A stretch of DNA of 64,000 nt, taken from the NCBI GenBank assembly GCA_015152515.1, contig SUTV01000005.1, forward strand, positions 1 through 64,000, in the 5' to 3' direction. Positions within the stretch are counted from its first letter, which is position 1, and each line of letters begins with the position of its first letter. Below, piece by piece: positions 1 to 64,000 of this stretch. The position numbers were made by a program, and so were the translations under genes. The notes below the pieces were generated by a model. That model was given only the letters and a program-made list of their open reading frames with translations, did no database searches and was not told the origin of the DNA. The DNA is from Cyanobacteria bacterium SIG29. GTDB lineage: Bacteria; Cyanobacteriota; Vampirovibrionia; Gastranaerophilales; Gastranaerophilaceae.

Positions 1-667
1 ATATTAATAGGACTCCACTTATTTTTATAAGAATTTCAGAGTATTTCGCTAATGAACTTCTGTTTTTTAGTGTTGATGTAAATAGTGCGAAAAATATTAT
101 TATCATGCATTGACCTAATGCAAAAAAGAATAATAAAGCTACAGAGAAAAGTATATTATTTGATATTGTAGCAATCGCCATTATGCTTGCTAAAATTGGT
201 GATGAACAAGGGCTTGACGCTAAAGCAAAAAATGTACCAATTATAAATGGGAAAATTATTTTGCTTCCATTCTTATTTTCTGGCATCTTTTTTATTATTG
301 TTGGAAAGTTTATTTCTAATATTCCAAGTAAATTAAGTCCTAATATTATAATTACAGATGCAAAAACAAGAATTACTACAGGTGAAGCAAAGTTTGTAAA
401 AGCTCTTCCTGTTATTGCACATAACACACCAATTATACTTAGTACAAATGATAATCCAAGTGAAAAGGATAACATTTGTATTAATAGTTTTTTATTCCCA
501 TCTTTAGAATATCCGCCAACATATCCAATAATTAATGGTAGAATTCCTAAGCTGCAAGGTGATATTGAGGTTAAAATTCCTGATAGAAATGCTAAAATTA
601 ATAATATTGGTAAAACAAAACTATTATTAGTTAAATATTGAGAAAATAATTGTACTAGATTATCCAT
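1..667 (-). CDS. CcdA/DsbD-type thiol-disulfide transmembrane protein (partial)
   Basis: Reading the minus strand from an ATG at 667 gives an uninterrupted frame of 222 codons that runs off the left edge, so the C-terminus is missing. The product is almost entirely hydrophobic, with about six membrane segments. It carries SPCSLG near residue 37 and SSPCSSP near residue 150, the paired Ser-Pro-Cys sites of the CcdA/DsbD family, which passes electrons from cytoplasmic thioredoxin to periplasmic thiol proteins. The ATG lies inside the end of the thioredoxin-like gene upstream (ATGGATAA, 8-base overlap), so the two are translationally coupled and probably partners. The plus-strand frame across 183-641 is its shadow. 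The family call is strong; cytochrome c maturation versus general disulfide reduction cannot be told apart here. Confidence 0.85.
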   Translation of the reverse strand, partial: MDNLVQLFSQYLTNNSFVLPILLILAFLSGILTSISPCSLGILPLIIGYVGGYSKDGNKKLLIQMLSFSLGLSFVLSIIGVLCAITGRAFTNFASPVVILVFASVIIILGLNLLGILEINFPTIIKKMPENKNGSKIIFPFIIGTFFALASSPCSSPILASIMAIATISNNILFSVALLFFFALGQCMIIIFFALFTSTLKNRSSLAKYSEILIKISGVLLI

Positions 668-1052
668 TAATTAATGCCTCAATTTCATTAATGAAATTTT
701 CTTTGGTGATGTATCCTTCAATTTTTTTAGAATTTTCATTATTTTCATCTAAAATAATTGTTGTTGGAGTTAGCATAATATTATAATCTTTAATATATTT
801 TTTTATTGTTTTATCGTTTTTTAATGCATCATAATGTACAAAGTTTACCTTTTCTTTATATAAAGGTTCTATTTCGTTTAATACTAATTTTAGTTTTTTA
901 CAGTCATAGCACATTGTTGAACTGAATATCATAATAGTAGGTCTATTTGGTAATTGTGCGTTTGTACTTGTTGTTTCAGAATTTTTACTTAATCCAAAAT
1001 AAAGTAATACAGGTACTATTAATATTAAAATTATAGTTATAATGTTTTTCAT
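660..1052 (-). CDS. Membrane-anchored thioredoxin-like protein
   Basis: This 130-residue protein has one N-terminal membrane segment (about residues 4-20) and then a thioredoxin fold facing the periplasm. The active site reads TMCYDCKKL (CYDC, a CxxC near residue 48), and LTPTTI near residue 95 supplies the cis-proline that normally sits opposite the active site. A clear Shine-Dalgarno sequence (AAAGGAG) lies just before the ATG. It overlaps the downstream CcdA-like gene by 8 bases. Inference: it receives reducing equivalents from that partner and reduces exported proteins or apocytochrome c. The periplasmic substrate is not visible. Confidence 0.85.
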   Translation of the reverse strand: MKNIITIILILIVPVLLYFGLSKNSETTSTNAQLPNRPTIMIFSSTMCYDCKKLKLVLNEIEPLYKEKVNFVHYDALKNDKTIKKYIKDYNIMLTPTTIILDENNENSKKIEGYITKENFINEIEALING

Positions 1053-1102
1053 TTTTTCTCCTTTGAATTTACATTATACTATATTTTAATTTTCATCATT
1101 AT

Positions 1103-1279
1103 CTATATAGATATATCTTCAGGTAAATATAATTCGCAATTGTCTAATGTATTTCTTATTTCATTATAATTTTTCAAATTATATGTTAAATTTTGGTACT
1201 CTCTAACTACATTTATTACATCATTTGTATCCAGTTTTATTAATCTTCTTCCTTTTTCATTTTCTAAAATTTTTGCCAT
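1103..1279 (-). CDS. Small hypothetical protein, 58 aa
   Basis: An ATG at 1279, preceded by a strong GGAGG Shine-Dalgarno sequence at normal spacing, opens a 58-codon frame ending in TAG at 1103. The product starts MAKILENEKGRR and is charged, with no membrane segment; the middle (VINVVREYQNLTYNL) is probably helical. I recognise no family. Codon use and the ribosome site look like its neighbours, so I take it as a genuine small gene. It lies 50 bases upstream of the thioredoxin-like gene on the same strand and could be the first gene of that transcript. Confidence 0.6.
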   Translation of the reverse strand: MAKILENEKGRRLIKLDTNDVINVVREYQNLTYNLKNYNEIRNTLDNCELYLPEDISI

Positions 1280-1440
1280 TTCTTTACCTCCAAATAGTTC
1301 TTCGGTAAAAATTAAATTCTCTTTATTTAAATACTCTATGTGGTTTAAAAATTTTCCTTATGGTTATAACCATTTGTCTAATTTCATACTTTTAGTAGAA
1401 ATGATAATAATTTTTTGTAGAAAAAATTATGAGGATTATT
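1280..1440. promoter_or_regulatory. Divergent promoter region
   Basis: This 161-base gap separates the minus-strand 58-residue gene from the plus-strand radical SAM gene. A plausible plus-strand -10 (GATAAT) lies at 1403-1408. No convincing -35 is seen at the right distance, and no conserved RNA structure is apparent. Confidence 0.35.
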
Positions 1441-2295
1441 ATGAATAAGTCTATTGTTATGGCTCCTTGTGTTTCGCTAAAAAAATTAGAAACATTATTT
1501 ATTGAAATGACTGCCCAAAATTGCAATTTGAGATGTAAAAATTGTTATATTGATTTTAAAGACAAAAAAATTAAAGATTTTATTCCGTTTGAGAAAGTTA
1601 GACAAATGTTATTAAACATTGATAGAAAATCTTTAAAATTTATTCACTTAACAGGTGCTGAACCAATGTTACATCCAGAATTTAATCATATTCTTAGATA
1701 TTGTCTAAAATTTTCATCAGTTATTATTCATACTAATGCATTAACTATTAATGATAAAAAAGCTCGTTTTTTAAGAAAGGTTGAAGATGAAAATAATATT
1801 GGAAATGAAATAATATTTTTTATTAGCATTGATAATCATATTGAAAAAGAAAACGACCTTTTAAGAGGACGAGGTTCATACAGAAAAGCTGTTCACGCAA
1901 TTCAAAGCCTTGTTAAATATGAATTTAATCCAATATTATCTATAGTTAATTATTCGTTACTTCCAGAAGAAGAAATTAAAAGTAATTTTAAATCACTTTG
2001 TGATTCTATGGGGTTTGAAACAACTGATTTAAACTTTAAAATTATTCCATATATAGATAAAAGTAAATTTGTTGAAATAAATAGTGGTATAGATTTTGAA
2101 AATCTAAATTTAGATTGTGTTAAAAGCAGAACTTTGACAATTAATGGTGTGTTTTCATGTCCATTATTGGCATCTGACAACAGAGGAAAATGTGGAAATG
2201 ATTTTAATGATTTTTCCAAGAAACATTACCTTGAAACCCAGTATTGTAGCCAATGTATAGCACATAATAAAAATTTATTTTCTTTTCAATTGTAA
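1441..2295 (+). CDS. Radical SAM protein with C-terminal cysteine cluster
   Basis: The 284-residue product has the radical SAM Cys motif CNLRCKNCY near residue 29, which binds the 4Fe-4S cluster that cleaves S-adenosylmethionine. HLTGAEPMLHPEF follows, matching the GGE-type motif. The C-terminus has FSCPLL, GKCG and YCSQC, suggesting a SPASM-like second cluster. I chose the ATG at 1441 because GAGGA lies at proper spacing before it; the in-frame ATG at 1429 has no ribosome site. No precursor peptide gene is evident nearby, so peptide maturation is possible but unsupported. Substrate unknown. Confidence 0.8.
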   Translation: MNKSIVMAPCVSLKKLETLFIEMTAQNCNLRCKNCYIDFKDKKIKDFIPFEKVRQMLLNIDRKSLKFIHLTGAEPMLHPEFNHILRYCLKFSSVIIHTNALTINDKKARFLRKVEDENNIGNEIIFFISIDNHIEKENDLLRGRGSYRKAVHAIQSLVKYEFNPILSIVNYSLLPEEEIKSNFKSLCDSMGFETTDLNFKIIPYIDKSKFVEINSGIDFENLNLDCVKSRTLTINGVFSCPLLASDNRGKCGNDFNDFSKKHYLETQYCSQCIAHNKNLFSFQL

Positions 2296-2383
2296 CAATT
2301 TCGTTACAAAAATATTCCAAATAGGCATGAATTAGTTCACAAAATTTTTTATATATTCAAGAGGACTAATCGGGGAAAAAGAG

Positions 2384-2827
2384 ATGGGCTACGCTTTATT
2401 TGCACAAAGGAAACTTGTACTTGACGCACAGTTAAATACTGCTCAGTTACAACAAACACAAAGATCAAATGAACAGTATATGTTGGCTACTAATTCGTTA
2501 GGTTTACAACAAAAGTTAACCAGCCAACAAGCATCACAATCTGGTGAATTAGCTGAGATGTACGGTAAATTGGCTGAGGCTGATAATGAAGACCAAAGAA
2601 ATAAAATCAATGCCGAAATCAAGCAAAAGGAACTTGAACATCAAAAAGAAAATGATGAAATCAACAGACAAATCTATTTGATTGGTGTTAAAGAAAATGC
2701 TATCGAGCTTGAAGTTAAACGATTAGACACAATGGTTTCTGCACTACAAAAACAATTAGAGGCTGTGGAAGAAGCAGAAGGTGCAGCAATCGACAGAGCG
2801 ACTCCAAAATTCAACGGTGTGGGCTAG
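2384..2827 (+). CDS. MGYALFA-type coiled-coil protein (first copy)
   Basis: This 147-residue protein begins MGYALFAQRK and ends ATPKFNGVG. Between these lie long Gln/Glu/Lys-rich heptad-like helices (for example KEKQKELEHQ-type segments around residues 85-130). The protein at 13777-14295 has the same two ends (MGYALFANRK, ATPKYNGVG) around a different coiled core, so the termini are the conserved part. There is no signal peptide or cleavable leader. I do not recognise a described family. A filament, secreted or surface coiled-coil role is possible; nothing here decides it. A terminator follows directly, so it is probably transcribed alone. Confidence 0.75.
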   Translation: MGYALFAQRKLVLDAQLNTAQLQQTQRSNEQYMLATNSLGLQQKLTSQQASQSGELAEMYGKLAEADNEDQRNKINAEIKQKELEHQKENDEINRQIYLIGVKENAIELEVKRLDTMVSALQKQLEAVEEAEGAAIDRATPKFNGVG

Positions 2828-2852
2828 AAAACACTTACAAAATAAATTTTAT

Positions 2853-2884
2853 AAAAAGAGGAAACAATTTGTTTCCTCTTTTCG
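2853..2884 (+). terminator. Intrinsic terminator
   Basis: The stem GAGGAAAC/GTTTCCTC with an AT-only loop is followed by a T run. It closes the MGYALFA-type gene and separates it from the bamA operon. Confidence 0.85.
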
Positions 2885-2890
2885 TATATA

Positions 2891-2899
2891 TGATATAAT
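2891..2899 (+). promoter_or_regulatory. Extended -10 promoter of the bamA operon
   Basis: TGATATAAT is an extended -10 element (TGnTATAAT) 25 bases before the bamA ATG. The upstream terminator occupies the -35 position, which fits an extended -10 promoter that does not need a -35. Confidence 0.55.
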
Positions 2900-2924
2900 C
2901 TTATTGAGATAATCTTGGTAGGAT

Positions 2925-4787
2925 ATGAAATTCAAATATAAAAAATTATTATTTAATACATTATTTTTAAGTGTGTTTTTAGCTCAAATGCACTTAGTTT
3001 CTTATTCTGCAGATAATAATTTGTCTGAAATAAATGAAGGTTCTAAAATCACCAAAATTGAATTTGACGGAAATCATTTGATAAACGATTCTGACATTGT
3101 TAAAGTCATGAACATGCAAATTGGTGATGTTTATAGCAAAGATTTGGTTCAACAAAATCTTAAGTCTATTTATAAAATGGGTTTTTTCTCTGAAAAAATG
3201 AAGGCTATTCCAATACCAAATGACCCAGAATCTTTAACTTTAAAAATTTATCTTGAAGAAAATATTCCTATTACAGGATTTGCTGTTACAGGTAACACAG
3301 TTGTTTCTACTGGTGAAATTTTAACAATTTTGAACCATTTAGAAGGTCAACCACAAAATTTAAAAACATTAAGCGAAACAATGGCTGAAGTTGAAGAATT
3401 GTATGCTTCAAAAGGTTATGTTTTAGCTAGAGTTACTGATGTACAAGATGACCCAGATGGTTGTGTAAATATTACTTTAGAAGAAGGTATTATTAATTCA
3501 ATTTCTTTTGAAGGTAATAAGAAAACAAAAGATTTTGTTATTGAAAGAAATATTTTATCAACTCCAGGTAGTGTATACAATGAAAATACTTTAAAAGCTG
3601 ATTTGATGAGATTGTATTCTACTCAAGCATTTAGAGATGTTAATCGTAAGATTGAAAAAAGTGAAGAAGGTGAAAATCTTTACGATGTAACTATTGTTTT
3701 AGAAGAGCAAAGAACTGGTACTATTTCTCTTGGTGGTGGTCTTGATACAGCAACTGGTTTGTTTGGTCAAGCTGGATTTGTTGAAAATAACTTTATGGGA
3801 AATGGTCAAAGAGTTGGAATTAATTTTATGGCTGGTACTGGTATTATCATGTCTGATAATTCGACAGTTGACCACGCAAATTTGCAAGCTGAAATTAGTT
3901 TCTTTGAACCACGTTTAAAAGGTAGTGATAACGCTTTATTGGTTAAAGCTTTTGGTCGTGATTTTGGTAGTTATCAAGTACCTTTAGCTATTGAAAAAAG
4001 ATATGGTGGAGAAATTGTTCTTTCTAGACCAATAAAAAAATATAATAATTTAATGGCTTCTTTTAAATTTGGTGGTGAACACATTAAAGTTAAAGAAGCT
4101 GATGCTAATCAAATTGCTAGTTTATATAGTGCACACAATATACCAATTTCTGAACGTTCTAAGCAATTACAAGGTGGTACTTATATGACATTAGGACCAA
4201 GTCTTGTTTATGATACTAGAAATAGTTCAATGCAACCAAGAGATGGTGTTCTTGCTACTATCAGACTTGTTGAAAATGTTAATTTCACTGATTTTGATTT
4301 TACTCATGCTACTTTGGCGGGTGGTATTAAAAGATATTTTCCAGTAATGAAGAAATCTTCATTCTCTCTTATGGCACGTGCGGCAGGCAGAATACATGGT
4401 GATATGCCTGAAGTTATGGCATATAGCTTAGGTGGTCCATATACAGTTAGAGGTTATAGAATGAGTACTATAGGTACTGGTGAAGGTTTTATGATGGGTA
4501 GTGCTGAATTAACAACTCCATTCTTATTCTTAGATAGAATAGAAAAAGCACAGTTCTTAGATAATATTAAACTTTCTTTATTCTTAGATGCTGGTCATTT
4601 GTTTAATGGTACAGTTACTAACAAAATTTATAACAGACCTGAATATGGTATTTCGGCAGGTGCTGGTATTAAATTGTTTATTCCAGGCGTTGGTCCATTG
4701 TCTATTGATTATGGTTATCCTCTTACAAATGTTGGACAAGGAAACAAAAAAGGTGCGTTCTCATTTGGTGTTGGAGACATATTCTAA
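2925..4787 (+). CDS. bamA: BamA/Omp85 outer-membrane assembly protein
   Basis: The 620-residue protein starts with a signal peptide (about residues 1-30). Three POTRA-like repeats follow (about 37-110, 111-188 and 189-265), each with the typical I..F.GN pattern (KIEFDGN, GFAVTGN, SISFEGN). The rest, from about residue 270, is a beta-barrel of the bacterial surface antigen family. VRGY in the second half corresponds to the conserved loop-6 motif that locks the barrel. BamA inserts outer-membrane proteins, so this gene alone implies a double membrane. Three POTRAs rather than five resemble cyanobacterial Omp85 proteins. Its stop overlaps the tsaE start (TAATG). TamA is a less likely alternative. 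Confidence 0.88.
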   Translation: MKFKYKKLLFNTLFLSVFLAQMHLVSYSADNNLSEINEGSKITKIEFDGNHLINDSDIVKVMNMQIGDVYSKDLVQQNLKSIYKMGFFSEKMKAIPIPNDPESLTLKIYLEENIPITGFAVTGNTVVSTGEILTILNHLEGQPQNLKTLSETMAEVEELYASKGYVLARVTDVQDDPDGCVNITLEEGIINSISFEGNKKTKDFVIERNILSTPGSVYNENTLKADLMRLYSTQAFRDVNRKIEKSEEGENLYDVTIVLEEQRTGTISLGGGLDTATGLFGQAGFVENNFMGNGQRVGINFMAGTGIIMSDNSTVDHANLQAEISFFEPRLKGSDNALLVKAFGRDFGSYQVPLAIEKRYGGEIVLSRPIKKYNNLMASFKFGGEHIKVKEADANQIASLYSAHNIPISERSKQLQGGTYMTLGPSLVYDTRNSSMQPRDGVLATIRLVENVNFTDFDFTHATLAGGIKRYFPVMKKSSFSLMARAAGRIHGDMPEVMAYSLGGPYTVRGYRMSTIGTGEGFMMGSAELTTPFLFLDRIEKAQFLDNIKLSLFLDAGHLFNGTVTNKIYNRPEYGISAGAGIKLFIPGVGPLSIDYGYPLTNVGQGNKKGAFSFGVGDIF

Positions 4788-5248
4788 TGCCTGTTTGTAT
4801 TACTTGTAAGACACTTGATGAAACAGAAAATTTGGCTAAAAAATTTGCAAATTTAATTGCAGATAAAGGTGCTTTTGTTTGTTTGCTTGGTGATGTTGGA
4901 GCTGGTAAAACTGCTTTTTCAAAGTTTGTATGTAAATATTTAGGTGTTAGAGAAAAAGTAACTAGTCCTAGTTTTGTAATTATTAATGAATATAAAAGCG
5001 GTGTTTTACCTGTTTATCATTTTGATTTATATAGACTTGAACACGAGGGTGTTAGTACTATTATTAATGAATTAGAAGAATATTCTGAAGGTAAAATTTT
5101 AACTTTAGTTGAATGGGCAGAATTTTCTCAAAACACTTTGCCTTTTGATAGAATTGAAATAACTATAGATTATGTAGATGAAACAGAGCGAATTTTCAAT
5201 TTTGTAGCATTTGGTGAAAAAAATACTGAAATTATTAAAGGTTTGTAA
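4787..5248 (+). CDS. tsaE: tRNA threonylcarbamoyladenosine ATPase TsaE
   Basis: This 153-residue P-loop protein has Walker A GDVGAGKTAF near residue 34, TSPSF near residue 60, and HFDLYRL and LVEWAEF further on, the fixed motifs of TsaE. It is the ATPase partner of TsaB-TsaD in making t6A at position 37 of ANN-decoding tRNAs. It starts on the last base of the bamA stop (TAATG) and is followed after 2 bases by tsaB, so translation is coupled. Confidence 0.95.
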   Translation: MPVCITCKTLDETENLAKKFANLIADKGAFVCLLGDVGAGKTAFSKFVCKYLGVREKVTSPSFVIINEYKSGVLPVYHFDLYRLEHEGVSTIINELEEYSEGKILTLVEWAEFSQNTLPFDRIEITIDYVDETERIFNFVAFGEKNTEIIKGL

Positions 5249-5250
5249 TT

Positions 5251-5925
5251 ATGATTACACTTGTATTTGATACTTGTTTTAATAAAACTTATATTGTCTT
5301 AAGAAAAGATGATAATATTTTAGAAAATCTTGTTATTGAAAGTACTGAAGATAATTATCATAGTGTTTATTTAATTCCAAGAATAAGAGATATTTTAAAA
5401 AAGCACTCATTATTAATGAATAATATTGATTATATTGGTATAAATATTGGTCCTGGTAGTTTTACTGGTATTCGTGCAGGAATCACTGTTGCAAGAGTTT
5501 TTGCTCAACAAGCAAATATAAAGCTTGTTGGAATTAATTCTTTGCATATTTTATCTAAATTAAATGTATCTGCAAAAAAGACAATTGTTGTAACTGATGC
5601 TAGAAAAAATAAAGTTTATTATGCAGAATATAATGGCAATACTGAACTTGTTTCACCTATGCTTATTGATAAAGAAGAATTATTAAATAAAATTACTGAT
5701 GATTATCTTGTAGTTTCAGATTATTCAATTTCAAAATATTTAAAAGAGAATGAAGTTCTTTCTTTAAATTATGAGTCTTTTGACAATAAATTGGGTTTAT
5801 ATTTGGATGAATTAGTAAATTATACTATTAAAACTTTTCCTAGCGATTATCATTGGGCAAAAGTTAAGCCACTTTATATTCAACAACCATCAATTACTAA
5901 ACCGAAGGAAGTAAAAAATGTATAG
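5251..5925 (+). CDS. tsaB: tRNA threonylcarbamoyladenosine protein TsaB
   Basis: The 224-residue protein belongs to the ASKHA fold: N-terminal LVFDTCFNKTYIVL and the diagnostic GPGSFTGIRAG near residue 70. TsaB dimerises with the catalytic subunit TsaD and recruits TsaE for t6A synthesis. tsaD is not in this window. The gene sits 2 bases after tsaE, and its stop overlaps the next start by 8 bases. Confidence 0.94.
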   Translation: MITLVFDTCFNKTYIVLRKDDNILENLVIESTEDNYHSVYLIPRIRDILKKHSLLMNNIDYIGINIGPGSFTGIRAGITVARVFAQQANIKLVGINSLHILSKLNVSAKKTIVVTDARKNKVYYAEYNGNTELVSPMLIDKEELLNKITDDYLVVSDYSISKYLKENEVLSLNYESFDNKLGLYLDELVNYTIKTFPSDYHWAKVKPLYIQQPSITKPKEVKNV

Positions 5926-6202
5926 TTTTAATTCAACTGGTTGTTTATCTACTTTATTATTTCTTCTAATTCTTTATTTTTTAGTTAAAGAATTGTGGTG
6001 GTTATTTGTTGGAATTGCAATAATAGTTATTGTTGCATATTACGCTAATCTTTTATATGTTCAGATTTTACAAAATAAAATTGATAAAGAGAGAAATTAT
6101 AATCCAGAAATGGGTGAAGTATTTAAGGTTTGTCCTTATTGCAATTCAAAGGTAAAAGTTACAGCTATAACTTGCCCTCATTGTAATAGAGCTTTAAATT
6201 AA
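5918..6202 (+). CDS. Small membrane protein with zinc ribbon
   Basis: The 94-residue protein has two adjacent membrane segments (about residues 9-48) and ends in a zinc ribbon, CPYCNSK followed by CPHCNRA, both CxxC knuckles. It overlaps tsaB by 8 bases and is the last gene before a terminator, so it belongs to the bamA-tsaE-tsaB transcript. Function unknown; zinc-ribbon tails of this type often bind protein or RNA. The ribbon probably faces the cytoplasm, but topology was only judged by eye. Confidence 0.75.
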   Translation: MYSFNSTGCLSTLLFLLILYFLVKELWWLFVGIAIIVIVAYYANLLYVQILQNKIDKERNYNPEMGEVFKVCPYCNSKVKVTAITCPHCNRALN

Positions 6203-6215
6203 AATTTTTTTAAAA

Positions 6216-6250
6216 TAAAAAAACCGCCTGATTACTCAGACGGTTTTCTT
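6216..6250. terminator. Bidirectional intrinsic terminator
   Basis: The hairpin AAACCGCCTGA/TCAGACGGTTT (one mismatch) has an A run on one side and a T run on the other. It lies between two converging genes and can serve the tsaB operon and the HU gene. Confidence 0.85.
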
Positions 6251-6264
6251 ATATAAAGATAAGC

Positions 6265-6537
6265 TTATTTCACAGCATCTTTGAATTTTTTACCAGCAGA
6301 GAAAGCAGGAACTGTTTTAGCAGCAATTTTAATTGCAGCGCCAGTTTGAGGGTTACGACCTGTTCTAGCTTTTCTTTTACGAGCTTCAAAAGTACCAAAG
6401 CCAACTAAAGTAACTTTTTTACCTTTAGCAACTGTTTTTTGTACAGTGTCAATTGTTGCACTTAAAACATCTGCTGCTGCTTTTTGTGAAACTTTTGCTT
6501 TTTTAGCAACTTCTTTTACTAATTCTTCTTTGTTCAT
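6265..6537 (-). CDS. hup: DNA-binding protein HU
   Basis: The 90-residue protein has the standard HU length and layout: two helices, VTLVGFGTFE, then the DNA-gripping arm with the signature GRNPQTG, and a C-terminal FSAGKKFKDAV. HU is the main histone-like nucleoid protein. A very strong Shine-Dalgarno (AGAGGAGG) and a good promoter precede it, consistent with high expression. No other HU/IHF gene is in the window. Confidence 0.96.
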   Translation of the reverse strand: MNKEELVKEVAKKAKVSQKAAADVLSATIDTVQKTVAKGKKVTLVGFGTFEARKRKARTGRNPQTGAAIKIAAKTVPAFSAGKKFKDAVK

Positions 6538-6565
6538 AAGAACCTCCTCTTGTATTACAAGATTT

Positions 6566-6593
6566 ATTATACTGAATTTTCAAGTTTTGGCAA
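6566..6593 (-). promoter_or_regulatory. Sigma-70 promoter of the HU gene
   Basis: On the minus strand TTGCCA is followed after 16 bases by TATAAT, close to consensus, with a short leader carrying a strong ribosome site before the HU ATG. Confidence 0.7.
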
Positions 6594-6626
6594 TACTTTT
6601 AATAAAAATTTTTTCTATAATTCAGA

Positions 6627-8153
6627 TTAGATTTGCTCTTGAAGTGTAATCAAGATGATTTCTGCTGGTTTTAATTTGCCTGTAAGTCTTGATTTTATTA
6701 GGCTTGCGCCAGTAGGTTCTTTTTCGAAATTTACTATAGTTTTTTTATTGATTTTCTTTAATTTAATATCAATTTCGTTAGAATTTATTAAGTTTCTGTT
6801 AAAAATTAAAACAATTGATTTATCTTTGTATGTTCTTTGGTATGCAAAAATTTCTTTATTCTTTGATTTTAAAGGAATAAATTCACCTTTTGTTATTTGT
6901 TCGTTAAATAAGTTTCTAATTTTAATTGCTTGTTTTTGTTCTTCAATTAAGCTTGTATTTTCACTGCCTGGCTTTCTTGAAAAATTGAAAATATCTAATT
7001 GACCCTTGTGAGTGTAATAATACTCATCATCTGTGTAGGTTTCATTAGCTTTTTTATTTGAATATTCATAAATATAGTCATCTGCTTGCAAAAAACCATC
7101 AACATAATATGGGTTTAGAGGTAGTGTTGCATTTAACCAAATTATCATTTTTGAAAAATTTTCACCGCCAGTTAAAATTGGGCTAACAACATCATGAGTT
7201 GCAAAACTTCCAATTAGTGATTTTTTTTCTTTATATTTTTTTAGTTGTTTTTGTTGGCTAATTACTGAATTTTGTAGTTTATCAAAAGTTTTCCAGTCTT
7301 TTAATTCAAAATAGTTTCCATAATAGCCATCAAAACCTGCACTCATAAGTTGTTTATAGTCAGTAAAGTATGCTCTTTCTGATGCTGGTTTTGTCCAACT
7401 TTCTGATGCTTCTGCTAAAAATAGAAAATTTGGTGCTTTTTCTCTTGTGTATGAAATTAATTCACTCCAAAATTTGTATGGTTTTATAGTTGCCACATCG
7501 GCTCTAAGTCCATCAAAGCCTAATTCAAGCATGTTATGTATAAAGAATTTGTGTAGCATAAAAATATCTGATTTTAGTAGTTTTGAATTATTTGGAACAT
7601 TAAAAAGTCTAACATCGGTCCAATCTGCTGGTACAAATGCAGAACTATCTTTTTCATTTATGACAAACAAATCTGGTCTATTGATAAATAAATCATATGC
7701 ACCGCAACTTGGTAAATCTACAATAACTTTTATATTTCTTTTATGACATTCATCTATTAATTTTTTTGCTTGTTCCTTTGCGGATAATTCACTTGTTGTA
7801 TCAATTAATTGTGGGTTTAATGTTGTAAAATCAGACATTGCGTAAAGAGAACCTGCACTACCAAGTGCTTTGATTTTTCCAACTGGTGTTATAGGAAGAA
7901 AATGAAGTGTGTTTATTCCTAAATCTTTTAATTCATCTAGTCTTTCAATTGCATTAAGAAATGTTCCAGATGTTTCACCATTGGAAAAATCAATAATTTC
8001 ATTTCCATCAATGTCATTTGCATTAAAAGTTCTTAAATTTATTGAATATATAATTGCTTCATTATTTTGAAACATTGTTCTTAAGTCTGATTGAGCATGT
8101 GAAAAATTGCCACAAAATGCAAGTATAACTAGTGTAATTAAAAGCTTTTTCAT
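6627..8153 (-). CDS. Secreted GH13 alpha-amylase-family enzyme
   Basis: The 508-residue protein begins with a signal peptide (MKKLLITLVILAFCGNFSHA), so it acts outside the cytoplasm. The GH13 barrel shows the nucleophile Asp in GFDGLRADVA (about residue 220), the acid/base Glu in FLFLAEASES and the HD pair of region IV in FATHDV. Region I reads VIVDLPSCG: the Asp is kept but the usual Asn-His is lost, so substrate binding may differ from true amylases. Inference: breakdown or modification of starch-like glucans outside the inner membrane. It sits alone between HU and pheS, with its own presumed promoter. Confidence 0.85.
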   Translation of the reverse strand: MKKLLITLVILAFCGNFSHAQSDLRTMFQNNEAIIYSINLRTFNANDIDGNEIIDFSNGETSGTFLNAIERLDELKDLGINTLHFLPITPVGKIKALGSAGSLYAMSDFTTLNPQLIDTTSELSAKEQAKKLIDECHKRNIKVIVDLPSCGAYDLFINRPDLFVINEKDSSAFVPADWTDVRLFNVPNNSKLLKSDIFMLHKFFIHNMLELGFDGLRADVATIKPYKFWSELISYTREKAPNFLFLAEASESWTKPASERAYFTDYKQLMSAGFDGYYGNYFELKDWKTFDKLQNSVISQQKQLKKYKEKKSLIGSFATHDVVSPILTGGENFSKMIIWLNATLPLNPYYVDGFLQADDYIYEYSNKKANETYTDDEYYYTHKGQLDIFNFSRKPGSENTSLIEEQKQAIKIRNLFNEQITKGEFIPLKSKNKEIFAYQRTYKDKSIVLIFNRNLINSNEIDIKLKKINKKTIVNFEKEPTGASLIKSRLTGKLKPAEIILITLQEQI

Positions 8154-8260
8154 ATTAATTCTCTGTAAAAAATAACCTTATAAAAGTATATCATAAATGC
8201 TTTGATGACATGTTATTTTCTTTGTCTTATAATTTTTTTATAGATTACAATGAGGCGTTT

Positions 8261-9295
8261 ATGAAAGAGAAATTAGAGCTTATTTTAAATAATGCAACAC
8301 AAGAAATTAATTCTGCGACATCTGTTCAAGAGTTAGATGATGTTAAATTAAAATATTTAAGTAGAAAAGGTGAATTAAACTCAATAAAGAAAAATCTTAA
8401 AGATTTATCTGATGAAGATAAGAGAATTGTTGGTGCATTTGCAAATAATGTTTCTAATCAATTAGAACAGTTATTAGAAGAAAAAGGACAAGCTCTTTAT
8501 AAACAAGAATTAAATAAAAAATTAGCTGATGAAAAAATTGATATTACTTTACCATCTGATTTTAGACCACAAGGTAAAGTTCATCCTTTAACTCAAACAG
8601 TTAATGAAATAGTTGAAATTTTTCAGAGGCTAGGTTTTTCTGTAATGCCATCAGAGGATAGTCCTGAGGTAGAAACTGAATATATTAATTTCGATATGTT
8701 AAATTTCCCTCCTAACCATCCTGCAAAAGATATGCAAGATACTTTCTATACAAAAGTTGCTCCAAATGTTATCTTAAGAAGCCAAACATCTGGTGCTCAA
8801 ATTAGACAAATGTTGCATCAAGCTCCTCCAGTTCGTGTTATTTCTCCTGGTAGAGTTTATAGATGTGAATCTGTTAGTGCTAGAAAAAATAACTTATTCC
8901 ATCAAATAGAAGGTCTTTTAGTTGATAAAGATATTACTTTTGCTGATTTAAAAGGTATTCTAAATGAATTCGTAAGAATTTATTTTGGTTCATCTCGTCC
9001 AACTAGATTCAGAGCAAGCTATTTCCCATTCACAGAACCAAGTGCTGAAGTTGATGTTCAGTGCATTATGTGTGGTGGTAAAGGTTGTAGAACTTGCAGT
9101 GGAACAGGTTGGTTAGAAGTTCTTGGTGCAGGTATGGTACATGCTAATGTATTAAGAAATGTTGGAATTGATCCTGAAGTATATTCTGGTTTCGCTTTTG
9201 GTATGGGTGTTGAGCGTTTAACAATGCTTAAGTATGCTATTAGCGATATTAGATTATTCTTTAATAATGATAATAGATTTTTGAAGCAGTTTTAA
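8261..9295 (+). CDS. pheS: Phenylalanyl-tRNA synthetase alpha subunit
   Basis: The 344-residue protein has an N-terminal coiled coil (KYLSRKGEL), then class II synthetase motifs: [10 protein letters not shown], the [15 protein letters not shown] region of motif 2, and [11 protein letters not shown] of motif 3. A zinc-ribbon-like [12 protein letters not shown] stretch near residue 265 matches many bacterial PheS proteins. I chose the ATG at 8261 because GAGG precedes it; an upstream in-frame ATG at 8210 would add 17 unusual residues. pheT is not adjacent. hisF follows after one base. Confidence 0.96.
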
Positions 9296-9296
9296 G

Positions 9297-10055
9297 ATGT
9301 TAGCAAAAAGAATTATACCTTGTTTAGATGTAAAAGATGGGCAAACTGTAAAGGGTGTAAATTTTGAAAATTTACGCTTTGCTGGTGACCCTGTTGAACT
9401 TGCAAAAAAATATTCTGATGAAGGTGCTGATGAATTAGTTTTTTTAGATATCACAGCAACTAATGAGGGTAGAAAAACTACGATTGAAATGGTTCGAAAA
9501 GTTGCTAGTCAAGTTTTTATACCATTTACCGTTGGTGGTGGCATTAAGTCATTAGATGATATGAGAAATTTGCTTGTTGCAGGTGCTGACAAAGTTGCTA
9601 TCAATTCTTCTGCTGTTAAAACACCTGAATTAATAAATGAAGGTTCTTCATATTTTGGTTCTCAGTGCATTGTTGTTGCTATTGACGCAAAAAGAGTTAA
9701 TGGTGAATTTTATGTTCATATAAATGCGGGGAAATTGAATACTGGTATTAAATTAATAGATTGGGCTAAAGAAGTTGAACAGCGTGGTGCTGGTGAAATT
9801 TTATTAACATCTATGGACGCTGATGGTACTCAAAATGGTTTTGATATTGAAATGACCAAATTAGTTTCAGAAAATGTTAAAATTCCTGTTATTGCGTCAG
9901 GTGGTGCTGGTCCATGTGTTAATCATTTTGTTGAAGTATTTAAAGATGGTTTTGCTGATGCTGCTTTGGCTGCTTCTATTTTCCATTTTAATACTTTAAG
10001 TGTTCCAAATCTAAAAAAAGAATTAGATAATCATAATATTGAGGTAAGAGTTTAA
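9297..10055 (+). CDS. hisF: Imidazole glycerol phosphate synthase subunit HisF
   Basis: The 252-residue TIM barrel has the family start [15 protein letters not shown], the catalytic Asp at residue 11, FTVGGGI, and the second catalytic Asp in [10 protein letters not shown]. HisF uses ammonia from HisH to form imidazole glycerol phosphate and AICAR in histidine synthesis. No hisH or other his gene is nearby, so the pathway is scattered. It begins one base after pheS and its stop overlaps the next gene (TAATG). Confidence 0.96.
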
Positions 10056-10642
10056 TGGTTGATACAGTTAAATTTGATCCTGGTATGGGTCCATTGGTAG
10101 TTGATTTTAATGAGTTTGTTAATAATGTATATTCTCAATTAATGTCATTTAGAACAATTCATCAAAAACGTTCTAGATTTAAAATTTATTCATCTAAAAT
10201 TGAAAAATACATGTCTAATAATATTGCTTTTTATTTTGGTTGTTTATTATGGGCTTATTATTTAGTGAATAATAATTTAAGTGTGCCAAAAGAAATTGTT
10301 GGTAATGTATTTTTAAATATGAGTGATGAAGATAAAGAGAATTATGATTATTTAATTCAAGTTAATTTTATGGAAAATTATTTTGATTCTTTTGAACGTG
10401 ATTTTCAATATTACACAGGTCAAAAAAAGCAAATTCCTCAAAACTGGAAAAAAATTCTAGAACTTTATTCTGAATTTTTAACTTTAAATAATGGTTTTAT
10501 TAATACAAAGCTAACATCTGATATTGTTTTACCTGTAAGTTTTAAAAATTTAGATATTAAAATAGATATAAAAGCCCTTATAGATAAGGCGATTAAGGAT
10601 AATTCTTTAGAATCTTTGTTGGAACTTGATATTTTGTCTTAA
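10055..10642 (+). CDS. Hypothetical protein, 195 aa
   Basis: No family recognised. The start overlaps the hisF stop (TAATG), so it is translated with hisF. The product is soluble, rich in aromatic residues and probably mostly helical; there is no signal peptide, cysteine pair or nucleotide motif. A hydrophobic stretch near residue 60 (IAFYFGCLLWAYYLV) could be a buried helix. The clean frame and the tight coupling make it a real gene. Confidence 0.7.
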   Translation: MVDTVKFDPGMGPLVVDFNEFVNNVYSQLMSFRTIHQKRSRFKIYSSKIEKYMSNNIAFYFGCLLWAYYLVNNNLSVPKEIVGNVFLNMSDEDKENYDYLIQVNFMENYFDSFERDFQYYTGQKKQIPQNWKKILELYSEFLTLNNGFINTKLTSDIVLPVSFKNLDIKIDIKALIDKAIKDNSLESLLELDILS

Positions 10643-10656
10643 AGACTTGCTATAAT
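10626..10656 (+). promoter_or_regulatory. Promoter of the HEAT-queC operon
   Basis: TTGATA and TATAAT are separated by 19 bases. The -10 lies about 50 bases upstream of the HEAT gene start, overlapping the end of the preceding gene. Confidence 0.5.
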
Positions 10657-10706
10657 GCTGTTTTTTAGCTATCCTATTCATGTGTATTATTATATTCATG
10701 TGAGAT

Positions 10707-11678
10707 ATGGAAGAAAATTTTAATATACCTTTTGATAGATTAGTTAATGATTGTGAAATTATTAGTCCTCAGAATTATAAGTTTTCTATTGATAAGATTA
10801 CTGCATTGAGTTCTGAATATCCTAGTGAGTATCTTGTTTTAATTTACAATTACTTTTTTGAACATTCAAATTCTTACGAAATTTTGATGTTTTTATTACA
10901 AAAAATTGATAAATTTAAAGACAAATCAAGTCGTCCAATTTTAATTGATTCTCTTTTAATGAAAGGTAAATTTTCTCAAAGAATTCCTGATGCTGATAAT
11001 ATAACTAGAATTAGAGTAAACATTACAAAAGTTCTTGCTAATACAAAAGACTCTCAAGCTGTTTATCCTCTTTTATATTGTTTAAATAGCAAAGATGAAA
11101 ATTATAAAGTGAAATTATCTTGTGCAGAAGCTCTAGGTAAAATTGGGGATAGATATGCAGTTCTTCCGTTGATGAGTATTTTGGAAGATGAAAATGAATC
11201 GTCTGTATATGTTAAAGAGTCAGCTGTATCTGCTTTAGGTATGATTGGAGATGAAAAGGCTGTTGATTCTTTAGTTTCTATTCTTGAAAGTAAAAAAGGA
11301 TTTTTAGATAAATTTACTTTTTTAAAGGAAAGAGCTTTAGAAGCATTAAATAAAATTAGTTTTAAAGGTGAAAGAGTTTTTAGAGCTTTGGTTAAATCAC
11401 TGCAGGATGAATCTCCTCAAGTAAGAATTAATGCTATTGAAGTTTTAATGAATTCTGATGATTCAAGAGCTGTTGATTTGATTAAAAATATGCTTGAAGA
11501 TAACAATCGAGAAGTTGTACAAAATGCTGTAATAGCACTTTATAATTTATTAGGTGATGATATTTTAGATGAGATTATAGCAACACCAACTTATTCAGAA
11601 AATGCCAAAACAGAGGCGATAAAATTGCAAGATGATTTAAGAGATGAAGATTTGCAAGAGGATAACATTGATGAGTAA
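10707..11678 (+). CDS. HEAT-repeat protein
   Basis: The 323-residue protein contains at least five HEAT/PBS-lyase-type repeats between about residues 100 and 305, with recurring patterns such as ALGKIGDRYAVLPLM, ALGMIGDEKAVDSLV and AIEVLMNSDDSRAVDLI. Such repeats form a curved scaffold for protein contacts; related cyanobacterial proteins act as bilin lyases, but no pigment gene is here. The last 8 bases overlap queC (ATGAGTAA). Partner unknown. Confidence 0.85.
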   Translation: MEENFNIPFDRLVNDCEIISPQNYKFSIDKITALSSEYPSEYLVLIYNYFFEHSNSYEILMFLLQKIDKFKDKSSRPILIDSLLMKGKFSQRIPDADNITRIRVNITKVLANTKDSQAVYPLLYCLNSKDENYKVKLSCAEALGKIGDRYAVLPLMSILEDENESSVYVKESAVSALGMIGDEKAVDSLVSILESKKGFLDKFTFLKERALEALNKISFKGERVFRALVKSLQDESPQVRINAIEVLMNSDDSRAVDLIKNMLEDNNREVVQNAVIALYNLLGDDILDEIIATPTYSENAKTEAIKLQDDLRDEDLQEDNIDE

Positions 11679-12357
11679 TAAAGCAATTATTTTGTTATCT
11701 GGTGGTTTGGATTGCGTTGTTAGTCTTGCTTTAGTTAAAGAAATTTGTTCTGATATTTTAGCTTTAACTTTTAATTATGGTCAAAAATCTTTCTTGGCTG
11801 AAAAAGATTCAGCTGAAAAAATTGCTCAATATTATAATATTAAACATGAAATAGTTGATTTGCCGTGGTTGGCTAAGATTTCTACTTCATCTTTAAATAA
11901 TAATTTAGATATTCCTAAAATTGATTTTGAAAATCTTAGTGAATTTATAAATTCAAAATCAGCTTCTAATTCTGTTTGGGTTCCAAATAGAAATGGTTTG
12001 TTTGCTAATATTGCTGCTACATATGCTGAAGCTTTAAATTATGATTCTATTATAATCGGTGCTAATAAAGAAGAAGCTGTTGTTTTTAAAGATAATTCTG
12101 CAGAATTTATTAATGCGATAAATAAGTCTTTTGAAAATTCTTTAAATAGTCCTGTTATGTTGATTGCACCATTAATTGATGCGAATAAAACTGATATTGT
12201 TAAAATTGGTCTTGAGTTAAACATACCTTTTCATTTGATTCACAGTTGTTATTCTCTAAATGATAAACATTGTGGTGAGTGTGAATCTTGTGCTAGATTA
12301 AAACGTGCATTAGTTGAAAATAATGCTTATGAAATCTTGGATAAAATATTTAATTAA
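11671..12357 (+). CDS. queC: 7-cyano-7-deazaguanine synthase QueC
   Basis: The 228-residue protein has the PP-loop LLSGGLDCVVSL at its N-terminus and the zinc site CYSLNDKHCGECESC near the C-terminus, both diagnostic for QueC. It makes preQ0, the precursor of queuosine in tRNA. The start at 11671 gives the normal N-terminus (MSNKAIILLSGG) and overlaps the HEAT gene stop. The DUF366 gene starts 8 bases later. Confidence 0.96.
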   Translation: MSNKAIILLSGGLDCVVSLALVKEICSDILALTFNYGQKSFLAEKDSAEKIAQYYNIKHEIVDLPWLAKISTSSLNNNLDIPKIDFENLSEFINSKSASNSVWVPNRNGLFANIAATYAEALNYDSIIIGANKEEAVVFKDNSAEFINAINKSFENSLNSPVMLIAPLIDANKTDIVKIGLELNIPFHLIHSCYSLNDKHCGECESCARLKRALVENNAYEILDKIFN

Positions 12358-12365
12358 GGATAGTT

Positions 12366-12929
12366 ATGAAAACATTATTTATTGAAGATAATATAAAATA
12401 TATAGGTAGTCAGCTTGCTCCACATTGGATTTATAAAAATTTTAATATCATGGGGAATGCTATTGTTGCTTTTATTGGTGAATGTGAAGTTGATTTGTCT
12501 CATATGGTAGATATTGAAGATGTTATTAATGACGAGCCTATTTATAGCAAGTTGATGTTAAGTTTCATAGAAGAAAATTTCAATTCTTCATTGGTTGAAA
12601 TGGTTTACAAGCAAAGATTACTTGTAACAATAACCAAAGAGCTAATAGAAAGAAAAAATCCTTCTGTTAAAATAATTAGAAATGGTGATGATTTATATAT
12701 TGGAGAAAAGAAACTTTCGGTATCTATTGCAACTAAATCTATTACTTCATCTTTAATTCATTTTGGTTTAAATATAGATGCAGATGGTGCTCCTGTTAAT
12801 GCTGCTGATTTGATAAAAGATGCTAAAATACATAATATCAAAGAATTTGCTCTTGAAATTATGAAGACATATTCTGAAGAAGTGAGTGATATTAATAATG
12901 CCGCTTGTAAAGTTAGAGGAGTTATTTAA
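12366..12929 (+). CDS. DUF366 family protein
   Basis: The 187-residue protein matches my knowledge of the DUF366 family: N-terminal YIGSQLAPHWIYKNF, and SIATKSITSSLIHFGLN in the middle. Members commonly lie near queuosine or archaeosine genes, as here 8 bases after queC, and a role in deazaguanine metabolism has been suggested by context only. AAGGAT before the ATG is the ribosome site. Its stop overlaps the next start (TAATG). Confidence 0.8.
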   Translation: MKTLFIEDNIKYIGSQLAPHWIYKNFNIMGNAIVAFIGECEVDLSHMVDIEDVINDEPIYSKLMLSFIEENFNSSLVEMVYKQRLLVTITKELIERKNPSVKIIRNGDDLYIGEKKLSVSIATKSITSSLIHFGLNIDADGAPVNAADLIKDAKIHNIKEFALEIMKTYSEEVSDINNAACKVRGVI

Positions 12930-13708
12930 TGCCGACTACTGAAGAAACAAAAGTTCCAACTAAAAAGAAAAGACGCAAACGCAAAAGTGGTTTGATGAGC
13001 TATTTTGTGTTGTTTATAATTGTTTTTGTTATTACTTTGGGTGGGTTGTCATATTTAGTAAAAGCGTTTACACCTAAAGTAGAAATTGAAATTGGAAATA
13101 ATGATTTAGCTCCTCTGTCAGAATCTGATATGAATGTTGAAGTAAAATCTGTTGATGAAAGATTAAAATGGATTCAAATGGAAGATGAAATGCCATCTGT
13201 AGCTATTAGAGAAGCTAAAGAATCCGCTGAAAATGAAATTCTTAATAAAAAAATAGAAAATGAAATTATAAAAGAAAAAACTAATGAAATTGTTCCTAAA
13301 CCAGAAAAGACAATTGTAGAGCAAGAACCTATTTTTAAAAAAGAAGATGTTGCACCAAAACCATCAATTTCTGATATTGTTAGTTTGCCAGTTTCTCATC
13401 CAAACGATTTTAGAATGGCAACATCAACATCAATTATTCCAGCACCAAAACCTCCATCTCCATTGCCGGTTGTACCTTCTTCATCACAAAGTTTATTGAA
13501 AGTTTATTTGGGTAGTTATATTTCTGTTGATGAGGCTATGAGTATACAACAAAGAGTTTCTTCTGATGTTCCAGAAGCTATGCCTTTTATTAAGTCTCAA
13601 AATGGTGCATATATTGTACAATTAGGCTCATTTTCTAACCGAGATGTTGCAAATAAATTTATACTTCGTTTAAAAGAAAAAGGTTATAATCCAAAAGTTA
13701 TAGAATAG
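12929..13708 (+). CDS. SPOR-domain membrane protein
   Basis: The 259-residue protein has a basic N-terminus (KKKRRKRK), one membrane segment (about residues 23-46), a long charged and Pro-rich linker, and a C-terminal SPOR domain (about residues 188-258) with AYIVQLGSFSNRDVANKF. SPOR domains bind denuded glycan strands of septal peptidoglycan, so a division-site role is expected. It is translationally coupled to the DUF366 gene and followed by a strong terminator. Confidence 0.85.
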   Translation: MPTTEETKVPTKKKRRKRKSGLMSYFVLFIIVFVITLGGLSYLVKAFTPKVEIEIGNNDLAPLSESDMNVEVKSVDERLKWIQMEDEMPSVAIREAKESAENEILNKKIENEIIKEKTNEIVPKPEKTIVEQEPIFKKEDVAPKPSISDIVSLPVSHPNDFRMATSTSIIPAPKPPSPLPVVPSSSQSLLKVYLGSYISVDEAMSIQQRVSSDVPEAMPFIKSQNGAYIVQLGSFSNRDVANKFILRLKEKGYNPKVIE

Positions 13709-13738
13709 AAAAACGACCGATTAATTCGGTCGTTTTTT
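13707..13738 (+). terminator. Strong intrinsic terminator
   Basis: The stem AACGACCGA/TCGGTCGTT has an AT loop followed by TTTTTT. It ends the HEAT-queC-DUF366-SPOR operon and may also act on the converging MGYALFA-type gene. Confidence 0.9.
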
Positions 13739-13776
13739 GGTTAGTTATATTGTAGTTAGTTGTGGTTTTTTTATTT

Positions 13777-14295
13777 TTAGCCAACACCGTTATATTTTGG
13801 AGTTGCATTTTCAATTGCTTTTGCTTCAGCTTGTTCAACTGCTTGAAGTTGTGATTGAGCAACTGTTAATTTAGATTCAATTCTTTTTTGTTGCATATCT
13901 AATTGGTTTTCCATTGATTCTAATCTTTTGTTGTATTGTTGAGCATATTTTTCGTTAACTGATGTGTTTAACATTTCTGCAATGCTTGCAAGATATTCTT
14001 CGCTTGGATTTTGATTAGCAGCCATTGAACCAATTTCACCGATTGATGATGCAGCGCCACCTTCAGAATCAGGTGTGTTGATGTATGCATCAGCGCCTTG
14101 TAAAAATTCAGAGTAGTTGTTGAAGTTTGAAGCATCACCAGCTATTTCTTCTACTGTTACAACGCCGTCTGCAATGTTTGATGAGAAATTTAAAAGACTT
14201 TGTTTTTGTTGCATTATGTTGTCTAATTTAGACTGCAATGTAAAAATAAGATTTGTGTAATAAATCTTACGATTCGCAAATAAAGCATAACCCAT
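13777..14295 (-). CDS. MGYALFA-type coiled-coil protein (second copy)
   Basis: The 172-residue protein begins MGYALFANRK and ends ATPKYNGVG, the same ends as the protein at 2384-2827. The C-terminal third (residues 120-160, SMENQLDMQQKRIESKL) is coiled coil and also similar to the other copy; the centre (residues 40-100) is Gly/Ser/Asn-rich and different. No signal peptide. A paralogous pair with conserved ends suggests the ends carry an assembly, export or processing signal. Function unknown. Confidence 0.75.
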   Translation of the reverse strand: MGYALFANRKIYYTNLIFTLQSKLDNIMQQKQSLLNFSSNIADGVVTVEEIAGDASNFNNYSEFLQGADAYINTPDSEGGAASSIGEIGSMAANQNPSEEYLASIAEMLNTSVNEKYAQQYNKRLESMENQLDMQQKRIESKLTVAQSQLQAVEQAEAKAIENATPKYNGVG

Positions 14296-14579
14296 AACTA
14301 ACCTACCATTTCTAAACTTAATGTTTTAACTAACCCACACTTATATAAAAACATTTTAAAAAGGTGAATTGCTTAATCGCTTGCTAATATTTGCTTTTAG
14401 GGTTTGATTTGGTTAAAACATAGAAGTGTATTGAATTTTGGCGATTTTTTCTTTGAAAAGTTAAATACTGTATAGATAAAGCGTATAAATGATTTATTTA
14501 TCCAGTATATAAAAAGTAGATAAAAATTTTAAAATTTTTCGTTAATATTTCTTAACAATTAATAAAATTTACTCTTTTT

Positions 14580-15689
14580 TTATATTTTTTCTGTTTTTTG
14601 TTTATATAAAATAAAGCCAATAATCCCTAGAATTATATTAGGTAAATTAGCTGCAAGTATAGCTGGTATTTTGTAGTCATACCCTAAAGATAGTGAAAAT
14701 GCTCTAATTACATAATAAAAGAATATAATTCCTATTGTGAATAAAAAACCTCTATTATGGCGAACTCTTGGTGGCGTAATTGCTAGTGGAGTTCCTAATA
14801 GTACAAATACAACTGTTGTTATTGGTAAAGCAAGTTTTTCCCAAAATCTAACTTTATATTGTGCTAAAGCTTTAAGTTTAAGAGTTGAATTATCTTTTGA
14901 TTGTTTAAGGTATGGTGCTAATTCAAGTAAGTTTAAATCAGAACCATCATTTTTTTTATCTAGTTGTTTTTGTATGTCGCTTCCAAAATCAATAATTGTT
15001 CTTTCTATCCAAGAAGTATTTAAACTTTTTCCTTCTTTTGAGATTGTATATACTGAAGCGTTATCAAATTGCCATCCTTCGGCAACAGAAGTGCCTGTTT
15101 TGGCTTGTAATATTTGTATATTCTTGTCAGATGATAAATCTAAAATTGATACATTATAAAATTGTTTGTTTTCGCATTTTTCAACATAGAAGAGTCTTTT
15201 AATAAAGTTTCCATTTTTTAATTCTTTAATAGAAAAGTTTCTTTTTCCTTCAGGAATATTTCTTTGAACTAATGAATACATCAAAAGAGTTTTTGATTGA
15301 GATGTTGTTACTGGTACTATTGTTTCATTAATAAAGAAAGTGAATAGAGCCATAACAATTGAAAATGCAAAAATTGGTTTCGCAATTCTTTTTATGTTTA
15401 TACCGCAGGCTTTCATTGCTGTAATTTCAGATTGTAAGCATAGTTTATTTACAGTCATAACTGTTGAGAATAGAACGCTCATAGGGATAGTCATAACAAT
15501 TACAGATGGTAAATTCAACAAAATAATCATGAATGCTATTTCCATTGGCATACCATAATTTGATATTTGTTTAATTAAAGAAATAAATGTATCTGAAGCA
15601 AATATGATTGATGTAAAAATTACTACACCAAGAACGAAAACCTCTATAATTTGTTTAAGAATATATTTATCTAATGTTGTTAATTTCAT
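14580..15689 (-). CDS. LptF/LptG-family permease
   Basis: The 369-residue protein has three N-terminal and three C-terminal membrane segments around a periplasmic beta-domain (about residues 105-275), the YjgP/YjgQ layout. LptF and LptG form the inner-membrane channel that extracts lipopolysaccharide. Only one such gene is in the window; some cyanobacterial relatives use a single type. The ATG at 15689 has no Shine-Dalgarno but a TAAAAT box exactly 6 bases upstream, suggesting a leaderless mRNA. Confidence 0.85.
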   Translation of the reverse strand: MKLTTLDKYILKQIIEVFVLGVVIFTSIIFASDTFISLIKQISNYGMPMEIAFMIILLNLPSVIVMTIPMSVLFSTVMTVNKLCLQSEITAMKACGINIKRIAKPIFAFSIVMALFTFFINETIVPVTTSQSKTLLMYSLVQRNIPEGKRNFSIKELKNGNFIKRLFYVEKCENKQFYNVSILDLSSDKNIQILQAKTGTSVAEGWQFDNASVYTISKEGKSLNTSWIERTIIDFGSDIQKQLDKKNDGSDLNLLELAPYLKQSKDNSTLKLKALAQYKVRFWEKLALPITTVVFVLLGTPLAITPPRVRHNRGFLFTIGIIFFYYVIRAFSLSLGYDYKIPAILAANLPNIILGIIGFILYKQKTEKI

Positions 15690-15695
15690 AAGTAA

Positions 15696-15701
15696 ATTTT
15701 A
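15696..15701 (-). promoter_or_regulatory. -10 box for a leaderless LptF-type mRNA
   Basis: TAAAAT on the minus strand ends 6 bases before the ATG at 15689, placing the expected transcription start on the A of the start codon. Confidence 0.5.
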
Positions 15702-15725
15702 AAACAAAAAACCTCATTTTTCCAT

Positions 15726-16916
15726 TTATAGTTTTTCCCAATTCTCAGATAAATTATTAAGAGTTAATTCTATATCTGCGTTATTTATAAGTATTTCTTG
15801 AATTGCATTTGCACTTAGTATATTTAATTCTTTTTTATTCTTTATATTTTTGATTGGTGGTTGAGTGTTATTTAGTTGTATTGCGCTTATGATTCTTGCT
15901 TTAGTTTCAATAGTGTTATCGATTTCTTTAGTAAAATAATCATCTTTTAGTGCGTATTTATTGACAGGCAGTATTGTTGTTAATTTTGCAAATTCTAGCT
16001 GATTTGTTTTATTTGTAAGATATATCGCGAATTTAAGCGCTATTTCTTTATTATGTGCTTTTTTAGGAATTACAAAATTCATTAGAGAGTAATCATATGC
16101 ATTTGTATCGCCTACTAATTGATAAGAAATTTCAGTATTTTTATAAATCGAAGGTGCATTTTCTTTTATCATATTTATAAAATTTGCGCCAGTTACAAGT
16201 ATTGAAATTTGTCCTGACATATATTTTTCTAGTGAATCTCTATGGGTTTGAGTTAAACTCTCTTTTAAAATATTGCCATTTAAGTAGTCTTTTTTTATAA
16301 GTTCAAATAGTTTTATGCTTTTATCATTGTTAATTGTTTCTGGTGAATTTATATTATATTTATTTAATATTTTTAATAGAGTGTCATTTTCTGCTAAATT
16401 TAGCATTATTCTATTTTTTGATGAAAGTAATTCATCATATGTTTTTGGTGGATTACCTTTTAAAATTTCTTTGTTATATAAAGTAACTGCTGTTGTTGCG
16501 TAAAAAGGTATTCCAAAGTATTTATCATTGTATTTTAGAGTTTCTAAAATGCTTGGTAAATAATCTTTTAAATCTTCTTTATCAATTGTGTATAATGCGT
16601 TTTTTTGAGCAAGTAATAATGAAAAATCAGGTGTTAAATTAACTAAATCAGGTGGATTATCAGTTAAAATTGAAGCTAGTGTTCTTTTTTCACCTTCAGA
16701 ATATGGGATATCTATCCATTTGATTTTTATTGTAGGGTTTTCTTTTTCAAACTCTGAAATAATATTATTAATATATTTATCAAATGTGCTTAATTGAAGT
16801 GTCCAAAAAACTACTTCATTTTTTTGATTTTCGGATTTATTTGTTTTTGCATAAATAAAGCAACAAAATATAATAACAAATATTAAAATATATAATAAAA
16901 AGTGCTTTTTCATCAT
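15726..16916 (-). CDS. ABC sugar-transport substrate-binding protein
   Basis: The 396-residue protein has an N-terminal membrane segment or signal (about residues 5-24) and the fold of family-1 solute-binding proteins: FWTLQLSTFDKYINNII, then DIPYSEGEKRTLASILTDNPPDLV, and YGIPFYATTAVTLYNKEIL-type central motifs. Such proteins deliver sugars or oligosaccharides to an ABC importer. No permease is adjacent; a matching permease lies 11 kb away at 27584. GGAG precedes the double ATG (MMKK), so the start could be 16916 or 16913. Confidence 0.85.
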   Translation of the reverse strand: MMKKHFLLYILIFVIIFCCFIYAKTNKSENQKNEVVFWTLQLSTFDKYINNIISEFEKENPTIKIKWIDIPYSEGEKRTLASILTDNPPDLVNLTPDFSLLLAQKNALYTIDKEDLKDYLPSILETLKYNDKYFGIPFYATTAVTLYNKEILKGNPPKTYDELLSSKNRIMLNLAENDTLLKILNKYNINSPETINNDKSIKLFELIKKDYLNGNILKESLTQTHRDSLEKYMSGQISILVTGANFINMIKENAPSIYKNTEISYQLVGDTNAYDYSLMNFVIPKKAHNKEIALKFAIYLTNKTNQLEFAKLTTILPVNKYALKDDYFTKEIDNTIETKARIISAIQLNNTQPPIKNIKNKKELNILSANAIQEILINNADIELTLNNLSENWEKL

Positions 16917-16959
16917 TGAAACTCCATAATTAATGATAAAATATTATTTATTGAAGGGC

Positions 16960-16965
16960 TAATAT
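16960..16965 (+). promoter_or_regulatory. Possible -10 box for a leaderless rarA mRNA
   Basis: TAATAT lies exactly 6 bases before the rarA ATG, and no Shine-Dalgarno sequence is present. The hexamer is weaker than in the other cases. Confidence 0.35.
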
Positions 16966-16971
16966 TTTACA

Positions 16972-18201
16972 ATGGATTTATTTGATACTTTAAAAGATAA
17001 TAATAAACAGGTTCCACTAGCTGAGTTATTGCGTCCAAAGTCATTAGAGGAGTATTTGGGACAGTATAATGTTACTGGTAAAAATTCACCTTTAATTTCA
17101 TTGTTAAATACTAATAGATTATTTTCTCTTATTCTTTGGGGACCTCCTGGTTGTGGAAAAACAACTTTAGCTAGAATAATTGCAAATCATACAAATAGTC
17201 AATTTATTGAATTGAGTGCTGTATCTTCTGGTGTAAAGGATATAAAAGAAGCTGTTGATAATGCTAAAGAAAAACTTGTTTATGGTCAAAAAACAATATT
17301 ATTTATTGATGAAATTCATAGATATAATAAGACTCAACAGGATGCTCTTTTACCGCATTTAGAAAATGGTACTGTGTTTTTAATTGGTTCTACAACAGAA
17401 AATCCATCTTTCCAAGTTAACGCAGCTTTAATTTCAAGAACACAAGTTATCAGATTAACTTCTATTGAAGATGAAGCTATGAAAAAAATTATTTCTAACG
17501 GGTTTGAATATCTTTCTAATAAATATTCAAAAGTTACCTTAGATGAAAATGTTATTGAATATATTTTAAATTATGCAAGAGGTGACGCTAGAAGTGCATT
17601 GAATTTAGTTGAAAATGTTTATTTCTCTTCTCCTTTAAAAGATGATGTAAGAAGTGTTAATCTAGAATTAATTGAACAATTAGCTCAAAATGCTTCAATT
17701 AGATATTCTAGACAAGAACATTACGATATGGCATCAGCTTTTCAAAAAAGTATGAGAGGTTCTGATCCTGATGCTGCTATTTATTGGCTTGCAAAAATGC
17801 TTACAGCTGGAGAAGACCCTAGATTTATTGCAAGAAGAATGATTGTTTGTGCATCAGAAGATGTTGGAAATGCGGCGCCACATGCTTTAACAATTGCTAT
17901 TAATGCATTTAGAGCATCAGAAATATTAGGTATGCCAGAAGCTCGTATTCCGTTGGCTCAAGCAGTTGAATATATTGCTCGTTGTCCTAAGTCAAATCGT
18001 GCTTGTGTTGCCATTGATAGTGCTATGAATGATATTTATAATGGTTTAAATTATCAACCACCTATGCATTTAAGAGATGCTCATTATAAAGATGCATCTA
18101 AATACGGATTTGGCAAGGGATATGTTTATACACATGATAATCCTGATTATAAACAACAGTTTTTACCTGATGAATTGAAAGATAGGAAATATTTTTCATA
18201 A
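16972..18201 (+). CDS. rarA: Replication-associated recombination protein RarA
   Basis: The 409-residue AAA+ ATPase has LRPKSLEEYLGQ, Walker A WGPPGCGKTTLA, Walker B ILFIDEIHRYNKTQQD, and the C-terminal MgsA domain with GEDPRFIARRMI and ASEDVGNA. RarA acts at stalled replication forks. The family length is normal. It is followed by ferritin after a short gap with a separate promoter. Confidence 0.94.
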   Translation: MDLFDTLKDNNKQVPLAELLRPKSLEEYLGQYNVTGKNSPLISLLNTNRLFSLILWGPPGCGKTTLARIIANHTNSQFIELSAVSSGVKDIKEAVDNAKEKLVYGQKTILFIDEIHRYNKTQQDALLPHLENGTVFLIGSTTENPSFQVNAALISRTQVIRLTSIEDEAMKKIISNGFEYLSNKYSKVTLDENVIEYILNYARGDARSALNLVENVYFSSPLKDDVRSVNLELIEQLAQNASIRYSRQEHYDMASAFQKSMRGSDPDAAIYWLAKMLTAGEDPRFIARRMIVCASEDVGNAAPHALTIAINAFRASEILGMPEARIPLAQAVEYIARCPKSNRACVAIDSAMNDIYNGLNYQPPMHLRDAHYKDASKYGFGKGYVYTHDNPDYKQQFLPDELKDRKYFS

Positions 18202-18230
18202 AAGTATGATGTTTTTTTTTAATCATGTTG

Positions 18231-18236
18231 TACAAT
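18231..18236 (+). promoter_or_regulatory. Putative -10 of the ferritin gene
   Basis: TACAAT lies about 22 bases before the ferritin ATG, which also has a good AAGGAG ribosome site. A -35 is not obvious. Confidence 0.35.
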
Positions 18237-18257
18237 ACTTAAAAAGGAGACACAATT

Positions 18258-18767
18258 ATGATGAATGAAAAATTAGAAAAAGCTTTTAATGATCAAATAA
18301 ATGCAGAATTTTATTCTGAATATTTATATTTATCCATGTATGCTTATTTTGAAAGAATGAACTTACAAGGTTTTAAAAACTGGATGGATGTTCAAAGACA
18401 AGAAGAACACGCTCATGCTATGGGTTTATTTAATTATGTTCATGAACGCGGTGCTAAAGTTACACTTCAAGCTATTGAACAACCTGATACTGATTGGGCA
18501 TCTCCATTGGCTGTATTTGAAGCTGTATTAAAACATGAACAATTAGTTACTTCTAAAATTAATGCTTTAATGGATGTTGCAGATGATGTTAAAGATAGAG
18601 CTGCAGTTTCTTTTCTTGATTGGTATTTAAAAGAGCAAGTTGAAGAAGAAGCAAACGTTGGTAATCTTTTAAAAACATTAAAAATGATTTGTAATGATCA
18701 AAATTGTTTATATATGTTAGATAAAGAGTTGGCTACAAGGACTTTTGTAGCTCCAGTTATTGGTTAA
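18258..18767 (+). CDS. ftn: Ferritin
   Basis: The 169-residue four-helix protein has the bacterial ferritin sequence features: QINAEFYSEYLYLSMYAYFE, then RQEEHAHAMGLF, whose Glu and His residues form the diiron ferroxidase centre, and EQVEEEANV on the last helix. Ferritin oxidises and stores iron in a 24-mer. A terminator follows, then a flavin reductase gene. A double ATG (MMNEK) leaves the first residue uncertain. Confidence 0.95.
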   Translation: MMNEKLEKAFNDQINAEFYSEYLYLSMYAYFERMNLQGFKNWMDVQRQEEHAHAMGLFNYVHERGAKVTLQAIEQPDTDWASPLAVFEAVLKHEQLVTSKINALMDVADDVKDRAAVSFLDWYLKEQVEEEANVGNLLKTLKMICNDQNCLYMLDKELATRTFVAPVIG

Positions 18768-18774
18768 TATAATT

Positions 18775-18804
18775 TGAGAGAAGCTTTTTGCTTCTCTCTT
18801 TTTT
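18775..18804 (+). terminator. Intrinsic terminator after ferritin
   Basis: The stem GAGAGAAGC/GCTTCTCTC with a T-only loop is followed by a T run. Confidence 0.85.
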
Positions 18805-18816
18805 AGTGAGGTAATT

Positions 18817-19314
18817 ATGAATAAAAATGTTTTTAATAATTTATCGTATGGTGTTTATATAGTTTCTTGTAAAAATGGTGACAAATTTACAGGTTGTACT
18901 GTAAATAGTATTATGCAAGTGACTTCATCACCTGCTACTATTGCTTTAAGTTTAAACAAAGATAATTACACAAGACTTTGTATTGAAGAACATGAAATGT
19001 TTGCTGTATCAATTTTATCTGTACAGTCAAATCCTTTGTCTATTGGTACTTTTGGCTTTAGAACAGGTAAAGATTTTGATAAATTTTCTGTTATTGAACA
19101 TTCTTTTTATCATGATATGCCTGTTATAAAAGATGCTTGTGGATATTTAATTTGTAAAATAAAAGATAAAATAGAAACATCTTCACATATTTTATTTTTA
19201 GCAGATGTTTTAGAAGGTGATTTATTAAACTCTGAAATTCCTATGACATATTCTTATTATCACAATGTTATCAAGGGAAAAAGCCCTAAAAACGCACCTA
19301 CATACATTGAATAA
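18817..19314 (+). CDS. Flavin reductase-like FMN-binding protein
   Basis: The 165-residue protein has the split-barrel flavin reductase domain: LSYGVYIVSCKNGDKFTG, TVNSIMQVTSSPATIALSLNK and FAVSILS. It binds FMN and in anaerobes often feeds rubredoxin or oxygen-reducing flavoproteins. Its place next to ferritin suggests a role in iron or oxygen handling. GAGG lies before the ATG. There is no fused rubredoxin domain. Confidence 0.88.
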   Translation: MNKNVFNNLSYGVYIVSCKNGDKFTGCTVNSIMQVTSSPATIALSLNKDNYTRLCIEEHEMFAVSILSVQSNPLSIGTFGFRTGKDFDKFSVIEHSFYHDMPVIKDACGYLICKIKDKIETSSHILFLADVLEGDLLNSEIPMTYSYYHNVIKGKSPKNAPTYIE

Positions 19315-19442
19315 AATTTAATGTTTCTTAATATTTATTCCTTCTTTGTAAATCGAGTAACTTCATTTTTTTTATATAGAATATACAACTCGGAAATGTA
19401 AGTAATATTCGGAAATGGTAAGTAAAAGGAAGGGAAATTATT

Positions 19443-19961
19443 ATGATTAATCCGGCAATTGTTGGTGCCGCTGCAGGCACAGGTATCGCATTAGGCGGTT
19501 CAAAAGTGTATCAAAAAGTTACAGGTAAGCCAGCTGGTGCACCTGCAAGTATTGCACATGTTCTTACAAATGACAAACTAGATAGCAAAGCTGCTACTAT
19601 TGGCGAAATGACAAAAGAGGGTGTTAAAGATTTATTAGTATTAGGTGGTGGTGCTGCTACAGTGGGTGGAGCTGCTGCTATTGCAACTGGTTGCTCAAAT
19701 AAAGTTGGTCAAGCTTTTGCAAAAGGTATTTCTAAAGTTGGCGACGCTTTATCTAAAATTGCAGTAAACGGTAAAAATTTAAAAGATTTAGTTAAATCAT
19801 CTTCTATTTATACTAAGTTTTCAGCATTACCTGCTCCAGCTAAGGCTGCAATCTTGGCAGGTGCTGGTGTTCTTGCTTTAGTAGGTCCATTAGTAACTAT
19901 GGTTTCAGCACAAAAAGCTGGCTATATTGAAGGAAAGCACGAAATCAATAACGGTCAATAA
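19443..19961 (+). CDS. Gly/Ala-rich protein with hydrophobic segments, 172 aa
   Basis: No family recognised. The start follows a good AAGGAAGGG ribosome site. The protein opens INPAIVGAAAGTGIALGG, has a second hydrophobic Gly/Ala block at about 68-88 and a third at about 135-158, and ends in a polar tail (EGKHEINNGQ). The hydrophobic blocks are too Gly/Ala-rich for ordinary helices and resemble the proteins at 22924-23586 and 57450-57935. It may associate with membranes. Own transcript, bounded by a terminator. Confidence 0.65.
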   Translation: MINPAIVGAAAGTGIALGGSKVYQKVTGKPAGAPASIAHVLTNDKLDSKAATIGEMTKEGVKDLLVLGGGAATVGGAAAIATGCSNKVGQAFAKGISKVGDALSKIAVNGKNLKDLVKSSSIYTKFSALPAPAKAAILAGAGVLALVGPLVTMVSAQKAGYIEGKHEINNGQ

Positions 19962-19965
19962 ATTT

Positions 19966-19996
19966 AAAAGCCCTTGAATATTCAAGGGCTTTTTTG
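19966..19996. terminator. Bidirectional intrinsic terminator
   Basis: A near-perfect inverted repeat AAAAGCCCTTGAA/TTCAAGGGCTTTT lies between the converging 19443 gene and serA. Confidence 0.88.
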
Positions 19997-20012
19997 TGTC
20001 TAAAATAATCTA

Positions 20013-21605
20013 TTACGCATTTAATTTAATATATTGTGCGTTTTTTATGCCATCTATTTCATTGATTATTTTCATTGTGTCATCATCAACATTTCTATCA
20101 GTTGTAATTATCATAATTGAAACATTATCTGATTTGTTTGATTTTTGTGCAACTTGCATTCTGTTGATGTTGATATTGTGTTCACCAATAACAACAGCTA
20201 CTTTAGCTACCATTGATGGTTTATTTTCGTGAGGTATCATTAGCATATTTTCTTCTGCTTCAATACTCATGTTGTAGTCATTAATTCTAACTATTCTTGG
20301 CATATTTTTAGCAATTAAAGCACCTGTTACAGTGTTTTCTTCTGCATCTGTAGTTAAAGTAACAGATATTGAACCAATAAATGTACAATCTTTTTGTGAT
20401 TTAGATGTTACAACATTTATGCCTCTTTGTTTTGCAATTAATGGTGCATTAACAAAGTTTACGCCTTCAATAAATGAAGAGAAAATACCTTTTTGAACAG
20501 CAACTTCTAATGGTGAAACATTTAGTTCAGAAAGATTTCCATTAACGGTAATATTTATATTTTTTAGATTACCTATTGATAATTGTTTTACAAGCGCACC
20601 AATATTTTCTGCTAATTCCATGTAATCTTTTACTGGCTCTATTACTGCTGATTTTAAAGCAGGAATATTAATCGCAGCTTTTGCGCTTCCACCAGATAAT
20701 ACATCTCTAATTTGTTCAGCTACGTCAATAGCTACATTAAATTGTGCTTCTGTTGTGCTTGCGCCTAAGTGTGGAGTCATTGTTATGTTTGCATTACATC
20801 CATATAAAGGTGATTCTGTAATATTTGGTTCAGTTTCGTAAACATCAATTGCGGCTGCTCCAACTTGTCCAGATTCTAATGCTTCTTTTAAAGCTGCTTC
20901 ATCAATAATTCCGCCACGAGCACAGTTAATAATTCTTACACCTTTTTTCATTCTATTTAAAGTATTTTTGTTGATTAAGGATGTAGTTTCTTTTGTTTTT
21001 GGTGTGTGAATTGTAATATAATCGCATTTTCCCCAGAATTCATCTAGGCTTGTTATATATTTTGCACCAATTTTTTCAACAGCTTCTTTTGTTGTGTATG
21101 GGTCTGAAACAATAACATTCATGCCTAGTGCTATTGCAACAGTCGCAACGTGTTGACCGATTTTACCAAAACCAATAATACCTAAAGTTTTTCCGAAAAC
21201 TTCAACACCTGTGAATTTTGAACGTTCCCATTTGCCTTCTTTTGTAGAAGATGCTGCTGCTGGAATATTTCTAGACATTGCAAGCATTAATGCTAATGTG
21301 TGTTCTGCTGCTGCGTTTGTGTTTCCATCTGGTGAATTAACAACAATAACACCAGCTTGTGTTGCTGCTTCAATATCTACATTATCAACGCCAACGCCTG
21401 CTCTACCAACAATTTTTAAATTTTTGCCTGCTTCTAAAATCTTTTTTGTAACTTTAGTTTGGCTTCTAATCATTAAAGCATCATAATCTTTAATTTTTTC
21501 GCATAATTCATCTTCTGGTAGTGTTGGTATAAAATCAACTTGAGCTACACCATCAAGAATTTTTCCTGCGGCTTCATTAATTTTATCTGTAATTAAAACT
21601 TTCAT
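20013..21605 (-). CDS. serA: D-3-phosphoglycerate dehydrogenase
   Basis: The 530-residue enzyme is the long (type I) form: catalytic and Rossmann domains with GFGKIGQHVA near residue 146, the catalytic HLGASTTEAQ, then an intervening domain and a C-terminal ACT domain (IGEHNININRMQV), which usually binds serine for feedback. It oxidises 3-phosphoglycerate, the first step of serine synthesis. GGGGA precedes the ATG. The class V aminotransferase lies 9 bases upstream, so the two are cotranscribed. Confidence 0.96.
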   Translation of the reverse strand: MKVLITDKINEAAGKILDGVAQVDFIPTLPEDELCEKIKDYDALMIRSQTKVTKKILEAGKNLKIVGRAGVGVDNVDIEAATQAGVIVVNSPDGNTNAAAEHTLALMLAMSRNIPAAASSTKEGKWERSKFTGVEVFGKTLGIIGFGKIGQHVATVAIALGMNVIVSDPYTTKEAVEKIGAKYITSLDEFWGKCDYITIHTPKTKETTSLINKNTLNRMKKGVRIINCARGGIIDEAALKEALESGQVGAAAIDVYETEPNITESPLYGCNANITMTPHLGASTTEAQFNVAIDVAEQIRDVLSGGSAKAAINIPALKSAVIEPVKDYMELAENIGALVKQLSIGNLKNINITVNGNLSELNVSPLEVAVQKGIFSSFIEGVNFVNAPLIAKQRGINVVTSKSQKDCTFIGSISVTLTTDAEENTVTGALIAKNMPRIVRINDYNMSIEAEENMLMIPHENKPSMVAKVAVVIGEHNININRMQVAQKSNKSDNVSIMIITTDRNVDDDTMKIINEIDGIKNAQYIKLNA

Positions 21606-21614
21606 TTTTGTCCC

Positions 21615-22766
21615 CTATTTATTCATATATTTTATTAGTGTTGCAACACCAGCGCCAAGCTCAAATTTGTGACCTAGTTTATAAAGTGTTGCTTCTAATG
21701 CGCCAACGGCTGTGATTACATCTCTTTCAGAAACAAAACCTAAAGTTCCCATTCTGAAAATTTTGTCTTTTAATTTGTTTTGACCGTTTGCAACAACGAT
21801 ATCATAGTCATTTTTCATAATTTTTCTGATATCTGGTACACTAATTCCTTCTGGTGGTAATACTGCAGTGATTGATGTACTTGCAATTGCTTCATCTTCA
21901 ACAAAAAGTGTTAAGCCCATTGCTTTAAGTGCAGCTCTTAAACCTTTTGCTAATTTTGTATGACGAGCAATAATGTTTTCAAGTCCTTCTTCCTTCATCA
22001 TTTCTAAAGCAACTTTTAATCCGCTGATTAAATTAACTGCAGGAGTAAATGCTGTAGAATTTTCAAGAACTGATTTTCTGTTTGTAGTCCAATTGAAATA
22101 GAAGTCAGGTCTTTTACATTCTTTATGAACAGCCCAAGCTTTTTCGCTTGCAGCTAAAAAAGCAAGTCCTGGAGGAATCATAAATCCTTTTTGAGAACCT
22201 GATACTAAAACATCAATTCCCCATTCATCCATTTTACAATCCATTGCACCAATTGAAGTTACGCCATCTACTACAGATAATGCACCGTGTTCTTTTATTA
22301 TAGAAACAAGTGTTTTAACATCATTTGTTACACCTGTTGAAGTTTCATTTTGAGTTAGTGTAACCAATTTAATTTCTTTATTTACATCTTTTGCTAAAAC
22401 TGCTTTTAATTCGTCTGGATTAATAGCTTTTCCTGCTTCAACTTCTATTTTTTCTACTTGTGCGCCAAGACCTTCTGCAATTTTTGCCCATCTTTGACCA
22501 AAATTACCGATAGCTAAGCATAATACTTTATCACCTTCGTTGATTAAGTTTGACAATGCTGCATCCATTGCGCCTGTACCACTCGAAGTATAAACTATTA
22601 CATCATTGGAGGTTTGAAAAACATATTTTAAATCGGAGTATACCGATTCTAAAATTTTTGAAAATTCGCTACTTCTATGTCCCATAGGATGTTTTGCTAT
22701 TTCTAGTAGCACTCTTTCAGGTACCGGGGTTGGGCCAGGTATCATTAAAAATGTTTTGTCTTTCAT
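21615..22766 (-). CDS. Class V aminotransferase (serine/alanine-glyoxylate type)
   Basis: The 383-residue PLP enzyme shows MIPGPTPVPERVL, the YTSSGTGAMDA cofactor-phosphate loop and the Schiff-base Lys in VSGSQKGFMIPPGL. The family includes alanine-glyoxylate and serine-pyruvate aminotransferases. Pairing with serA suggests that it supplies the transamination of the serine pathway in place of a standard SerC; this rests on context. I chose the ATG at 22766 (MKDKTFLMIPGPT); an upstream ATG at 22796 would add 10 residues without a better ribosome site. Confidence 0.88.
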   Translation of the reverse strand: MKDKTFLMIPGPTPVPERVLLEIAKHPMGHRSSEFSKILESVYSDLKYVFQTSNDVIVYTSSGTGAMDAALSNLINEGDKVLCLAIGNFGQRWAKIAEGLGAQVEKIEVEAGKAINPDELKAVLAKDVNKEIKLVTLTQNETSTGVTNDVKTLVSIIKEHGALSVVDGVTSIGAMDCKMDEWGIDVLVSGSQKGFMIPPGLAFLAASEKAWAVHKECKRPDFYFNWTTNRKSVLENSTAFTPAVNLISGLKVALEMMKEEGLENIIARHTKLAKGLRAALKAMGLTLFVEDEAIASTSITAVLPPEGISVPDIRKIMKNDYDIVVANGQNKLKDKIFRMGTLGFVSERDVITAVGALEATLYKLGHKFELGAGVATLIKYMNK

Positions 22767-22923
22767 TTGTCTAAAATCTCCCCTGTGTAATAACACTATA
22801 ATTCTCTCACAAATTATTTTTTAGGTTAAGCCTTTGTTAAATTTCTTAAATATTATTTGTTTTTGGTAAATTTCACTTTTCAAATTGTTTTTATATATAT
22901 GTAAGTTAAGTGTAAGGAAAACT

Positions 22924-23586
22924 ATGCCTAACGGAGTATCATGTGCTATTTTCGCTGCTCGTAATCACATATATGGGAAAAGCGAAAAAAATGTATTTAA
23001 AAAGGGTATAGCAGGCGCTCAATCAATTAGAACAGCCGATGCTATAGCTCAATCTTCTGTTTCCGTTAATCATGTTTCAAAACCTGTTTCTACTGCATTA
23101 TCAAAAGGTGCTGCAGTTGCAAGAAAGTTATGTTATCCATTAATTATTTGTTCTGGTGTTTATAATACCGTAAAATCTGAAGATAAAGTTAAAACAGGTT
23201 TTTCACAAGCTGCAGGTATTGGTGCTATGTATTCTTGTGAAAAAGTTGCTGAAAAATTATTAAGAAATGTTGATAATTTTCTTCTAAAAAGAGGTACGAT
23301 TTCAGGAAGTCCTAAAAAGAAATTTGCTTGGTATGTAGCAAAAGGTCTTGCTTTTGTTACTGCTTCATTACTTGGTTATACAGCAGGAAGTAAAGTAACT
23401 GGTTCAGTTGTTGATAAAGTTAGACAAAAACCAGAAAATGTTACTATTTTGTGCGATTGTACCGAATCTGAACAACCTAAAACAGTTACTATTTTGTGTG
23501 ATAATACTGAATCAGATAAACCTGAAAAGGTTACTATTTTATATGATTACACGGATTCAGAATTGTTTGATGACATAATTTTATAA
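22924..23586 (+). CDS. Protein with C-terminal VTIL tandem repeat, 220 aa
   Basis: No family recognised. AAGGAAA precedes the ATG at 22924 (MPNGVSCAIFAARN). The middle has two weakly hydrophobic blocks (SKGAAVARKLCYPLIICSG and GLAFVTASLLGYTAGSK), so it may be membrane-associated. The C-terminus carries three tandem 15-residue copies of a VTILxDxTxS unit, acidic and with conserved Cys in two. It meets the next minus-strand gene tail to tail with a 6-base overlap. Confidence 0.65.
   Translation: MPNGVSCAIFAARNHIYGKSEKNVFKKGIAGAQSIRTADAIAQSSVSVNHVSKPVSTALSKGAAVARKLCYPLIICSGVYNTVKSEDKVKTGFSQAAGIGAMYSCEKVAEKLLRNVDNFLLKRGTISGSPKKKFAWYVAKGLAFVTASLLGYTAGSKVTGSVVDKVRQKPENVTILCDCTESEQPKTVTILCDNTESDKPEKVTILYDYTDSELFDDIIL
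23434..23568 (+). repeat. Three tandem 45-bp coding repeats
   Basis: Three consecutive 45-bp units each encode a 15-residue VTIL(C/Y)D motif at the C-terminus of the 22924 gene. The length keeps the reading frame, so copy-number change would lengthen or shorten the tail without breaking it. Confidence 0.75.
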
Positions 23587-24417
23587 AATCATCGCTAATA
23601 TCATTAGTAAAATTCCGCCTAATTGCGATGCGGTTGCCATGTTTTGCATTTTTCTATTGTTTTCATATTTATAGCTTTTTTGTTTAGCATCATAAGCTAC
23701 AATTAATCTTTGTAATCTTGATATGTCTGAATCGTTTGTAAAAGTCTTTTTAAACAGTTTTTCTTCTAGTCTACTTAATCTGATAGCTGTGTTTTCATTT
23801 TCGTAGGTATTATTTAAAAGATCTTGTTCTAAAACAGCTAATCTAAATGGAAATGATTGATTATCAATTGATTCAAGACCATTTTTTCTATAATAATTAT
23901 CAATTTCTTGATTTGTATAATCATCTGTAGCTCTTGTTATCTGCTTTTTAGGCAGAATGATTTTTTCTAATTTATCTACTCTTGTATTTAAATCTTCGGA
24001 AAATGTTTTATTAAATACTTTTTGTTCTAGTCTATCAAGTCTTTTGTAGATGTTTTCAGTTTTATAGCATTCATTGAAAAGTTCTTTCTCCATTTTATCA
24101 ACTATTGGATATTCGACAGTTGAATCTTCTTTCAATATAGAAGCATCATTTTGCGGTAAATTTTCCTTTTTATTTATTGTTTTGTTTATTGAAACACCGG
24201 TATCATTTTTTATTTTTTTAAGTCTTTTTTCTATTGTGCCAGTTTGTTTCTTTCCATATAAAAAGTTTTCAATTCTTTCAATTCTTTTTGTATCTGTTTC
24301 ACCATTATAATCATAGCCAAAAAGATTATTCTCAATTGCTTCAATTGTCGTTGTAGTAGCGAAGGCAAATGATGTTTGAATAATTAGTATTAAAATTGCT
24401 ATAAGTATTTTTTTCAT
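23581..24417 (-). CDS. Exported repeat protein, 278 aa
   Basis: The ATG at 24417 opens a signal peptide (MKKILIAILILIIQTSFAFA), so the protein is exported; a longer upstream frame would bury it. The body has about five modules of the form LE..LF..T...E....RL.RLE, such as RLDRLEQKVFNKTF and RLSRLEEKLFKKTF, and ends in a hydrophobic segment that may anchor it. Similar modules occur in cyanobacterial proteins of unknown role. It is the last gene of the minus-strand run that begins with the phosphohexomutase. Confidence 0.75.
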   Translation of the reverse strand: MKKILIAILILIIQTSFAFATTTTIEAIENNLFGYDYNGETDTKRIERIENFLYGKKQTGTIEKRLKKIKNDTGVSINKTINKKENLPQNDASILKEDSTVEYPIVDKMEKELFNECYKTENIYKRLDRLEQKVFNKTFSEDLNTRVDKLEKIILPKKQITRATDDYTNQEIDNYYRKNGLESIDNQSFPFRLAVLEQDLLNNTYENENTAIRLSRLEEKLFKKTFTNDSDISRLQRLIVAYDAKQKSYKYENNRKMQNMATASQLGGILLMILAMIL

Positions 24418-24427
24418 AATATTTCTC

Positions 24428-25006
24428 TTATATTGAGAATATATACCAAAGTTTTGAACAAAAACAAATTGTCCAATATATTGCAAAAAATATTGAAATA
24501 AATGGTAAAAATATTAGCATAAATGCTCTTGCAATTGTTAGTTTATATGCTGATTTTAAAGAAAGTGCATATAAAAAGATTATCCATAAGTATATAAAAA
24601 ACTCTGCATATGAACCTATAAAATAACCTATTGAGCCAAAATCTTTTAATAAATTTAATGGGGCAAAAAATATGTATGGTAAAGGTGCATATGAAGTTAA
24701 AAATAATATATTATTTAGCTTTTTCCCTTTATTGAAAATTTTCGCAATATATTCAAAAAATAATCCTGTTAAAAACCAAGTTATAACAACACCTAATAGA
24801 ACTAAAATTAATTTCCCTAAAAATAGTTTATGCAAAATATTACTTTCAAAAATGCTTTTTGTGGTAAATGCTATGCTTGAAATTAGTAATATATTTGCAA
24901 TTGCAACTCTAATTGATATAGTGTGGTCATTTTTTTCAAAAAAAGCTTTTGGTGAAAAAATAACGCTATATAAATTTTCAAAATAATTATCTACTGTTAT
25001 TCCCAT
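24428..25006 (-). CDS. Yip1-like integral membrane protein
   Basis: The 192-residue protein has five hydrophobic segments and the YIP1 pattern: an N-terminal FENLYSVIFSPKAFFEK, LTGLFFEYIAKIF, and SYAPLPYIFFAPL. Bacterial Yip1 proteins have no settled function. Its start overlaps sppA by 10 bases and the next gene starts 11 bases after its end, so it belongs to the same transcript. Confidence 0.75.
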   Translation of the reverse strand: MGITVDNYFENLYSVIFSPKAFFEKNDHTISIRVAIANILLISSIAFTTKSIFESNILHKLFLGKLILVLLGVVITWFLTGLFFEYIAKIFNKGKKLNNILFLTSYAPLPYIFFAPLNLLKDFGSIGYFIGSYAEFFIYLWIIFLYALSLKSAYKLTIARAFMLIFLPFISIFFAIYWTICFCSKLWYIFSI

Positions 25007-26013
25007 AGGTATAATGGCTTTCTACTAAGTATCATGCTTGTTGGTATAAAATCTGTTAGTTTAATATTTGAGTTAGAACTGTATTCTTTAAATGTCGAAA
25101 AATATTCACTAAATGCATTCTTTTTGTTGTATCTAACAAGTTTTATAGATTGTTTATTTTGTAGTTTTTCTTGAAGCATTTTTTCTATCATATCTTTTGC
25201 TGTATCTAAGTCTCCAATTTCATCTACAAATCCCATTTTTTGTGCTTGTTTGCCAGTAAATACGCGTCCATCTGCATATTTATTAATTTCTAGCATTGTA
25301 AGATTTGTTTTTTTAGCTGAATATTTGTCTGTTCTATTAATGCGTCCATTTACGATTGCTTCAACAAATTGTTTGTATGAATCATCTATTATTTCTTGCA
25401 TTAATACGATTTCTTCTTGAGTTATTTCTCTTAAACCAGAACCAATATCTTTATGCTTTCCACTTTTGATAACGACTGGTTTAACAGAAAGTTTATTTAA
25501 TAATAAATTATGGTAATCCATAAATGAGAAAATAACTCCGATACTGCCAGTTAATGTGCCTTCTTGGGCAATTATTCTATCTGCTGCTGATGCTATATAA
25601 TATCCACCACTTGCGGCAACATCATCAAGAACAACAACTACTGGCTTTTTCTTTCTTATTTTAATAATTTGATTATAAATATTTTGAGACATGGCAACTG
25701 TGCCACCTGGTGAATTAATTTTAATAATAATTCCTTTGATATCATTATTTGTTTGTAATGAAATTAATGATTCTAATAAAGTTTGAGCATTTGCTTCTTT
25801 AGAGAAAAAATTGCTTTCATATGTTGTTGCTATTGGACCATCTAATTCTAATACAGCAACTTTATTAACTGTTGATATCACATTTGTTTTAGATATTGCA
25901 TTATTATTTTCATTTTTATTATATGGTCTATCTTTATCCATGTTTATAAAACCTACACATAGACAACATATACATAAAATTATTACTATTTTTGAGATTA
26001 TAGATTCTTTCAT
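24997..26013 (-). CDS. sppA: Signal peptide peptidase SppA (S49)
   Basis: The 338-residue short-form SppA has one N-terminal membrane anchor (about 8-24). The catalytic Ser lies in VAASGGYYIA and the general-base Lys in VIKSGKHKDIGSG. It degrades signal peptides left in the membrane. AGAGAGGAAA precedes the ATG. It overlaps the phosphohexomutase by 4 bases (ATGA) and the Yip1-like gene by 10. Confidence 0.93.
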   Translation of the reverse strand: MKESIISKIVIILCICCLCVGFINMDKDRPYNKNENNNAISKTNVISTVNKVAVLELDGPIATTYESNFFSKEANAQTLLESLISLQTNNDIKGIIIKINSPGGTVAMSQNIYNQIIKIRKKKPVVVVLDDVAASGGYYIASAADRIIAQEGTLTGSIGVIFSFMDYHNLLLNKLSVKPVVIKSGKHKDIGSGLREITQEEIVLMQEIIDDSYKQFVEAIVNGRINRTDKYSAKKTNLTMLEINKYADGRVFTGKQAQKMGFVDEIGDLDTAKDMIEKMLQEKLQNKQSIKLVRYNKKNAFSEYFSTFKEYSSNSNIKLTDFIPTSMILSRKPLYLWE

Positions 26014-27500
26014 TTTTCCTCTCTAACTGATATTTCGTTAATAAATTCATCAAGCATATTAACCATAACATTTTTATAGTGAGTTGCTTTTTCTTTTGTT
26101 GTTGCTTCAAAACGGCAAGTAAATACAGGTTCTGTATTGCTTTGTCTTATTAAAGCAAATCCGTCTGGGAAAATTATTCTCAGTCCGTCTAATGTAACTA
26201 TGTCATTTATATTTGTTCCAAAAATTGAATTATCTTTTTCAATTTTTTCAGTAACCATAGATAATACTTCTTTTTTATATTCGTTTTTACATTTGTGTCT
26301 TACTTCATCAAGAGTACAAACTTTATTAAATGGTTCTAGTAAATCTGATAATTTGAAATCTTTATTTTTTGCTTTGTTTTTAGCGACGATTTCAATAATT
26401 CTGCAACCAGCATAAACAGCATCATCAAATCCATAATATCTATCTTTAAAGAACATATGTCCTGACATTTCTCCAGCTAATATTGCACCGGTTTCTCTCA
26501 TTTTAGATTTTATGTATCCGTGTCCAGTTTTTGCCATTATAGCTTTTCCGCCTTGTTTATTTATTTCATCAAATAAAACTTGTGAACATTTTACTTCTGA
26601 AACAACAACAGGAGTTTCACCTCTAACAACAAGATTTTTAATTAAGTCTTGTGCGTAAAGGTAAAGTAATTTATCGCCAGTTAGTGGGTTACCTTCTGAA
26701 TCAATAACACCAAGTCTGTCAGAATCACCATCAAATGCGATACCTAAATCGGCTTTTGTTTCTATAACTTTCTTTTTAATATCTTCAAGTGTTGATAAAT
26801 CACTTGGGTTTGGATGGTGATTAGGGAAGTTGCCATCAGGCTCGGAATATAATTCTATTACTTCACAACCAAGTTCTGAATATAATTTTGGAGCTACAAC
26901 TCCAGCTGTACCATTTGCACTATCAACTACAACTTTTATTCCATGTCCTATTCCTAAAAATTTTGAAACTAGTGATTCTGTGTATTGTGGAATTATATTA
27001 AACAATCTAGATTCGCCATGTTTTACAGCTGTTATGTCGTTAGACATTTGTTCCATAGTGTAATTTTTCACCACTTTTATAGCTTCTTCATCAAGAGATG
27101 ATTTGTTGAATGTTAATTTTAAACCATTATATTCGCTTGGATTGTGGCTTGCCGTTACGATTAATGCGCCTGATATTACAACATTATTAGAAATATGTTC
27201 TGGATAACTTGCAAATTCTGAATAATATCCAAGAGGTGTTGGTACTATATCTAAACTGATTACATTTGCTCCCATATGCACTATGCCTTTTGAAAGTGCT
27301 TTTGCTAGAGATTCAGAGTGTAATCTTGCATCTTTTGAAATTGTTATCCAAATATCAGCAGGTATTAGTCCTGTTTTTTCTTGTATATATTTTACGAAGC
27401 CTTTTCCAGTGTAATAGAATAATTCTTCTGTAACATCTTCTCCATATATTCCTCGAATGTCATTTTTGCCAAATGCACTGAAAGTTATTGTTTGTGTCAT
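26010..27500 (-). CDS. Phosphomannomutase/phosphoglucomutase
   Basis: The 496-residue protein has the four-domain phosphohexomutase layout: phosphoserine loop VTASHNPSEYNG near residue 110, metal-binding AFDGDSDRLG, sugar loop GEMSGH, and C-terminal RQSNTEP for phosphate. It interconverts hexose 1- and 6-phosphates and supplies precursors for glycogen, LPS or sugar nucleotides. I chose the ATG at 27500 (MTQTITFSAFGKNDIRG) because AAGGGA precedes it. First gene of the run phosphohexomutase-sppA-Yip1-repeat protein. Confidence 0.94.
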   Translation of the reverse strand: MTQTITFSAFGKNDIRGIYGEDVTEELFYYTGKGFVKYIQEKTGLIPADIWITISKDARLHSESLAKALSKGIVHMGANVISLDIVPTPLGYYSEFASYPEHISNNVVISGALIVTASHNPSEYNGLKLTFNKSSLDEEAIKVVKNYTMEQMSNDITAVKHGESRLFNIIPQYTESLVSKFLGIGHGIKVVVDSANGTAGVVAPKLYSELGCEVIELYSEPDGNFPNHHPNPSDLSTLEDIKKKVIETKADLGIAFDGDSDRLGVIDSEGNPLTGDKLLYLYAQDLIKNLVVRGETPVVVSEVKCSQVLFDEINKQGGKAIMAKTGHGYIKSKMRETGAILAGEMSGHMFFKDRYYGFDDAVYAGCRIIEIVAKNKAKNKDFKLSDLLEPFNKVCTLDEVRHKCKNEYKKEVLSMVTEKIEKDNSIFGTNINDIVTLDGLRIIFPDGFALIRQSNTEPVFTCRFEATTKEKATHYKNVMVNMLDEFINEISVREEK

Positions 27501-27521
27501 TTCATTTCCCTTGTAAAAAAC

Positions 27522-27549
27522 TTGTATAAACATAAAAATTGATTATACT
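27522..27549. promoter_or_regulatory. Divergent promoter with overlapping -10 boxes
   Basis: On the plus strand TTGTAT and TATACT are 16 bases apart (27522-27549) and face the ABC permease gene. On the minus strand TATAAT (27542-27547) faces the phosphohexomutase gene. The two -10 boxes occupy the same bases. Confidence 0.5.
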
Positions 27550-27583
27550 TTATATTATAGAAAATATTGTAATTAAAAGCAAA

Positions 27584-28474
27584 ATGTATAAATTACTTAT
27601 TAATAAATTTAAAAAAAATAAAGAAAAAAATATAAGGACTTCTTTTTTAATTCCTTCTTTAATTGGGTCCTTTGTTTTTATATTTTTGCCGTCGATTTTT
27701 TCTTTTTTTCTAAGTTTTTTTGATTGGAATTTAATTAATGATTTAAAATTTGTTGGGCTAAATAATTATTTAAATTTATTATCATCAACAGAGTTTTGGT
27801 TCGTTTTTAAAAATACGATTGTTTATTCGTTGGCTGTTACTTTGTTAGGTACGCTTATCCCTTTAGTATTAGCATCAATTATTAATTCAAAAATTATTTG
27901 TAAAGAGTTTTTAAAAACCTCTTATTTCTTACCTTTTATTACTCCAATGATTGTTATTGCTATGATTTGGCAGTGGATTTTTGATCCAAATATTGGTTTT
28001 ATAAATTTACTTTTAAAGTCTAATATTCAATGGTTATATGATACGAAAACTGCTATGTTTGCTTTAATTATTGTTTCTGTTTGGAAATTAATTGGATATA
28101 ATATGGTGATTTTTTTATCAGGGTTATCGTCGATTAGTTCTCAAGTTTATGAGGCTTCAAAAATTGATGGTGCTAATAAAGTTAAAACCTTTTTATTTAT
28201 TACGGTTCCTTTATTAACACCAACAATCTTTTTTGTTTTATTGATTACAACCATTAGTTCTTTTCAGGTATTTGATTTGATTTATTTAATGACGGAAGGT
28301 GGTCCTGAAAATTCAACAAATGTTCTTGTTTATTGGTTGTATAAAAATGCATTTGAATTTTTTAATATTGGGAAAGCATCTGCTATTGCTTATGTGCTTT
28401 TTGTGTTTATTTTAATTTTAACGATAATACAGTGGAACTTAAGAAAAAAATGGGTTACTAATGAAGTTGATTAA
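27584..28474 (+). CDS. ABC sugar-transport permease (MalF/UgpA type)
   Basis: The 296-residue protein has six membrane segments and the permease EAA loop EASKIDGANKVKTFLFITVPLL, which docks the ATPase. FLPSIFSFFLSFFDW is the usual first segment. No second permease, ATPase or binding protein is adjacent; a family-1 binding protein lies at 15726. The start is uncertain: ATG 27584 is chosen, but in-frame TTG 27539 would add 15 residues. It overlaps the converging 88-residue gene by 4 bases. Confidence 0.88.
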   Translation: MYKLLINKFKKNKEKNIRTSFLIPSLIGSFVFIFLPSIFSFFLSFFDWNLINDLKFVGLNNYLNLLSSTEFWFVFKNTIVYSLAVTLLGTLIPLVLASIINSKIICKEFLKTSYFLPFITPMIVIAMIWQWIFDPNIGFINLLLKSNIQWLYDTKTAMFALIIVSVWKLIGYNMVIFLSGLSSISSQVYEASKIDGANKVKTFLFITVPLLTPTIFFVLLITTISSFQVFDLIYLMTEGGPENSTNVLVYWLYKNAFEFFNIGKASAIAYVLFVFILILTIIQWNLRKKWVTNEVD

Positions 28475-28737
28475 GCTAATACAGTTAGTAAATGTTGTTT
28501 TGGATCTGTTTCTTTTGTTCCATAAAAACTATCGATTTGACTTTTAATATTTAAAGCTTCTTGTGTAACATCTGGTCTGAAAATTTCATTAATTTTGTTT
28601 TTTATTGATGAAACAAGAGTATCTTCTCCAGCTTTTATAATATATGCTGTTTTGTATTCTGGATAAGGAACAGCTGTTCTTTTAAAGCTTTGTTTGTTAT
28701 AATTATTATTTATATTATTGATTGAGTTAATTTTCAT
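28471..28737 (-). CDS. Small protein with N-terminal SFK tag, 88 aa
   Basis: The protein begins MKINSINN, stays Asn-rich, then has QSFKRT at residues 16-21. This matches the M-x-I-x-x ... S/A-F-G/K tag of five other proteins in the window. The remaining 65 residues are polar and probably helical, with no known domain. A strong GAGAGAGG ribosome site precedes the ATG. Function unknown. Confidence 0.65.
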   Translation of the reverse strand: MKINSINNINNNYNKQSFKRTAVPYPEYKTAYIIKAGEDTLVSSIKNKINEIFRPDVTQEALNIKSQIDSFYGTKETDPKQHLLTVLA

Positions 28738-29178
28738 TTTAAACCTCTCTCTCAGTTAAAGTGTTTTTCATACACTTTATTTTATGTATTTATTATGAAA
28801 TAGAAAAATTTTTTTGTCAATAGATATTTTTTAAAAAACTTTACAATTGCTAAAACCAATAATTGCAAGCGTTATAGCATTAAGTGTAAAACTAGCACTT
28901 ATTATCTTAAAAAAGTATTAGCCATTTGTATTATTTTTGTTTAGTCCGATTGGCGAATTGTTAAAAACTCATTTATTTCGTTATATATAAGTATCTTTTT
29001 CATACTTCCAACTATTCTTAATTCCAGACAGTAGGGCATTTTTTGCCCTCTTTTTTTGTGTTTTTTCTGTAGGCAGAGTAAATAAAATGAACGAATGCCG
29101 AAGTATCGCCGAAAAAACGAATGTGAATTTTGTGTAAGCAAAATGTAGTGAGTTGCTTGAAGGCGTGAAAGAAAACTT
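28738..29178. other. 440-base non-coding region
   Basis: No convincing gene. It contains a TTGTCA hexamer at 28814 with no well-placed -10, a plus-strand terminator at 29033, and from about 29080 a stretch richer in G and C than its surroundings. A small RNA ending at the terminator, or simply the trailer of the ABC permease transcript, are both possible. Confidence 0.4.
29033..29057 (+). terminator. Intrinsic terminator without an obvious gene
   Basis: The stem AGGGCA/TGCCCT is followed by CTTTTTTT on the plus strand only. The nearest upstream plus-strand gene ends 560 bases earlier. Confidence 0.75.
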
Positions 29179-29739
29179 TTAATTATATTTATTTTGAACT
29201 TTATTAATGTCGTTTTCGCAATAATATAAAAAAGCTTCAACGCTGTTTTTTAATACCTTATTTAATTCTTCCATTTGTTCATTTGAGAAGTTTTGAAGAA
29301 CGAAATCCTCTGATTTCATAAAGTTTGGTTGTGGACCTATTCCTATTTTAAGTCTATCAAATACTTGGGTTTGAGCATGTTTTATTATTGATTTAATTCC
29401 GTTATGACCGCCATCAGAACCTTTATTTCTAAATCTGATTTTGCCCAGTTCAAGTGAAATATCGTCATAAACAATGAATAAGTCGTTTATATCTATCTTA
29501 TAAAAATTTTTCAGTGCTAAAAGTGCTTCACCAGATAAGTTCATGTATGTTTGAGGTTTAACAATCCAAATGGCTTCGTTTTTATATGTTGTTTTACAAA
29601 GTTCTGATTTAAATTTTGGTTCGTTTGTGAAATTAGAACCAAGTTCATTAGCTAACATATCTGCAAACATAAAGCCAACATTATGTCTTGTTTTTTCGTA
29701 TTTAGAACCAAAGTTACCTAAACATATTAATAATTTCAT
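29179..29739 (-). CDS. pth: Peptidyl-tRNA hydrolase
   Basis: The 186-residue enzyme shows the Pth signature: LLICLGNFGSKYEKTRHNVGF with the catalytic His, KPQTYMNLSG, VYDDISLELGKIR, and GSDGGHNGIKSI. It frees tRNAs from aborted peptides. I chose the ATG at 29739 since AAGGA precedes it and the family starts there. It has the usual length. Confidence 0.96.
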   Translation of the reverse strand: MKLLICLGNFGSKYEKTRHNVGFMFADMLANELGSNFTNEPKFKSELCKTTYKNEAIWIVKPQTYMNLSGEALLALKNFYKIDINDLFIVYDDISLELGKIRFRNKGSDGGHNGIKSIIKHAQTQVFDRLKIGIGPQPNFMKSEDFVLQNFSNEQMEELNKVLKNSVEAFLYYCENDINKVQNKYN

Positions 29740-29843
29740 AGCATGCTTATCCTTTATTTTTAAATTATCCCATAATTTTATTCTACTTACCAATTAAAAA
29801 GTTATAAAAATAATTAATCATATATAAAAATAGGAGATATAAA

Positions 29844-30410
29844 ATGGCTATGAAGAAAAACTCTATTATTGTTATGAAAAGCAGTGAAATGCTTGCTAAT
29901 TTTTTAGAAAATTCTAATTTACATAAAAAAGATTTTGCGCAAATGATTGGCGTAACTTTATCTTATGTTTACAACTTAATTGATGAAACAATTCCATTTT
30001 CTACAAGAAGTACAACGCTAGAGCGTATTGCAACTGTAATGGATATTTCACCTGAAGAATTTTCTGAATATAAAATTCCTCAAGATCCTATTGTATTTGA
30101 TGAAACAACAGAATTTATAAAAGAAAAACAAAAGGAAAATAATTTATCTACAGTTCAATTATTAAAAGCTTTTCCAAGAAAGCAGAGATTAGATATTGTT
30201 GATATATTAAGAGGTGCTAGACCTTTGCCACTAGATTGGAAAGAGGTTAGTGTAATTGCACAAGTTCTTAATGTATCAGAAGAAGAAATTTATGAATATT
30301 GGGAAGCAAGATTAAAACAAGTATTACAAAATGCTGGATTCAATTTTGAAAGTAATTCTGAACTTGCAAAACAAATCTTTAATTCTTGTCGTGACTTTAT
30401 TCAAAAATAA
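29844..30410 (+). CDS. HTH (XRE-like) DNA-binding protein
   Basis: The 188-residue protein has an XRE-type helix-turn-helix at about residues 14-70 (FAQMIGVTLSYVYNLI, then ERIATVMDISPEEF). A second related helical region at about 105-155 ends in VIAQVLNVSEEEIYEYW, so it may carry two HTH units. AGGAG precedes the ATG. There is no sensor domain. It is probably a transcription factor, target unknown; it stands alone and ends 5 bases from the converging phosphoesterase gene. Confidence 0.8.
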   Translation: MAMKKNSIIVMKSSEMLANFLENSNLHKKDFAQMIGVTLSYVYNLIDETIPFSTRSTTLERIATVMDISPEEFSEYKIPQDPIVFDETTEFIKEKQKENNLSTVQLLKAFPRKQRLDIVDILRGARPLPLDWKEVSVIAQVLNVSEEEIYEYWEARLKQVLQNAGFNFESNSELAKQIFNSCRDFIQK

Positions 30411-30414
30411 TAAT

Positions 30415-31239
30415 CTATACTTTTACATTTTTTACGGTAATTTTTACATTTTTAGGTGATAAGTATGAATTACTATCATATTCAATTCTAATTGATTGGT
30501 AGGAATGAGGTGTATCTTTAAACGCTGGTGCGTTAATATGTCTTATTCCTTTTTCATCAGTTTGAATTAAATTTTGATGATAATGTCCTGCGCTAACTAA
30601 TAGAATATTATTGTATTTATGTAGTAGTTGTTTATATTTTTCGCTGTTTAACAGAGATAATTTATATTCTTCTCTTGGCGGAAATAGTGGGTTATGTTGA
30701 AATATAATAAACATTCTTTTTGGATATTTTATTAATAATTTTTCTAACCAAACTAATTGTTCTTCAGAAATTTCACCATGTTTAGATGGTGCAAAATCAG
30801 GTGTATTATCTAAAACAACGCATATAAAATCTTTATTTGGTTTAAAATAGTAGAAATTTTTTCCAGAGTCTTGTTCTTTATTAAAAGTAGAAACAACATC
30901 TAAATAAGTTTCTTTTTCAAGTCCACCTAGTGTGTGTGCATCTCTTTCACCAAATGTAAGATAATAAGGTTGTCGAATTGAATGAATAGAACGCATAAAA
31001 CCTATTATGTTTTCTTCATTAGATTTGTCTATGTTATCTCCAAGAAAAACAACAAAATCTGGGTAATTTTTTCTAAATGATAAAGATAGGAAATGCAAAT
31101 TTCTTTCAATTTCAGTATTGTTTAATGTATAGTGAATATCGCTAACTTGTGCAAATTCAAGTATATCTGCACAAGCAAAACCTTGCATTGTTAATAATGC
31201 AAAAAGTGCAAATAATATATTTTTTATATGTTTATGCAT
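30415..31239 (-). CDS. Exported calcineurin-like metallophosphoesterase
   Basis: The 274-residue protein has a signal peptide (about residues 1-25) and then metallophosphoesterase motifs: VSDIHY, FLGDNID, FQHNP and the final SAGHYHQN (GHxH). The third motif, normally GNHD/E, reads FGERDAH, so the usual Asn and His are replaced; activity may be altered. Substrate unknown. Its start overlaps the MshEN-like gene by 8 bases. Confidence 0.82.
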   Translation of the reverse strand: MHKHIKNILFALFALLTMQGFACADILEFAQVSDIHYTLNNTEIERNLHFLSLSFRKNYPDFVVFLGDNIDKSNEENIIGFMRSIHSIRQPYYLTFGERDAHTLGGLEKETYLDVVSTFNKEQDSGKNFYYFKPNKDFICVVLDNTPDFAPSKHGEISEEQLVWLEKLLIKYPKRMFIIFQHNPLFPPREEYKLSLLNSEKYKQLLHKYNNILLVSAGHYHQNLIQTDEKGIRHINAPAFKDTPHSYQSIRIEYDSNSYLSPKNVKITVKNVKV

Positions 31240-31471
31240 TTTCTAATCTTTTCTGTATGAATTTTTGCACTTTAAGTGCTTGATTTAAATCTTTCTTACT
31301 AATTACTTTCATAGAAAGAAAAATTTCTCCCATTGGTATTTTTTGAAATCTTTGAACATCAAGTACCATAGAAAGATGGAAAAGATTTATTTTTCCAGCT
31401 TCAAGTAGTATCTCACCTAATCTATGGCAAGACACATCTTTCCAGTCATCAATGTTATAAAGATTCTTCAT
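31232..31471 (-). CDS. MshEN-like small protein, 79 aa
   Basis: The sequence matches the N-terminal domain of type II secretion/pilus ATPases: RLGEILLEAGKIN, then IPMGEIFLSMKVISKKDLNQAL. Such MshEN domains can bind cyclic di-GMP or serve as docking modules; here it is free-standing with no ATPase. The ATG has no ribosome site but a perfect TATAAT 6 bases upstream. It overlaps the phosphoesterase gene by 8 bases. Confidence 0.7.
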   Translation of the reverse strand: MKNLYNIDDWKDVSCHRLGEILLEAGKINLFHLSMVLDVQRFQKIPMGEIFLSMKVISKKDLNQALKVQKFIQKRLENA

Positions 31472-31477
31472 ACAGAA

Positions 31478-31483
31478 ATTATA
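31478..31483 (-). promoter_or_regulatory. -10 box for a leaderless MshEN-like mRNA
   Basis: A perfect TATAAT on the minus strand ends exactly 6 bases before the ATG at 31471. Confidence 0.55.
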
Positions 31484-31509
31484 TTAGATTAATACTAATA
31501 AATCAATTA

Positions 31510-31917
31510 TTATGCCCAGAATTCTAATTCATTGCATAATCCATTGTCATAACCTTCAACTTGTGACTTCATTGTAGGTTTGTTTAGAGAACCACCATCA
31601 TATGCGTCAAGTCTGCTAACCATGCCAGCTTGAGCACCTTTTGATTCACTAACTTGATGAGAACCACTAACGGTGTTTGTGCCATTGATTCCGTCTACAT
31701 GTGCAGATTCAGAAGTTTTGTTTGAACTTGTAATTCCCAAGAAATTTACATTGTTTGAAGCAGATGCAGCTCCTTCATTAGCAAATAAGCTTGTATCTGT
31801 GCTTCCTTCGCTTTTCCCATATGATGTATCTATGCTGCTACCTTCAACAGGAACACTTCCTGTCTTAGATTGATACTCATATGGAATTTTTCCAACTCCA
31901 CCAATTAAATTAGTCAT
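31510..31917 (-). CDS. Ser/Gly/Asn-rich hypothetical protein, 135 aa
   Basis: No family recognised. It follows an AAGGAGAAA ribosome site. The product is low in hydrophobic residues and rich in Ser, Gly, Thr and Asn, so probably disordered, with a sharp change to NELEFWA at the C-terminus. No signal peptide, cysteine pair or repeat is visible. A surface or secreted filler protein is possible; nothing decides it. Confidence 0.55.
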   Translation of the reverse strand: MTNLIGGVGKIPYEYQSKTGSVPVEGSSIDTSYGKSEGSTDTSLFANEGAASASNNVNFLGITSSNKTSESAHVDGINGTNTVSGSHQVSESKGAQAGMVSRLDAYDGGSLNKPTMKSQVEGYDNGLCNELEFWA

Positions 31918-32057
31918 AGTTTCTCCTTATTACTTATATAAAGTAATTTTTTGGTTTTAAATTGCAGAAAAAAATTTATATTTTACATTTGTTACATAAA
32001 AATATTTTAAAAATATGCTTGAAATAAAAAAATTATGTGTTTTAATAAATATTGTGA

Positions 32058-32131
32058 GCGTCCGTAGCTCAGCTGGATAGAGCATCTGCCTTCTAAGCAG
32101 AGGGTCGAGCGTTCGAATCGCTCCGGGCGTA
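32058..32131 (+). tRNA. tRNA-Arg (anticodon TCT)
   Basis: A full cloverleaf is visible: acceptor GCGTCCG/CGGGCGT (with two G-T pairs), D-arm GCTC..GAGC, anticodon stem TCTGC/GCAGA with loop CTTCTAA giving anticodon TCT, and T-arm GAGCG-TTCGAAT-CGCTC. CCA is not encoded. Confidence 0.93.
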
Positions 32132-32139
32132 AATTTTTT

Positions 32140-32166
32140 AAGACTGGTATATCCAGTCTTTTTTTT
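32140..32166 (+). terminator. Intrinsic terminator after tRNA-Arg
   Basis: The stem AAGACTGG/CCAGTCTT is followed by a run of T. Confidence 0.85.
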
Positions 32167-32220
32167 ATGAAAACGAAAATCTATAATACCAATGAGTTTT
32201 ATATAAACATTGATTTAAAT

Positions 32221-33927
32221 TTAAATTGTATATCTTATAATATTTTTTGCTGTTTTATTTACAGTATTTTTTATAGAATTTTTAATTATTGATTCTTCAA
32301 TAGTTTTTATTGGAATTCCATTAATTTGTTTTAATTTGTTACTAACAAGTTTATGTGTCATTTTGGTGTTTACATTTACAATAGACATTGATAATACTAT
32401 GCTAAATAGTCCAATTTCTAATGTTCCATTTTCAAATGACTCTTTAATGTTTTTTTCTACTTTATGCTTCCAAACTTCAAATTCATACTCATATTTTTCA
32501 ATTTTCGCATTAATAATTTCTTTAAATATTTTTTTCTTATCAGCAAAAGAATCCGATTCTTTTGCTTTTGTTTTTAAATTATGTATTTGGTTTAAGTGTT
32601 CGTGTCTTTTACTTTTTATTTCTTCTCCTGAATATTGATATTGATTAAAATATGTTTCGCTATTTCTACTTTTAGATAACGCAGCAAAGCCTTCAACCGC
32701 TTCAATATTGCTTTTTATACTATCTAAAATTTCAAATTTTGAATAGCTATATTTTGGGGGAAGGTTTACTTCAAATTCTTTTTCTTTAAAGTAATGATAT
32801 CTGCTTTCTGTAGCTATTGTATATTCTAGAAGTTCTTTTTTCTTTGCTTCAAATTTTTTAGATTTATTTGCAACAGTAGTATAATTTCTAGTTTGTCTTA
32901 TTATAAATTTAGATATGTCAGTTAGTAATGGTTCTAATTCTTTTTCTAATTCATCTATTCTTGAAGTTGATTCTTCTTTATAATCGCCATATTTTAGGTC
33001 GTAGTATTTTTTTAATTTATTAAGATATTGTGTATCTTCATTAAATAGATATTTATCAGCGATTAATCTACTATACATTGCTGCAGCGGTGTAGTTAAAT
33101 GCTGGTGTTTGCATCATTTCAAATACATCACCATTAAATGTTTTAATGATTTTTTTATCTTCGCTATTTTGAATATCTATAAGTATTATTCTTTTAACGT
33201 ATTCATTTCTTTTTTCTTGTGATAATGAATTTCTAATAATTGCTTCTTTAGAGTGTGATAGTTCGTGAGAAATAGTTGAAGAAATTTCTCTGCTGTTATT
33301 TTTAATATTTTCTGGGTATATTGTTACTCTATGTTTTTTAGAGTCATATGCACCAAGTTCTGTGTGATTTTCACTAGTTATATCATTTACAAGTGGACTA
33401 AAATTTTGTGAATTGTATAAATAGCTTTTATCTTTGTAAATGATTTCTAATTCGGGCTTAGTTTCTGATGGTAAATTTAATCTTGCCCAATATTCTTCAA
33501 AATATTTTATTGATTCTATAAGAATTTTTTCTAGAGGTTTTTCTTCTTTTAAAGCATCTTTAACACTAATTTGAGTGCTAGGGATTGGATTTAATTGATT
33601 ATTTGTAAAGTTAATATTTTGAGAATTTGGTATAAATTCATTAAATGTATTAGACTTTGCAGTGTATGTTATTTTTTGTGAATTAGTTTGAGGATTTGTT
33701 GATGCTGTAGTTGAAGCTGTTGTTGAGGCAGTAGTTGAAGCTGTTGTTGATGCTGTAGTAGAGGCAGTAGTTGAAGCTGTAGTTGAAGCGGTTGTTGAAC
33801 CAACTGTACTTGCAACACTTGAAGCAACAGTACTTCCTACTGTTGATGCTACAACTAAACCGTTCTTTTTTTCTTTTGGTTTAATATGTTTCGTTTCATG
33901 TGATATATAAAAATTTATTAAATTCAT
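32221..33927 (-). CDS. Large protein with TAST repeat and HExxH motif
   Basis: The 568-residue protein has no signal peptide. Residues 27-77 are a low-complexity Ala-Ser-Thr-Val tract built on a TAST unit. HELSH at 221-225, within SSTISHELSHSKEAI, is a zinc metallopeptidase HExxH motif; a downstream acidic residue could be the third ligand. Residues 230-460 are charged and helical, probably coiled. A weakly hydrophobic stretch (GLFSIVLSMSIV) lies near residue 515. The Thr-rich tract resembles a glycosylated or flexible linker. A cell-associated or secreted peptidase is the best guess; no family is named with confidence. Confidence 0.7.
   Translation of the reverse strand: MNLINFYISHETKHIKPKEKKNGLVVASTVGSTVASSVASTVGSTTASTTASTTASTTASTTASTTASTTASTTASTNPQTNSQKITYTAKSNTFNEFIPNSQNINFTNNQLNPIPSTQISVKDALKEEKPLEKILIESIKYFEEYWARLNLPSETKPELEIIYKDKSYLYNSQNFSPLVNDITSENHTELGAYDSKKHRVTIYPENIKNNSREISSTISHELSHSKEAIIRNSLSQEKRNEYVKRIILIDIQNSEDKKIIKTFNGDVFEMMQTPAFNYTAAAMYSRLIADKYLFNEDTQYLNKLKKYYDLKYGDYKEESTSRIDELEKELEPLLTDISKFIIRQTRNYTTVANKSKKFEAKKKELLEYTIATESRYHYFKEKEFEVNLPPKYSYSKFEILDSIKSNIEAVEGFAALSKSRNSETYFNQYQYSGEEIKSKRHEHLNQIHNLKTKAKESDSFADKKKIFKEIINAKIEKYEYEFEVWKHKVEKNIKESFENGTLEIGLFSIVLSMSIVNVNTKMTHKLVSNKLKQINGIPIKTIEESIIKNSIKNTVNKTAKNIIRYTI
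33697..33850 (-). repeat. 12-bp tandem repeat encoding TAST units
   Basis: About twelve imperfect 12-bp units encode alternating Ala-Ser-Thr/Val residues. The unit preserves the frame, so slippage would change tract length without stopping translation. Confidence 0.8.
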
Positions 33928-34016
33928 ACTTCAGCCTAAACTTATCCTTATAAAACCTTTAAAGCTAAAAATTTGATATTATATAAACATGTTTTTACAA
34001 TTGTTAATTTTTTATA

Positions 34017-34025
34017 TGGTAAAAT
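34017..34025 (+). promoter_or_regulatory. Extended -10 for a leaderless thioesterase mRNA
   Basis: TGGTAAAAT is an extended -10; its hexamer ends exactly 6 bases before the ATG at 34032. No ribosome site lies between. Confidence 0.55.
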
Positions 34026-34031
34026 TTTACT

Positions 34032-34778
34032 ATGATAGTAAATGATTCAAGTATATCAATTGAGAATATAAATTTAAAATATTCAGAGCTTGACCATAAT
34101 TTAGCTTTGAAACCATATTCATTATTAAATTTTTTACAAGATATAGCTAGTGAAAATGCTGAAAAATTTGGTTTTGGTTATTCTTTTGTTTCTTCTCGTA
34201 ATTATGCTTGGTTTCTTATTAAATATACAATGCATTTTGAAAATTATCCTACTAATATTCAAAATTTAATTCTTAAAACTCAACCAAGAGGCTATAATAA
34301 GCTTTTTGCATATAGAGATTTTGAACTATATGATAATGATATTTTGCTTGGTCGTATATCTAGTGTTTGGACAATGGTTGATTTAGAAACTAGAAATCCT
34401 GTTTTAATTAGTAATGTAATTAGTGATAATTGTTATATGCAACCTTTTACTAAACGAGAAGATGATTTGACTTTTGCAAGATTAAAATCTATTCAAGATT
34501 TTCAATTTACAAAAGATTTTGAGGTTAGATATAACGATATAGATGTTAATGGTCACGCAAATAATGGTAATTACATTATTTGGGCGTTTGAACCACTTTC
34601 TTTAGATTTTAAAACTACTCATAAAATTAAAACATTAGATATGATGTTTAAAAAAGAAATTAAATATGGTGAAAAAATTGTTGTTGAGGTTAGTTTTCTT
34701 GATGATAAAACAACCGCACATACTATTAAAAATATGTGCGGTGATGAAATTTGTTTAGTTCAATGTACTTGGATTTAA
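34032..34778 (+). CDS. Acyl-ACP thioesterase (FatA-like)
   Basis: The 248-residue protein is a double hotdog of the plant/bacterial acyl-ACP thioesterase family. Its second half has the signature RYNDIDVNGHANNGNYI, including the catalytic Asn-His. It releases fatty acids from acyl carrier protein. The bacterial length is normal. It ends one base from ribH, which converges. The ATG is preceded by an extended -10 rather than a ribosome site. Confidence 0.9.
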   Translation: MIVNDSSISIENINLKYSELDHNLALKPYSLLNFLQDIASENAEKFGFGYSFVSSRNYAWFLIKYTMHFENYPTNIQNLILKTQPRGYNKLFAYRDFELYDNDILLGRISSVWTMVDLETRNPVLISNVISDNCYMQPFTKREDDLTFARLKSIQDFQFTKDFEVRYNDIDVNGHANNGNYIIWAFEPLSLDFKTTHKIKTLDMMFKKEIKYGEKIVVEVSFLDDKTTAHTIKNMCGDEICLVQCTWI

Positions 34779-35243
34779 TTAAATTTTGCTTAAAAGATTA
34801 GCCATTTCGATTGCAGATTTAGCTGCATCTGAACCTTTGTTTCCAGCTTTTGTGCCAGCTCTTTCAATTGCTTGCTCTATGTTATCACAAGTTAATACAC
34901 CAAATATGATTGGAGTTGATGTGTTTAAACTTACATTTGCAACGCCTTTTGAAACTTCTGCACATACATAATCATAATGTGAGGTTGAACCTTTAATTAC
35001 AGCACCTAATGTTATAATTGCATTATATTTTCCAGTTTTGGCAGCTTTTTGTGCAACTAATGGTATTTCAAATGCGCCAGGACACCACATAACATCAATA
35101 TTATCTTCTTTTACGCCGTGTCTTTTTAATTCATCAATTGCGCCTGATAATAGTTTTGAACCTATAAATTCATTAAATCTTGCTACAATAATACAAAATT
35201 TTTCGTTATTTACTGTAAGCATTCCTTCTATTATGTTTGTCAT
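34779..35243 (-). CDS. ribH: 6,7-dimethyl-8-ribityllumazine synthase
   Basis: The 154-residue enzyme has [41 protein letters not shown] (substrate His) and FGVLTCDN, all standard for lumazine synthase, the penultimate step of riboflavin synthesis. GGAGAA precedes the ATG. No ribA/B/D/E genes are in the window; ribF lies upstream. Confidence 0.96.
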
Positions 35244-35329
35244 ATTTTCTCCTTGAATAGTTTTATGACAATTTTACAATATTAAAAATTATTTTAAAAG
35301 TTTAATAAAATAAATGTTTACATCTGAAA

Positions 35330-36298
35330 TTATAATAAATATTTTTTATTTGAAAATTTGGATGTATCTAAATGATAATGACCTTTTAAAAAATGTTGAT
35401 AAATTTGTGCAAATGCAATATCTCTATTGATTTGTGCAATTAATTTTTCTTTATTTTCAAATTTTAATTGATTTCTAATTTTTGTTATAAATGAAATTTT
35501 AATATTTTCATTGTAAATATTTTTATTAAAATCTAGAATATGTACTTCTGTTTTTAGTTTTGTTTCATTATTCAATGTTGGTGCATATCCGTGATTTAAT
35601 ATGCCATTATATTCTTTATTTTGGACATTTACTCTTACATAATAAACTCCATGTGGAATTTGAATTTTATTTTCAGGATAAATTATATTAGCGCTAGGAA
35701 AACCTAGTTTTCTTGCTATTTTTTCACCTTCAATAATTGTTCCATTAATAAAGTAGTTATAACCCAACAATTTATTTGCTTGTGTGAAGTTACCTAGTTG
35801 AATCATGTTTCTTATAACTGAACAACTAACAATACTTTCATCCATAACAAAAGGTGGAACTTCAAAATATTTGTAGTTAAATTTTTCTTTATTATCTTTT
35901 AGAAATTTACTATTTCCTTCTTTGTTAAAACCAAAACAATGGTTAAATCCTGTTGATATTGCTATTGGTGAAAAATATTTAATTAAAATATTCTCTAGAT
36001 AATCTTTAGCACTTGTTGTTGAAAATTCGTTAAAATCAAGCATAATAACATTATCAATGCCAAGTTTTTCTAATATTTCTAATTTTTCTTCTAAAGTCAA
36101 AATCTGTGAAATTTTTTCATTTGAAAGAAAATTTAGTGGATGTTCTTTAAAAATAATTACCGTAGATTGTGTTGAATTTTCTTTTGCGACATTAATTGCA
36201 TTTTTTAATACAACTTTGTGTCCTAAATGTAATCCATCAAAGTAACCTAATGCAATTGAAGATTTATTAATATATGTTAATTCATTATATTTTTGCAT
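35330..36298 (-). CDS. ribF: Bifunctional riboflavin kinase/FMN adenylyltransferase
   Basis: The 322-residue protein has the nucleotidyltransferase domain first, with GYFDGLHLGH (HxGH), and then the riboflavin kinase domain with LGFPSANI near residue 195. It makes FMN and FAD. The ATG at 36298 has no ribosome site but a perfect TATAAT 6 bases upstream. It diverges from the cytosolic GH13 gene. Confidence 0.93.
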   Translation of the reverse strand: MQKYNELTYINKSSIALGYFDGLHLGHKVVLKNAINVAKENSTQSTVIIFKEHPLNFLSNEKISQILTLEEKLEILEKLGIDNVIMLDFNEFSTTSAKDYLENILIKYFSPIAISTGFNHCFGFNKEGNSKFLKDNKEKFNYKYFEVPPFVMDESIVSCSVIRNMIQLGNFTQANKLLGYNYFINGTIIEGEKIARKLGFPSANIIYPENKIQIPHGVYYVRVNVQNKEYNGILNHGYAPTLNNETKLKTEVHILDFNKNIYNENIKISFITKIRNQLKFENKEKLIAQINRDIAFAQIYQHFLKGHYHLDTSKFSNKKYLL

Positions 36299-36304
36299 AT
36301 TGTA

Positions 36305-36310
36305 ATTATA
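36305..36310 (-). promoter_or_regulatory. -10 box for a leaderless ribF mRNA
   Basis: A perfect TATAAT on the minus strand ends 6 bases before the ribF ATG. TTCACC lies 17 bases upstream as a fair -35. Confidence 0.6.
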
Positions 36311-36346
36311 GACAAAAATAAAATAATGGTGAATACTAAATAATAA

Positions 36347-38425
36347 ATGACAGAAATAGATAAAAATTTTTATAATATTTTTAATTTAGGTGCGTATTTC
36401 AAAAATGATGGAAATGCAGTATTTAGGTTGTTTACTTTCTCTGATACAGTGAGTGTTGTCGTTGAAGTTAAATCTGTTCATCAACCTATTAAAACTTTTG
36501 TATTAAATAAAGTTAAAAAGTGTATTTGGGAATTAGAACTTGAATCTGGAGTTATCAATGAGGGTGATAGATATAGGTTCGTTATTACTCGTAATAACAA
36601 AGTTGTTACTGTAAAAGACCCTTGCTCAATGTATCAAGATTCTTATTTTAAATGGTCTATCATATATAATCATAATAATTTTAATTGGAATGATGAAGAG
36701 TGGATTAGTGGATTAAATTCTAGGCGTGTTAGTCGCTTATCATCATTCAATAATATGTCTTGTGTTGATGATTTAAGGATTTATGAACTTCATATTGGAA
36801 CTTTTACAGATGAAGGTACTTTTCTTTCTGCTAAATCAAAATTAAAAAAAATATCTGAAGAACTTAATTTTAATGCTATTGAAATTATGCCTGTTGAAAA
36901 TACATATTCATTTAATTGGGGTTATGATGGTGTTGATAAGTTTGCTCCAAATCATACATATGGAACTCCAGATGATTTAAAAGAATTAATTGATTATGCT
37001 CACAGTTGTGGTTTAAATGTAATTATGGATATTGTACCTAATCATTTAGGACCAGATATTGCAACTCTTCACCAAACTGGACCTTATATAGAAGGTGTAA
37101 ATTGTTTTGGATATAAATTTAATTATGAAGCAGATGATGATTGTTCTATTGTTCGTGATTTTATTGTAGGAAGTGCTTTAAATTGGGTTTTAAATTATCA
37201 CTGTGATGGTTTACGCGTTGATATGACTAAATTTATGTGCAGTGATTATACTATGAAGCAAATGGTTGCACAAATTAATTACTATGCTCCTGACGCATTT
37301 ATGATTGCCGAAGATGGTCGTGATAATGATTCTAGGGTTACTAGACCATTTCCGCAGATTGAAGTTGAAGCTAATCAATGTAATCATTCTAAGTTTATTA
37401 ATCAAATTAAAAGTAATGATATTTCATTATCTTCTTTAGGATTTGATACAGAGTGGGATTTCCCTTTTCATAAACAAATTGCTTCATCAATATTAGGTTC
37501 TTGGGATTGTAGAATTAAAAATCTAGTTAATTTTGACCAATCTTTAACTGCAGCACAAACTAGAGTTAAATATGCTATGAGCCATGATGAAATTGGCAAT
37601 ATTGATGGAACTCGTTTAATTTCTAAAATAATGGTTAATAAATTAAAGTTAAATGATAAAGTTTGCGAATGCTGTCATTCTTTAAAGTGCAAAATTGCTG
37701 CGCATGCAGCTCATAATATTCTTGTTGCTTTATTAGATGGTTCTTTAGAAAAAATGTCTAATGATGATAGACTAAATTTCTATAAGAAAAATTCATTAAC
37801 TTTTGATTTTCCAATTGAAGATATTAAAAAAGCTTACATTCAAGCCGTTAATATGCATAAATTAGCTATTGGTAAGATTTATTCTATTCCTGGTCCTAAA
37901 ATGGTATTTCAGGGTGATGAATCAGCTAATATTTCATATTTTAAATTTTTTAGAAAGTTTTCTACTGGACCTGAACCTTACCTAAGAGATAAAGGTTATG
38001 AACCTGGAAAACCAGCATTTTTTGATTCTAAGCTTTCTGCTGTAAAAGTTTGTGAAAAATATTCTTATATTAATAAATCTGTTGAAACTTTTGTTTCTGA
38101 TTTAAATAAATTATGTGATGACAATATTGCTTTATCATCTGGTAATATTGAAAAAACATTTATTAATGAATCAGCAGATACACACGCAATTCATTGTCGA
38201 AGAATTTATAATGAAGTTTTTTCTATTTCAAATTTTTCTTCTCAATCATATTTAAAGAATTTTGGTTTAATGTTTCCTAAAGGAAAATGGAGAGAAATTT
38301 TTAATTCTGATGAAATTAAATATGCAGGCGAAGGTATTTATTTGAATTCTAATCAAATAAAGGATAATTACTCTTATATTTCATTACCTGCATATGGTGT
38401 TATTTTCTTTGAAAAAATAATTTAA
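36347..38425 (+). CDS. Cytosolic GH13 enzyme (GlgB/TreZ-like)
   Basis: The 692-residue protein has an N-terminal beta-sandwich (CBM48-like, about 10-100), then a complete GH13 barrel: IMDIVPNHLGPD, CDGLRVDMTKFM (nucleophile), FMIAEDGRDN (acid/base) and YAMSHDEIGN. GYDGVDKFAPNHTYGTPDDL and the NHLGPD motif resemble malto-oligosyltrehalose trehalohydrolase; the C-terminal domain resembles glycogen branching enzyme. No signal peptide, so it acts on internal glucan. Branching versus trehalose release cannot be decided; no treY or glgA is nearby. Confidence 0.85.
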   Translation: MTEIDKNFYNIFNLGAYFKNDGNAVFRLFTFSDTVSVVVEVKSVHQPIKTFVLNKVKKCIWELELESGVINEGDRYRFVITRNNKVVTVKDPCSMYQDSYFKWSIIYNHNNFNWNDEEWISGLNSRRVSRLSSFNNMSCVDDLRIYELHIGTFTDEGTFLSAKSKLKKISEELNFNAIEIMPVENTYSFNWGYDGVDKFAPNHTYGTPDDLKELIDYAHSCGLNVIMDIVPNHLGPDIATLHQTGPYIEGVNCFGYKFNYEADDDCSIVRDFIVGSALNWVLNYHCDGLRVDMTKFMCSDYTMKQMVAQINYYAPDAFMIAEDGRDNDSRVTRPFPQIEVEANQCNHSKFINQIKSNDISLSSLGFDTEWDFPFHKQIASSILGSWDCRIKNLVNFDQSLTAAQTRVKYAMSHDEIGNIDGTRLISKIMVNKLKLNDKVCECCHSLKCKIAAHAAHNILVALLDGSLEKMSNDDRLNFYKKNSLTFDFPIEDIKKAYIQAVNMHKLAIGKIYSIPGPKMVFQGDESANISYFKFFRKFSTGPEPYLRDKGYEPGKPAFFDSKLSAVKVCEKYSYINKSVETFVSDLNKLCDDNIALSSGNIEKTFINESADTHAIHCRRIYNEVFSISNFSSQSYLKNFGLMFPKGKWREIFNSDEIKYAGEGIYLNSNQIKDNYSYISLPAYGVIFFEKII

Positions 38426-39675
38426 ATTCTTTCTAAAACGAAATTAATTGCACCTTTGTTTTCTTCAAAAACTTTTTGTGCATTTTTACAGTATTGTTCA
38501 TACTTTTCATTATCTTTATAGAAAGAAATTAGTTCTGATTTAAATTCATCTTCGTTATTAACAATAACAGCACATTTTTTCTCAACAACAGTTCTATAAA
38601 CATCTTTAAAATTAAAAGTGCAAGGTCCTGATATAACAGGTTTAGACCAAATATTGGCTTCAAGCGGGTTGTGTCCTCCAGTTGATGAAAAACTTCCACC
38701 TATAAATGCTATGTGGCAAATTGAAAATAGTTTTGAAAGTTCACCCATTGTATCAAGTAAAATAATATCGTTTTCAATGAAATTATCGTTATTTGAGCGT
38801 TTACCCCATTTATAGCCTGAATTTTTTAGTAATTCACAAACTTCATCATATCTTTGAGGATGTCTTGGTACTAAAAGTAATTTGGCATCTTCAGTGCATT
38901 GTTTTAAAGAATTGAATGCCTTTAAAACAATTTCATCTTCTCCTTTATGTGTGCTAGCGCCAATAAATAACCTATAAACATCAGTTTTAAGTTCATCAGA
39001 ATATTTTTTTATTTCATCTGCTGATAAATTTTGAGTAATATCAAATTTTAAGTTTCCCATCATTTCAGTTTTTTCTTGGCTAGCACCAATTTGAATCATT
39101 CTAGAAACATCATCATTTGATTGCATATAAATTTTTTCATAATTATTTAAAACAGGTGAAAGTAATTTTTTAATTTTTTTATAACCATCAAATGAATGTG
39201 GCGAAATTCTTCCATTTATTGTGTAAACTTTAATTCCTTTTAATTTTGCAAGTGTCACAAAACAAGGCCATATTTCTGTTTCTGCTATTATTATTTTTTC
39301 TGGATTAAATTTATTTAGAAAAGATAATACACTAAAAAAGAAATCATATGGGTAATATGTTACTTTATTTACAACATCTTTGAATGATTTGTTTGCAATT
39401 TCTTGACCAGTTCTTGTTGTTGTTGTCACAATTATTATTTCTTCAGGATGTTTTTTTCTATATTCATTTACAAGTTCTTTTATTGCATTTGTTTCGCCAA
39501 CAGATACTGCGTGAAAAACTGTTGATTTTTTTCCTTTGTTGTCAAAGTTATAAAATCCAATTTTTTCCCAAAAACCAGCTCTAAATTTTGGTTGAACTAT
39601 AAAAGCAATTAAAATTAAAGGTAAAAGCGTAATTGCAACTGAAATTAATACAATGTTGTAAATAATTAACATCAT
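38422..39675 (-). CDS. kdtA: Kdo transferase (WaaA/KdtA)
   Basis: The 417-residue protein has an N-terminal membrane anchor and the two-domain GT-B fold: FHAVSVGETNA, AETEIWPCF, NGRISPHSFDGYKKI, GASTHKGEDE and GGHNPLEANIWSKPVI. It adds Kdo to lipid A, showing that the organism makes an LPS core. Its start overlaps the secA stop (TAATG), so it is cotranscribed with secA. It meets the GH13 gene tail to tail with a 4-base overlap. Confidence 0.93.
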   Translation of the reverse strand: MMLIIYNIVLISVAITLLPLILIAFIVQPKFRAGFWEKIGFYNFDNKGKKSTVFHAVSVGETNAIKELVNEYRKKHPEEIIIVTTTTRTGQEIANKSFKDVVNKVTYYPYDFFFSVLSFLNKFNPEKIIIAETEIWPCFVTLAKLKGIKVYTINGRISPHSFDGYKKIKKLLSPVLNNYEKIYMQSNDDVSRMIQIGASQEKTEMMGNLKFDITQNLSADEIKKYSDELKTDVYRLFIGASTHKGEDEIVLKAFNSLKQCTEDAKLLLVPRHPQRYDEVCELLKNSGYKWGKRSNNDNFIENDIILLDTMGELSKLFSICHIAFIGGSFSSTGGHNPLEANIWSKPVISGPCTFNFKDVYRTVVEKKCAVIVNNEDEFKSELISFYKDNEKYEQYCKNAQKVFEENKGAINFVLERI

Positions 39676-42350
39676 TATCTGTTTTCATCCTTATCCATCA
39701 TTATAGTTTCATCAGGATTTCCCATTTGATTTGGTGAAACAATTTGAATTCCAAATTTAGTTCTAAATAAGTGTTTAACTGTTTCACTTTGAATATCGTA
39801 CATCATATTGTTGAATAGGTCATAAGCTTCTTTTTTGTATTCTAAAAGTGGATTTTTTTGACCATATGCTCTTAAACCAATACCTTCACGAAGCATATCA
39901 ATATTATGCAAGTGGTCAATCCATTTATTATCTACAACTCTTAATAGTAAATCTTTTTCAAGATTTCTCATAACATTGTCGCTTGTGAATGGTTGTTCGA
40001 TTTTTTCTTGTAAATTGTATTGAATTGCAACTGAATTATAGAATTCAACTGTTCTTTCTTCATGTTCTTTATATGCTTCAAGTGCAAAATCTCTTATTTT
40101 TGAGTACACATTTTCAAACTTTAATCCTTGAATATCTTTAACTTCAATGTGTGATAGTTGTGGAATTACAGAGTGTATTTCTTTTACTAATGAAACTAAA
40201 TCTTCGTAAATGTATTCATCTGGATTCATTCCTGGAGCAATATAGCTTTTTAGTAATCTATCGATTTCTCGTTCAATCATGTAAATTACATCTTCATGCA
40301 AGTCAGTGTTATCCATTACTTTGTTTCTTTGAGCATAGAATTTTTCACGCTGTAAGTTCATAACATCATCATATTCAAGTACACTTTTTCTTGCATCAAA
40401 GTGGAAAGTTTCTACTTTCTTTTGATTACTTTCAATTTGTCTTGTTATAAGAGCATTTTCAATAGCCAAATCTTCTTCTATGTTGAATGAGTTCATTATT
40501 GCCATAATTTGCTGACCACCAAAAATTCTCATTAAACTATCTTCTAAAGATAAGAAGAAACGAGTAGAACCAGGGTCACCTTGTCTAGCTGCACGACCTC
40601 TTAATTGGTTATCAATACGGCGTGATTCATGTCTTTCTGTACCGATAACGTGAAGTCCACCGGCTGCAACAACTTTTGCGTGTTCTTCTTCTGTTAGTTT
40701 TCTTGTATTTTCTAAAACACTATTTTTTATTTCTTCGTAATTTGGTGTTGTTTCTGGTGTTATACCTTTAGATAGTAATTCTTCTTTTGCAAGATATTCT
40801 GCATTACCACCTAATAATATGTCTGTACCTCTACCAGCCATATTTGTAGCAATTGTAACTGCGCCAAATCTTCCTGCTTGAGCAATAATATAAGCTTCTT
40901 TTTCGTGGTGTTTTGCATTTAGTATATTATGTTTTATTCCACGTTGTTTTAAAATGTTTGAAACAAGTTCTGATTTTTCAATACTAATTGTACCAACAAG
41001 AACAGGTCTGCCTTCTTTATGCATTTTAATAATTTCATCAACAACAGCTAAATATTTAACTTTTTCTGTTTTATAAATAACATCAGCTAAATCTTTTCTG
41101 ATATCACATTTATTTGTTGGTATTCTTGTTACTTCTAAGTTGTAGATTTTACCAAATTCAGCTTCTTCAGTCATTGCTGTACCAGTCATACCTGCTAATT
41201 TTGGATATAATCTAAATAAATTTTGGAATGTAATGCTTGCTAGTGTTTGAGTTTCATCCTGAATTTTAACAGCTTCTTTTGCTTCAACAGCTTGATGAAG
41301 TCCATCAGACCAACGACGACCATCCATTAACCTACCTGTAAATTCATCAACAATTATAACTTCACCATTTTTAATTACATAGTCTGTGTTTAAGTGGAAT
41401 AATTCTTTTGCTTTTAGTGCTTGTAATAAATGATGTGCATATTGATTGTTAATATCGAATAAATCTTGAATTTCAAGGATTTCTTGTGCTTTATCAATAC
41501 CTTCTTCTGTTAAAATTACATTTTTATTTTTTTCATCAACTTCGTAGTGTTGTGTTTTTGTAAGTTGAGGAGCAACTGCTGCCATTGTTCTATAAAGTTC
41601 TGCTGATTTATCAAGACGACCACTTATAATTAATGGTGTTCTTGCTTCATCAATTAAGATACTATCAACTTCGTCTATAATCGCGTAGTTATATGGTCTT
41701 TGAACTCGTTGCTCAACAGCGTTTGCCATATTATCTCTTAAATAATCAAAACCAAATTCATTATTTGTACCATATGTAATATCGCATTTATAAGCTTGGC
41801 GTTTGCGTTCAAAATCTTCGTAATCATTCATGCCTGATAAAATAACGCCAACAGAAAGACCTAAAAATTTAAAAATTTTGCCCATCCATTCGCTATCTCT
41901 TTGAGCTAGATAGTCATTCACTGTTACGATATGAACACCTTTGCCAGTAAGTGCATTAAGATATGCTGGAAGAGTAGCAACTAATGTTTTACCTTCACCA
42001 GTTCGCATTTCTGCGATTTGTCCTTCGTGCAAGAAAATACCACCAAGTAATTGAACATCAAAATGACGCATGTTTAAGACTCTTTTACCTGCTTCACGCA
42101 CAGTTGCAAATGCTTCAGGTAAAAGAGAATCTAAAGCTTGTTTTTCAAGTTCTCTATCTTTTTTTATGTCAGTTGAAGTTTCTCTTTTAGATAGAATTTC
42201 TTTAAATTCTTGAGTTTTTTCTCTTAATTGATCATCTGTTAATTTACAAAATTCTTCTTCTAAAGCATTAATGTGCTCAACAATTGGTAGCATTTTTTTT
42301 ATTTTATTATTATTTGGGTCTCCAAATAACTTTAATAAAAGGTCAATCAT
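39675..42350 (-). CDS. secA: Preprotein translocase ATPase SecA
   Basis: The 891-residue motor has Walker A MRTGEGKTLVA, DEVDSILIDEARTPL, GTISIEKSE, NMAGRGTDI and RGRAARQGDPGS. It drives export through SecYEG. The C-terminal zinc-binding cysteines of many SecA proteins are absent; the protein ends KFGIQIVSPNQMG and a short acidic tail. I chose the ATG at 42350 since AGGGGA precedes it and MIDLLLKLFGDPN is the typical start. Confidence 0.97.
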   Translation of the reverse strand: MIDLLLKLFGDPNNNKIKKMLPIVEHINALEEEFCKLTDDQLREKTQEFKEILSKRETSTDIKKDRELEKQALDSLLPEAFATVREAGKRVLNMRHFDVQLLGGIFLHEGQIAEMRTGEGKTLVATLPAYLNALTGKGVHIVTVNDYLAQRDSEWMGKIFKFLGLSVGVILSGMNDYEDFERKRQAYKCDITYGTNNEFGFDYLRDNMANAVEQRVQRPYNYAIIDEVDSILIDEARTPLIISGRLDKSAELYRTMAAVAPQLTKTQHYEVDEKNKNVILTEEGIDKAQEILEIQDLFDINNQYAHHLLQALKAKELFHLNTDYVIKNGEVIIVDEFTGRLMDGRRWSDGLHQAVEAKEAVKIQDETQTLASITFQNLFRLYPKLAGMTGTAMTEEAEFGKIYNLEVTRIPTNKCDIRKDLADVIYKTEKVKYLAVVDEIIKMHKEGRPVLVGTISIEKSELVSNILKQRGIKHNILNAKHHEKEAYIIAQAGRFGAVTIATNMAGRGTDILLGGNAEYLAKEELLSKGITPETTPNYEEIKNSVLENTRKLTEEEHAKVVAAGGLHVIGTERHESRRIDNQLRGRAARQGDPGSTRFFLSLEDSLMRIFGGQQIMAIMNSFNIEEDLAIENALITRQIESNQKKVETFHFDARKSVLEYDDVMNLQREKFYAQRNKVMDNTDLHEDVIYMIEREIDRLLKSYIAPGMNPDEYIYEDLVSLVKEIHSVIPQLSHIEVKDIQGLKFENVYSKIRDFALEAYKEHEERTVEFYNSVAIQYNLQEKIEQPFTSDNVMRNLEKDLLLRVVDNKWIDHLHNIDMLREGIGLRAYGQKNPLLEYKKEAYDLFNNMMYDIQSETVKHLFRTKFGIQIVSPNQMGNPDETIMMDKDENR

Positions 42351-42543
42351 TTCCCCTAATCTCCGATAATCTCTATAATGTCTTAATTTTAGCACACAAA
42401 ATTTGTTTTTTATGTAGAAATTAATATTATTTTAATCTTTTTTATTGTAAAATTTTTGTAACAATTATCCATAAAAAAGCAAATTTTAACATTGATTGGT
42501 TTAAAAGTAGTAGAATAAAGTATGATATGAAAGGTAAGTAAAT

Positions 42544-43173
42544 ATGAGTATATCTGCAGTTAATTGTACACCAATTAAACCTCAAGTATCTTTTGGTATG
42601 GCAGAAGGTGCTGATGATGCTAGAAAAATTATTGCTTTATCAAATGACTTAAATGATTCATTTACTAAAAAAGATAATGAAGGTAATAATATTAAAGGAC
42701 CTTTAGCATTAGGTATTTCAATATTAGGTGCTGCTGCTTCTATGTTTGCACTTGGTGTTGGTGGTTCAAAAGCTGCTTTAGCTGGTGCTAAAAAATTAAA
42801 TTCTAAATTCCCAGCATTAAAAGAAACTATTGCTACAAATGGTAAAAAAGCTATAGATTTTGTATCTAAAAAAATGCCTAAAGTTCCAGCAAAATTAACT
42901 GAAAAAATTAGTCCAAAAGTTAAAAACTTTGTTTCTCAAAATTCAGTTAAAGCAAAAACTTTTGGTACAGGCTTAGTAGAAAAATACGGTGCTGAAAAAT
43001 TATTTACAGTAGGTACTGGTGTTTTAACAGCTGCTGCTTTAGCTCCAGATATCGTAAAAGCTGATGCTAACGGTGATGGTATCGCTGATATCGCAGATAA
43101 AAGAATTAATGCATATTCAAGTGCTTTAAAATCAGTTGGTATTTTTGAAGAAATTGTTAATGTATTAGTATAA
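42544..43173 (+). CDS. Tagged protein with EF-hand-like loop (first of pair)
   Basis: The 209-residue protein starts MSISAVNC and has QVSFGM at residues 14-19, the shared tag. A hydrophobic Gly/Ala block lies at about 58-80. Near the C-terminus DANGDGIADIAD (174-185) matches the 12-residue calcium loop of EF-hands or dockerin-like modules. The next gene is a paralogue of the same length. An AAAGG ribosome site precedes the ATG. Calcium loops point to an extracytoplasmic place, yet there is no classical signal peptide. Confidence 0.7.
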   Translation: MSISAVNCTPIKPQVSFGMAEGADDARKIIALSNDLNDSFTKKDNEGNNIKGPLALGISILGAAASMFALGVGGSKAALAGAKKLNSKFPALKETIATNGKKAIDFVSKKMPKVPAKLTEKISPKVKNFVSQNSVKAKTFGTGLVEKYGAEKLFTVGTGVLTAAALAPDIVKADANGDGIADIADKRINAYSSALKSVGIFEEIVNVLV

Positions 43174-43189
43174 AAGTTTAAATAAATAA

Positions 43190-43220
43190 AAGAAGAGGTT
43201 TTTAAAACCTCTTTTTTTTA
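43190..43220 (+). terminator. Intrinsic terminator
   Basis: The stem AGAGGTTTT/AAAACCTCT is followed by a run of T, separating the two paralogous genes into two transcripts. Confidence 0.85.
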
Positions 43221-43313
43221 TGTTAATTTTTCTTAATAATTTATTATAAATAAGCAAATTATTTTCTTTAGGTATTTAATAATAATGTGTTTATCTCTCT
43301 CGAAAGGTAAGAT

Positions 43314-43943
43314 ATGAATATTAACTCAAATATTTCTGCAAAATTTACATCAACTCCGGCATTTGGTAAAGACTTTAGTGTTGAAGATGCTGAAAATATC
43401 GCTAGATTATCTGGTGAATTAAATGATAGCTTTGAAACAAATAATGTTAATGATGACGAAAAAGCTAAGAAAAAATCTGCTGGTCAATTCCTAGCATCAA
43501 TTGGTGGAGCTATAGCAACAGCATTTGTTTTAGGAAAATGTGGTGCTAGTAAAATATTAACTGCTTTCCCTAAATTAGCTGGTAAAATTACTAATTTTAT
43601 CCGCAAAGGTGCTAATTTTGTTAGAAATTTTGCAGATGATGTTGTTAATGGTGTAAAACTTAAAAAAGGTGGTAAATTCACTAAATCAGCAGCTAAAAAA
43701 ATTGCTAATTTAGAGAAAAAAGCTAGAGAAATATATATTAATAAAAGAAATAAATCAAGTGCTGAAGAAGTAATTAAAAATGCAGTTGGTGTAGCTGCAA
43801 TGGCAACCGTTGTACCTCAAGTTGCAACAGTTGATGGTAACAATGATGGTGTTTCTGATTTAGCACAAAAAGAAATTTCTGCATATCAAAGCTTTTTACA
43901 AAAAAGTGCAATAATTGAAGGTATAACAGATACTTTTGCATAA
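43314..43943 (+). CDS. Tagged protein with EF-hand-like loop (second of pair)
   Basis: Also 209 residues, starting MNINSNIS with the tag STPAFGKD at 13-20. It aligns with its neighbour at DAENIARLSGELNDSF (residues 24-39), at the hydrophobic block (60-75) and at the C-terminal loop DGNNDGVSDLAQ (174-185). The last loop position is Gln instead of an acid, so calcium binding may be weaker. The ribosome site is GAAAGG. A tandem duplication with diverged centres. Function unknown. Confidence 0.7.
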   Translation: MNINSNISAKFTSTPAFGKDFSVEDAENIARLSGELNDSFETNNVNDDEKAKKKSAGQFLASIGGAIATAFVLGKCGASKILTAFPKLAGKITNFIRKGANFVRNFADDVVNGVKLKKGGKFTKSAAKKIANLEKKAREIYINKRNKSSAEEVIKNAVGVAAMATVVPQVATVDGNNDGVSDLAQKEISAYQSFLQKSAIIEGITDTFA

Positions 43944-43960
43944 TAAAAACTTTTAAAATA

Positions 43961-43992
43961 AAACGGGCTACACAAAGTAGCTCGTTTTTTTT
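43961..43992 (+). terminator. Intrinsic terminator abutting the folP promoter
   Basis: The stem CGGGCTAC/GTAGCTCG (one G-T pair) is followed by TTTTTTTT, which runs straight into the TATAAT of folP. Confidence 0.8.
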
Positions 43993-43997
43993 ATAAT
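43992..43997 (+). promoter_or_regulatory. -10 box for a leaderless folP mRNA
   Basis: A perfect TATAAT ends 6 bases before the folP ATG. No ribosome site is possible in that gap. Confidence 0.6.
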
Positions 43998-44003
43998 AAT
44001 TTT

Positions 44004-45146
44004 ATGAATGAAATTTATATAAAAAAAGCATCTTATGATATTAAAAATGAATTGCAATCTATTGGATTTGATTCATCTTATATTGATGTAGCTAAAAATA
44101 AATATTCAGGTCAAATTTATAAAATATTTAATTTAAAACCACACGAAGCAAATATTTTGAAACAGTTGTGTTTATCGTTAGGTTTTGATTGTGCTGTTAG
44201 TAGAGAAACTATTATGTGTAATTGTGAATATACAAATGCACTTATTTTTGCTACAGAATCACAATTAAATAAGTTAAAAAAGAAACTTTTAATTCAACCT
44301 TTTCGATTAAAACAGCTTGCAAACTTAATTCCAAATTATAAAAGTAATTTTATTAAACCACAAATTATGGGTATAGTTAATGTTACGCCTGATTCTTTTT
44401 CAGATGGTGGTTTATATAATTCAGTTGAAAAATCTTTTGAATATGTAAAAAAATTAATTTCTGATGGTGCTGATATTATTGATATTGGAGGAGAGTCTAC
44501 TCGTCCTGATGCACAAACTATTGATGTTGATGAAGAAATTAATAGAGTTATTCCATTAATAAAAGAAATTCGCAAAAATGGTATAGATATACCAATTAGT
44601 GTTGATACAAGAAATTTTAAAACAGCCAAGCTTGCAATAGAAACGGGTGCGAATATTATTAATGATGTTACTGGTTTAGATTATGATTCAAACTTATTTG
44701 AATATGTTGTTAATAACAATATTCCAGTTATAATTATGCATTCAAATAAGGTTCCAGCTGTTGGTGTTGATTTTTCACCAAATATAGTTGATGATGTTTA
44801 TTTATATTTGAATAATAAAATTAATTTATTAGTTAATGCTGGTATGAATAAAGACAATATTATTGCTGATGTTGGAATTGGATTTGGTAAGTCAAAAGAA
44901 GCGTGTTATGAGCTTTTAAGAAGAATTGATGAATTTAATTCTTTAGGGGTAAAAATTTTACTTGGAATTTCTCGTAAATCATTTATTACAAATGAATTTA
45001 ATATTGATTTTGAAGAGGCTGATAAAGTTAGCGCTTTATATTCTTCTATGCTTAAATCTGTACATATTCACAGAGTTCACAATGTTGCTCTTACAAAGAA
45101 GTATCTTTCTTATGCTTCTTTGCTTCACGAGCAAAAACCTCTTTAA
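44004..45146 (+). CDS. folP: Dihydropteroate synthase with N-terminal extension
   Basis: The 380-residue protein has the DHPS barrel from about residue 115: IMGIVNVTPDSFSDGG, DIGGESTRPDA, SVDTRNFKTA and GIGFGKS. It joins p-aminobenzoate to the pterin in folate synthesis. About 110 residues precede the barrel, longer than the usual 270-290-residue enzyme; similar long forms occur in some anaerobes. The 3' end overlaps the opposing YkgJ-type gene by 56 bases. Confidence 0.93.
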   Translation: MNEIYIKKASYDIKNELQSIGFDSSYIDVAKNKYSGQIYKIFNLKPHEANILKQLCLSLGFDCAVSRETIMCNCEYTNALIFATESQLNKLKKKLLIQPFRLKQLANLIPNYKSNFIKPQIMGIVNVTPDSFSDGGLYNSVEKSFEYVKKLISDGADIIDIGGESTRPDAQTIDVDEEINRVIPLIKEIRKNGIDIPISVDTRNFKTAKLAIETGANIINDVTGLDYDSNLFEYVVNNNIPVIIMHSNKVPAVGVDFSPNIVDDVYLYLNNKINLLVNAGMNKDNIIADVGIGFGKSKEACYELLRRIDEFNSLGVKILLGISRKSFITNEFNIDFEEADKVSALYSSMLKSVHIHRVHNVALTKKYLSYASLLHEQKPL

Positions 45147-45513
45147 AACTTTCTATTGGTTCAAATCTAAAACCACAATCTTCTGACATAACAGCACCCA
45201 TTTTGAAAATTATTTCATCTGGGTATTTTCTACAAATTGCTGGTCTATATTTATGGATAGTACAAATTCTTTTTTCTTTATCAAATTTATTACATTTAAA
45301 AACTAATCCATTTTCATCTTTATCAATTACTTCTATATATGTGTAGAATGGATGTAATTTTTTTAATTTTTCAAATTCTTCTTCTGTTTTTATTATATCT
45401 TTTTTATGATTTACATAAATTTTACTGCAACAAGCGCCACATCTATTGCATTGACCAAATCTATAATAATTTCTTTTTAAAATATGTTTATGTATAAATT
45501 TTTTAAAATCCAT
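45091..45513 (-). CDS. YkgJ-family cysteine-cluster protein
   Basis: The 140-residue protein has the YkgJ pattern: CNRCGACCSK near residue 22, FKCNKFDKEKRICTIHKYRPAICRKYP, and a last Cys in EDCGF. These cysteines bind zinc or an iron-sulfur cluster. Function unknown. The ATG has a perfect TATAAT 6 bases upstream and no ribosome site. It diverges from uvrC with only 20 bases between the start codons. Confidence 0.85.
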   Translation of the reverse strand: MDFKKFIHKHILKRNYYRFGQCNRCGACCSKIYVNHKKDIIKTEEEFEKLKKLHPFYTYIEVIDKDENGLVFKCNKFDKEKRICTIHKYRPAICRKYPDEIIFKMGAVMSEDCGFRFEPIESFKEVFAREAKKHKKDTSL

Positions 45514-45519
45514 ATATGT

Positions 45520-45527
45520 ATTATAAT
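45520..45527. promoter_or_regulatory. Palindromic bidirectional -10 box, ykgJ-type gene/uvrC
   Basis: ATTATAAT holds TATAAT on the plus strand (45522-45527) and on the minus strand (45520-45525). Each ends exactly 6 bases from the ATG on its own side, so both mRNAs would be leaderless. Confidence 0.65.
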
Positions 45528-45533
45528 ATAGTT

Positions 45534-47354
45534 ATGGAAATTAAAGAACAATTACGTTTAATACCTGAATCAAGCGGTTCTTATCAGTTTTATGACAAAG
45601 ATAATACTGTTATTTATGTTGGTAAAGCTAAAAATTTAAAAAGGCGAGTTACAAGCTATTTTAATAAAAAACACGATAGTGCAAAACTTCGTGTTATGGT
45701 GCCTAAAATTGTTCGTATTGAATTTATTATTACTAATTCAGAAGTTGAAGCTTTAATTTTAGAATCACATTTAATAAAAAAATATAAACCAAAATATAAT
45801 GTTTTATTAAAAGATGATAAAAAATTTCCTTATTTTTTAATTACAAAAGAAGATTATCCTAGGATTTTAGTTACTAGAAAACGAAATAAAAATCCATTAG
45901 AAGGAAAGTATTTTGGACCTTATACAAACATAAAATCAATGTATACTACATTGGATTTATTAAAAAAGTTATTTCCTTTAAAGCAATGTAAAACACCTAA
46001 ATTTAAAGATAGACCTTGTATTTATCATCAAATTGGTAGATGTATGGCACCTTGTCAAAAATTAATTTCTCCTGATGAATATAAACTTTTAATTAAAAAT
46101 GTTGAATTATTTTTATCTGGTAAACAAATGCAGTTGGTTGATGAGCTTAAATCATTGATGGAAAAAGCTTCTGCTAATGAAGAATATGAAAAAGCTATTA
46201 AATATAGAGATAGTTATTTTGATGTTTTAAAAACTATTGAAAAACAAAAAGTTGTTTATGAAAGTACCAAAATTAATCAAGATATTATTTCTTTAACATC
46301 GGATGATTATATTGCTGGTATTTCTTTATTACAAATAAGAGATGGCCGTTTAATTAATAAAAAGAATTTTGAAATATCTAAGTCAGATTATGATTGTGAT
46401 GATGAAATTATTTCTTTATTTATAAAAGAGTATTATCAGTTAGTTTCTGAAGATGATATTCCATCTGAAATTATATTTTCATACAAATTGCCTGTTGAAG
46501 ATAAAGAAATTTTTGAAAAATGGCTATCTGCAAAAAAAAGAACTAAAGTTTTAATTAATCCTAAATCAACGAAAAAGAATGAAGAAATTTTAGAAATTGC
46601 TTGTAAAAATTCAAATTATTTTCTTGAAGAAATTAAAATTAAATCATTGCAAGAATTACAGAATAATTATAATGAAACTGGTTCTTATATTCAGGAAAAA
46701 CTTAATTTGCATAAATTCCCTCATAAAGTTGAGTGTTTTGATATTTCTCATATTCAAGGAACAAATACAGTTGCATCTATGGTTTGTTTTGTTAATGGTA
46801 TGCCAAAAAAATCTGAGTATAAGCGTTTTAAAATTAAATCAATTGAAGAAGGCAAACCAGATGACTTTAAATCAATGAAAGAAGTTGTTACAAGACGATA
46901 TACAAAACTTTTAAAAGAAGGTATAGATTTACCTGACTTAATTATTATTGATGGTGGGAAAGGTCAGCTATCAAGCTCTATTGAAGTATTAAAAGAACTT
47001 GGTATTACAAATCAAGATATTGTTTCTTTAGCAGAAAAACAAGAAGAAGTATTTATTCCAAATAAATCAAGACCTATTATTTTTCCATCTAGTTCACAAG
47101 CTTTATATTTCTTTCAAAGAATTCGTGATGAAGCACATAGGTTTGCTGTTACTTTTCATAGACAATTAAGAGAAAAAAGTGCACTACATTCTGAATTAGA
47201 TGATATTCAAGGTTTATATCAAAAAAATAAAAAGCTTTTATTAGATAAATATTCAAGTGTTTCAAAAATTTCTAAATTAACAAAAGAAGAACTTTTACTC
47301 TTATTATCTAAATCACAAGCAAAGATTGTTTATGATTATTTTAATAAACCTTGA
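45534..47354 (+). CDS. uvrC: Excinuclease ABC subunit C
   Basis: The 606-residue protein has the GIY-YIG nuclease domain first (SGSYQFYDKDNTVIYVGKAKNL), then CIYHQIGRCMAPC, a UvrB-binding UVR motif (DELKSLMEKASANEEYE), and the C-terminal RNase H-like nuclease with DISHIQGTN and IIDGGKGQL, and a helix-hairpin-helix end. It makes both incisions in nucleotide excision repair. I chose the ATG at 45534, 6 bases after TATAAT; the codon at 45516 lies upstream of the -10 box. Confidence 0.95.
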   Translation: MEIKEQLRLIPESSGSYQFYDKDNTVIYVGKAKNLKRRVTSYFNKKHDSAKLRVMVPKIVRIEFIITNSEVEALILESHLIKKYKPKYNVLLKDDKKFPYFLITKEDYPRILVTRKRNKNPLEGKYFGPYTNIKSMYTTLDLLKKLFPLKQCKTPKFKDRPCIYHQIGRCMAPCQKLISPDEYKLLIKNVELFLSGKQMQLVDELKSLMEKASANEEYEKAIKYRDSYFDVLKTIEKQKVVYESTKINQDIISLTSDDYIAGISLLQIRDGRLINKKNFEISKSDYDCDDEIISLFIKEYYQLVSEDDIPSEIIFSYKLPVEDKEIFEKWLSAKKRTKVLINPKSTKKNEEILEIACKNSNYFLEEIKIKSLQELQNNYNETGSYIQEKLNLHKFPHKVECFDISHIQGTNTVASMVCFVNGMPKKSEYKRFKIKSIEEGKPDDFKSMKEVVTRRYTKLLKEGIDLPDLIIIDGGKGQLSSSIEVLKELGITNQDIVSLAEKQEEVFIPNKSRPIIFPSSSQALYFFQRIRDEAHRFAVTFHRQLREKSALHSELDDIQGLYQKNKKLLLDKYSSVSKISKLTKEELLLLLSKSQAKIVYDYFNKP

Positions 47355-47402
47355 CACTATATTTAGCGATTGATACCATTTTATTGATATAAGGAAATAA
47401 TA

Positions 47403-48494
47403 ATGACAAATTTACTAAATAAACCAGAACAAATTACTTTTGATGTTACAGATAGATGTCAAATGCAGTGTGTTACTTGCTCAAAATGGAAAACAGTTGC
47501 AAGTGATGTTATGTCAAAAGAATTATCAACTGACCAATGGAAAAAAATTCTTTCAGATTTAAGAAATTGGCTTGGAGAAGGATTTTGGTTCTGTTTTTCT
47601 GGTGGTGAACCATTTTTAAGACAAGATATTTTTGAATTATCTGATTATGCTCATTCGCTTGGTATTAAAGTTGCTTCAATGACTAATGCTTTTTCAATTC
47701 AAAATTTATATGAAAGAATAATTGATTCACCTATTGAATCATTGAATATTTCTTTGAATTCAATTTCAAATCCTATAGTTCATGATGAATCAAGAGGAAG
47801 AACAGGTTCTTTTGAAAAAGCACTTGATGCAATAATGCAATTAAAAAAATTAAGAGATGAAAAAAAATCATCATTAGGTATAAATATTGCTACAATTTTA
47901 TTTCCTGAAAATATTGAAGAAGCCATTCCTTTAGTTGAATTTGTTACAAGAAACAAAATTAATGGAATTATGTTTCAATTATTAGATGATAAAGAGTCTT
48001 TCCAAGCATATTGTGCTAGGTCTAGTTCTAAAACATCATCTTATGTTATGCCAAAGGAACTTCGTGCAAAATATAACAATATGTCTAAAAGAGCAATTGA
48101 AGTAATTGATTATTTAATAGAAATGAAAAAAGCTGGTCATTCTATATATAATTCATACGAGCAACTTGATGCAATGAAAGTATTTTTCAATAATCCTGAT
48201 GATATTTTAAAATCAATAACTTGTGATGTTGGTGCTACAAACTTTGCAATTGACCCATATGGTGATGTAAGACTTTGTTTTAATATGGACCCTGTTGGGA
48301 ATATATTAGAAGAAAAACCTGAAGATATTTGGGTAAATGCGAAATCTGTTAAATGCAGAGCTTATACAAAAACTTGTAAAATGTATTGTAGAATGCTTAA
48401 TTGTAATTTTAAAAGCAATTTTGCTAATTTCAATAAATCATTTATGCAAAAATGTATGAATAAATTAGTTAAAATTTTTACTGGAAAAAAATAA
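47403..48494 (+). CDS. Radical SAM/SPASM-type protein
   Basis: The 363-residue protein has FDVTDRCQMQCVTCSKWK (CxxxCxxC) and FSGGEPFLRQDIF. The C-terminal third has ITCDVGATNFAIDPYGDVRLCFN and TKTCKMYCRMLNC, matching the SPASM auxiliary-cluster layout. AAGGAAA precedes the ATG. The DUF815 ATPase gene follows after one base, so they may act together. Substrate unknown; it could modify a peptide or install a cofactor. Confidence 0.85.
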   Translation: MTNLLNKPEQITFDVTDRCQMQCVTCSKWKTVASDVMSKELSTDQWKKILSDLRNWLGEGFWFCFSGGEPFLRQDIFELSDYAHSLGIKVASMTNAFSIQNLYERIIDSPIESLNISLNSISNPIVHDESRGRTGSFEKALDAIMQLKKLRDEKKSSLGINIATILFPENIEEAIPLVEFVTRNKINGIMFQLLDDKESFQAYCARSSSKTSSYVMPKELRAKYNNMSKRAIEVIDYLIEMKKAGHSIYNSYEQLDAMKVFFNNPDDILKSITCDVGATNFAIDPYGDVRLCFNMDPVGNILEEKPEDIWVNAKSVKCRAYTKTCKMYCRMLNCNFKSNFANFNKSFMQKCMNKLVKIFTGKK

Positions 48495-48495
48495 T

Positions 48496-49710
48496 ATGAT
48501 TACAAAATTAACTTCTTTATTATTAGTTTCAATTTTTAAAAATGTTCTAAAAGATAAAATTTTAGTATCTTTTGTTGAATTTTTAGATGGGTTATCTTCT
48601 GATGAAAAGGATTTTTCAAAAGATTTAAAGTCATATTCAAATTTTATATCTGAATTTTATGAGATTTCTAATTCTCAAAATTTATATGAATATGTTAAAA
48701 ATTTAATTTATACTGATGAAAATATTATTTCAAAAGGTTGTACTGATTGTATAAAAGATAATATTACATTATTAGAAACTGCAAAGTATGAGTTAAAATT
48801 ATTTGATAATTTATTATCTTTTGATTATGAAACAATTAAAGATTTGTTTTTATTTAAATATTCTAGAATGTCTGAATTAATAAGTCATTTACCTAAATTC
48901 AATTGCGATAATAAAATTAACTTTGATTTAGATGATATTATTAATTCTTATTCTAAAAAAGGTTATGGTATTTTCTCTTGTTATAGTGCTTTTAAATATA
49001 CTGAAGAATGTGCTATTAATCCTGTTAAATATTTTGATTCTGTTAATTTTGGAGATTTAAAAAATTACAAATATCAACAAGACATTTTAAAAAATAATAC
49101 ATTAGCTTTTTTACAAGGTAAACAAGCTAATAATATTTTATTATATGGTGATAGAGGTTGCGGTAAATCTTCAAGTGTAAAAGCTTTAATAAATGAATTT
49201 AAAGAATATAATTTAAAAATAATTCAAGTTTATAAAGAAGCTTTCTTAAAATTACCTGAATTATATGAAAAATTAAGAAATTTACCATTAAAATTCGTCA
49301 TTTTTGCTGATGATATTTCATTTGATGAAGATGAAAAGAATTTTTCTTCAATAAAGGCTATTTTAGAAGGTTCATTATCTAACAAACCCGATAATGTAAT
49401 AATTTATGCTACAACAAATAGAATGCACCTTGTTAAAGAAAGTTTTTCTTCTAGAGAAGGAAATGAAGTTCATTATAATGATACTATTGATGAAATGGTC
49501 TCTTTATCAGATAGATTTGGAATAATGCTTACTTTCTCTTCTTTAACAAAATATGAATATCTTGATATTGTAAGACAAATTGCTTCTGATTGCTGTATAA
49601 CTGTTGATGAAAAATTGAACTTAAAAGCCTGTGAATTTGCTATGCAAAAAGGTATTATGACACCTAGAATAGCAAGACAATTTATTATTGATTTTATTTC
49701 TAATAATTAG
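48496..49710 (+). CDS. DUF815-type ATP-binding protein
   Basis: The 404-residue protein has an AAA+ core with Walker A YGDRGCGKSSSVKA near residue 217 and Walker B FVIFADDISFDEDE near residue 268, then IYATTNRMHLVKES and a SDRFG sensor-like segment. This arrangement matches DUF815. The N-terminal 180 residues are helical and unrecognised. It starts one base after the radical SAM gene. Function unknown. Confidence 0.85.
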   Translation: MITKLTSLLLVSIFKNVLKDKILVSFVEFLDGLSSDEKDFSKDLKSYSNFISEFYEISNSQNLYEYVKNLIYTDENIISKGCTDCIKDNITLLETAKYELKLFDNLLSFDYETIKDLFLFKYSRMSELISHLPKFNCDNKINFDLDDIINSYSKKGYGIFSCYSAFKYTEECAINPVKYFDSVNFGDLKNYKYQQDILKNNTLAFLQGKQANNILLYGDRGCGKSSSVKALINEFKEYNLKIIQVYKEAFLKLPELYEKLRNLPLKFVIFADDISFDEDEKNFSSIKAILEGSLSNKPDNVIIYATTNRMHLVKESFSSREGNEVHYNDTIDEMVSLSDRFGIMLTFSSLTKYEYLDIVRQIASDCCITVDEKLNLKACEFAMQKGIMTPRIARQFIIDFISNN

Positions 49711-49765
49711 CAAAAAAAATAATTTTTTTGTTTTGTATTATTGATCTTTTTTTTAGGAGTGTTTT

Positions 49766-51181
49766 ATGAAAATTTCATCAATTAATTATTCTATGGCATT
49801 AAATAATACAAATTCATCATTTAAAGCTAAAAAGACTAGTTCTAGACCAGTAGCAAATGGCATGAATGGTGAAAAACTTGTTTTAAGCGGTAATGCATCA
49901 AAATATTTTGAGTTATCAAATAATGTTTCTAATAAAAAAGTTGGTTCTAAATTCATTTTAAAACCCAAAATGCCACAATATAGAGATTTAAATATTTTAA
50001 TTACTCTTGATTCTGTTATAGAAGGTGATGATTTTAAAGTTCATGTATCTAAACCAAAAAATCCTAGTTTTTCTGGTAGATTATATGGAAGTATAAGAGA
50101 ACTTGATGGCAAAAGAGATTATAAAATGGAAGGCGAATATATTCGCTTTTGGACAGATGGAATGCATAAACATGTTGAACAAAATTATGCTGATAAGGTA
50201 TATGCACCAGAGTTAAAAGATGATTATAATTTCTACATTCCGAGTGATGGTGATGGAACAAGATATAAAGATATTACTACTCTTCAAGGTTCTGTGACAA
50301 AACCAGCATCAGATATTCCTGCTTATATGAATGGTAAGCAAATGTCTTTAGTACAAAGTGTTATTACTAATTTCACTAAAACCGGTAAATTAGATAAAAT
50401 GCTTGATTTTGTACGTGTTGAACCGGCTAAAGGTAGTGCATATGGATTTTTGGAAGGTTTAAGACAGGGCAAAATACACACAAATAAACCATTAGTATTT
50501 AGTTGGGGAGATAATTTCTCTGATATAAATATTTCACGATTAATGAAAAATCATGAAGATTCAAATTCTGGTTTTACTGTAACAGTATTACCTATTGATA
50601 AGGCTAGAACAAAGACTCTAAGTATTGTGAAAACAGATAATGTTAATACTAGAAAAATCGATAAATTTGTAGAAAAACCACAAGATGATGACTTTATCGA
50701 AAGTTGTGTTTTACCACAATTTGGTGAAAATATGTGTTTATCTGCAGTTGGTCCATATATTTTATCATCTCAAGCATTAGAGTGGATTAAAGAAAATTAT
50801 ACTGCTGATCCTGAAAGCTTTTTAAATCCAGATAAAGGATATGATTTTTCATCTATGATTGTTGCTCCGATGTTAGAAGCATTTAATAATGGCGAAATTT
50901 TAGATAAAAATGGCAAACCAATGCAAATGAAGTTTGATATTATTTCTGATACAGAAACATGGTCAGATTTAGGTTCACAAAAAGATTTTACTAAGGCAAT
51001 GAAAGATATTAGAGATGCAAAATATTTATATCTTCCTTGGGAAATGAAGTCATCATTAGCAGATAATATTGATGATACAGATAATATAACATTTAATGCA
51101 AAATCTAATGAACTTCTTCATAAAATGCTTGGTGAATTAAATGCAGAAGCTTCAAATATCGTTGCTTATTGCAAAGAATAA
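49766..51181 (+). CDS. Tagged GlgC-like nucleotidyltransferase, divergent
   Basis: The 471-residue protein starts MKISSINY and has NSSFKAKK at 16-23, the shared tag, followed by a unique region to about 150. The nucleotidyltransferase-like part has SDGDGTRYKDI (160-170), where GlgC has AGGxGTRL, and GSAYGFLEGLRQG, LVFSWGDNFSD (the VLSGDH-like step) and KIDKFVEKPQ. These fit the sugar-1-phosphate nucleotidyltransferase family, but several Gly positions of the NTP loop are changed, so activity is uncertain. An AGGAG ribosome site precedes the ATG. Confidence 0.72.
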   Translation: MKISSINYSMALNNTNSSFKAKKTSSRPVANGMNGEKLVLSGNASKYFELSNNVSNKKVGSKFILKPKMPQYRDLNILITLDSVIEGDDFKVHVSKPKNPSFSGRLYGSIRELDGKRDYKMEGEYIRFWTDGMHKHVEQNYADKVYAPELKDDYNFYIPSDGDGTRYKDITTLQGSVTKPASDIPAYMNGKQMSLVQSVITNFTKTGKLDKMLDFVRVEPAKGSAYGFLEGLRQGKIHTNKPLVFSWGDNFSDINISRLMKNHEDSNSGFTVTVLPIDKARTKTLSIVKTDNVNTRKIDKFVEKPQDDDFIESCVLPQFGENMCLSAVGPYILSSQALEWIKENYTADPESFLNPDKGYDFSSMIVAPMLEAFNNGEILDKNGKPMQMKFDIISDTETWSDLGSQKDFTKAMKDIRDAKYLYLPWEMKSSLADNIDDTDNITFNAKSNELLHKMLGELNAEASNIVAYCKE

Positions 51182-51190
51182 CATTTAAGC

Positions 51191-51196
51191 TATAAT
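51191..51196 (+). promoter_or_regulatory. -10 box for a leaderless proB mRNA
   Basis: A perfect TATAAT ends 7 bases before the ATG at 51204. Confidence 0.5.
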
Positions 51197-51203
51197 TATG
51201 TCT

Positions 51204-52325
51204 ATGGACATTAAAGCAAACAAAAGAGTAGTATTTAAATTCGGTACGAATGTACTTAGGAATGATGATAAAGAAATTTCTTTATCTAGAATCTATTCGT
51301 TTATAGAAGATATCTCAAAATTGCATAAACAAGGGCTTGAAGTAATTATAGTTACATCAGGTGCTGTTGGTCTTGGTGCAAAAAAGTTAAATGTTGATTC
51401 TTCTGAAAGTTTATCAATAAAACAAGCTTGTGCTGCTGTTGGTCAAAGCCAATTAATGTCAATTTATGAAGATGGGTTCGGAAAATATTCTATAAATACT
51501 GCACAAATACTTTTGACTGAAGATGACTTCACAAATAGAGTTAAATATTTAAGTTTGAATAATGTTTTAAATACATTATTAGAGCTTAGAGTAATTCCTA
51601 TTATCAATCAAAATGATACAGTTTCTACTTCTGAGTTAGAACAAATATATGGTGTAAGTTTTTCAGATAATGATAAATTATCTGCGCTTGTTGCTAGCAA
51701 GTTAGATGCCGATTTATTAGTTATTTTATCTGATATTAATGGTTTATATAATGACAATCCTAAGGAAAATCCAGACGCAGAATTAATTTCAGAAGTTAAA
51801 GAATTAACAGAAGAAATTGAAGGCTATGCAAGTAGTGCTTCAAAAGGCGGTCGTGGTGGTATGATAACAAAATTGCAAGCAGCAAAGGTTGTTACTCATT
51901 CTGGGGGACACGTTTTAATTGCAAATGGGAAATTACCTCAAGTTATTAGACGATTATTTAGTGGGGAAAAAATGGGTACTACATTTTATCCAGTCGAACA
52001 ACTTTCTCAAAAGCGTCGTTGGATTGCCTATGCAACAAATATTACAGGACAAATTGTTGTTAATTCAGGTGCAAAAAAAGCTATTACTAAAGAAAATAAA
52101 AGTCTGTTAGCTATTGGTATAACTGCTGTAAATGGAATTTTCGATAGAGGAGATGTTATTTCAATATTAGATGAAAATAATATTGAAATTGCTCGTGGTA
52201 TTGCAAATTATGATTCAGATGACTGTTCTAAAATTTTAGGAATGCATTCAGATAATATTTATGAAGCATTAGGTCATAAAAATTATGATGCAGTTATTAC
52301 AAAAGATAATATAGCTTTGATATAA
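51204..52325 (+). CDS. proB: Glutamate 5-kinase
   Basis: The 373-residue protein has the amino-acid kinase domain (VVFKFGTNVL, VTSGAVGLGAKKL, PIINQNDTVS, LSDINGLYNDNP) and a C-terminal PUA domain (about 275-365). It starts proline synthesis. Two in-frame ATGs exist at 51198 and 51204; the -10 box fits a start at 51204, and the first would lie almost on it. proA follows after 9 bases with an AAGGAG site. Confidence 0.95.
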   Translation: MDIKANKRVVFKFGTNVLRNDDKEISLSRIYSFIEDISKLHKQGLEVIIVTSGAVGLGAKKLNVDSSESLSIKQACAAVGQSQLMSIYEDGFGKYSINTAQILLTEDDFTNRVKYLSLNNVLNTLLELRVIPIINQNDTVSTSELEQIYGVSFSDNDKLSALVASKLDADLLVILSDINGLYNDNPKENPDAELISEVKELTEEIEGYASSASKGGRGGMITKLQAAKVVTHSGGHVLIANGKLPQVIRRLFSGEKMGTTFYPVEQLSQKRRWIAYATNITGQIVVNSGAKKAITKENKSLLAIGITAVNGIFDRGDVISILDENNIEIARGIANYDSDDCSKILGMHSDNIYEALGHKNYDAVITKDNIALI

Positions 52326-52334
52326 GGAGTTTTT

Positions 52335-53609
52335 ATGACAAGCGTTATAGATATTGCAAAAAATGCTAGTTTTGCAGCAACTCAAGCATTACAGTTATCA
52401 ACTGAAATTAAAAATAATGCTCTTTTAAAAATTGCTGATTTATTAGAACAAAATAAAGACAAAATTGTTAAAGCTAATATTATTGATTTAGAAAATGCTA
52501 AAGACCTGTCTATGTCTATGGTTAATAGATTAAAACTTGATGACAATAAAATTAGAGATATGATTCAAGGTGTTAGAGATATTTCTTTATTACCTGACCC
52601 TATTAATAAAGAAATTTGGTCAAAAGATATAGCTGAAAATATGACATTAAAAAAGGTATCTTGTCCAATTGGCGTTATTGGTGTTATTTTTGAGGCTCGT
52701 CCTGATGTAATTTCTCAAATTTCATCTTTGGCCATTAAATCTTCTAATGCAGTAATTTTAAAGGGTGGAAGTGAAGCAGTTAATACAAATAAAATAATAT
52801 TTGAATTAATTAATGAAGCACTTTCTTCTGTTGATGGTTTCCCTCAAAATATGATAAATTTAATTTTTACTAGAGATGATGTAAAACAGCTTTTAGATGC
52901 TGATAGCTATGTTAATTTAATTATTCCTCGTGGTTCTAATGCTTTAGTTAAATATATTAAATCTAATACTAAAATCCCTGTTTTAGGACACGCTGATGGA
53001 ATTTGTCATATTTATATTGATGAATTTGCTGATATTAATAAAGTTTTAGATATTTGTATTGATGCAAAATGTCAGTATCCAAGCGCTTGTAATGCTGTTG
53101 AAACAATTTTGATAAATGAAAAAGTTGCTTTATCTTTTATGCCACAATTAATGTTTAAATTTATTGAAAATGGCGTTGAGGTAATCGGTGATGAAAACAT
53201 ATTAAAAATAATTCCAAATGTTAAACTTGCTACAGATGATGATTGGAAAACAGAGTATGGTGATAAAATTGTTTCAATAAAAGTTGTAAAAAACATTGAT
53301 GAAGCAATTAATCATATTAATAAATATGGTTCTGGTCACACAGATTGTATTATTACAGAAAATAATGAAAATTCAGATAAATTTATGATGTTTGTTGATT
53401 CATCTGGTGTATATAAGAATGCATCTACACGCTTTGCAGACGGTTTTAGATATGGTTTTGGTGCAGAAGTTGGTATTTCTACTAATAAAACTCATGCACG
53501 CGGTCCTGTTGGTTTAGAAGGGCTTACAATATATAAATATAAATTATTTGGAAATGGTGATATTGTAGCTGATTTCGCCTCTGGAAAAAGACAATTTATA
53601 AAATCTTAA
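52335..53609 (+). CDS. proA: Gamma-glutamyl phosphate reductase
   Basis: The 424-residue enzyme has the ALDH-like fold with VIFEARPDVISQISSL, ILKGGSEAVNTNK, the catalytic Cys in YPSACNAVETIL, and FGAEVGISTNKTHARGPVG. It makes glutamate semialdehyde, the second proline step. Normal length. It shares a transcript with proB. Confidence 0.96.
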   Translation: MTSVIDIAKNASFAATQALQLSTEIKNNALLKIADLLEQNKDKIVKANIIDLENAKDLSMSMVNRLKLDDNKIRDMIQGVRDISLLPDPINKEIWSKDIAENMTLKKVSCPIGVIGVIFEARPDVISQISSLAIKSSNAVILKGGSEAVNTNKIIFELINEALSSVDGFPQNMINLIFTRDDVKQLLDADSYVNLIIPRGSNALVKYIKSNTKIPVLGHADGICHIYIDEFADINKVLDICIDAKCQYPSACNAVETILINEKVALSFMPQLMFKFIENGVEVIGDENILKIIPNVKLATDDDWKTEYGDKIVSIKVVKNIDEAINHINKYGSGHTDCIITENNENSDKFMMFVDSSGVYKNASTRFADGFRYGFGAEVGISTNKTHARGPVGLEGLTIYKYKLFGNGDIVADFASGKRQFIKS

Positions 53610-53683
53610 CATTTGATTACAATTACGCAATCTACATTCTTCAGTTGTTTTACTTAATCAGGTAAATAGTAAGGAAGAATATT

Positions 53684-54181
53684 ATGATTTCAAATGTTAG
53701 CAGTTTAAATGTATTAAAAACTTCAAATTGTAATCCACAATCAACTCCTGCATTTGGTATGGCAGCGCCGACTAAAAAAGGTTTGAAGTTGTTACAAGAA
53801 CAAGGTATGCAATTTGTTAAACATCAAAATAATAGTATGTATGCAAAACAAGGCTTATTACAAAAATCTGCAATTGCAAAAGAATTAGCATCAGGTGAAT
53901 TATTTACTGACCTTTGTAAAGTATATGGATGTTCTGGCGATGCATTAAGAAATGCTGATTTCATTAAATTCCAAATATTAACTAAAAAAGGACAAAAAGC
54001 TGTTAAAAAAGTTTCTGAAGATGTTTTAAAACAAGGCAGATTAGATTTATTAGATAATAACTTCTTAAATAAATATTTATCTCGTAAGAAAACAAGAGCA
54101 TTATTAGATTTATGCAGACCTTATATGGAATCAGATAGATATGCTCAATTAATTGGTTATCTTCAAATGTACACAAAATAA
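53684..54181 (+). CDS. Small tagged protein, 165 aa
   Basis: The protein starts MISNVSSLNV and has STPAFGMA at 20-27, the tag, identical over STPAFG to the protein at 43314. The rest is basic and helical with no known domain; VYGCSGDALRNADF near residue 85 is a short recognisable stretch. An AAGGAAG ribosome site precedes the ATG. Function unknown. Own transcript, ended by a terminator. Confidence 0.65.
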   Translation: MISNVSSLNVLKTSNCNPQSTPAFGMAAPTKKGLKLLQEQGMQFVKHQNNSMYAKQGLLQKSAIAKELASGELFTDLCKVYGCSGDALRNADFIKFQILTKKGQKAVKKVSEDVLKQGRLDLLDNNFLNKYLSRKKTRALLDLCRPYMESDRYAQLIGYLQMYTK

Positions 54182-54194
54182 TAATTTTATATAT

Positions 54195-54228
54195 AAAAAA
54201 GACCTAAGTTTTTCTTAGGTCTTTTTAT
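54195..54228 (+). terminator. Intrinsic terminator
   Basis: The stem GACCTAAG/CTTAGGTC is followed by TTTTT after the 165-residue gene. Confidence 0.85.
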
Positions 54229-54242
54229 TGTTTATATTTAAA

Positions 54243-54277
54243 ATAAAAAAACACCCTACTTTCGTAGAGTGTTTTTT
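54243..54277 (-). terminator. Intrinsic terminator
   Basis: The stem ACACTCTAC/GTAGGGTGT (one mismatch) is followed by a T run on the minus strand, downstream of the large GlgC-like gene. Confidence 0.8.
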
Positions 54278-54290
54278 GTTTAATTAATAA

Positions 54291-56285
54291 TTATTTATTA
54301 ATTGAAATTAAGCCTTTGTTGATGTATTGACCAACGATTGATGGAGATACTCTTTTTGCTTTTGGTACAGCCATAACTTCGCCATCGATATAGTATTTAG
54401 ACTCAATTTGTGATTTTTGTTCAGGAGTTGAAGCAACTAAACCTGTTTGAGTATTGATACTATTTAATACATGAGCTCTTTCAAAGTCTTCTAATGGGAA
54501 TGCATTGCTAGCAATTTGCATTGTTGTGTGATATAAAGCGTTTAATGTACCGCAATCTGCCCAAGGTTCATCTGTTGGAACTGCAATAATTTTTTGGTTA
54601 GCAACAGCTTCGTGAGCTTCTCTAATAGCGCTCATTGGGATTTGTTTTGGATCAGCGTCAACAACTTTTGCAATGTCAGCTCTCATTTCATTTAAGTTAT
54701 CTTTTTGAGTTAAAGACATTAAGATTGGCACGAAAGTTTTTGACCAGTCTCTTGGTTCTTTACCTTTACCAGCAGGGAAGAATGGTTCTAATGTAGCTAA
54801 TGCTTTGAACGCTTCTTTGCTTACTGAGAATTGGAATGTGTTTGTTAAACAGTTACCATTTTTCTCATAACCAGCTGGAATAGTTTTTGGTTTTTCAGCA
54901 AATTCAAGAATTTCGTTGTCTTTGCCTAATTTCATAATACCAAAGTTACCTTTAGCATCTTCTGAGCTAACTTCTTTAGCAATCATAACGATAGCAGCAT
55001 CACCTGTGTTCATGATGTCAGCCATTTTTCTTGATGCTTCAGTCATTCTAGACATTGAATCGTTAGGGAATAATGTTAAGCTGTTTCTTCCTTCACGTTC
55101 CATTTTGTTGTATAAATCAACTGTGAAACCACCGTTACCTTTATTTACACCAGATTGATTTAAATAGAATTTAACATTTTTGCCGATACCGAATACGCCT
55201 TTAGAACAATCTAATAAACCAGCGTTGTGTAATGAAATAAATGTTGTTTCCATTGGTGTTAAGCCAGTTGCTGTTCTAAATACACCTTTTGTTGATTGTG
55301 CACCATTTGCTTTTCCGTGGAAAATACCATCAGAAGAAGCATTTGTGTATTCAGCACGAGAACCAAAACCGCCAGCTAACATAGCTAATTGTGTATTTTT
55401 AGCATCTGGGTTAGCTACGAATTGGTCAAGAATGATTTCACCTTTATTAATTTTATTTTCAAATGTTCTAATACTATCAATAATTTCTGGAACAAATCTT
55501 CCATCTTCCATACCGATAACTATTTCAGTACCTTGACCAATTGATGGCATGTGTACTCTTTCACGAACTTTTTGAATTTCTGTTGTGAATGGAACAAAGT
55601 CTCTATTTGAAGCTTTATCTGCACGAACATTTAATCTAGCAGTATCATCGATATGTTTAGAGAATGTACCAGCGTTAGTTAATAAAACGTTTTGACCATC
55701 TTCAACAACAGCCATTAATTTACCTTTTGTATTTAATACATAAGCTTTTTCTTCAGCTTTAGGGTCTTGAGTAATTCTAATTAATTGATCTAAAGGTTTT
55801 GATCTGTCAGCAGGTGTATCAACTGGTCTTGGTTTACGAACTGCCATTTCGTACATAATACCATTTGGAGTTCTTTTAATTTGAGTTCTTGCATCAACGA
55901 TTTCTTTTGGAGTTGATGAAATTTCAATATCTGTTTTAATAGCGTCGTTATTGTTTGGTAATTCATCATAATATTCATTTACTAATGAAGAAACATTAGC
56001 TCTAGAACCAACTGATTCACCAGCTTTTCCTTTTTTAGGATCGCTACATGTTGTCATTGGTTGGTTTAAATCTTTGAATGCAGCAGCCAAACTTTTACCA
56101 AAACTTACTGTTTTAGCAGTTTGAATACCATGAAATGCTTGATATGCATTAACCAAGCTTGTTGCTGTATAATTACGCGCAAAAGCTGGTGTTGATGAAT
56201 ATTGTTGAGTATTGTTTGCAACATTTCTCTCTTTTGTAACCATTGGGTTTTGGTTTACAAGTCCTACTCCTATTTTTTGAATCAT
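54291..56285 (-). CDS. Large tagged GlgC-like nucleotidyltransferase
   Basis: The 664-residue protein starts MIQKIGVG and has SSTPAFARN at 30-38; a second SFGK lies at 61-64. About 295 residues precede the nucleotidyltransferase domain. That domain begins TQLAMLAGGFGSRAE (near 299-312), close to the GlgC loop, and has NFGIMKLGKDNEILEFAEKP and PWADCGTLNALY, all typical. So it likely uses NTP and a sugar phosphate, as in ADP-glucose synthesis. The C-terminus (YIDGEVMAV) may be a partial left-handed helix. AAAGGAT precedes the ATG. No signal peptide. Confidence 0.78.
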   Translation of the reverse strand: MIQKIGVGLVNQNPMVTKERNVANNTQQYSSTPAFARNYTATSLVNAYQAFHGIQTAKTVSFGKSLAAAFKDLNQPMTTCSDPKKGKAGESVGSRANVSSLVNEYYDELPNNNDAIKTDIEISSTPKEIVDARTQIKRTPNGIMYEMAVRKPRPVDTPADRSKPLDQLIRITQDPKAEEKAYVLNTKGKLMAVVEDGQNVLLTNAGTFSKHIDDTARLNVRADKASNRDFVPFTTEIQKVRERVHMPSIGQGTEIVIGMEDGRFVPEIIDSIRTFENKINKGEIILDQFVANPDAKNTQLAMLAGGFGSRAEYTNASSDGIFHGKANGAQSTKGVFRTATGLTPMETTFISLHNAGLLDCSKGVFGIGKNVKFYLNQSGVNKGNGGFTVDLYNKMEREGRNSLTLFPNDSMSRMTEASRKMADIMNTGDAAIVMIAKEVSSEDAKGNFGIMKLGKDNEILEFAEKPKTIPAGYEKNGNCLTNTFQFSVSKEAFKALATLEPFFPAGKGKEPRDWSKTFVPILMSLTQKDNLNEMRADIAKVVDADPKQIPMSAIREAHEAVANQKIIAVPTDEPWADCGTLNALYHTTMQIASNAFPLEDFERAHVLNSINTQTGLVASTPEQKSQIESKYYIDGEVMAVPKAKRVSPSIVGQYINKGLISINK

Positions 56286-56386
56286 TTCTTATCCTTTCAT
56301 TTGCAGAAATATCTCATATACTTGTCTCAAAAATCGTAAAAATAAAATTTGCTATTATAAGAAAAAATGATAACAAATGTTTATAA

Positions 56387-57376
56387 TTATAAGATATTAT
56401 TTAAAATTTCTTTAATATCATCTGTTATATCAGTTTTATATTTGATGTTTTCCCCTATTAATTTTGCAAATTTTGCCTTTTTAAATTCCCCTAAATGTCT
56501 TGTTTTATAAAAATTTTCTATATTTAAACACATCTTTTCAGAGTTTTTTAATTCTTTTATATTGAGAGGTGTAGCTGGTTTATATTCATTATTTAATGTT
56601 CTTTTAATTAAGTATTTAGATAAAATATCTTCAAATTCACCTTTTTTAATTATTATTATTTTGTCATGTTTATTTAGATTCTTTTTTAGAACACTACATA
56701 TTTCACTTGCATCTTCATCAAAAAGAATTGTTATTGGCGCTTTAACTTTATTTTTAATTTTTAAATATAAAGCAGGACTTTTGCTTTTTCCCCCTGCACC
56801 AATTAAATAGATACCATTTGAGAAGAAATCTTTTTTTAGTTTTTTTGCAAAAATAGGAAGTAAAATTTCTTCTGTAATTCCTTCAACAATAATTATTTTT
56901 TCAATAGGAAATAATAATTTTTTTTCATTTCTTGTTTTTTTAATATCGTTTAAATTTGTATTTTTTTTTGCATTAATTAAAAATTTTAAGTTAATAGGAA
57001 TATCGATATTACTTAAATTGTTCAATATTGGGTCTATATGTAAATCAGTATTTATAAGGGTTTTAGTTCTACTATCTAAATTTTTATATAATAAATTCGA
57101 TAAAACTTTTAAAATTTTAGTATTTTGTACTTTTTTTCCATAAATTAATTCTGTAGACTTATTCCATATTAATTTTGTAAGTTTAGATAAATCTTCAGCG
57201 CAAAGGGCTTCTAGCTCTTTTTTTGAATATTTTGGTGAAATTAGATGTTTAGAAATAATGTCTGAAAAAACTCTAAAATAGGATTCTTCAGGTAATTTAA
57301 ATCTAGATAGTCTATCAAGGCAAATTATAAGCTCTTCTTTAGACATATAATTGAATTTTATTTTCGAATTTATCAT
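56387..57376 (-). CDS. Free-standing TOPRIM-domain protein
   Basis: The 329-residue protein has a TOPRIM domain at about 160-250: IIIVEGITEEILLPIFAKKL (metal-binding Glu) and ITILFDEDASEI (DxD). This version resembles the OLD-nuclease TOPRIM, but there is no ATPase domain in the protein or in the neighbours. The N-terminal 150 residues are helical and unrecognised. A nuclease or repair role is plausible; a defence role is speculative. The ATG has no ribosome site but TATTAT exactly 6 bases upstream. Confidence 0.75.
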   Translation of the reverse strand: MINSKIKFNYMSKEELIICLDRLSRFKLPEESYFRVFSDIISKHLISPKYSKKELEALCAEDLSKLTKLIWNKSTELIYGKKVQNTKILKVLSNLLYKNLDSRTKTLINTDLHIDPILNNLSNIDIPINLKFLINAKKNTNLNDIKKTRNEKKLLFPIEKIIIVEGITEEILLPIFAKKLKKDFFSNGIYLIGAGGKSKSPALYLKIKNKVKAPITILFDEDASEICSVLKKNLNKHDKIIIIKKGEFEDILSKYLIKRTLNNEYKPATPLNIKELKNSEKMCLNIENFYKTRHLGEFKKAKFAKLIGENIKYKTDITDDIKEILNNIL

Positions 57377-57382
57377 TATCTA

Positions 57383-57388
57383 ATAATA
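57383..57388 (-). promoter_or_regulatory. -10 box for a leaderless TOPRIM mRNA
   Basis: TATTAT (5 of 6 consensus bases) ends 6 bases before the ATG at 57376. Confidence 0.45.
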
Positions 57389-57400
57389 TAACCAATAAAA

Positions 57401-57430
57401 AAAACAGGCTATATTATTAAGCCTGTTTTT
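57401..57430 (-). terminator. Intrinsic terminator
   Basis: The stem AAAACAGGCT/AGCCTGTTTT with T runs lies downstream of the 161-residue membrane-type gene. Confidence 0.85.
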
Positions 57431-57449
57431 TCTTTATTTTAAATTATTT

Positions 57450-57935
57450 TTAGTGACCAGTCCATCTATGGTCAATTTCTGATTGTTTTTGTGTTGCATC
57501 TAATGAAGCATTCCAAATGTTACTAGCAATAGTTAAACCAGCAACCGCAACAGCTAAGAATTTGTTTGGAATATTTTTAATTTCCTTACCTGCTTTAAGT
57601 GCAGCTTTACCTCTAACGTGGTTTATAATGCTACCAACTGTATAAACTAATGAACCAGCAACAGCACCTTGACCGATACCTTTAGCTGTACCACCAATGT
57701 ATGTACCAGTTGTTGTGAAGAATTTTTTCACATTAGCAATAAAACCTTTTACAGTTTTAATTGGACCTTTTTTCACTTTTTTAGTTGTAGTATTTTCAAA
57801 TGTATCAGGATTATTTACAGCTTTAGCTGGAATTACCTGTTCTACTGTAACTGATGGTTTTTCTGTATTTGTAGCTTGTTGTGTAGTTGCAGTTGGTGTC
57901 GCTCCTACATTAAAGTTTTTAAATGGATCTGACAT
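57450..57935 (-). CDS. Gly/Ala-rich membrane-type protein, 161 aa
   Basis: No family recognised. The N-terminal half is a polar Thr/Val/Lys linker (about 1-75). Two Gly/Ala-rich hydrophobic blocks follow (about 80-105 and 125-145), and a short polar tail ends HRWTGH. The layout resembles the 19443 protein. GTGGGGT precedes the ATG, and TACAAT further upstream may be the -10. Probably membrane-associated; role unknown. Confidence 0.65.
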   Translation of the reverse strand: MSDPFKNFNVGATPTATTQQATNTEKPSVTVEQVIPAKAVNNPDTFENTTTKKVKKGPIKTVKGFIANVKKFFTTTGTYIGGTAKGIGQGAVAGSLVYTVGSIINHVRGKAALKAGKEIKNIPNKFLAVAVAGLTIASNIWNASLDATQKQSEIDHRWTGH

Positions 57936-58005
57936 AATTACCCCACTTCTATTGTATCTACATAAAACCTGTAAATAAATTTTTTTGTCTATTATATATA
58001 AAATA

Positions 58006-58722
58006 TTAATTTTTATTAACTAAGTTAATCATTTCTTTTACAGCGCTGTCTAAACCTATAAATACAGCCCTTGAAATAATACTATGACCAATATTAAGTT
58101 CGTGTAAGCCGTCTATTTCATGCATTCTACTAACATTTTGATAGTTTAATCCGTGACCAGCATTTACTGTTAAACCTAATAAGTGTGCAAGTGATGTTGC
58201 TTGTTTTAATCTAATTAATTCTTGTTCTTCATTTTCTTTTCCAAAAGCTCTTGAATATGAGCCTGTATGAAGTTCAATAAATTTTACACCGATATCAGCT
58301 GCTGCAGAAACTTGTTTTCTATCTGGAGTAATAAACAAGCTAACTTCTATTCCATTATCAAGAAGAGGTTTAACAAATTCAGCAAGTTTTTCCTTTTGTG
58401 AATATACATCTAAACCACCTTCAGTTGTAAGTTCTTCTCTGCGTTCTGGTACAATACAACAAGCATGAGGTAATAAATCTAAGGCTATTTTTTTCATTTC
58501 ATAAGTAGCAGCCATTTCTAAGTTAAGCTTACAATCAAGTTCGTTTTTAATCATAAACACATCAAAGTCGGCAATATGTCGTCTATCTTCTCTTAAGTGC
58601 GTAGTGATACCGTTAGCTCCAGCAAGCATACAAACTTTTGCAGCTTCTAAAACATTTGGGTCAAGTTCCCCTCTCGCATTTCTAAGAGTTGCAACGTGGT
58701 CAATATTAACGCCTAATAACAT
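58006..58722 (-). CDS. pdxJ: Pyridoxine 5'-phosphate synthase
   Basis: The 238-residue TIM barrel has LGVNIDHVATLRNARG at the start, GITTHLREDRRHI, PHACCIVPERREELTTEGG with the catalytic His and Glu region, and NAGHGLNYQNV. It makes pyridoxine phosphate (vitamin B6, DXP-dependent route). I chose the ATG at 58722 since GGAGA precedes it and the family begins there. No pdxA is nearby. Confidence 0.96.
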   Translation of the reverse strand: MLLGVNIDHVATLRNARGELDPNVLEAAKVCMLAGANGITTHLREDRRHIADFDVFMIKNELDCKLNLEMAATYEMKKIALDLLPHACCIVPERREELTTEGGLDVYSQKEKLAEFVKPLLDNGIEVSLFITPDRKQVSAAADIGVKFIELHTGSYSRAFGKENEEQELIRLKQATSLAHLLGLTVNAGHGLNYQNVSRMHEIDGLHELNIGHSIISRAVFIGLDSAVKEMINLVNKN

Positions 58723-58839
58723 GTTTAATCTCCAATCTAAGTATATTATATAGACATTTTTTATCATTTACAATTTTATTAAATAAATTATAAAATGTAC
58801 TTTACAATATATATTTAGATGATAACATAATATTGTTAT

Positions 58840-58902
<63 letters not shown>

Positions 58903-58914
<12 letters not shown>

Positions 58915-59072
58915 TTTTAAAAGAAGACCGAAAGGTCTTTTTTTTATGCAAATTTTTTGGGGAAGGAGAACCGATGGTTCGATACAAAACGAATTGATTG
59001 AGACAATAAGTCGAAATCAATAAGCTTGTATGCGAAGGCAAAGCCGTAGCTGTCTTAACCTGAGGAGCCATT
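58903..59072. repeat. 14-bp direct repeat of the tRNA-Asn 3' end
   Basis: CCTGAGGAGCCATT occurs at 58903-58916 (3' end of tRNA-Asn with its CCA) and again, identical, at 59059-59072. The spacer has one terminator and a GC-richer stretch with no gene. Confidence 0.8.
58924..58944 (+). terminator. Intrinsic terminator after tRNA-Asn
   Basis: The stem AAGACC/GGTCTT with a GAAA tetraloop is followed by a T run. Confidence 0.85.
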
Positions 59073-59077
59073 AAAAA

Positions 59078-59103
59078 AAAGACATCATTTAGATGTCTTT
59101 TTT
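59078..59103. terminator. Intrinsic terminator, usable in both directions
   Basis: The stem AAAGACATC/GATGTCTTT has A and T runs on its two sides and lies just downstream of the Na/phosphate symporter gene on the minus strand. Confidence 0.8.
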
Positions 59104-59123
59104 ATATTAATTATTTAGAATAT

Positions 59124-60881
59124 TTACTCTGGTAAACTAACTGAATATCTTGATTTATAATCACGATATTTGTTTGTATAAACAACATCCTCATCTTTAT
59201 TTCTGTGATTATATTCGTGTTTACTGATTGAACTATCATTATATTGAATGATTGTAACAGCAATATTTCCACAGTGAGCAGCTATTCTTCGTAAATTTGT
59301 TAATAAATCAGTGTATAAATAGCTCATATCACTTTTACAAGCGCCATCTTTAATTCTATCAATATGATGATTTTTTGCATTTCTAATAAGTTTTTTGATA
59401 ACTTTTTCTAGCGGTTCTACTTCAAGAGCTAAATTAACATTATCAGCTCTATATGCATCAAATGTAATAGCATATATTTCAGAAATTGCACGAACAATTG
59501 TTTTAATTTCTTCAATTGCCTCTGGTGTGAATTTTTGATCGTTTTGATTCATTTTCTTTGCAATTTTAAGAATACTAGTTGTATGGTCACCAATTCTTTC
59601 AAAATCACCAATAACCAAGAATAATTGTGAAAGTCTATTATTGTCATTACCTGCTAAACCTTTACCCGCTAGTTTTATTAAAAATGAGTTTATTGCATCT
59701 TCATAATTATCAATTATAGCTTCATTTTCTTTTATATTATCTGCTTTCTTTTGATGGTAACTTTTTAGCATTTTTGTTGAATTTAGAAAACTTGTTTCAA
59801 CAAGTTCGCCCATTTTTATTGTTTGAGCATAACATTCTGCAACAGCAAAACTTGGTGTTAATAACAATCTTTCATCAAGAATAACATTCTTTTCTCTTGA
59901 ATCTTTATCTTTAACAATTTTTAAAGCTAATGTTTCTAGAACTTTTATAAATGGTAAAAACATTAAAGAAGCTATTAAGTTAAAAATAGTGTGAACAACA
60001 GCAATCCCTGCAGGACTAATGTATTCTGATAAAAATTCAAAATTAAATATGCAATTAAATAGACAGAATAATGGATATAAAATCAATATACCGATTGTAT
60101 TAAATAAAACATGTACAACAGCTACCCTTTTAGCACTTGAATTAACACCAATAGAAGCAAGTACTGCAGAAATACAAGTACCTAAGTTTTGACCTAAAAT
60201 AATTGGAATTGCAACTGCATAAGAAATGCCACTTGCTAAAGATAATGCTTGTAAAATACCAACAGAAGCGCTAGAACTTTGAATAATCATAGTAACAATT
60301 GCACCAACTGTTATACCTAAAAATGGATTATCAAATGCTATCAATAATTGTTGAAATTCTGGCATTGATTGTAAAGGCTTCATTGAATCAGACATAATAC
60401 CCATACCTGCCATTAATATTGAAAATCCTATTAGAACTCCGCCAATACTTTTTCTTTTATTGCTTTTTGCAACCATAATCATAATTACACCAACTAAAGC
60501 TAAAATCGGAGTAAAGTTTTTAGGTTGTAACATGCACAATAAAATATTTGAGCTATCATCAATTCCTGTTAAACTTAAAAGCCAAGCAGTCACACTTGTA
60601 CCAACATTTGACCCCATAATAACAGAAATGGTTTGACCTAACTTCATAATACCTGAGTTAACCAAACCAACTAACATAACTGTAATTGCTGATGATGACT
60701 GTATAACGGCTGTAATACCAGTCCCTAATAAAAAGCCTCTAATTGGACCTGCCGTCATTTTTTTTAGAATTTTTTCTAATTTACCACCTGCTATTTTTTC
60801 CAAACCAGATGACATTATCGTTATACCATATAGAAAAAATGCAAGCCCACCAAATAATTTAATAATTGAAAAAATATCCAT
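59124..60881 (-). CDS. Na+/phosphate symporter (NptA type) with PhoU-like domain
   Basis: The 585-residue protein has two inverted membrane repeats, each with the QSSSA signature (GTGITAVIQSSSA near residue 55 and VTMIIQSSSASVG near residue 200). From about 340 to 560 it has a PhoU-like four-helix domain, with IGDFERIGDHTTSI. It imports phosphate with sodium; the PhoU part probably controls it. AAGGAAG precedes the ATG. No other phosphate gene is nearby. Confidence 0.93.
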   Translation of the reverse strand: MDIFSIIKLFGGLAFFLYGITIMSSGLEKIAGGKLEKILKKMTAGPIRGFLLGTGITAVIQSSSAITVMLVGLVNSGIMKLGQTISVIMGSNVGTSVTAWLLSLTGIDDSSNILLCMLQPKNFTPILALVGVIMIMVAKSNKRKSIGGVLIGFSILMAGMGIMSDSMKPLQSMPEFQQLLIAFDNPFLGITVGAIVTMIIQSSSASVGILQALSLASGISYAVAIPIILGQNLGTCISAVLASIGVNSSAKRVAVVHVLFNTIGILILYPLFCLFNCIFNFEFLSEYISPAGIAVVHTIFNLIASLMFLPFIKVLETLALKIVKDKDSREKNVILDERLLLTPSFAVAECYAQTIKMGELVETSFLNSTKMLKSYHQKKADNIKENEAIIDNYEDAINSFLIKLAGKGLAGNDNNRLSQLFLVIGDFERIGDHTTSILKIAKKMNQNDQKFTPEAIEEIKTIVRAISEIYAITFDAYRADNVNLALEVEPLEKVIKKLIRNAKNHHIDRIKDGACKSDMSYLYTDLLTNLRRIAAHCGNIAVTIIQYNDSSISKHEYNHRNKDEDVVYTNKYRDYKSRYSVSLPE

Positions 60882-61194
60882 ATACTTCCTTTTTTAAAAT
60901 AAACATTAATATTATGTTCTAATATTACAAGTGTATTTTAGCATAAATTAAAAAATGATATTATTAATATTTATAATTTATAAGAAATAATACAAAATTA
61001 GTTTCTATTTCAAAAAAGAAAAAATAAATCATACTACTTATAATAGCTATATTTTATACTGATTTTATAACGAAAATATATGCAAAATATATACTTTTGC
61101 TTAATATTTCTTAATATTTATTCGTAATTTTGTCAATTTTAATTTTACAAAATTTTTTATCTTAATAAGAGTATTAAGATAGAGAGATAAAATT
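60882..61194. other. 313-base AT-rich non-coding region
   Basis: No gene or structured RNA is seen. It holds the promoters for the divergent symporter and EF-hand genes and a TTTCTTAATATTTATTC box at 61107-61123, identical to one at 19324-19340. Confidence 0.4.
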
Positions 61195-62241
61195 ATGGCT
61201 TTAAACATTAGACAAAAAGAAATTGTTGAAACTGGAAAAAAACAAGATGACGGTAACAACAAAAGTGATGCTGGTCAGGCGATTAAATCTTTGACAGAAA
61301 GCAGTATTTTTACTGACAAAAACATTAACGTAATGTCTTATTATGAAAGAATGAAGTGTGCTGTAGAAAAACTTCAAACAAATGAAGATTGGCGCGTTAG
61401 CATGGATGTAAATGGCGATGGTGTTGTTGAAGAAGGCGAAGGTGAAAACCTAGCTGATGCTATTGCAAAATCATATGATAGTGAATTAGACTTATTTATT
61501 CACGAAAAAGTAGAAGAAGCAATTGCTAAATTTGGATGTTGTTCTAAACAATATTTAAGCGAAGATGCACAAAAATGGTTAAAAGATAATTATAATATTG
61601 TTGTTGAAGCTGTTGGTGCCGAAGACCAACAAACAAATAGAACATATGCCTTCTCATTAGTAGATGAAAATGGAAATGTTATTCAAGATGAAAACGGCAA
61701 GAAAGGTAGCATTATCTTCTCAGACTGTTTGATTCCTGATGGATTTGCTCAAGGTGCAGAAGTTCAATTATCTAGTATTTTAGACCAATTAGGCTATGAA
61801 TGTTTAACAAAAGCTGACTTTATTGGCAACGAAGATGAATACTATGATATGATTAAAAATATTGAAGAAGGATTGAAAAACGGTGAATATCAATCTAGCA
61901 ACGGTGGAACTGAAACATTATATGGTAACAGAAAAGATGTTACTCAAGCTATAAAAGATTTATGGGGCGGTTCTGGCTCAGCTCCTGGTCAAACAGGTTT
62001 CGGCGGCGATGGTTCATTCGTAGATAAAGAAAGAGCTGAAAGACTTGAAAAAGGCGAAGCTGGTAAAGAACTTGATAAAGAAATCGAAGCTTATAAAGAA
62101 AAACGTTATAATGAATTAGTTCAACAATACAAAGATGAACACGGCGAAGATCCAACAGATGCAGAAACAGCTGATATGCTTGTACAAGCAGATAAAGATG
62201 CAAAACAAAAATTTGCTTCTGAGATTGCAAAATTAGGATAA
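61195..62241 (+). CDS. Protein with canonical EF-hand loop, 348 aa
   Basis: No known family overall. Residues 71-82 read DVNGDGVVEEGE, a full EF-hand loop with acids or Asn at positions 1, 3, 5, 9 and 12, so calcium binding is likely. Residues 90-230 are mixed; about 255-275 are Gly/Ser-rich (GGSGSAPGQTGFGGDG), a flexible linker; 275-348 is highly charged helix. No signal peptide. AGAGAG before the ATG is the ribosome site. It is not tagged with the S/A-F-G/K motif. A calcium-binding or secreted role is possible. Confidence 0.7.
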   Translation: MALNIRQKEIVETGKKQDDGNNKSDAGQAIKSLTESSIFTDKNINVMSYYERMKCAVEKLQTNEDWRVSMDVNGDGVVEEGEGENLADAIAKSYDSELDLFIHEKVEEAIAKFGCCSKQYLSEDAQKWLKDNYNIVVEAVGAEDQQTNRTYAFSLVDENGNVIQDENGKKGSIIFSDCLIPDGFAQGAEVQLSSILDQLGYECLTKADFIGNEDEYYDMIKNIEEGLKNGEYQSSNGGTETLYGNRKDVTQAIKDLWGGSGSAPGQTGFGGDGSFVDKERAERLEKGEAGKELDKEIEAYKEKRYNELVQQYKDEHGEDPTDAETADMLVQADKDAKQKFASEIAKLG

Positions 62242-62264
62242 ATATAGAATTAAATTAAAAAATA

Positions 62265-62273
62265 TGGTAAAAT
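62265..62273 (+). promoter_or_regulatory. Extended -10 promoter inside a terminator hairpin
   Basis: TGGTAAAAT is an extended -10 that overlaps the 5' arm of the hairpin at 62268-62296. A transcript from here would start near 62280, after the 5' arm, with AGGGGA as ribosome site. Confidence 0.45.
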
Positions 62274-62296
62274 TCCCCTAGATAAGGGGAATTTTA
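62268..62296 (+). terminator. Hairpin before the B12 radical SAM gene
   Basis: The stem AAAATTCCCCT/AGGGGAATTTT ends 2 bases before the next ATG. It can end the EF-hand transcript. In read-through RNA it also buries the AGGGGA ribosome site. Confidence 0.65.
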
Positions 62297-62298
62297 TT

Positions 62299-64000
62299 AT
62301 GAAAACATTATTGCTATTTCCACCACAATGGATGCCTATTAGCCCACACTTTGCATTACCTACATTACTTGGTCAGTTTGAAGGAACAACTTATGAAGCT
62401 ACTGTAATGGATTTAAATGTTGATTTTTATAATAAAATTTTGACAAAATCTTATGTAGAAAATGCACTTAAAACTGCAAAAGAAATGTTGCCTGAATTAA
62501 AACAAAATATAAAAAAATATTTTGATATAAATAAAAAATATGATGATTATACTTTTTCACAAAAAGTAGAAATTGCGAAAGCATCTTTAATTGGAAATAC
62601 ATTAAAAAAACACGGTGATGCATTAACTAGAACAGCATTTTTAATTGATAAATCTGTTGAAGTATGTAAATCTAAAGAACATTTCTACAATCCATCCTTA
62701 TATGTTTCATCAATAAATAATATTAAATTAGCACTTGAAATTTGTTCAATGCCATATTACCCAACAAGAATAGATTTTATTTCTTATTCAAATGAACTTT
62801 TATCTTTAGATTATGAATCAATTAAATATTTTGTATTTGATGAAGGTAGTAACATATTTAAGCCATATTTTGAATCTGTTATTGATAAAATAAAAGCAGA
62901 AAATGCTGAATATATTGGTATATCAATCAATTCTTCTAGCCAAATAGTTGCTGGTTTAACATTAGCAAATATGCTTAAAAAAGAGACAAATGCACATATA
63001 AACATAGGTGGTAATCATTTTGGTCGTGTAACAGACGCTTTAGAAAAATATCCTGAATTTTTCGAATTATTTTGCGATTCTGTTTTAGTTGAAGAAGGTG
63101 AAATACCTGTTATTGAACTTACTAAACACATTAATGGTGAAATTTGTATTGAAGAAGTGCCAAATTTAATGTATTTGAAAGACGGTAAAGTTCAATTTAA
63201 TGATAAGGTAGAACCTAAAAAGTTAAATGAATTAAAAACACCAAGTTTGGAAGGTTATGATTTATCTCAATATTTTACTCCTGAAATAGTTATGCCATTC
63301 CCTTCTTCAAGGGGCTGTTATTGGAGAAAATGTAGTTTCTGTGACCACGATTTTGGTATGTTTTATAATATAAAAAATATTGATAAACTTGTTGAAGAAA
63401 TAAAAACATTTAAAAATAAATACGGTATTACTAAATTTGAATTTATTGATGAAGCAATTAGCCCATCATATATGGAAGCAATGAGTAAACGATTTATTGA
63501 AGAAAAACTTGATGTTAATTTTTTCTGTGACGCTAGATTAGAAAATGGATTCACAAAAGAAGTTTGTGAACTTGCTCGTAGTGCTGGATTAAGAATGGTG
63601 TTATGGGGTTTTGAATCTGGTTCTAAAAAAATAATGAAATTAATTAATAAAGGCATTGATATTGATAACAGATTAAATATTTTAAGAACTGCTAGAGAAG
63701 CTGATATTTATAATTTTGCATTTATTTTCTTTGGGTTTCCTGCAGAAACAAGAGCTAGTGCTTTAAAAACAATTAAAGTTATTTGTGATAATACCGATAT
63801 AATAAACTCGTATGGTAAAAGTGTCTTTACTATGGGTAAACATACAAAATTGAGAGAAGCTCCTGAAAAGTATGGTGTAGTTGGAAAAACTCGACAAGTA
63901 TCTGAATTTTCACCAACATATGAATATAATGCAATTGGTATGACAAAGAAAGAACTTGATGATGTAATCAACTTATGTACAAAAAGAGCAAATAAAGCCT
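62299..64000 (+). CDS. B12-binding radical SAM protein (partial)
   Basis: An ATG at 62299 opens a frame with no stop to the window end (567 codons), so the C-terminus is missing. The N-terminal part contains a cobalamin-binding-like domain with GISINSSSQIVAGL and NIGGNHFGRV at about 210-245. The radical SAM motif SRGCYWRKCSFC lies near residue 340, then KFEFIDEAI and VLWGFESGSKK. Such proteins carry out methylation or ring rearrangement; substrate unknown. AGGGGA is the ribosome site. Confidence 0.88.
   Translation, partial: MKTLLLFPPQWMPISPHFALPTLLGQFEGTTYEATVMDLNVDFYNKILTKSYVENALKTAKEMLPELKQNIKKYFDINKKYDDYTFSQKVEIAKASLIGNTLKKHGDALTRTAFLIDKSVEVCKSKEHFYNPSLYVSSINNIKLALEICSMPYYPTRIDFISYSNELLSLDYESIKYFVFDEGSNIFKPYFESVIDKIKAENAEYIGISINSSSQIVAGLTLANMLKKETNAHINIGGNHFGRVTDALEKYPEFFELFCDSVLVEEGEIPVIELTKHINGEICIEEVPNLMYLKDGKVQFNDKVEPKKLNELKTPSLEGYDLSQYFTPEIVMPFPSSRGCYWRKCSFCDHDFGMFYNIKNIDKLVEEIKTFKNKYGITKFEFIDEAISPSYMEAMSKRFIEEKLDVNFFCDARLENGFTKEVCELARSAGLRMVLWGFESGSKKIMKLINKGIDIDNRLNILRTAREADIYNFAFIFFGFPAETRASALKTIKVICDNTDIINSYGKSVFTMGKHTKLREAPEKYGVVGKTRQVSEFSPTYEYNAIGMTKKELDDVINLCTKRANKA

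Follow-up and report, generated by a model that had tools for sequence, protein, structure and literature searches.

A portable two-part N-terminal tag in Gastranaerophilales as a possible type III secretion signal

Otherwise dissimilar proteins in Gastranaerophilales, the non-photosynthetic gut relatives of Cyanobacteria, share a two-part N-terminal tag, in which a small-hydrophobic start block and an aromatic anchor (S/T/N-F-G/K) are joined by a variable-length linker that is rich in Asn and Gln and poor in acidic residues. That this segment is a portable N-terminal signal, as the original prediction had proposed, is well supported, because it is concentrated at N-termini rather than inside proteins, unrelated folds lie behind it, and other copies of the same enzymes do not have it. 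We estimate a probability of roughly 45% that a conserved flagellum-like export apparatus recognises the tag as a type III secretion signal; if so, substrates of that apparatus could be identified from sequence. A tag that can be read in this way would allow likely exported or sorted proteins to be listed for an animal-gut order known mainly from metagenomes, and it bears on why most Gastranaerophilales retain flagellar export genes without flagellin. Genome papers on the order, by the account in PMC5877343, are at odds over motility.

The window, a 64,000-nucleotide stretch of a contig from Cyanobacteria bacterium SIG29, encodes the six proteins from which the tag was predicted, and their coordinates and N-termini were verified in the sequence. 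The 88-residue protein encoded at 28471-28737 carries its tag in residues 1-19 (28681-28737, minus strand). The proteins encoded on the plus strand at 42544-43173 (209 residues, with a calcium-loop-like segment; tag residues 1-18, 42544-42597) and 43314-43943 (tag residues 1-19, 43314-43370) are tandem paralogues with 32% identity, so the six proteins represent five independent families rather than six. The calcium-type loops that had been taken to fit an extracytoplasmic destination have this one paralogue pair as their basis. Two further proteins, encoded at 49766-51181 (471 residues; tag residues 1-20, 49766-49825, plus strand) and 54291-56285 (664 residues; tag residues 1-36, 56178-56285, minus strand), were correctly predicted to be nucleotidyltransferases: they match the Pfam family NTP_transferase (PF00483; E=1.7e-11 and 2.5e-6, respectively) and are GlgC-like, with scores of 35.7 and 38.2 bits far under the NCBIfam glgC cut-off of 424.9. 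A first scan of the genome contigs with the 664-residue protein found no relative. The sixth, encoded at 53684-54181 (165 residues; tag residues 1-25, 53684-53758, plus strand), is of unknown type and matched no family in a Pfam search. The anchoring Phe, predicted at residues 17-35, lies at residues 18, 17, 17, 19, 24 and 35 in order of coordinates. Only three of the six (28471, 42544 and 49766) have the start block in its strict form (^M.[IV][SNAQT].[IV]); 43314 is a near-match, and 53684 and 54291, which have Ile at position 2, are looser, with 54291 the loosest. In the latter, the second element is repeated downstream of the tag as VSFGK.

In a proteome this rich in AT and Asn, the likeness might be suspected to arise by chance, given that half of the window proteins depart from the strict pattern, which we did not adjust to take them in. 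N-terminal and internal occurrences were compared across 504 kb of the genome, a 33% sample. The start block is at the front of 22 of 428 proteins (I/V at positions 3 and 6 being present by definition of the regular expression), or about 5% of those sampled, and both elements are on about 3%. It occurs at 21 of 400 N-termini and at 10 of 2369 internal Met residues. (Gene totals for the sample vary among scripts, at 400, 428 and 423, because length cut-offs and gene-caller training sets differ.) The second element, which played no part in selecting start-block proteins, was found as [ST]F[GK] within residues 8-60 of 11 of the 22, compared with 12 of the 406 others (Fisher p=4e-10), indicating that the two elements are not independent. 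In an internal window it occurs in 1 of 19 start-block proteins, 9 of which have an N-terminal one, and in the last 53 residues in 1 of 22. A looser form is present in 47 of 63 non-redundant start-block proteins, whereas 500 residue shuffles yielded 22.8 on average and never more than 34. This set was confined to family f1, with loci of f2-f15 omitted, and removal of redundancy reduced it from 82 to 63; the pattern admits some likely false positives, such as a sigma-factor-like and a permease-like protein. A DNA pattern for the tag had 143 matches in 89 genomes of the family, compared with 24 for a reversed control, and 18 compared with 21 in 56 genomes of other families. Together, these controls refute chance as the explanation, and we give it almost no weight.

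The linker is enriched relative to other N-termini in Asn (3.1-fold), Gln (2.0-fold), Pro (1.6-fold), Thr (1.4-fold) and Ser (1.2-fold), and depleted in Glu (to 0.25), Asp (to 0.53) and Leu (to 0.39). In tagged relatives, both ends of the tag are better conserved than the linker between them. Orthologues of the 49766 protein (56-62% identity) are present in 6 of 37 relatives, and M1 and I3 are invariant in all seven sequences of this family; likewise, an accessory glyceraldehyde-3-phosphate dehydrogenase (GAPDH), tagged in 3 of 38 genomes, retains the tag in all three, one of which belongs to another family. Neither of the two outcomes on which the original prediction could have foundered occurred: the tag is enriched at N-termini, and the orthologues seen retain it. 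It is improbable that the segment plays no part in sorting and serves instead as a leader that promotes initiation of translation or stability, or as a common gene-start module disseminated by recombination. AT-rich gene starts generally favour initiation, and shuffling of 5' ends could explain portability. However, the codons that spell the degenerate pattern vary, the Phe (residues 10-55 in the tagged set) falls past the initiation zone, and in family f12, with an equal GC content (0.34), the start block is present in 0 of 197 genes. The tags of the 42544 and 43314 paralogues have only M1, I3, F17 and G18 in common, i.e., the ends but not the linker.

A Sec or Tat signal peptide can be rejected: only 1 of 47 tagged proteins, compared with 84 of 406 others, contains a hydrophobic stretch of signal-peptide type (mean hydropathy >1.6 over 15 residues, within residues 1-45). 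The genes for a flagellum-like export apparatus, by contrast with flagellin genes, are nearly universal in the family. FlhA was matched in the SIG29 genome and in all 89 family genomes (88 strongly and one, G111, weakly, at 2.8e-48), and in 38 of 38 relatives; FlhB and FliP were found in 86 and 87 of the 89, respectively, and flagellin in 19, being missing from 70. FliI, FliH, FliF, FliE and rod proteins are conserved as well. The type III locus was located in the SIG29 genome, where it may include FliG (our own reading of a protein for which Pfam gave no family), and neither FlhB nor FliP was detected in this 82.5% complete draft. Non-flagellar type III systems were reportedly derived from the flagellum, according to Abby and Rocha in 2012 (PMC3459982); like them, the apparatus described here retains the export gate without flagellin in most family genomes, but it differs in retaining flagellar rod-type and FliE proteins.

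These data are consistent with a mechanism in which the start block, linker and anchor form a putatively unstructured address label at the front of the protein, which the apparatus, flagellin-less in most family genomes, would read, so that tagged proteins would leave the cell. Known type III signals offer partial parallels. The early flagellar export signal of FlgD is described as a hydrophobic 2-SIAV-5 and a gate recognition motif, 36-FLTLL-40, with at least 19 residues required between them (Bryant et al. 2022, PMC8983047). The tag resembles it in being polar, with small hydrophobic residues near the start (agreeing with 2-SIAV-5 in place and kind) followed by a Phe-based element. Unlike in FlgD, however, this element, [ST]F[GK], does not have the FxxxPhi form (a hydrophobic residue is at F+4 in 10 of 47 tagged proteins, with a background of 29.8%), spacing is often below 19 residues (only 19 of 47 have the Phe at residue 25 or beyond), and the carriers are enzymes and not rod or hook subunits. 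We therefore reject the second element as a FlgD-type gate motif. Arnold et al. (2009, PMC2669295) describe injectisome effector N-termini in terms of composition, not a fixed motif: they are polar and rich in Ser, Thr and Pro, with few acidic residues and little Leu. Tagged N-termini are likewise polar and enriched in Pro, contain few acidic or Leu residues and lack a hydrophobic stretch, although they have a recognisable common motif, Asn and Gln outweigh Ser, and Lys is not depleted.

The departure from FxxxPhi raises the less probable alternative that a different, order-specific and undescribed machine reads the tag as a signal for export or surface anchoring, and the distribution of the tag points the same way. 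The tag was seen only within the order, yet FlhA is present in 29 of the 56 genomes that represent other families of the class. Among 424 genes from four other families, none has a start block, including 0 of 86 in f8 (an earlier gene calling gave 1 of 90, without the second element, because length cut-offs and training sets differ) and 0 of 338 genes in the sampled type III-bearing genomes outside the order (f9, f12 and f14). Within the family, G059 (genus g15) has FlhA, and of its 124 genes only one opens with a start block, again without the second element. Because these genomes have the apparatus without the full tag, the two do not track each other, and across the class having the apparatus does not predict having the tag. 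The evidence from duplicate enzymes, described below, applies equally to such a machine. Against it, no alternative machine was found: a contractile-sheath injector was looked for and is rejected for the family, as none of 23 family genomes has the sheath (PF04984), which is present in 5 of 38 overall. The searched literature on secretion and N-terminal motifs in Gastranaerophilales, Melainabacteria and Vampirovibrionia, from which subscription papers were mostly missing, contained no description of the tag.

Tagged proteins whose other copy is untagged include adenylate kinase (ADK), GAPDH, a GlgB-like GH13 enzyme, a MalQ-like GH77 enzyme and GlgC-like nucleotidyltransferases; the window itself contains an untagged GlgB/TreZ-like GH13 gene (36347-38425, plus strand) whose product is 40% identical to a tagged paralogue in the same genome (L052:524-2914). 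By family, several of these (GH13, GH77, GlgC-like) act on alpha-glucan or its precursors, and the aromatic anchor together with its Asn/Gln-rich linker could serve as a sticker, such that the tag might target a cytoplasmic body (a glycogen granule, shell compartment or condensate) with nothing exported. We regard this as unlikely, as the tagged set also contains a DEAD helicase, a DHH protein, AAA ATPases, ADK and GAPDH. If the tag is instead a type III signal, the glucan enzymes would act extracellularly or within a partner cell. Glycogen enzymes of Chlamydia are reported to be type III-secreted (Gehre et al. 2016, PMC4829429; CT295, PMC9251005), and export here would make the tagged duplicates a second, independent case of sugar-storage enzymes leaving a bacterium. 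Both involve alpha-glucan or hexose-phosphate metabolism and an N-terminal signal, putatively for export in our case, on a metabolic enzyme; unlike in Chlamydia (PMC4829429, PMC9251005), tagged and untagged copies exist side by side, the bacteria are unrelated, the apparatus is of the flagellum type, and the system is known from genes alone. More speculatively, a flagellum-derived, flagellin-less apparatus may have become a general exporter in Gastranaerophilales, with a variable set of proteins, including second enzymes of alpha-glucan and energy metabolism, bearing the tag and moving sugar-polymer metabolism outside or into a partner cell. The tagged ADK occurs in 1 of 38 genomes, 35 of which have an ADK, and has 58 residues ahead of its P-loop, compared with 7-8 in 28 of 28 non-tagged ADK N-termini; the second ADK and GAPDH copies of SIG29 start straight at the enzyme, and catalytic motifs are retained in the tagged GH13 and GAPDH proteins.

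All six ORFs of the original prediction (starting at 28471, 42544, 43314, 49766, 53684 and 54291) are present with the N-termini it described, but they are not all unrelated: the tandem pair 42544 and 43314 are paralogues (32% identity), leaving five independent carriers of the tag. The start block was defined as ^M.[IV][SNAQT].[IV], without the second element, and the second element as [ST]F[GK] within residues 8-60. In a sample of the source genome comprising the window and 20 other stretches, the start block occurred at 21/400 protein N-termini versus 10/2369 internal methionines, bearing out the proposed N-terminal enrichment. With two further stretches added, the second element was present in 11/22 start-block proteins versus 12/406 others (Fisher p=4e-10), and it was rare elsewhere in start-block proteins (1/19 in an internal window; 1/22 in the last 53 residues). 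The definitions of the two elements were independent of each other, which makes their co-occurrence the best proof that the tag is a real module.

A looser second element is present in 47 of 63 non-redundant start-block proteins taken from the family, whereas 500 rounds of shuffling gave 22.8 on average and at most 34. The Phe falls between residues 10 and 55, with a median of 18, and the linker is enriched in Asn, Gln, Tyr and Pro and depleted in Glu, Asp, Leu and Met. The tags of paralogues 42544 and 43314 have only M1, I3, F17 and G18 in common. In the family of the GlgC-like nucleotidyltransferase 49766, M1 and I3 are invariant (7/7 sequences) and the second element is kept less strictly (QSFS, NSFQ and NNFY besides SSFK). 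A 23-32-residue tag precedes the normal GAPDH start in the accessory GAPDH of three genomes, of which one belongs to a different family of the order; untagged GAPDHs (three from relatives plus the source genome's normal copy) start straight at the enzyme.

Another 20 proteins with a tag or a tag-like start, from the source genome and two related genomes, were analysed with Pfam (E up to 0.01). The matches were GH13, a second large GH13, GH77, the GAPDH C-terminal domain, adenylate kinase, a DEAD/DSHCT helicase, AAA ATPases and DHH, plus weak matches for one kinase-like protein and one acetyltransferase; nine of the 20 matched no family. A tagged protein of 1941 aa (L054:10918-16743) has no Pfam family. 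In the related genome G177, five tagged or tag-like genes lie in a row (L126:8931-16277), the last four in tandem on the same strand and two with AAA domains.

For five kinds of tagged enzyme, the source genome also encodes an untagged relative. Tagged and untagged forms are 45% identical for adenylate kinase, 36% for GAPDH, 40% for GH13 (untagged copy at 36347-38425 of the window) and 27% for GH77, and the untagged GlgC is 26% identical to 49766. That GlgC exceeds the NCBIfam glgC cut-off (481 vs 424.9 bits), whereas the tagged nucleotidyltransferases of the window fall below it (35.7 and 38.2 bits), a resemblance only. Judged by eye, the tagged GH13 and GAPDH have intact catalytic motifs. 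Among the 29 N-termini readable from 30 fetched adenylate kinase loci, 58 residues precede the P-loop in the tagged form versus 7 or 8 in the 28 others. The tagged forms whose distribution was tested occur patchily in relatives: tagged adenylate kinase is in 1/38 genomes (some adenylate kinase in 35/38), tagged GAPDH in 3/38 and orthologues of 49766 in 6/37. The pattern is one of extra enzymes, probably sent elsewhere than the normal copy, to a destination that we infer.

The window organism is a gut member of Gastranaerophilales, non-photosynthetic relatives of Cyanobacteria. As a DNA pattern, the start block gave 143 matches in 89 family genomes, where its reversed control gave 24; in 56 genomes from the rest of the class the counts were 18 and 21. 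Gene samples within the family contained it in 21/423 (source genome), 12/254 (G177) and 1/124 (G059, genus g15) genes. In samples of other families it was found in 4/128 genes of f7, two or three of which resemble real tags, in 0/107 of f6 in strict form (one relaxed case) and in 0/45 of f2/f3. It was not found in samples of four further families of the class: f12 (0/197), f9 (0/101) and f14 (0/40), which lie outside the order, and f8 (0/86, where alternative gene calling gave one, lacking the second element). GC content does not account for this distribution, because f12 has the same GC as G177.

FlhA was matched in 89/89 family genomes (in G111 only at 2.8e-48), 29/56 other genomes of the class and 38/38 relatives, FlhB in 86/89 and FliP in 87/89 family genomes; FlhB and FliP were not found in the source genome, a 1.54 Mb draft that is 82.5% complete. 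Flagellin was matched in 19/89 and absent from the matches in 70/89. Thus, most of the family retains a flagellum-like export apparatus without flagellin. The best FlhA match is near 1e-215 in genera without flagellin, and nearly all flagellin-bearing genera have a second, stronger one near 1e-260. Earlier genome papers are split between describing these bacteria as flagellated and as non-motile (PMC3787301, PMC5877343). The source genome's own flagellum-like T3SS locus (contig C13; L055:9882-19484 and L112:379-2311) encodes, by Pfam, FliI, FliH, FliF, FliE and rod-type and hook-type proteins. FlhA from this genome is 75-96% identical to at least 80 database records. A second FHIPEP-like protein of ~490 aa (G000:C13:396917-397912) covers no more of the FlhA profile than its C-terminal half (about 321-652); as we read the matches, such a protein is also present in 38/38 relatives.

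We rank type III export first among possible roles, with the tag acting as the export signal. The tag matches the composition described for such signals (PMC2669295) and lacks a hydrophobic core, its start block resembles the start signal of FlgD (PMC8983047), and its cargo resembles the glycogen enzymes that Chlamydia is reported to secrete by type III (PMC4829429; PMC9251005). Against this, the second element does not fit FxxxPhi and signal spacing is often too short; the tag was not found in sampled T3SS-bearing genomes outside the order; and G059 has the apparatus, yet hardly any tagged protein. With these three contrary results given equal weight, we put the probability of type III export at about 0.45, and two serious rivals stand beside it: that the tag is read by an undescribed export route, or that it directs proteins to an intracellular body. 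If the tag is a type III signal, it is unusual among them in having a readable motif. None of the papers seen in searches on Gastranaerophilales, Melainabacteria and Vampirovibrionia describes it.

Some further proteins were seen in the window and near T3SS loci. A 568-aa window protein (32221-33927) has no Pfam family; it carries a metallopeptidase-like HELSH motif and, close to the N-terminus, a Thr-Ala-Ser repeat. One relative's FlgB-like rod protein (L139:4592-4936) starts with MTINPIG, fitting the start block; the remaining 14 FlgB-like proteins listed start without a match. Several species have a small tagged protein (74-82 aa) encoded close to the T3SS locus, at L055:5402-5635 and at 11 other loci (L133, L142, L144-L147, L149, L150, L153, L154 and L161).
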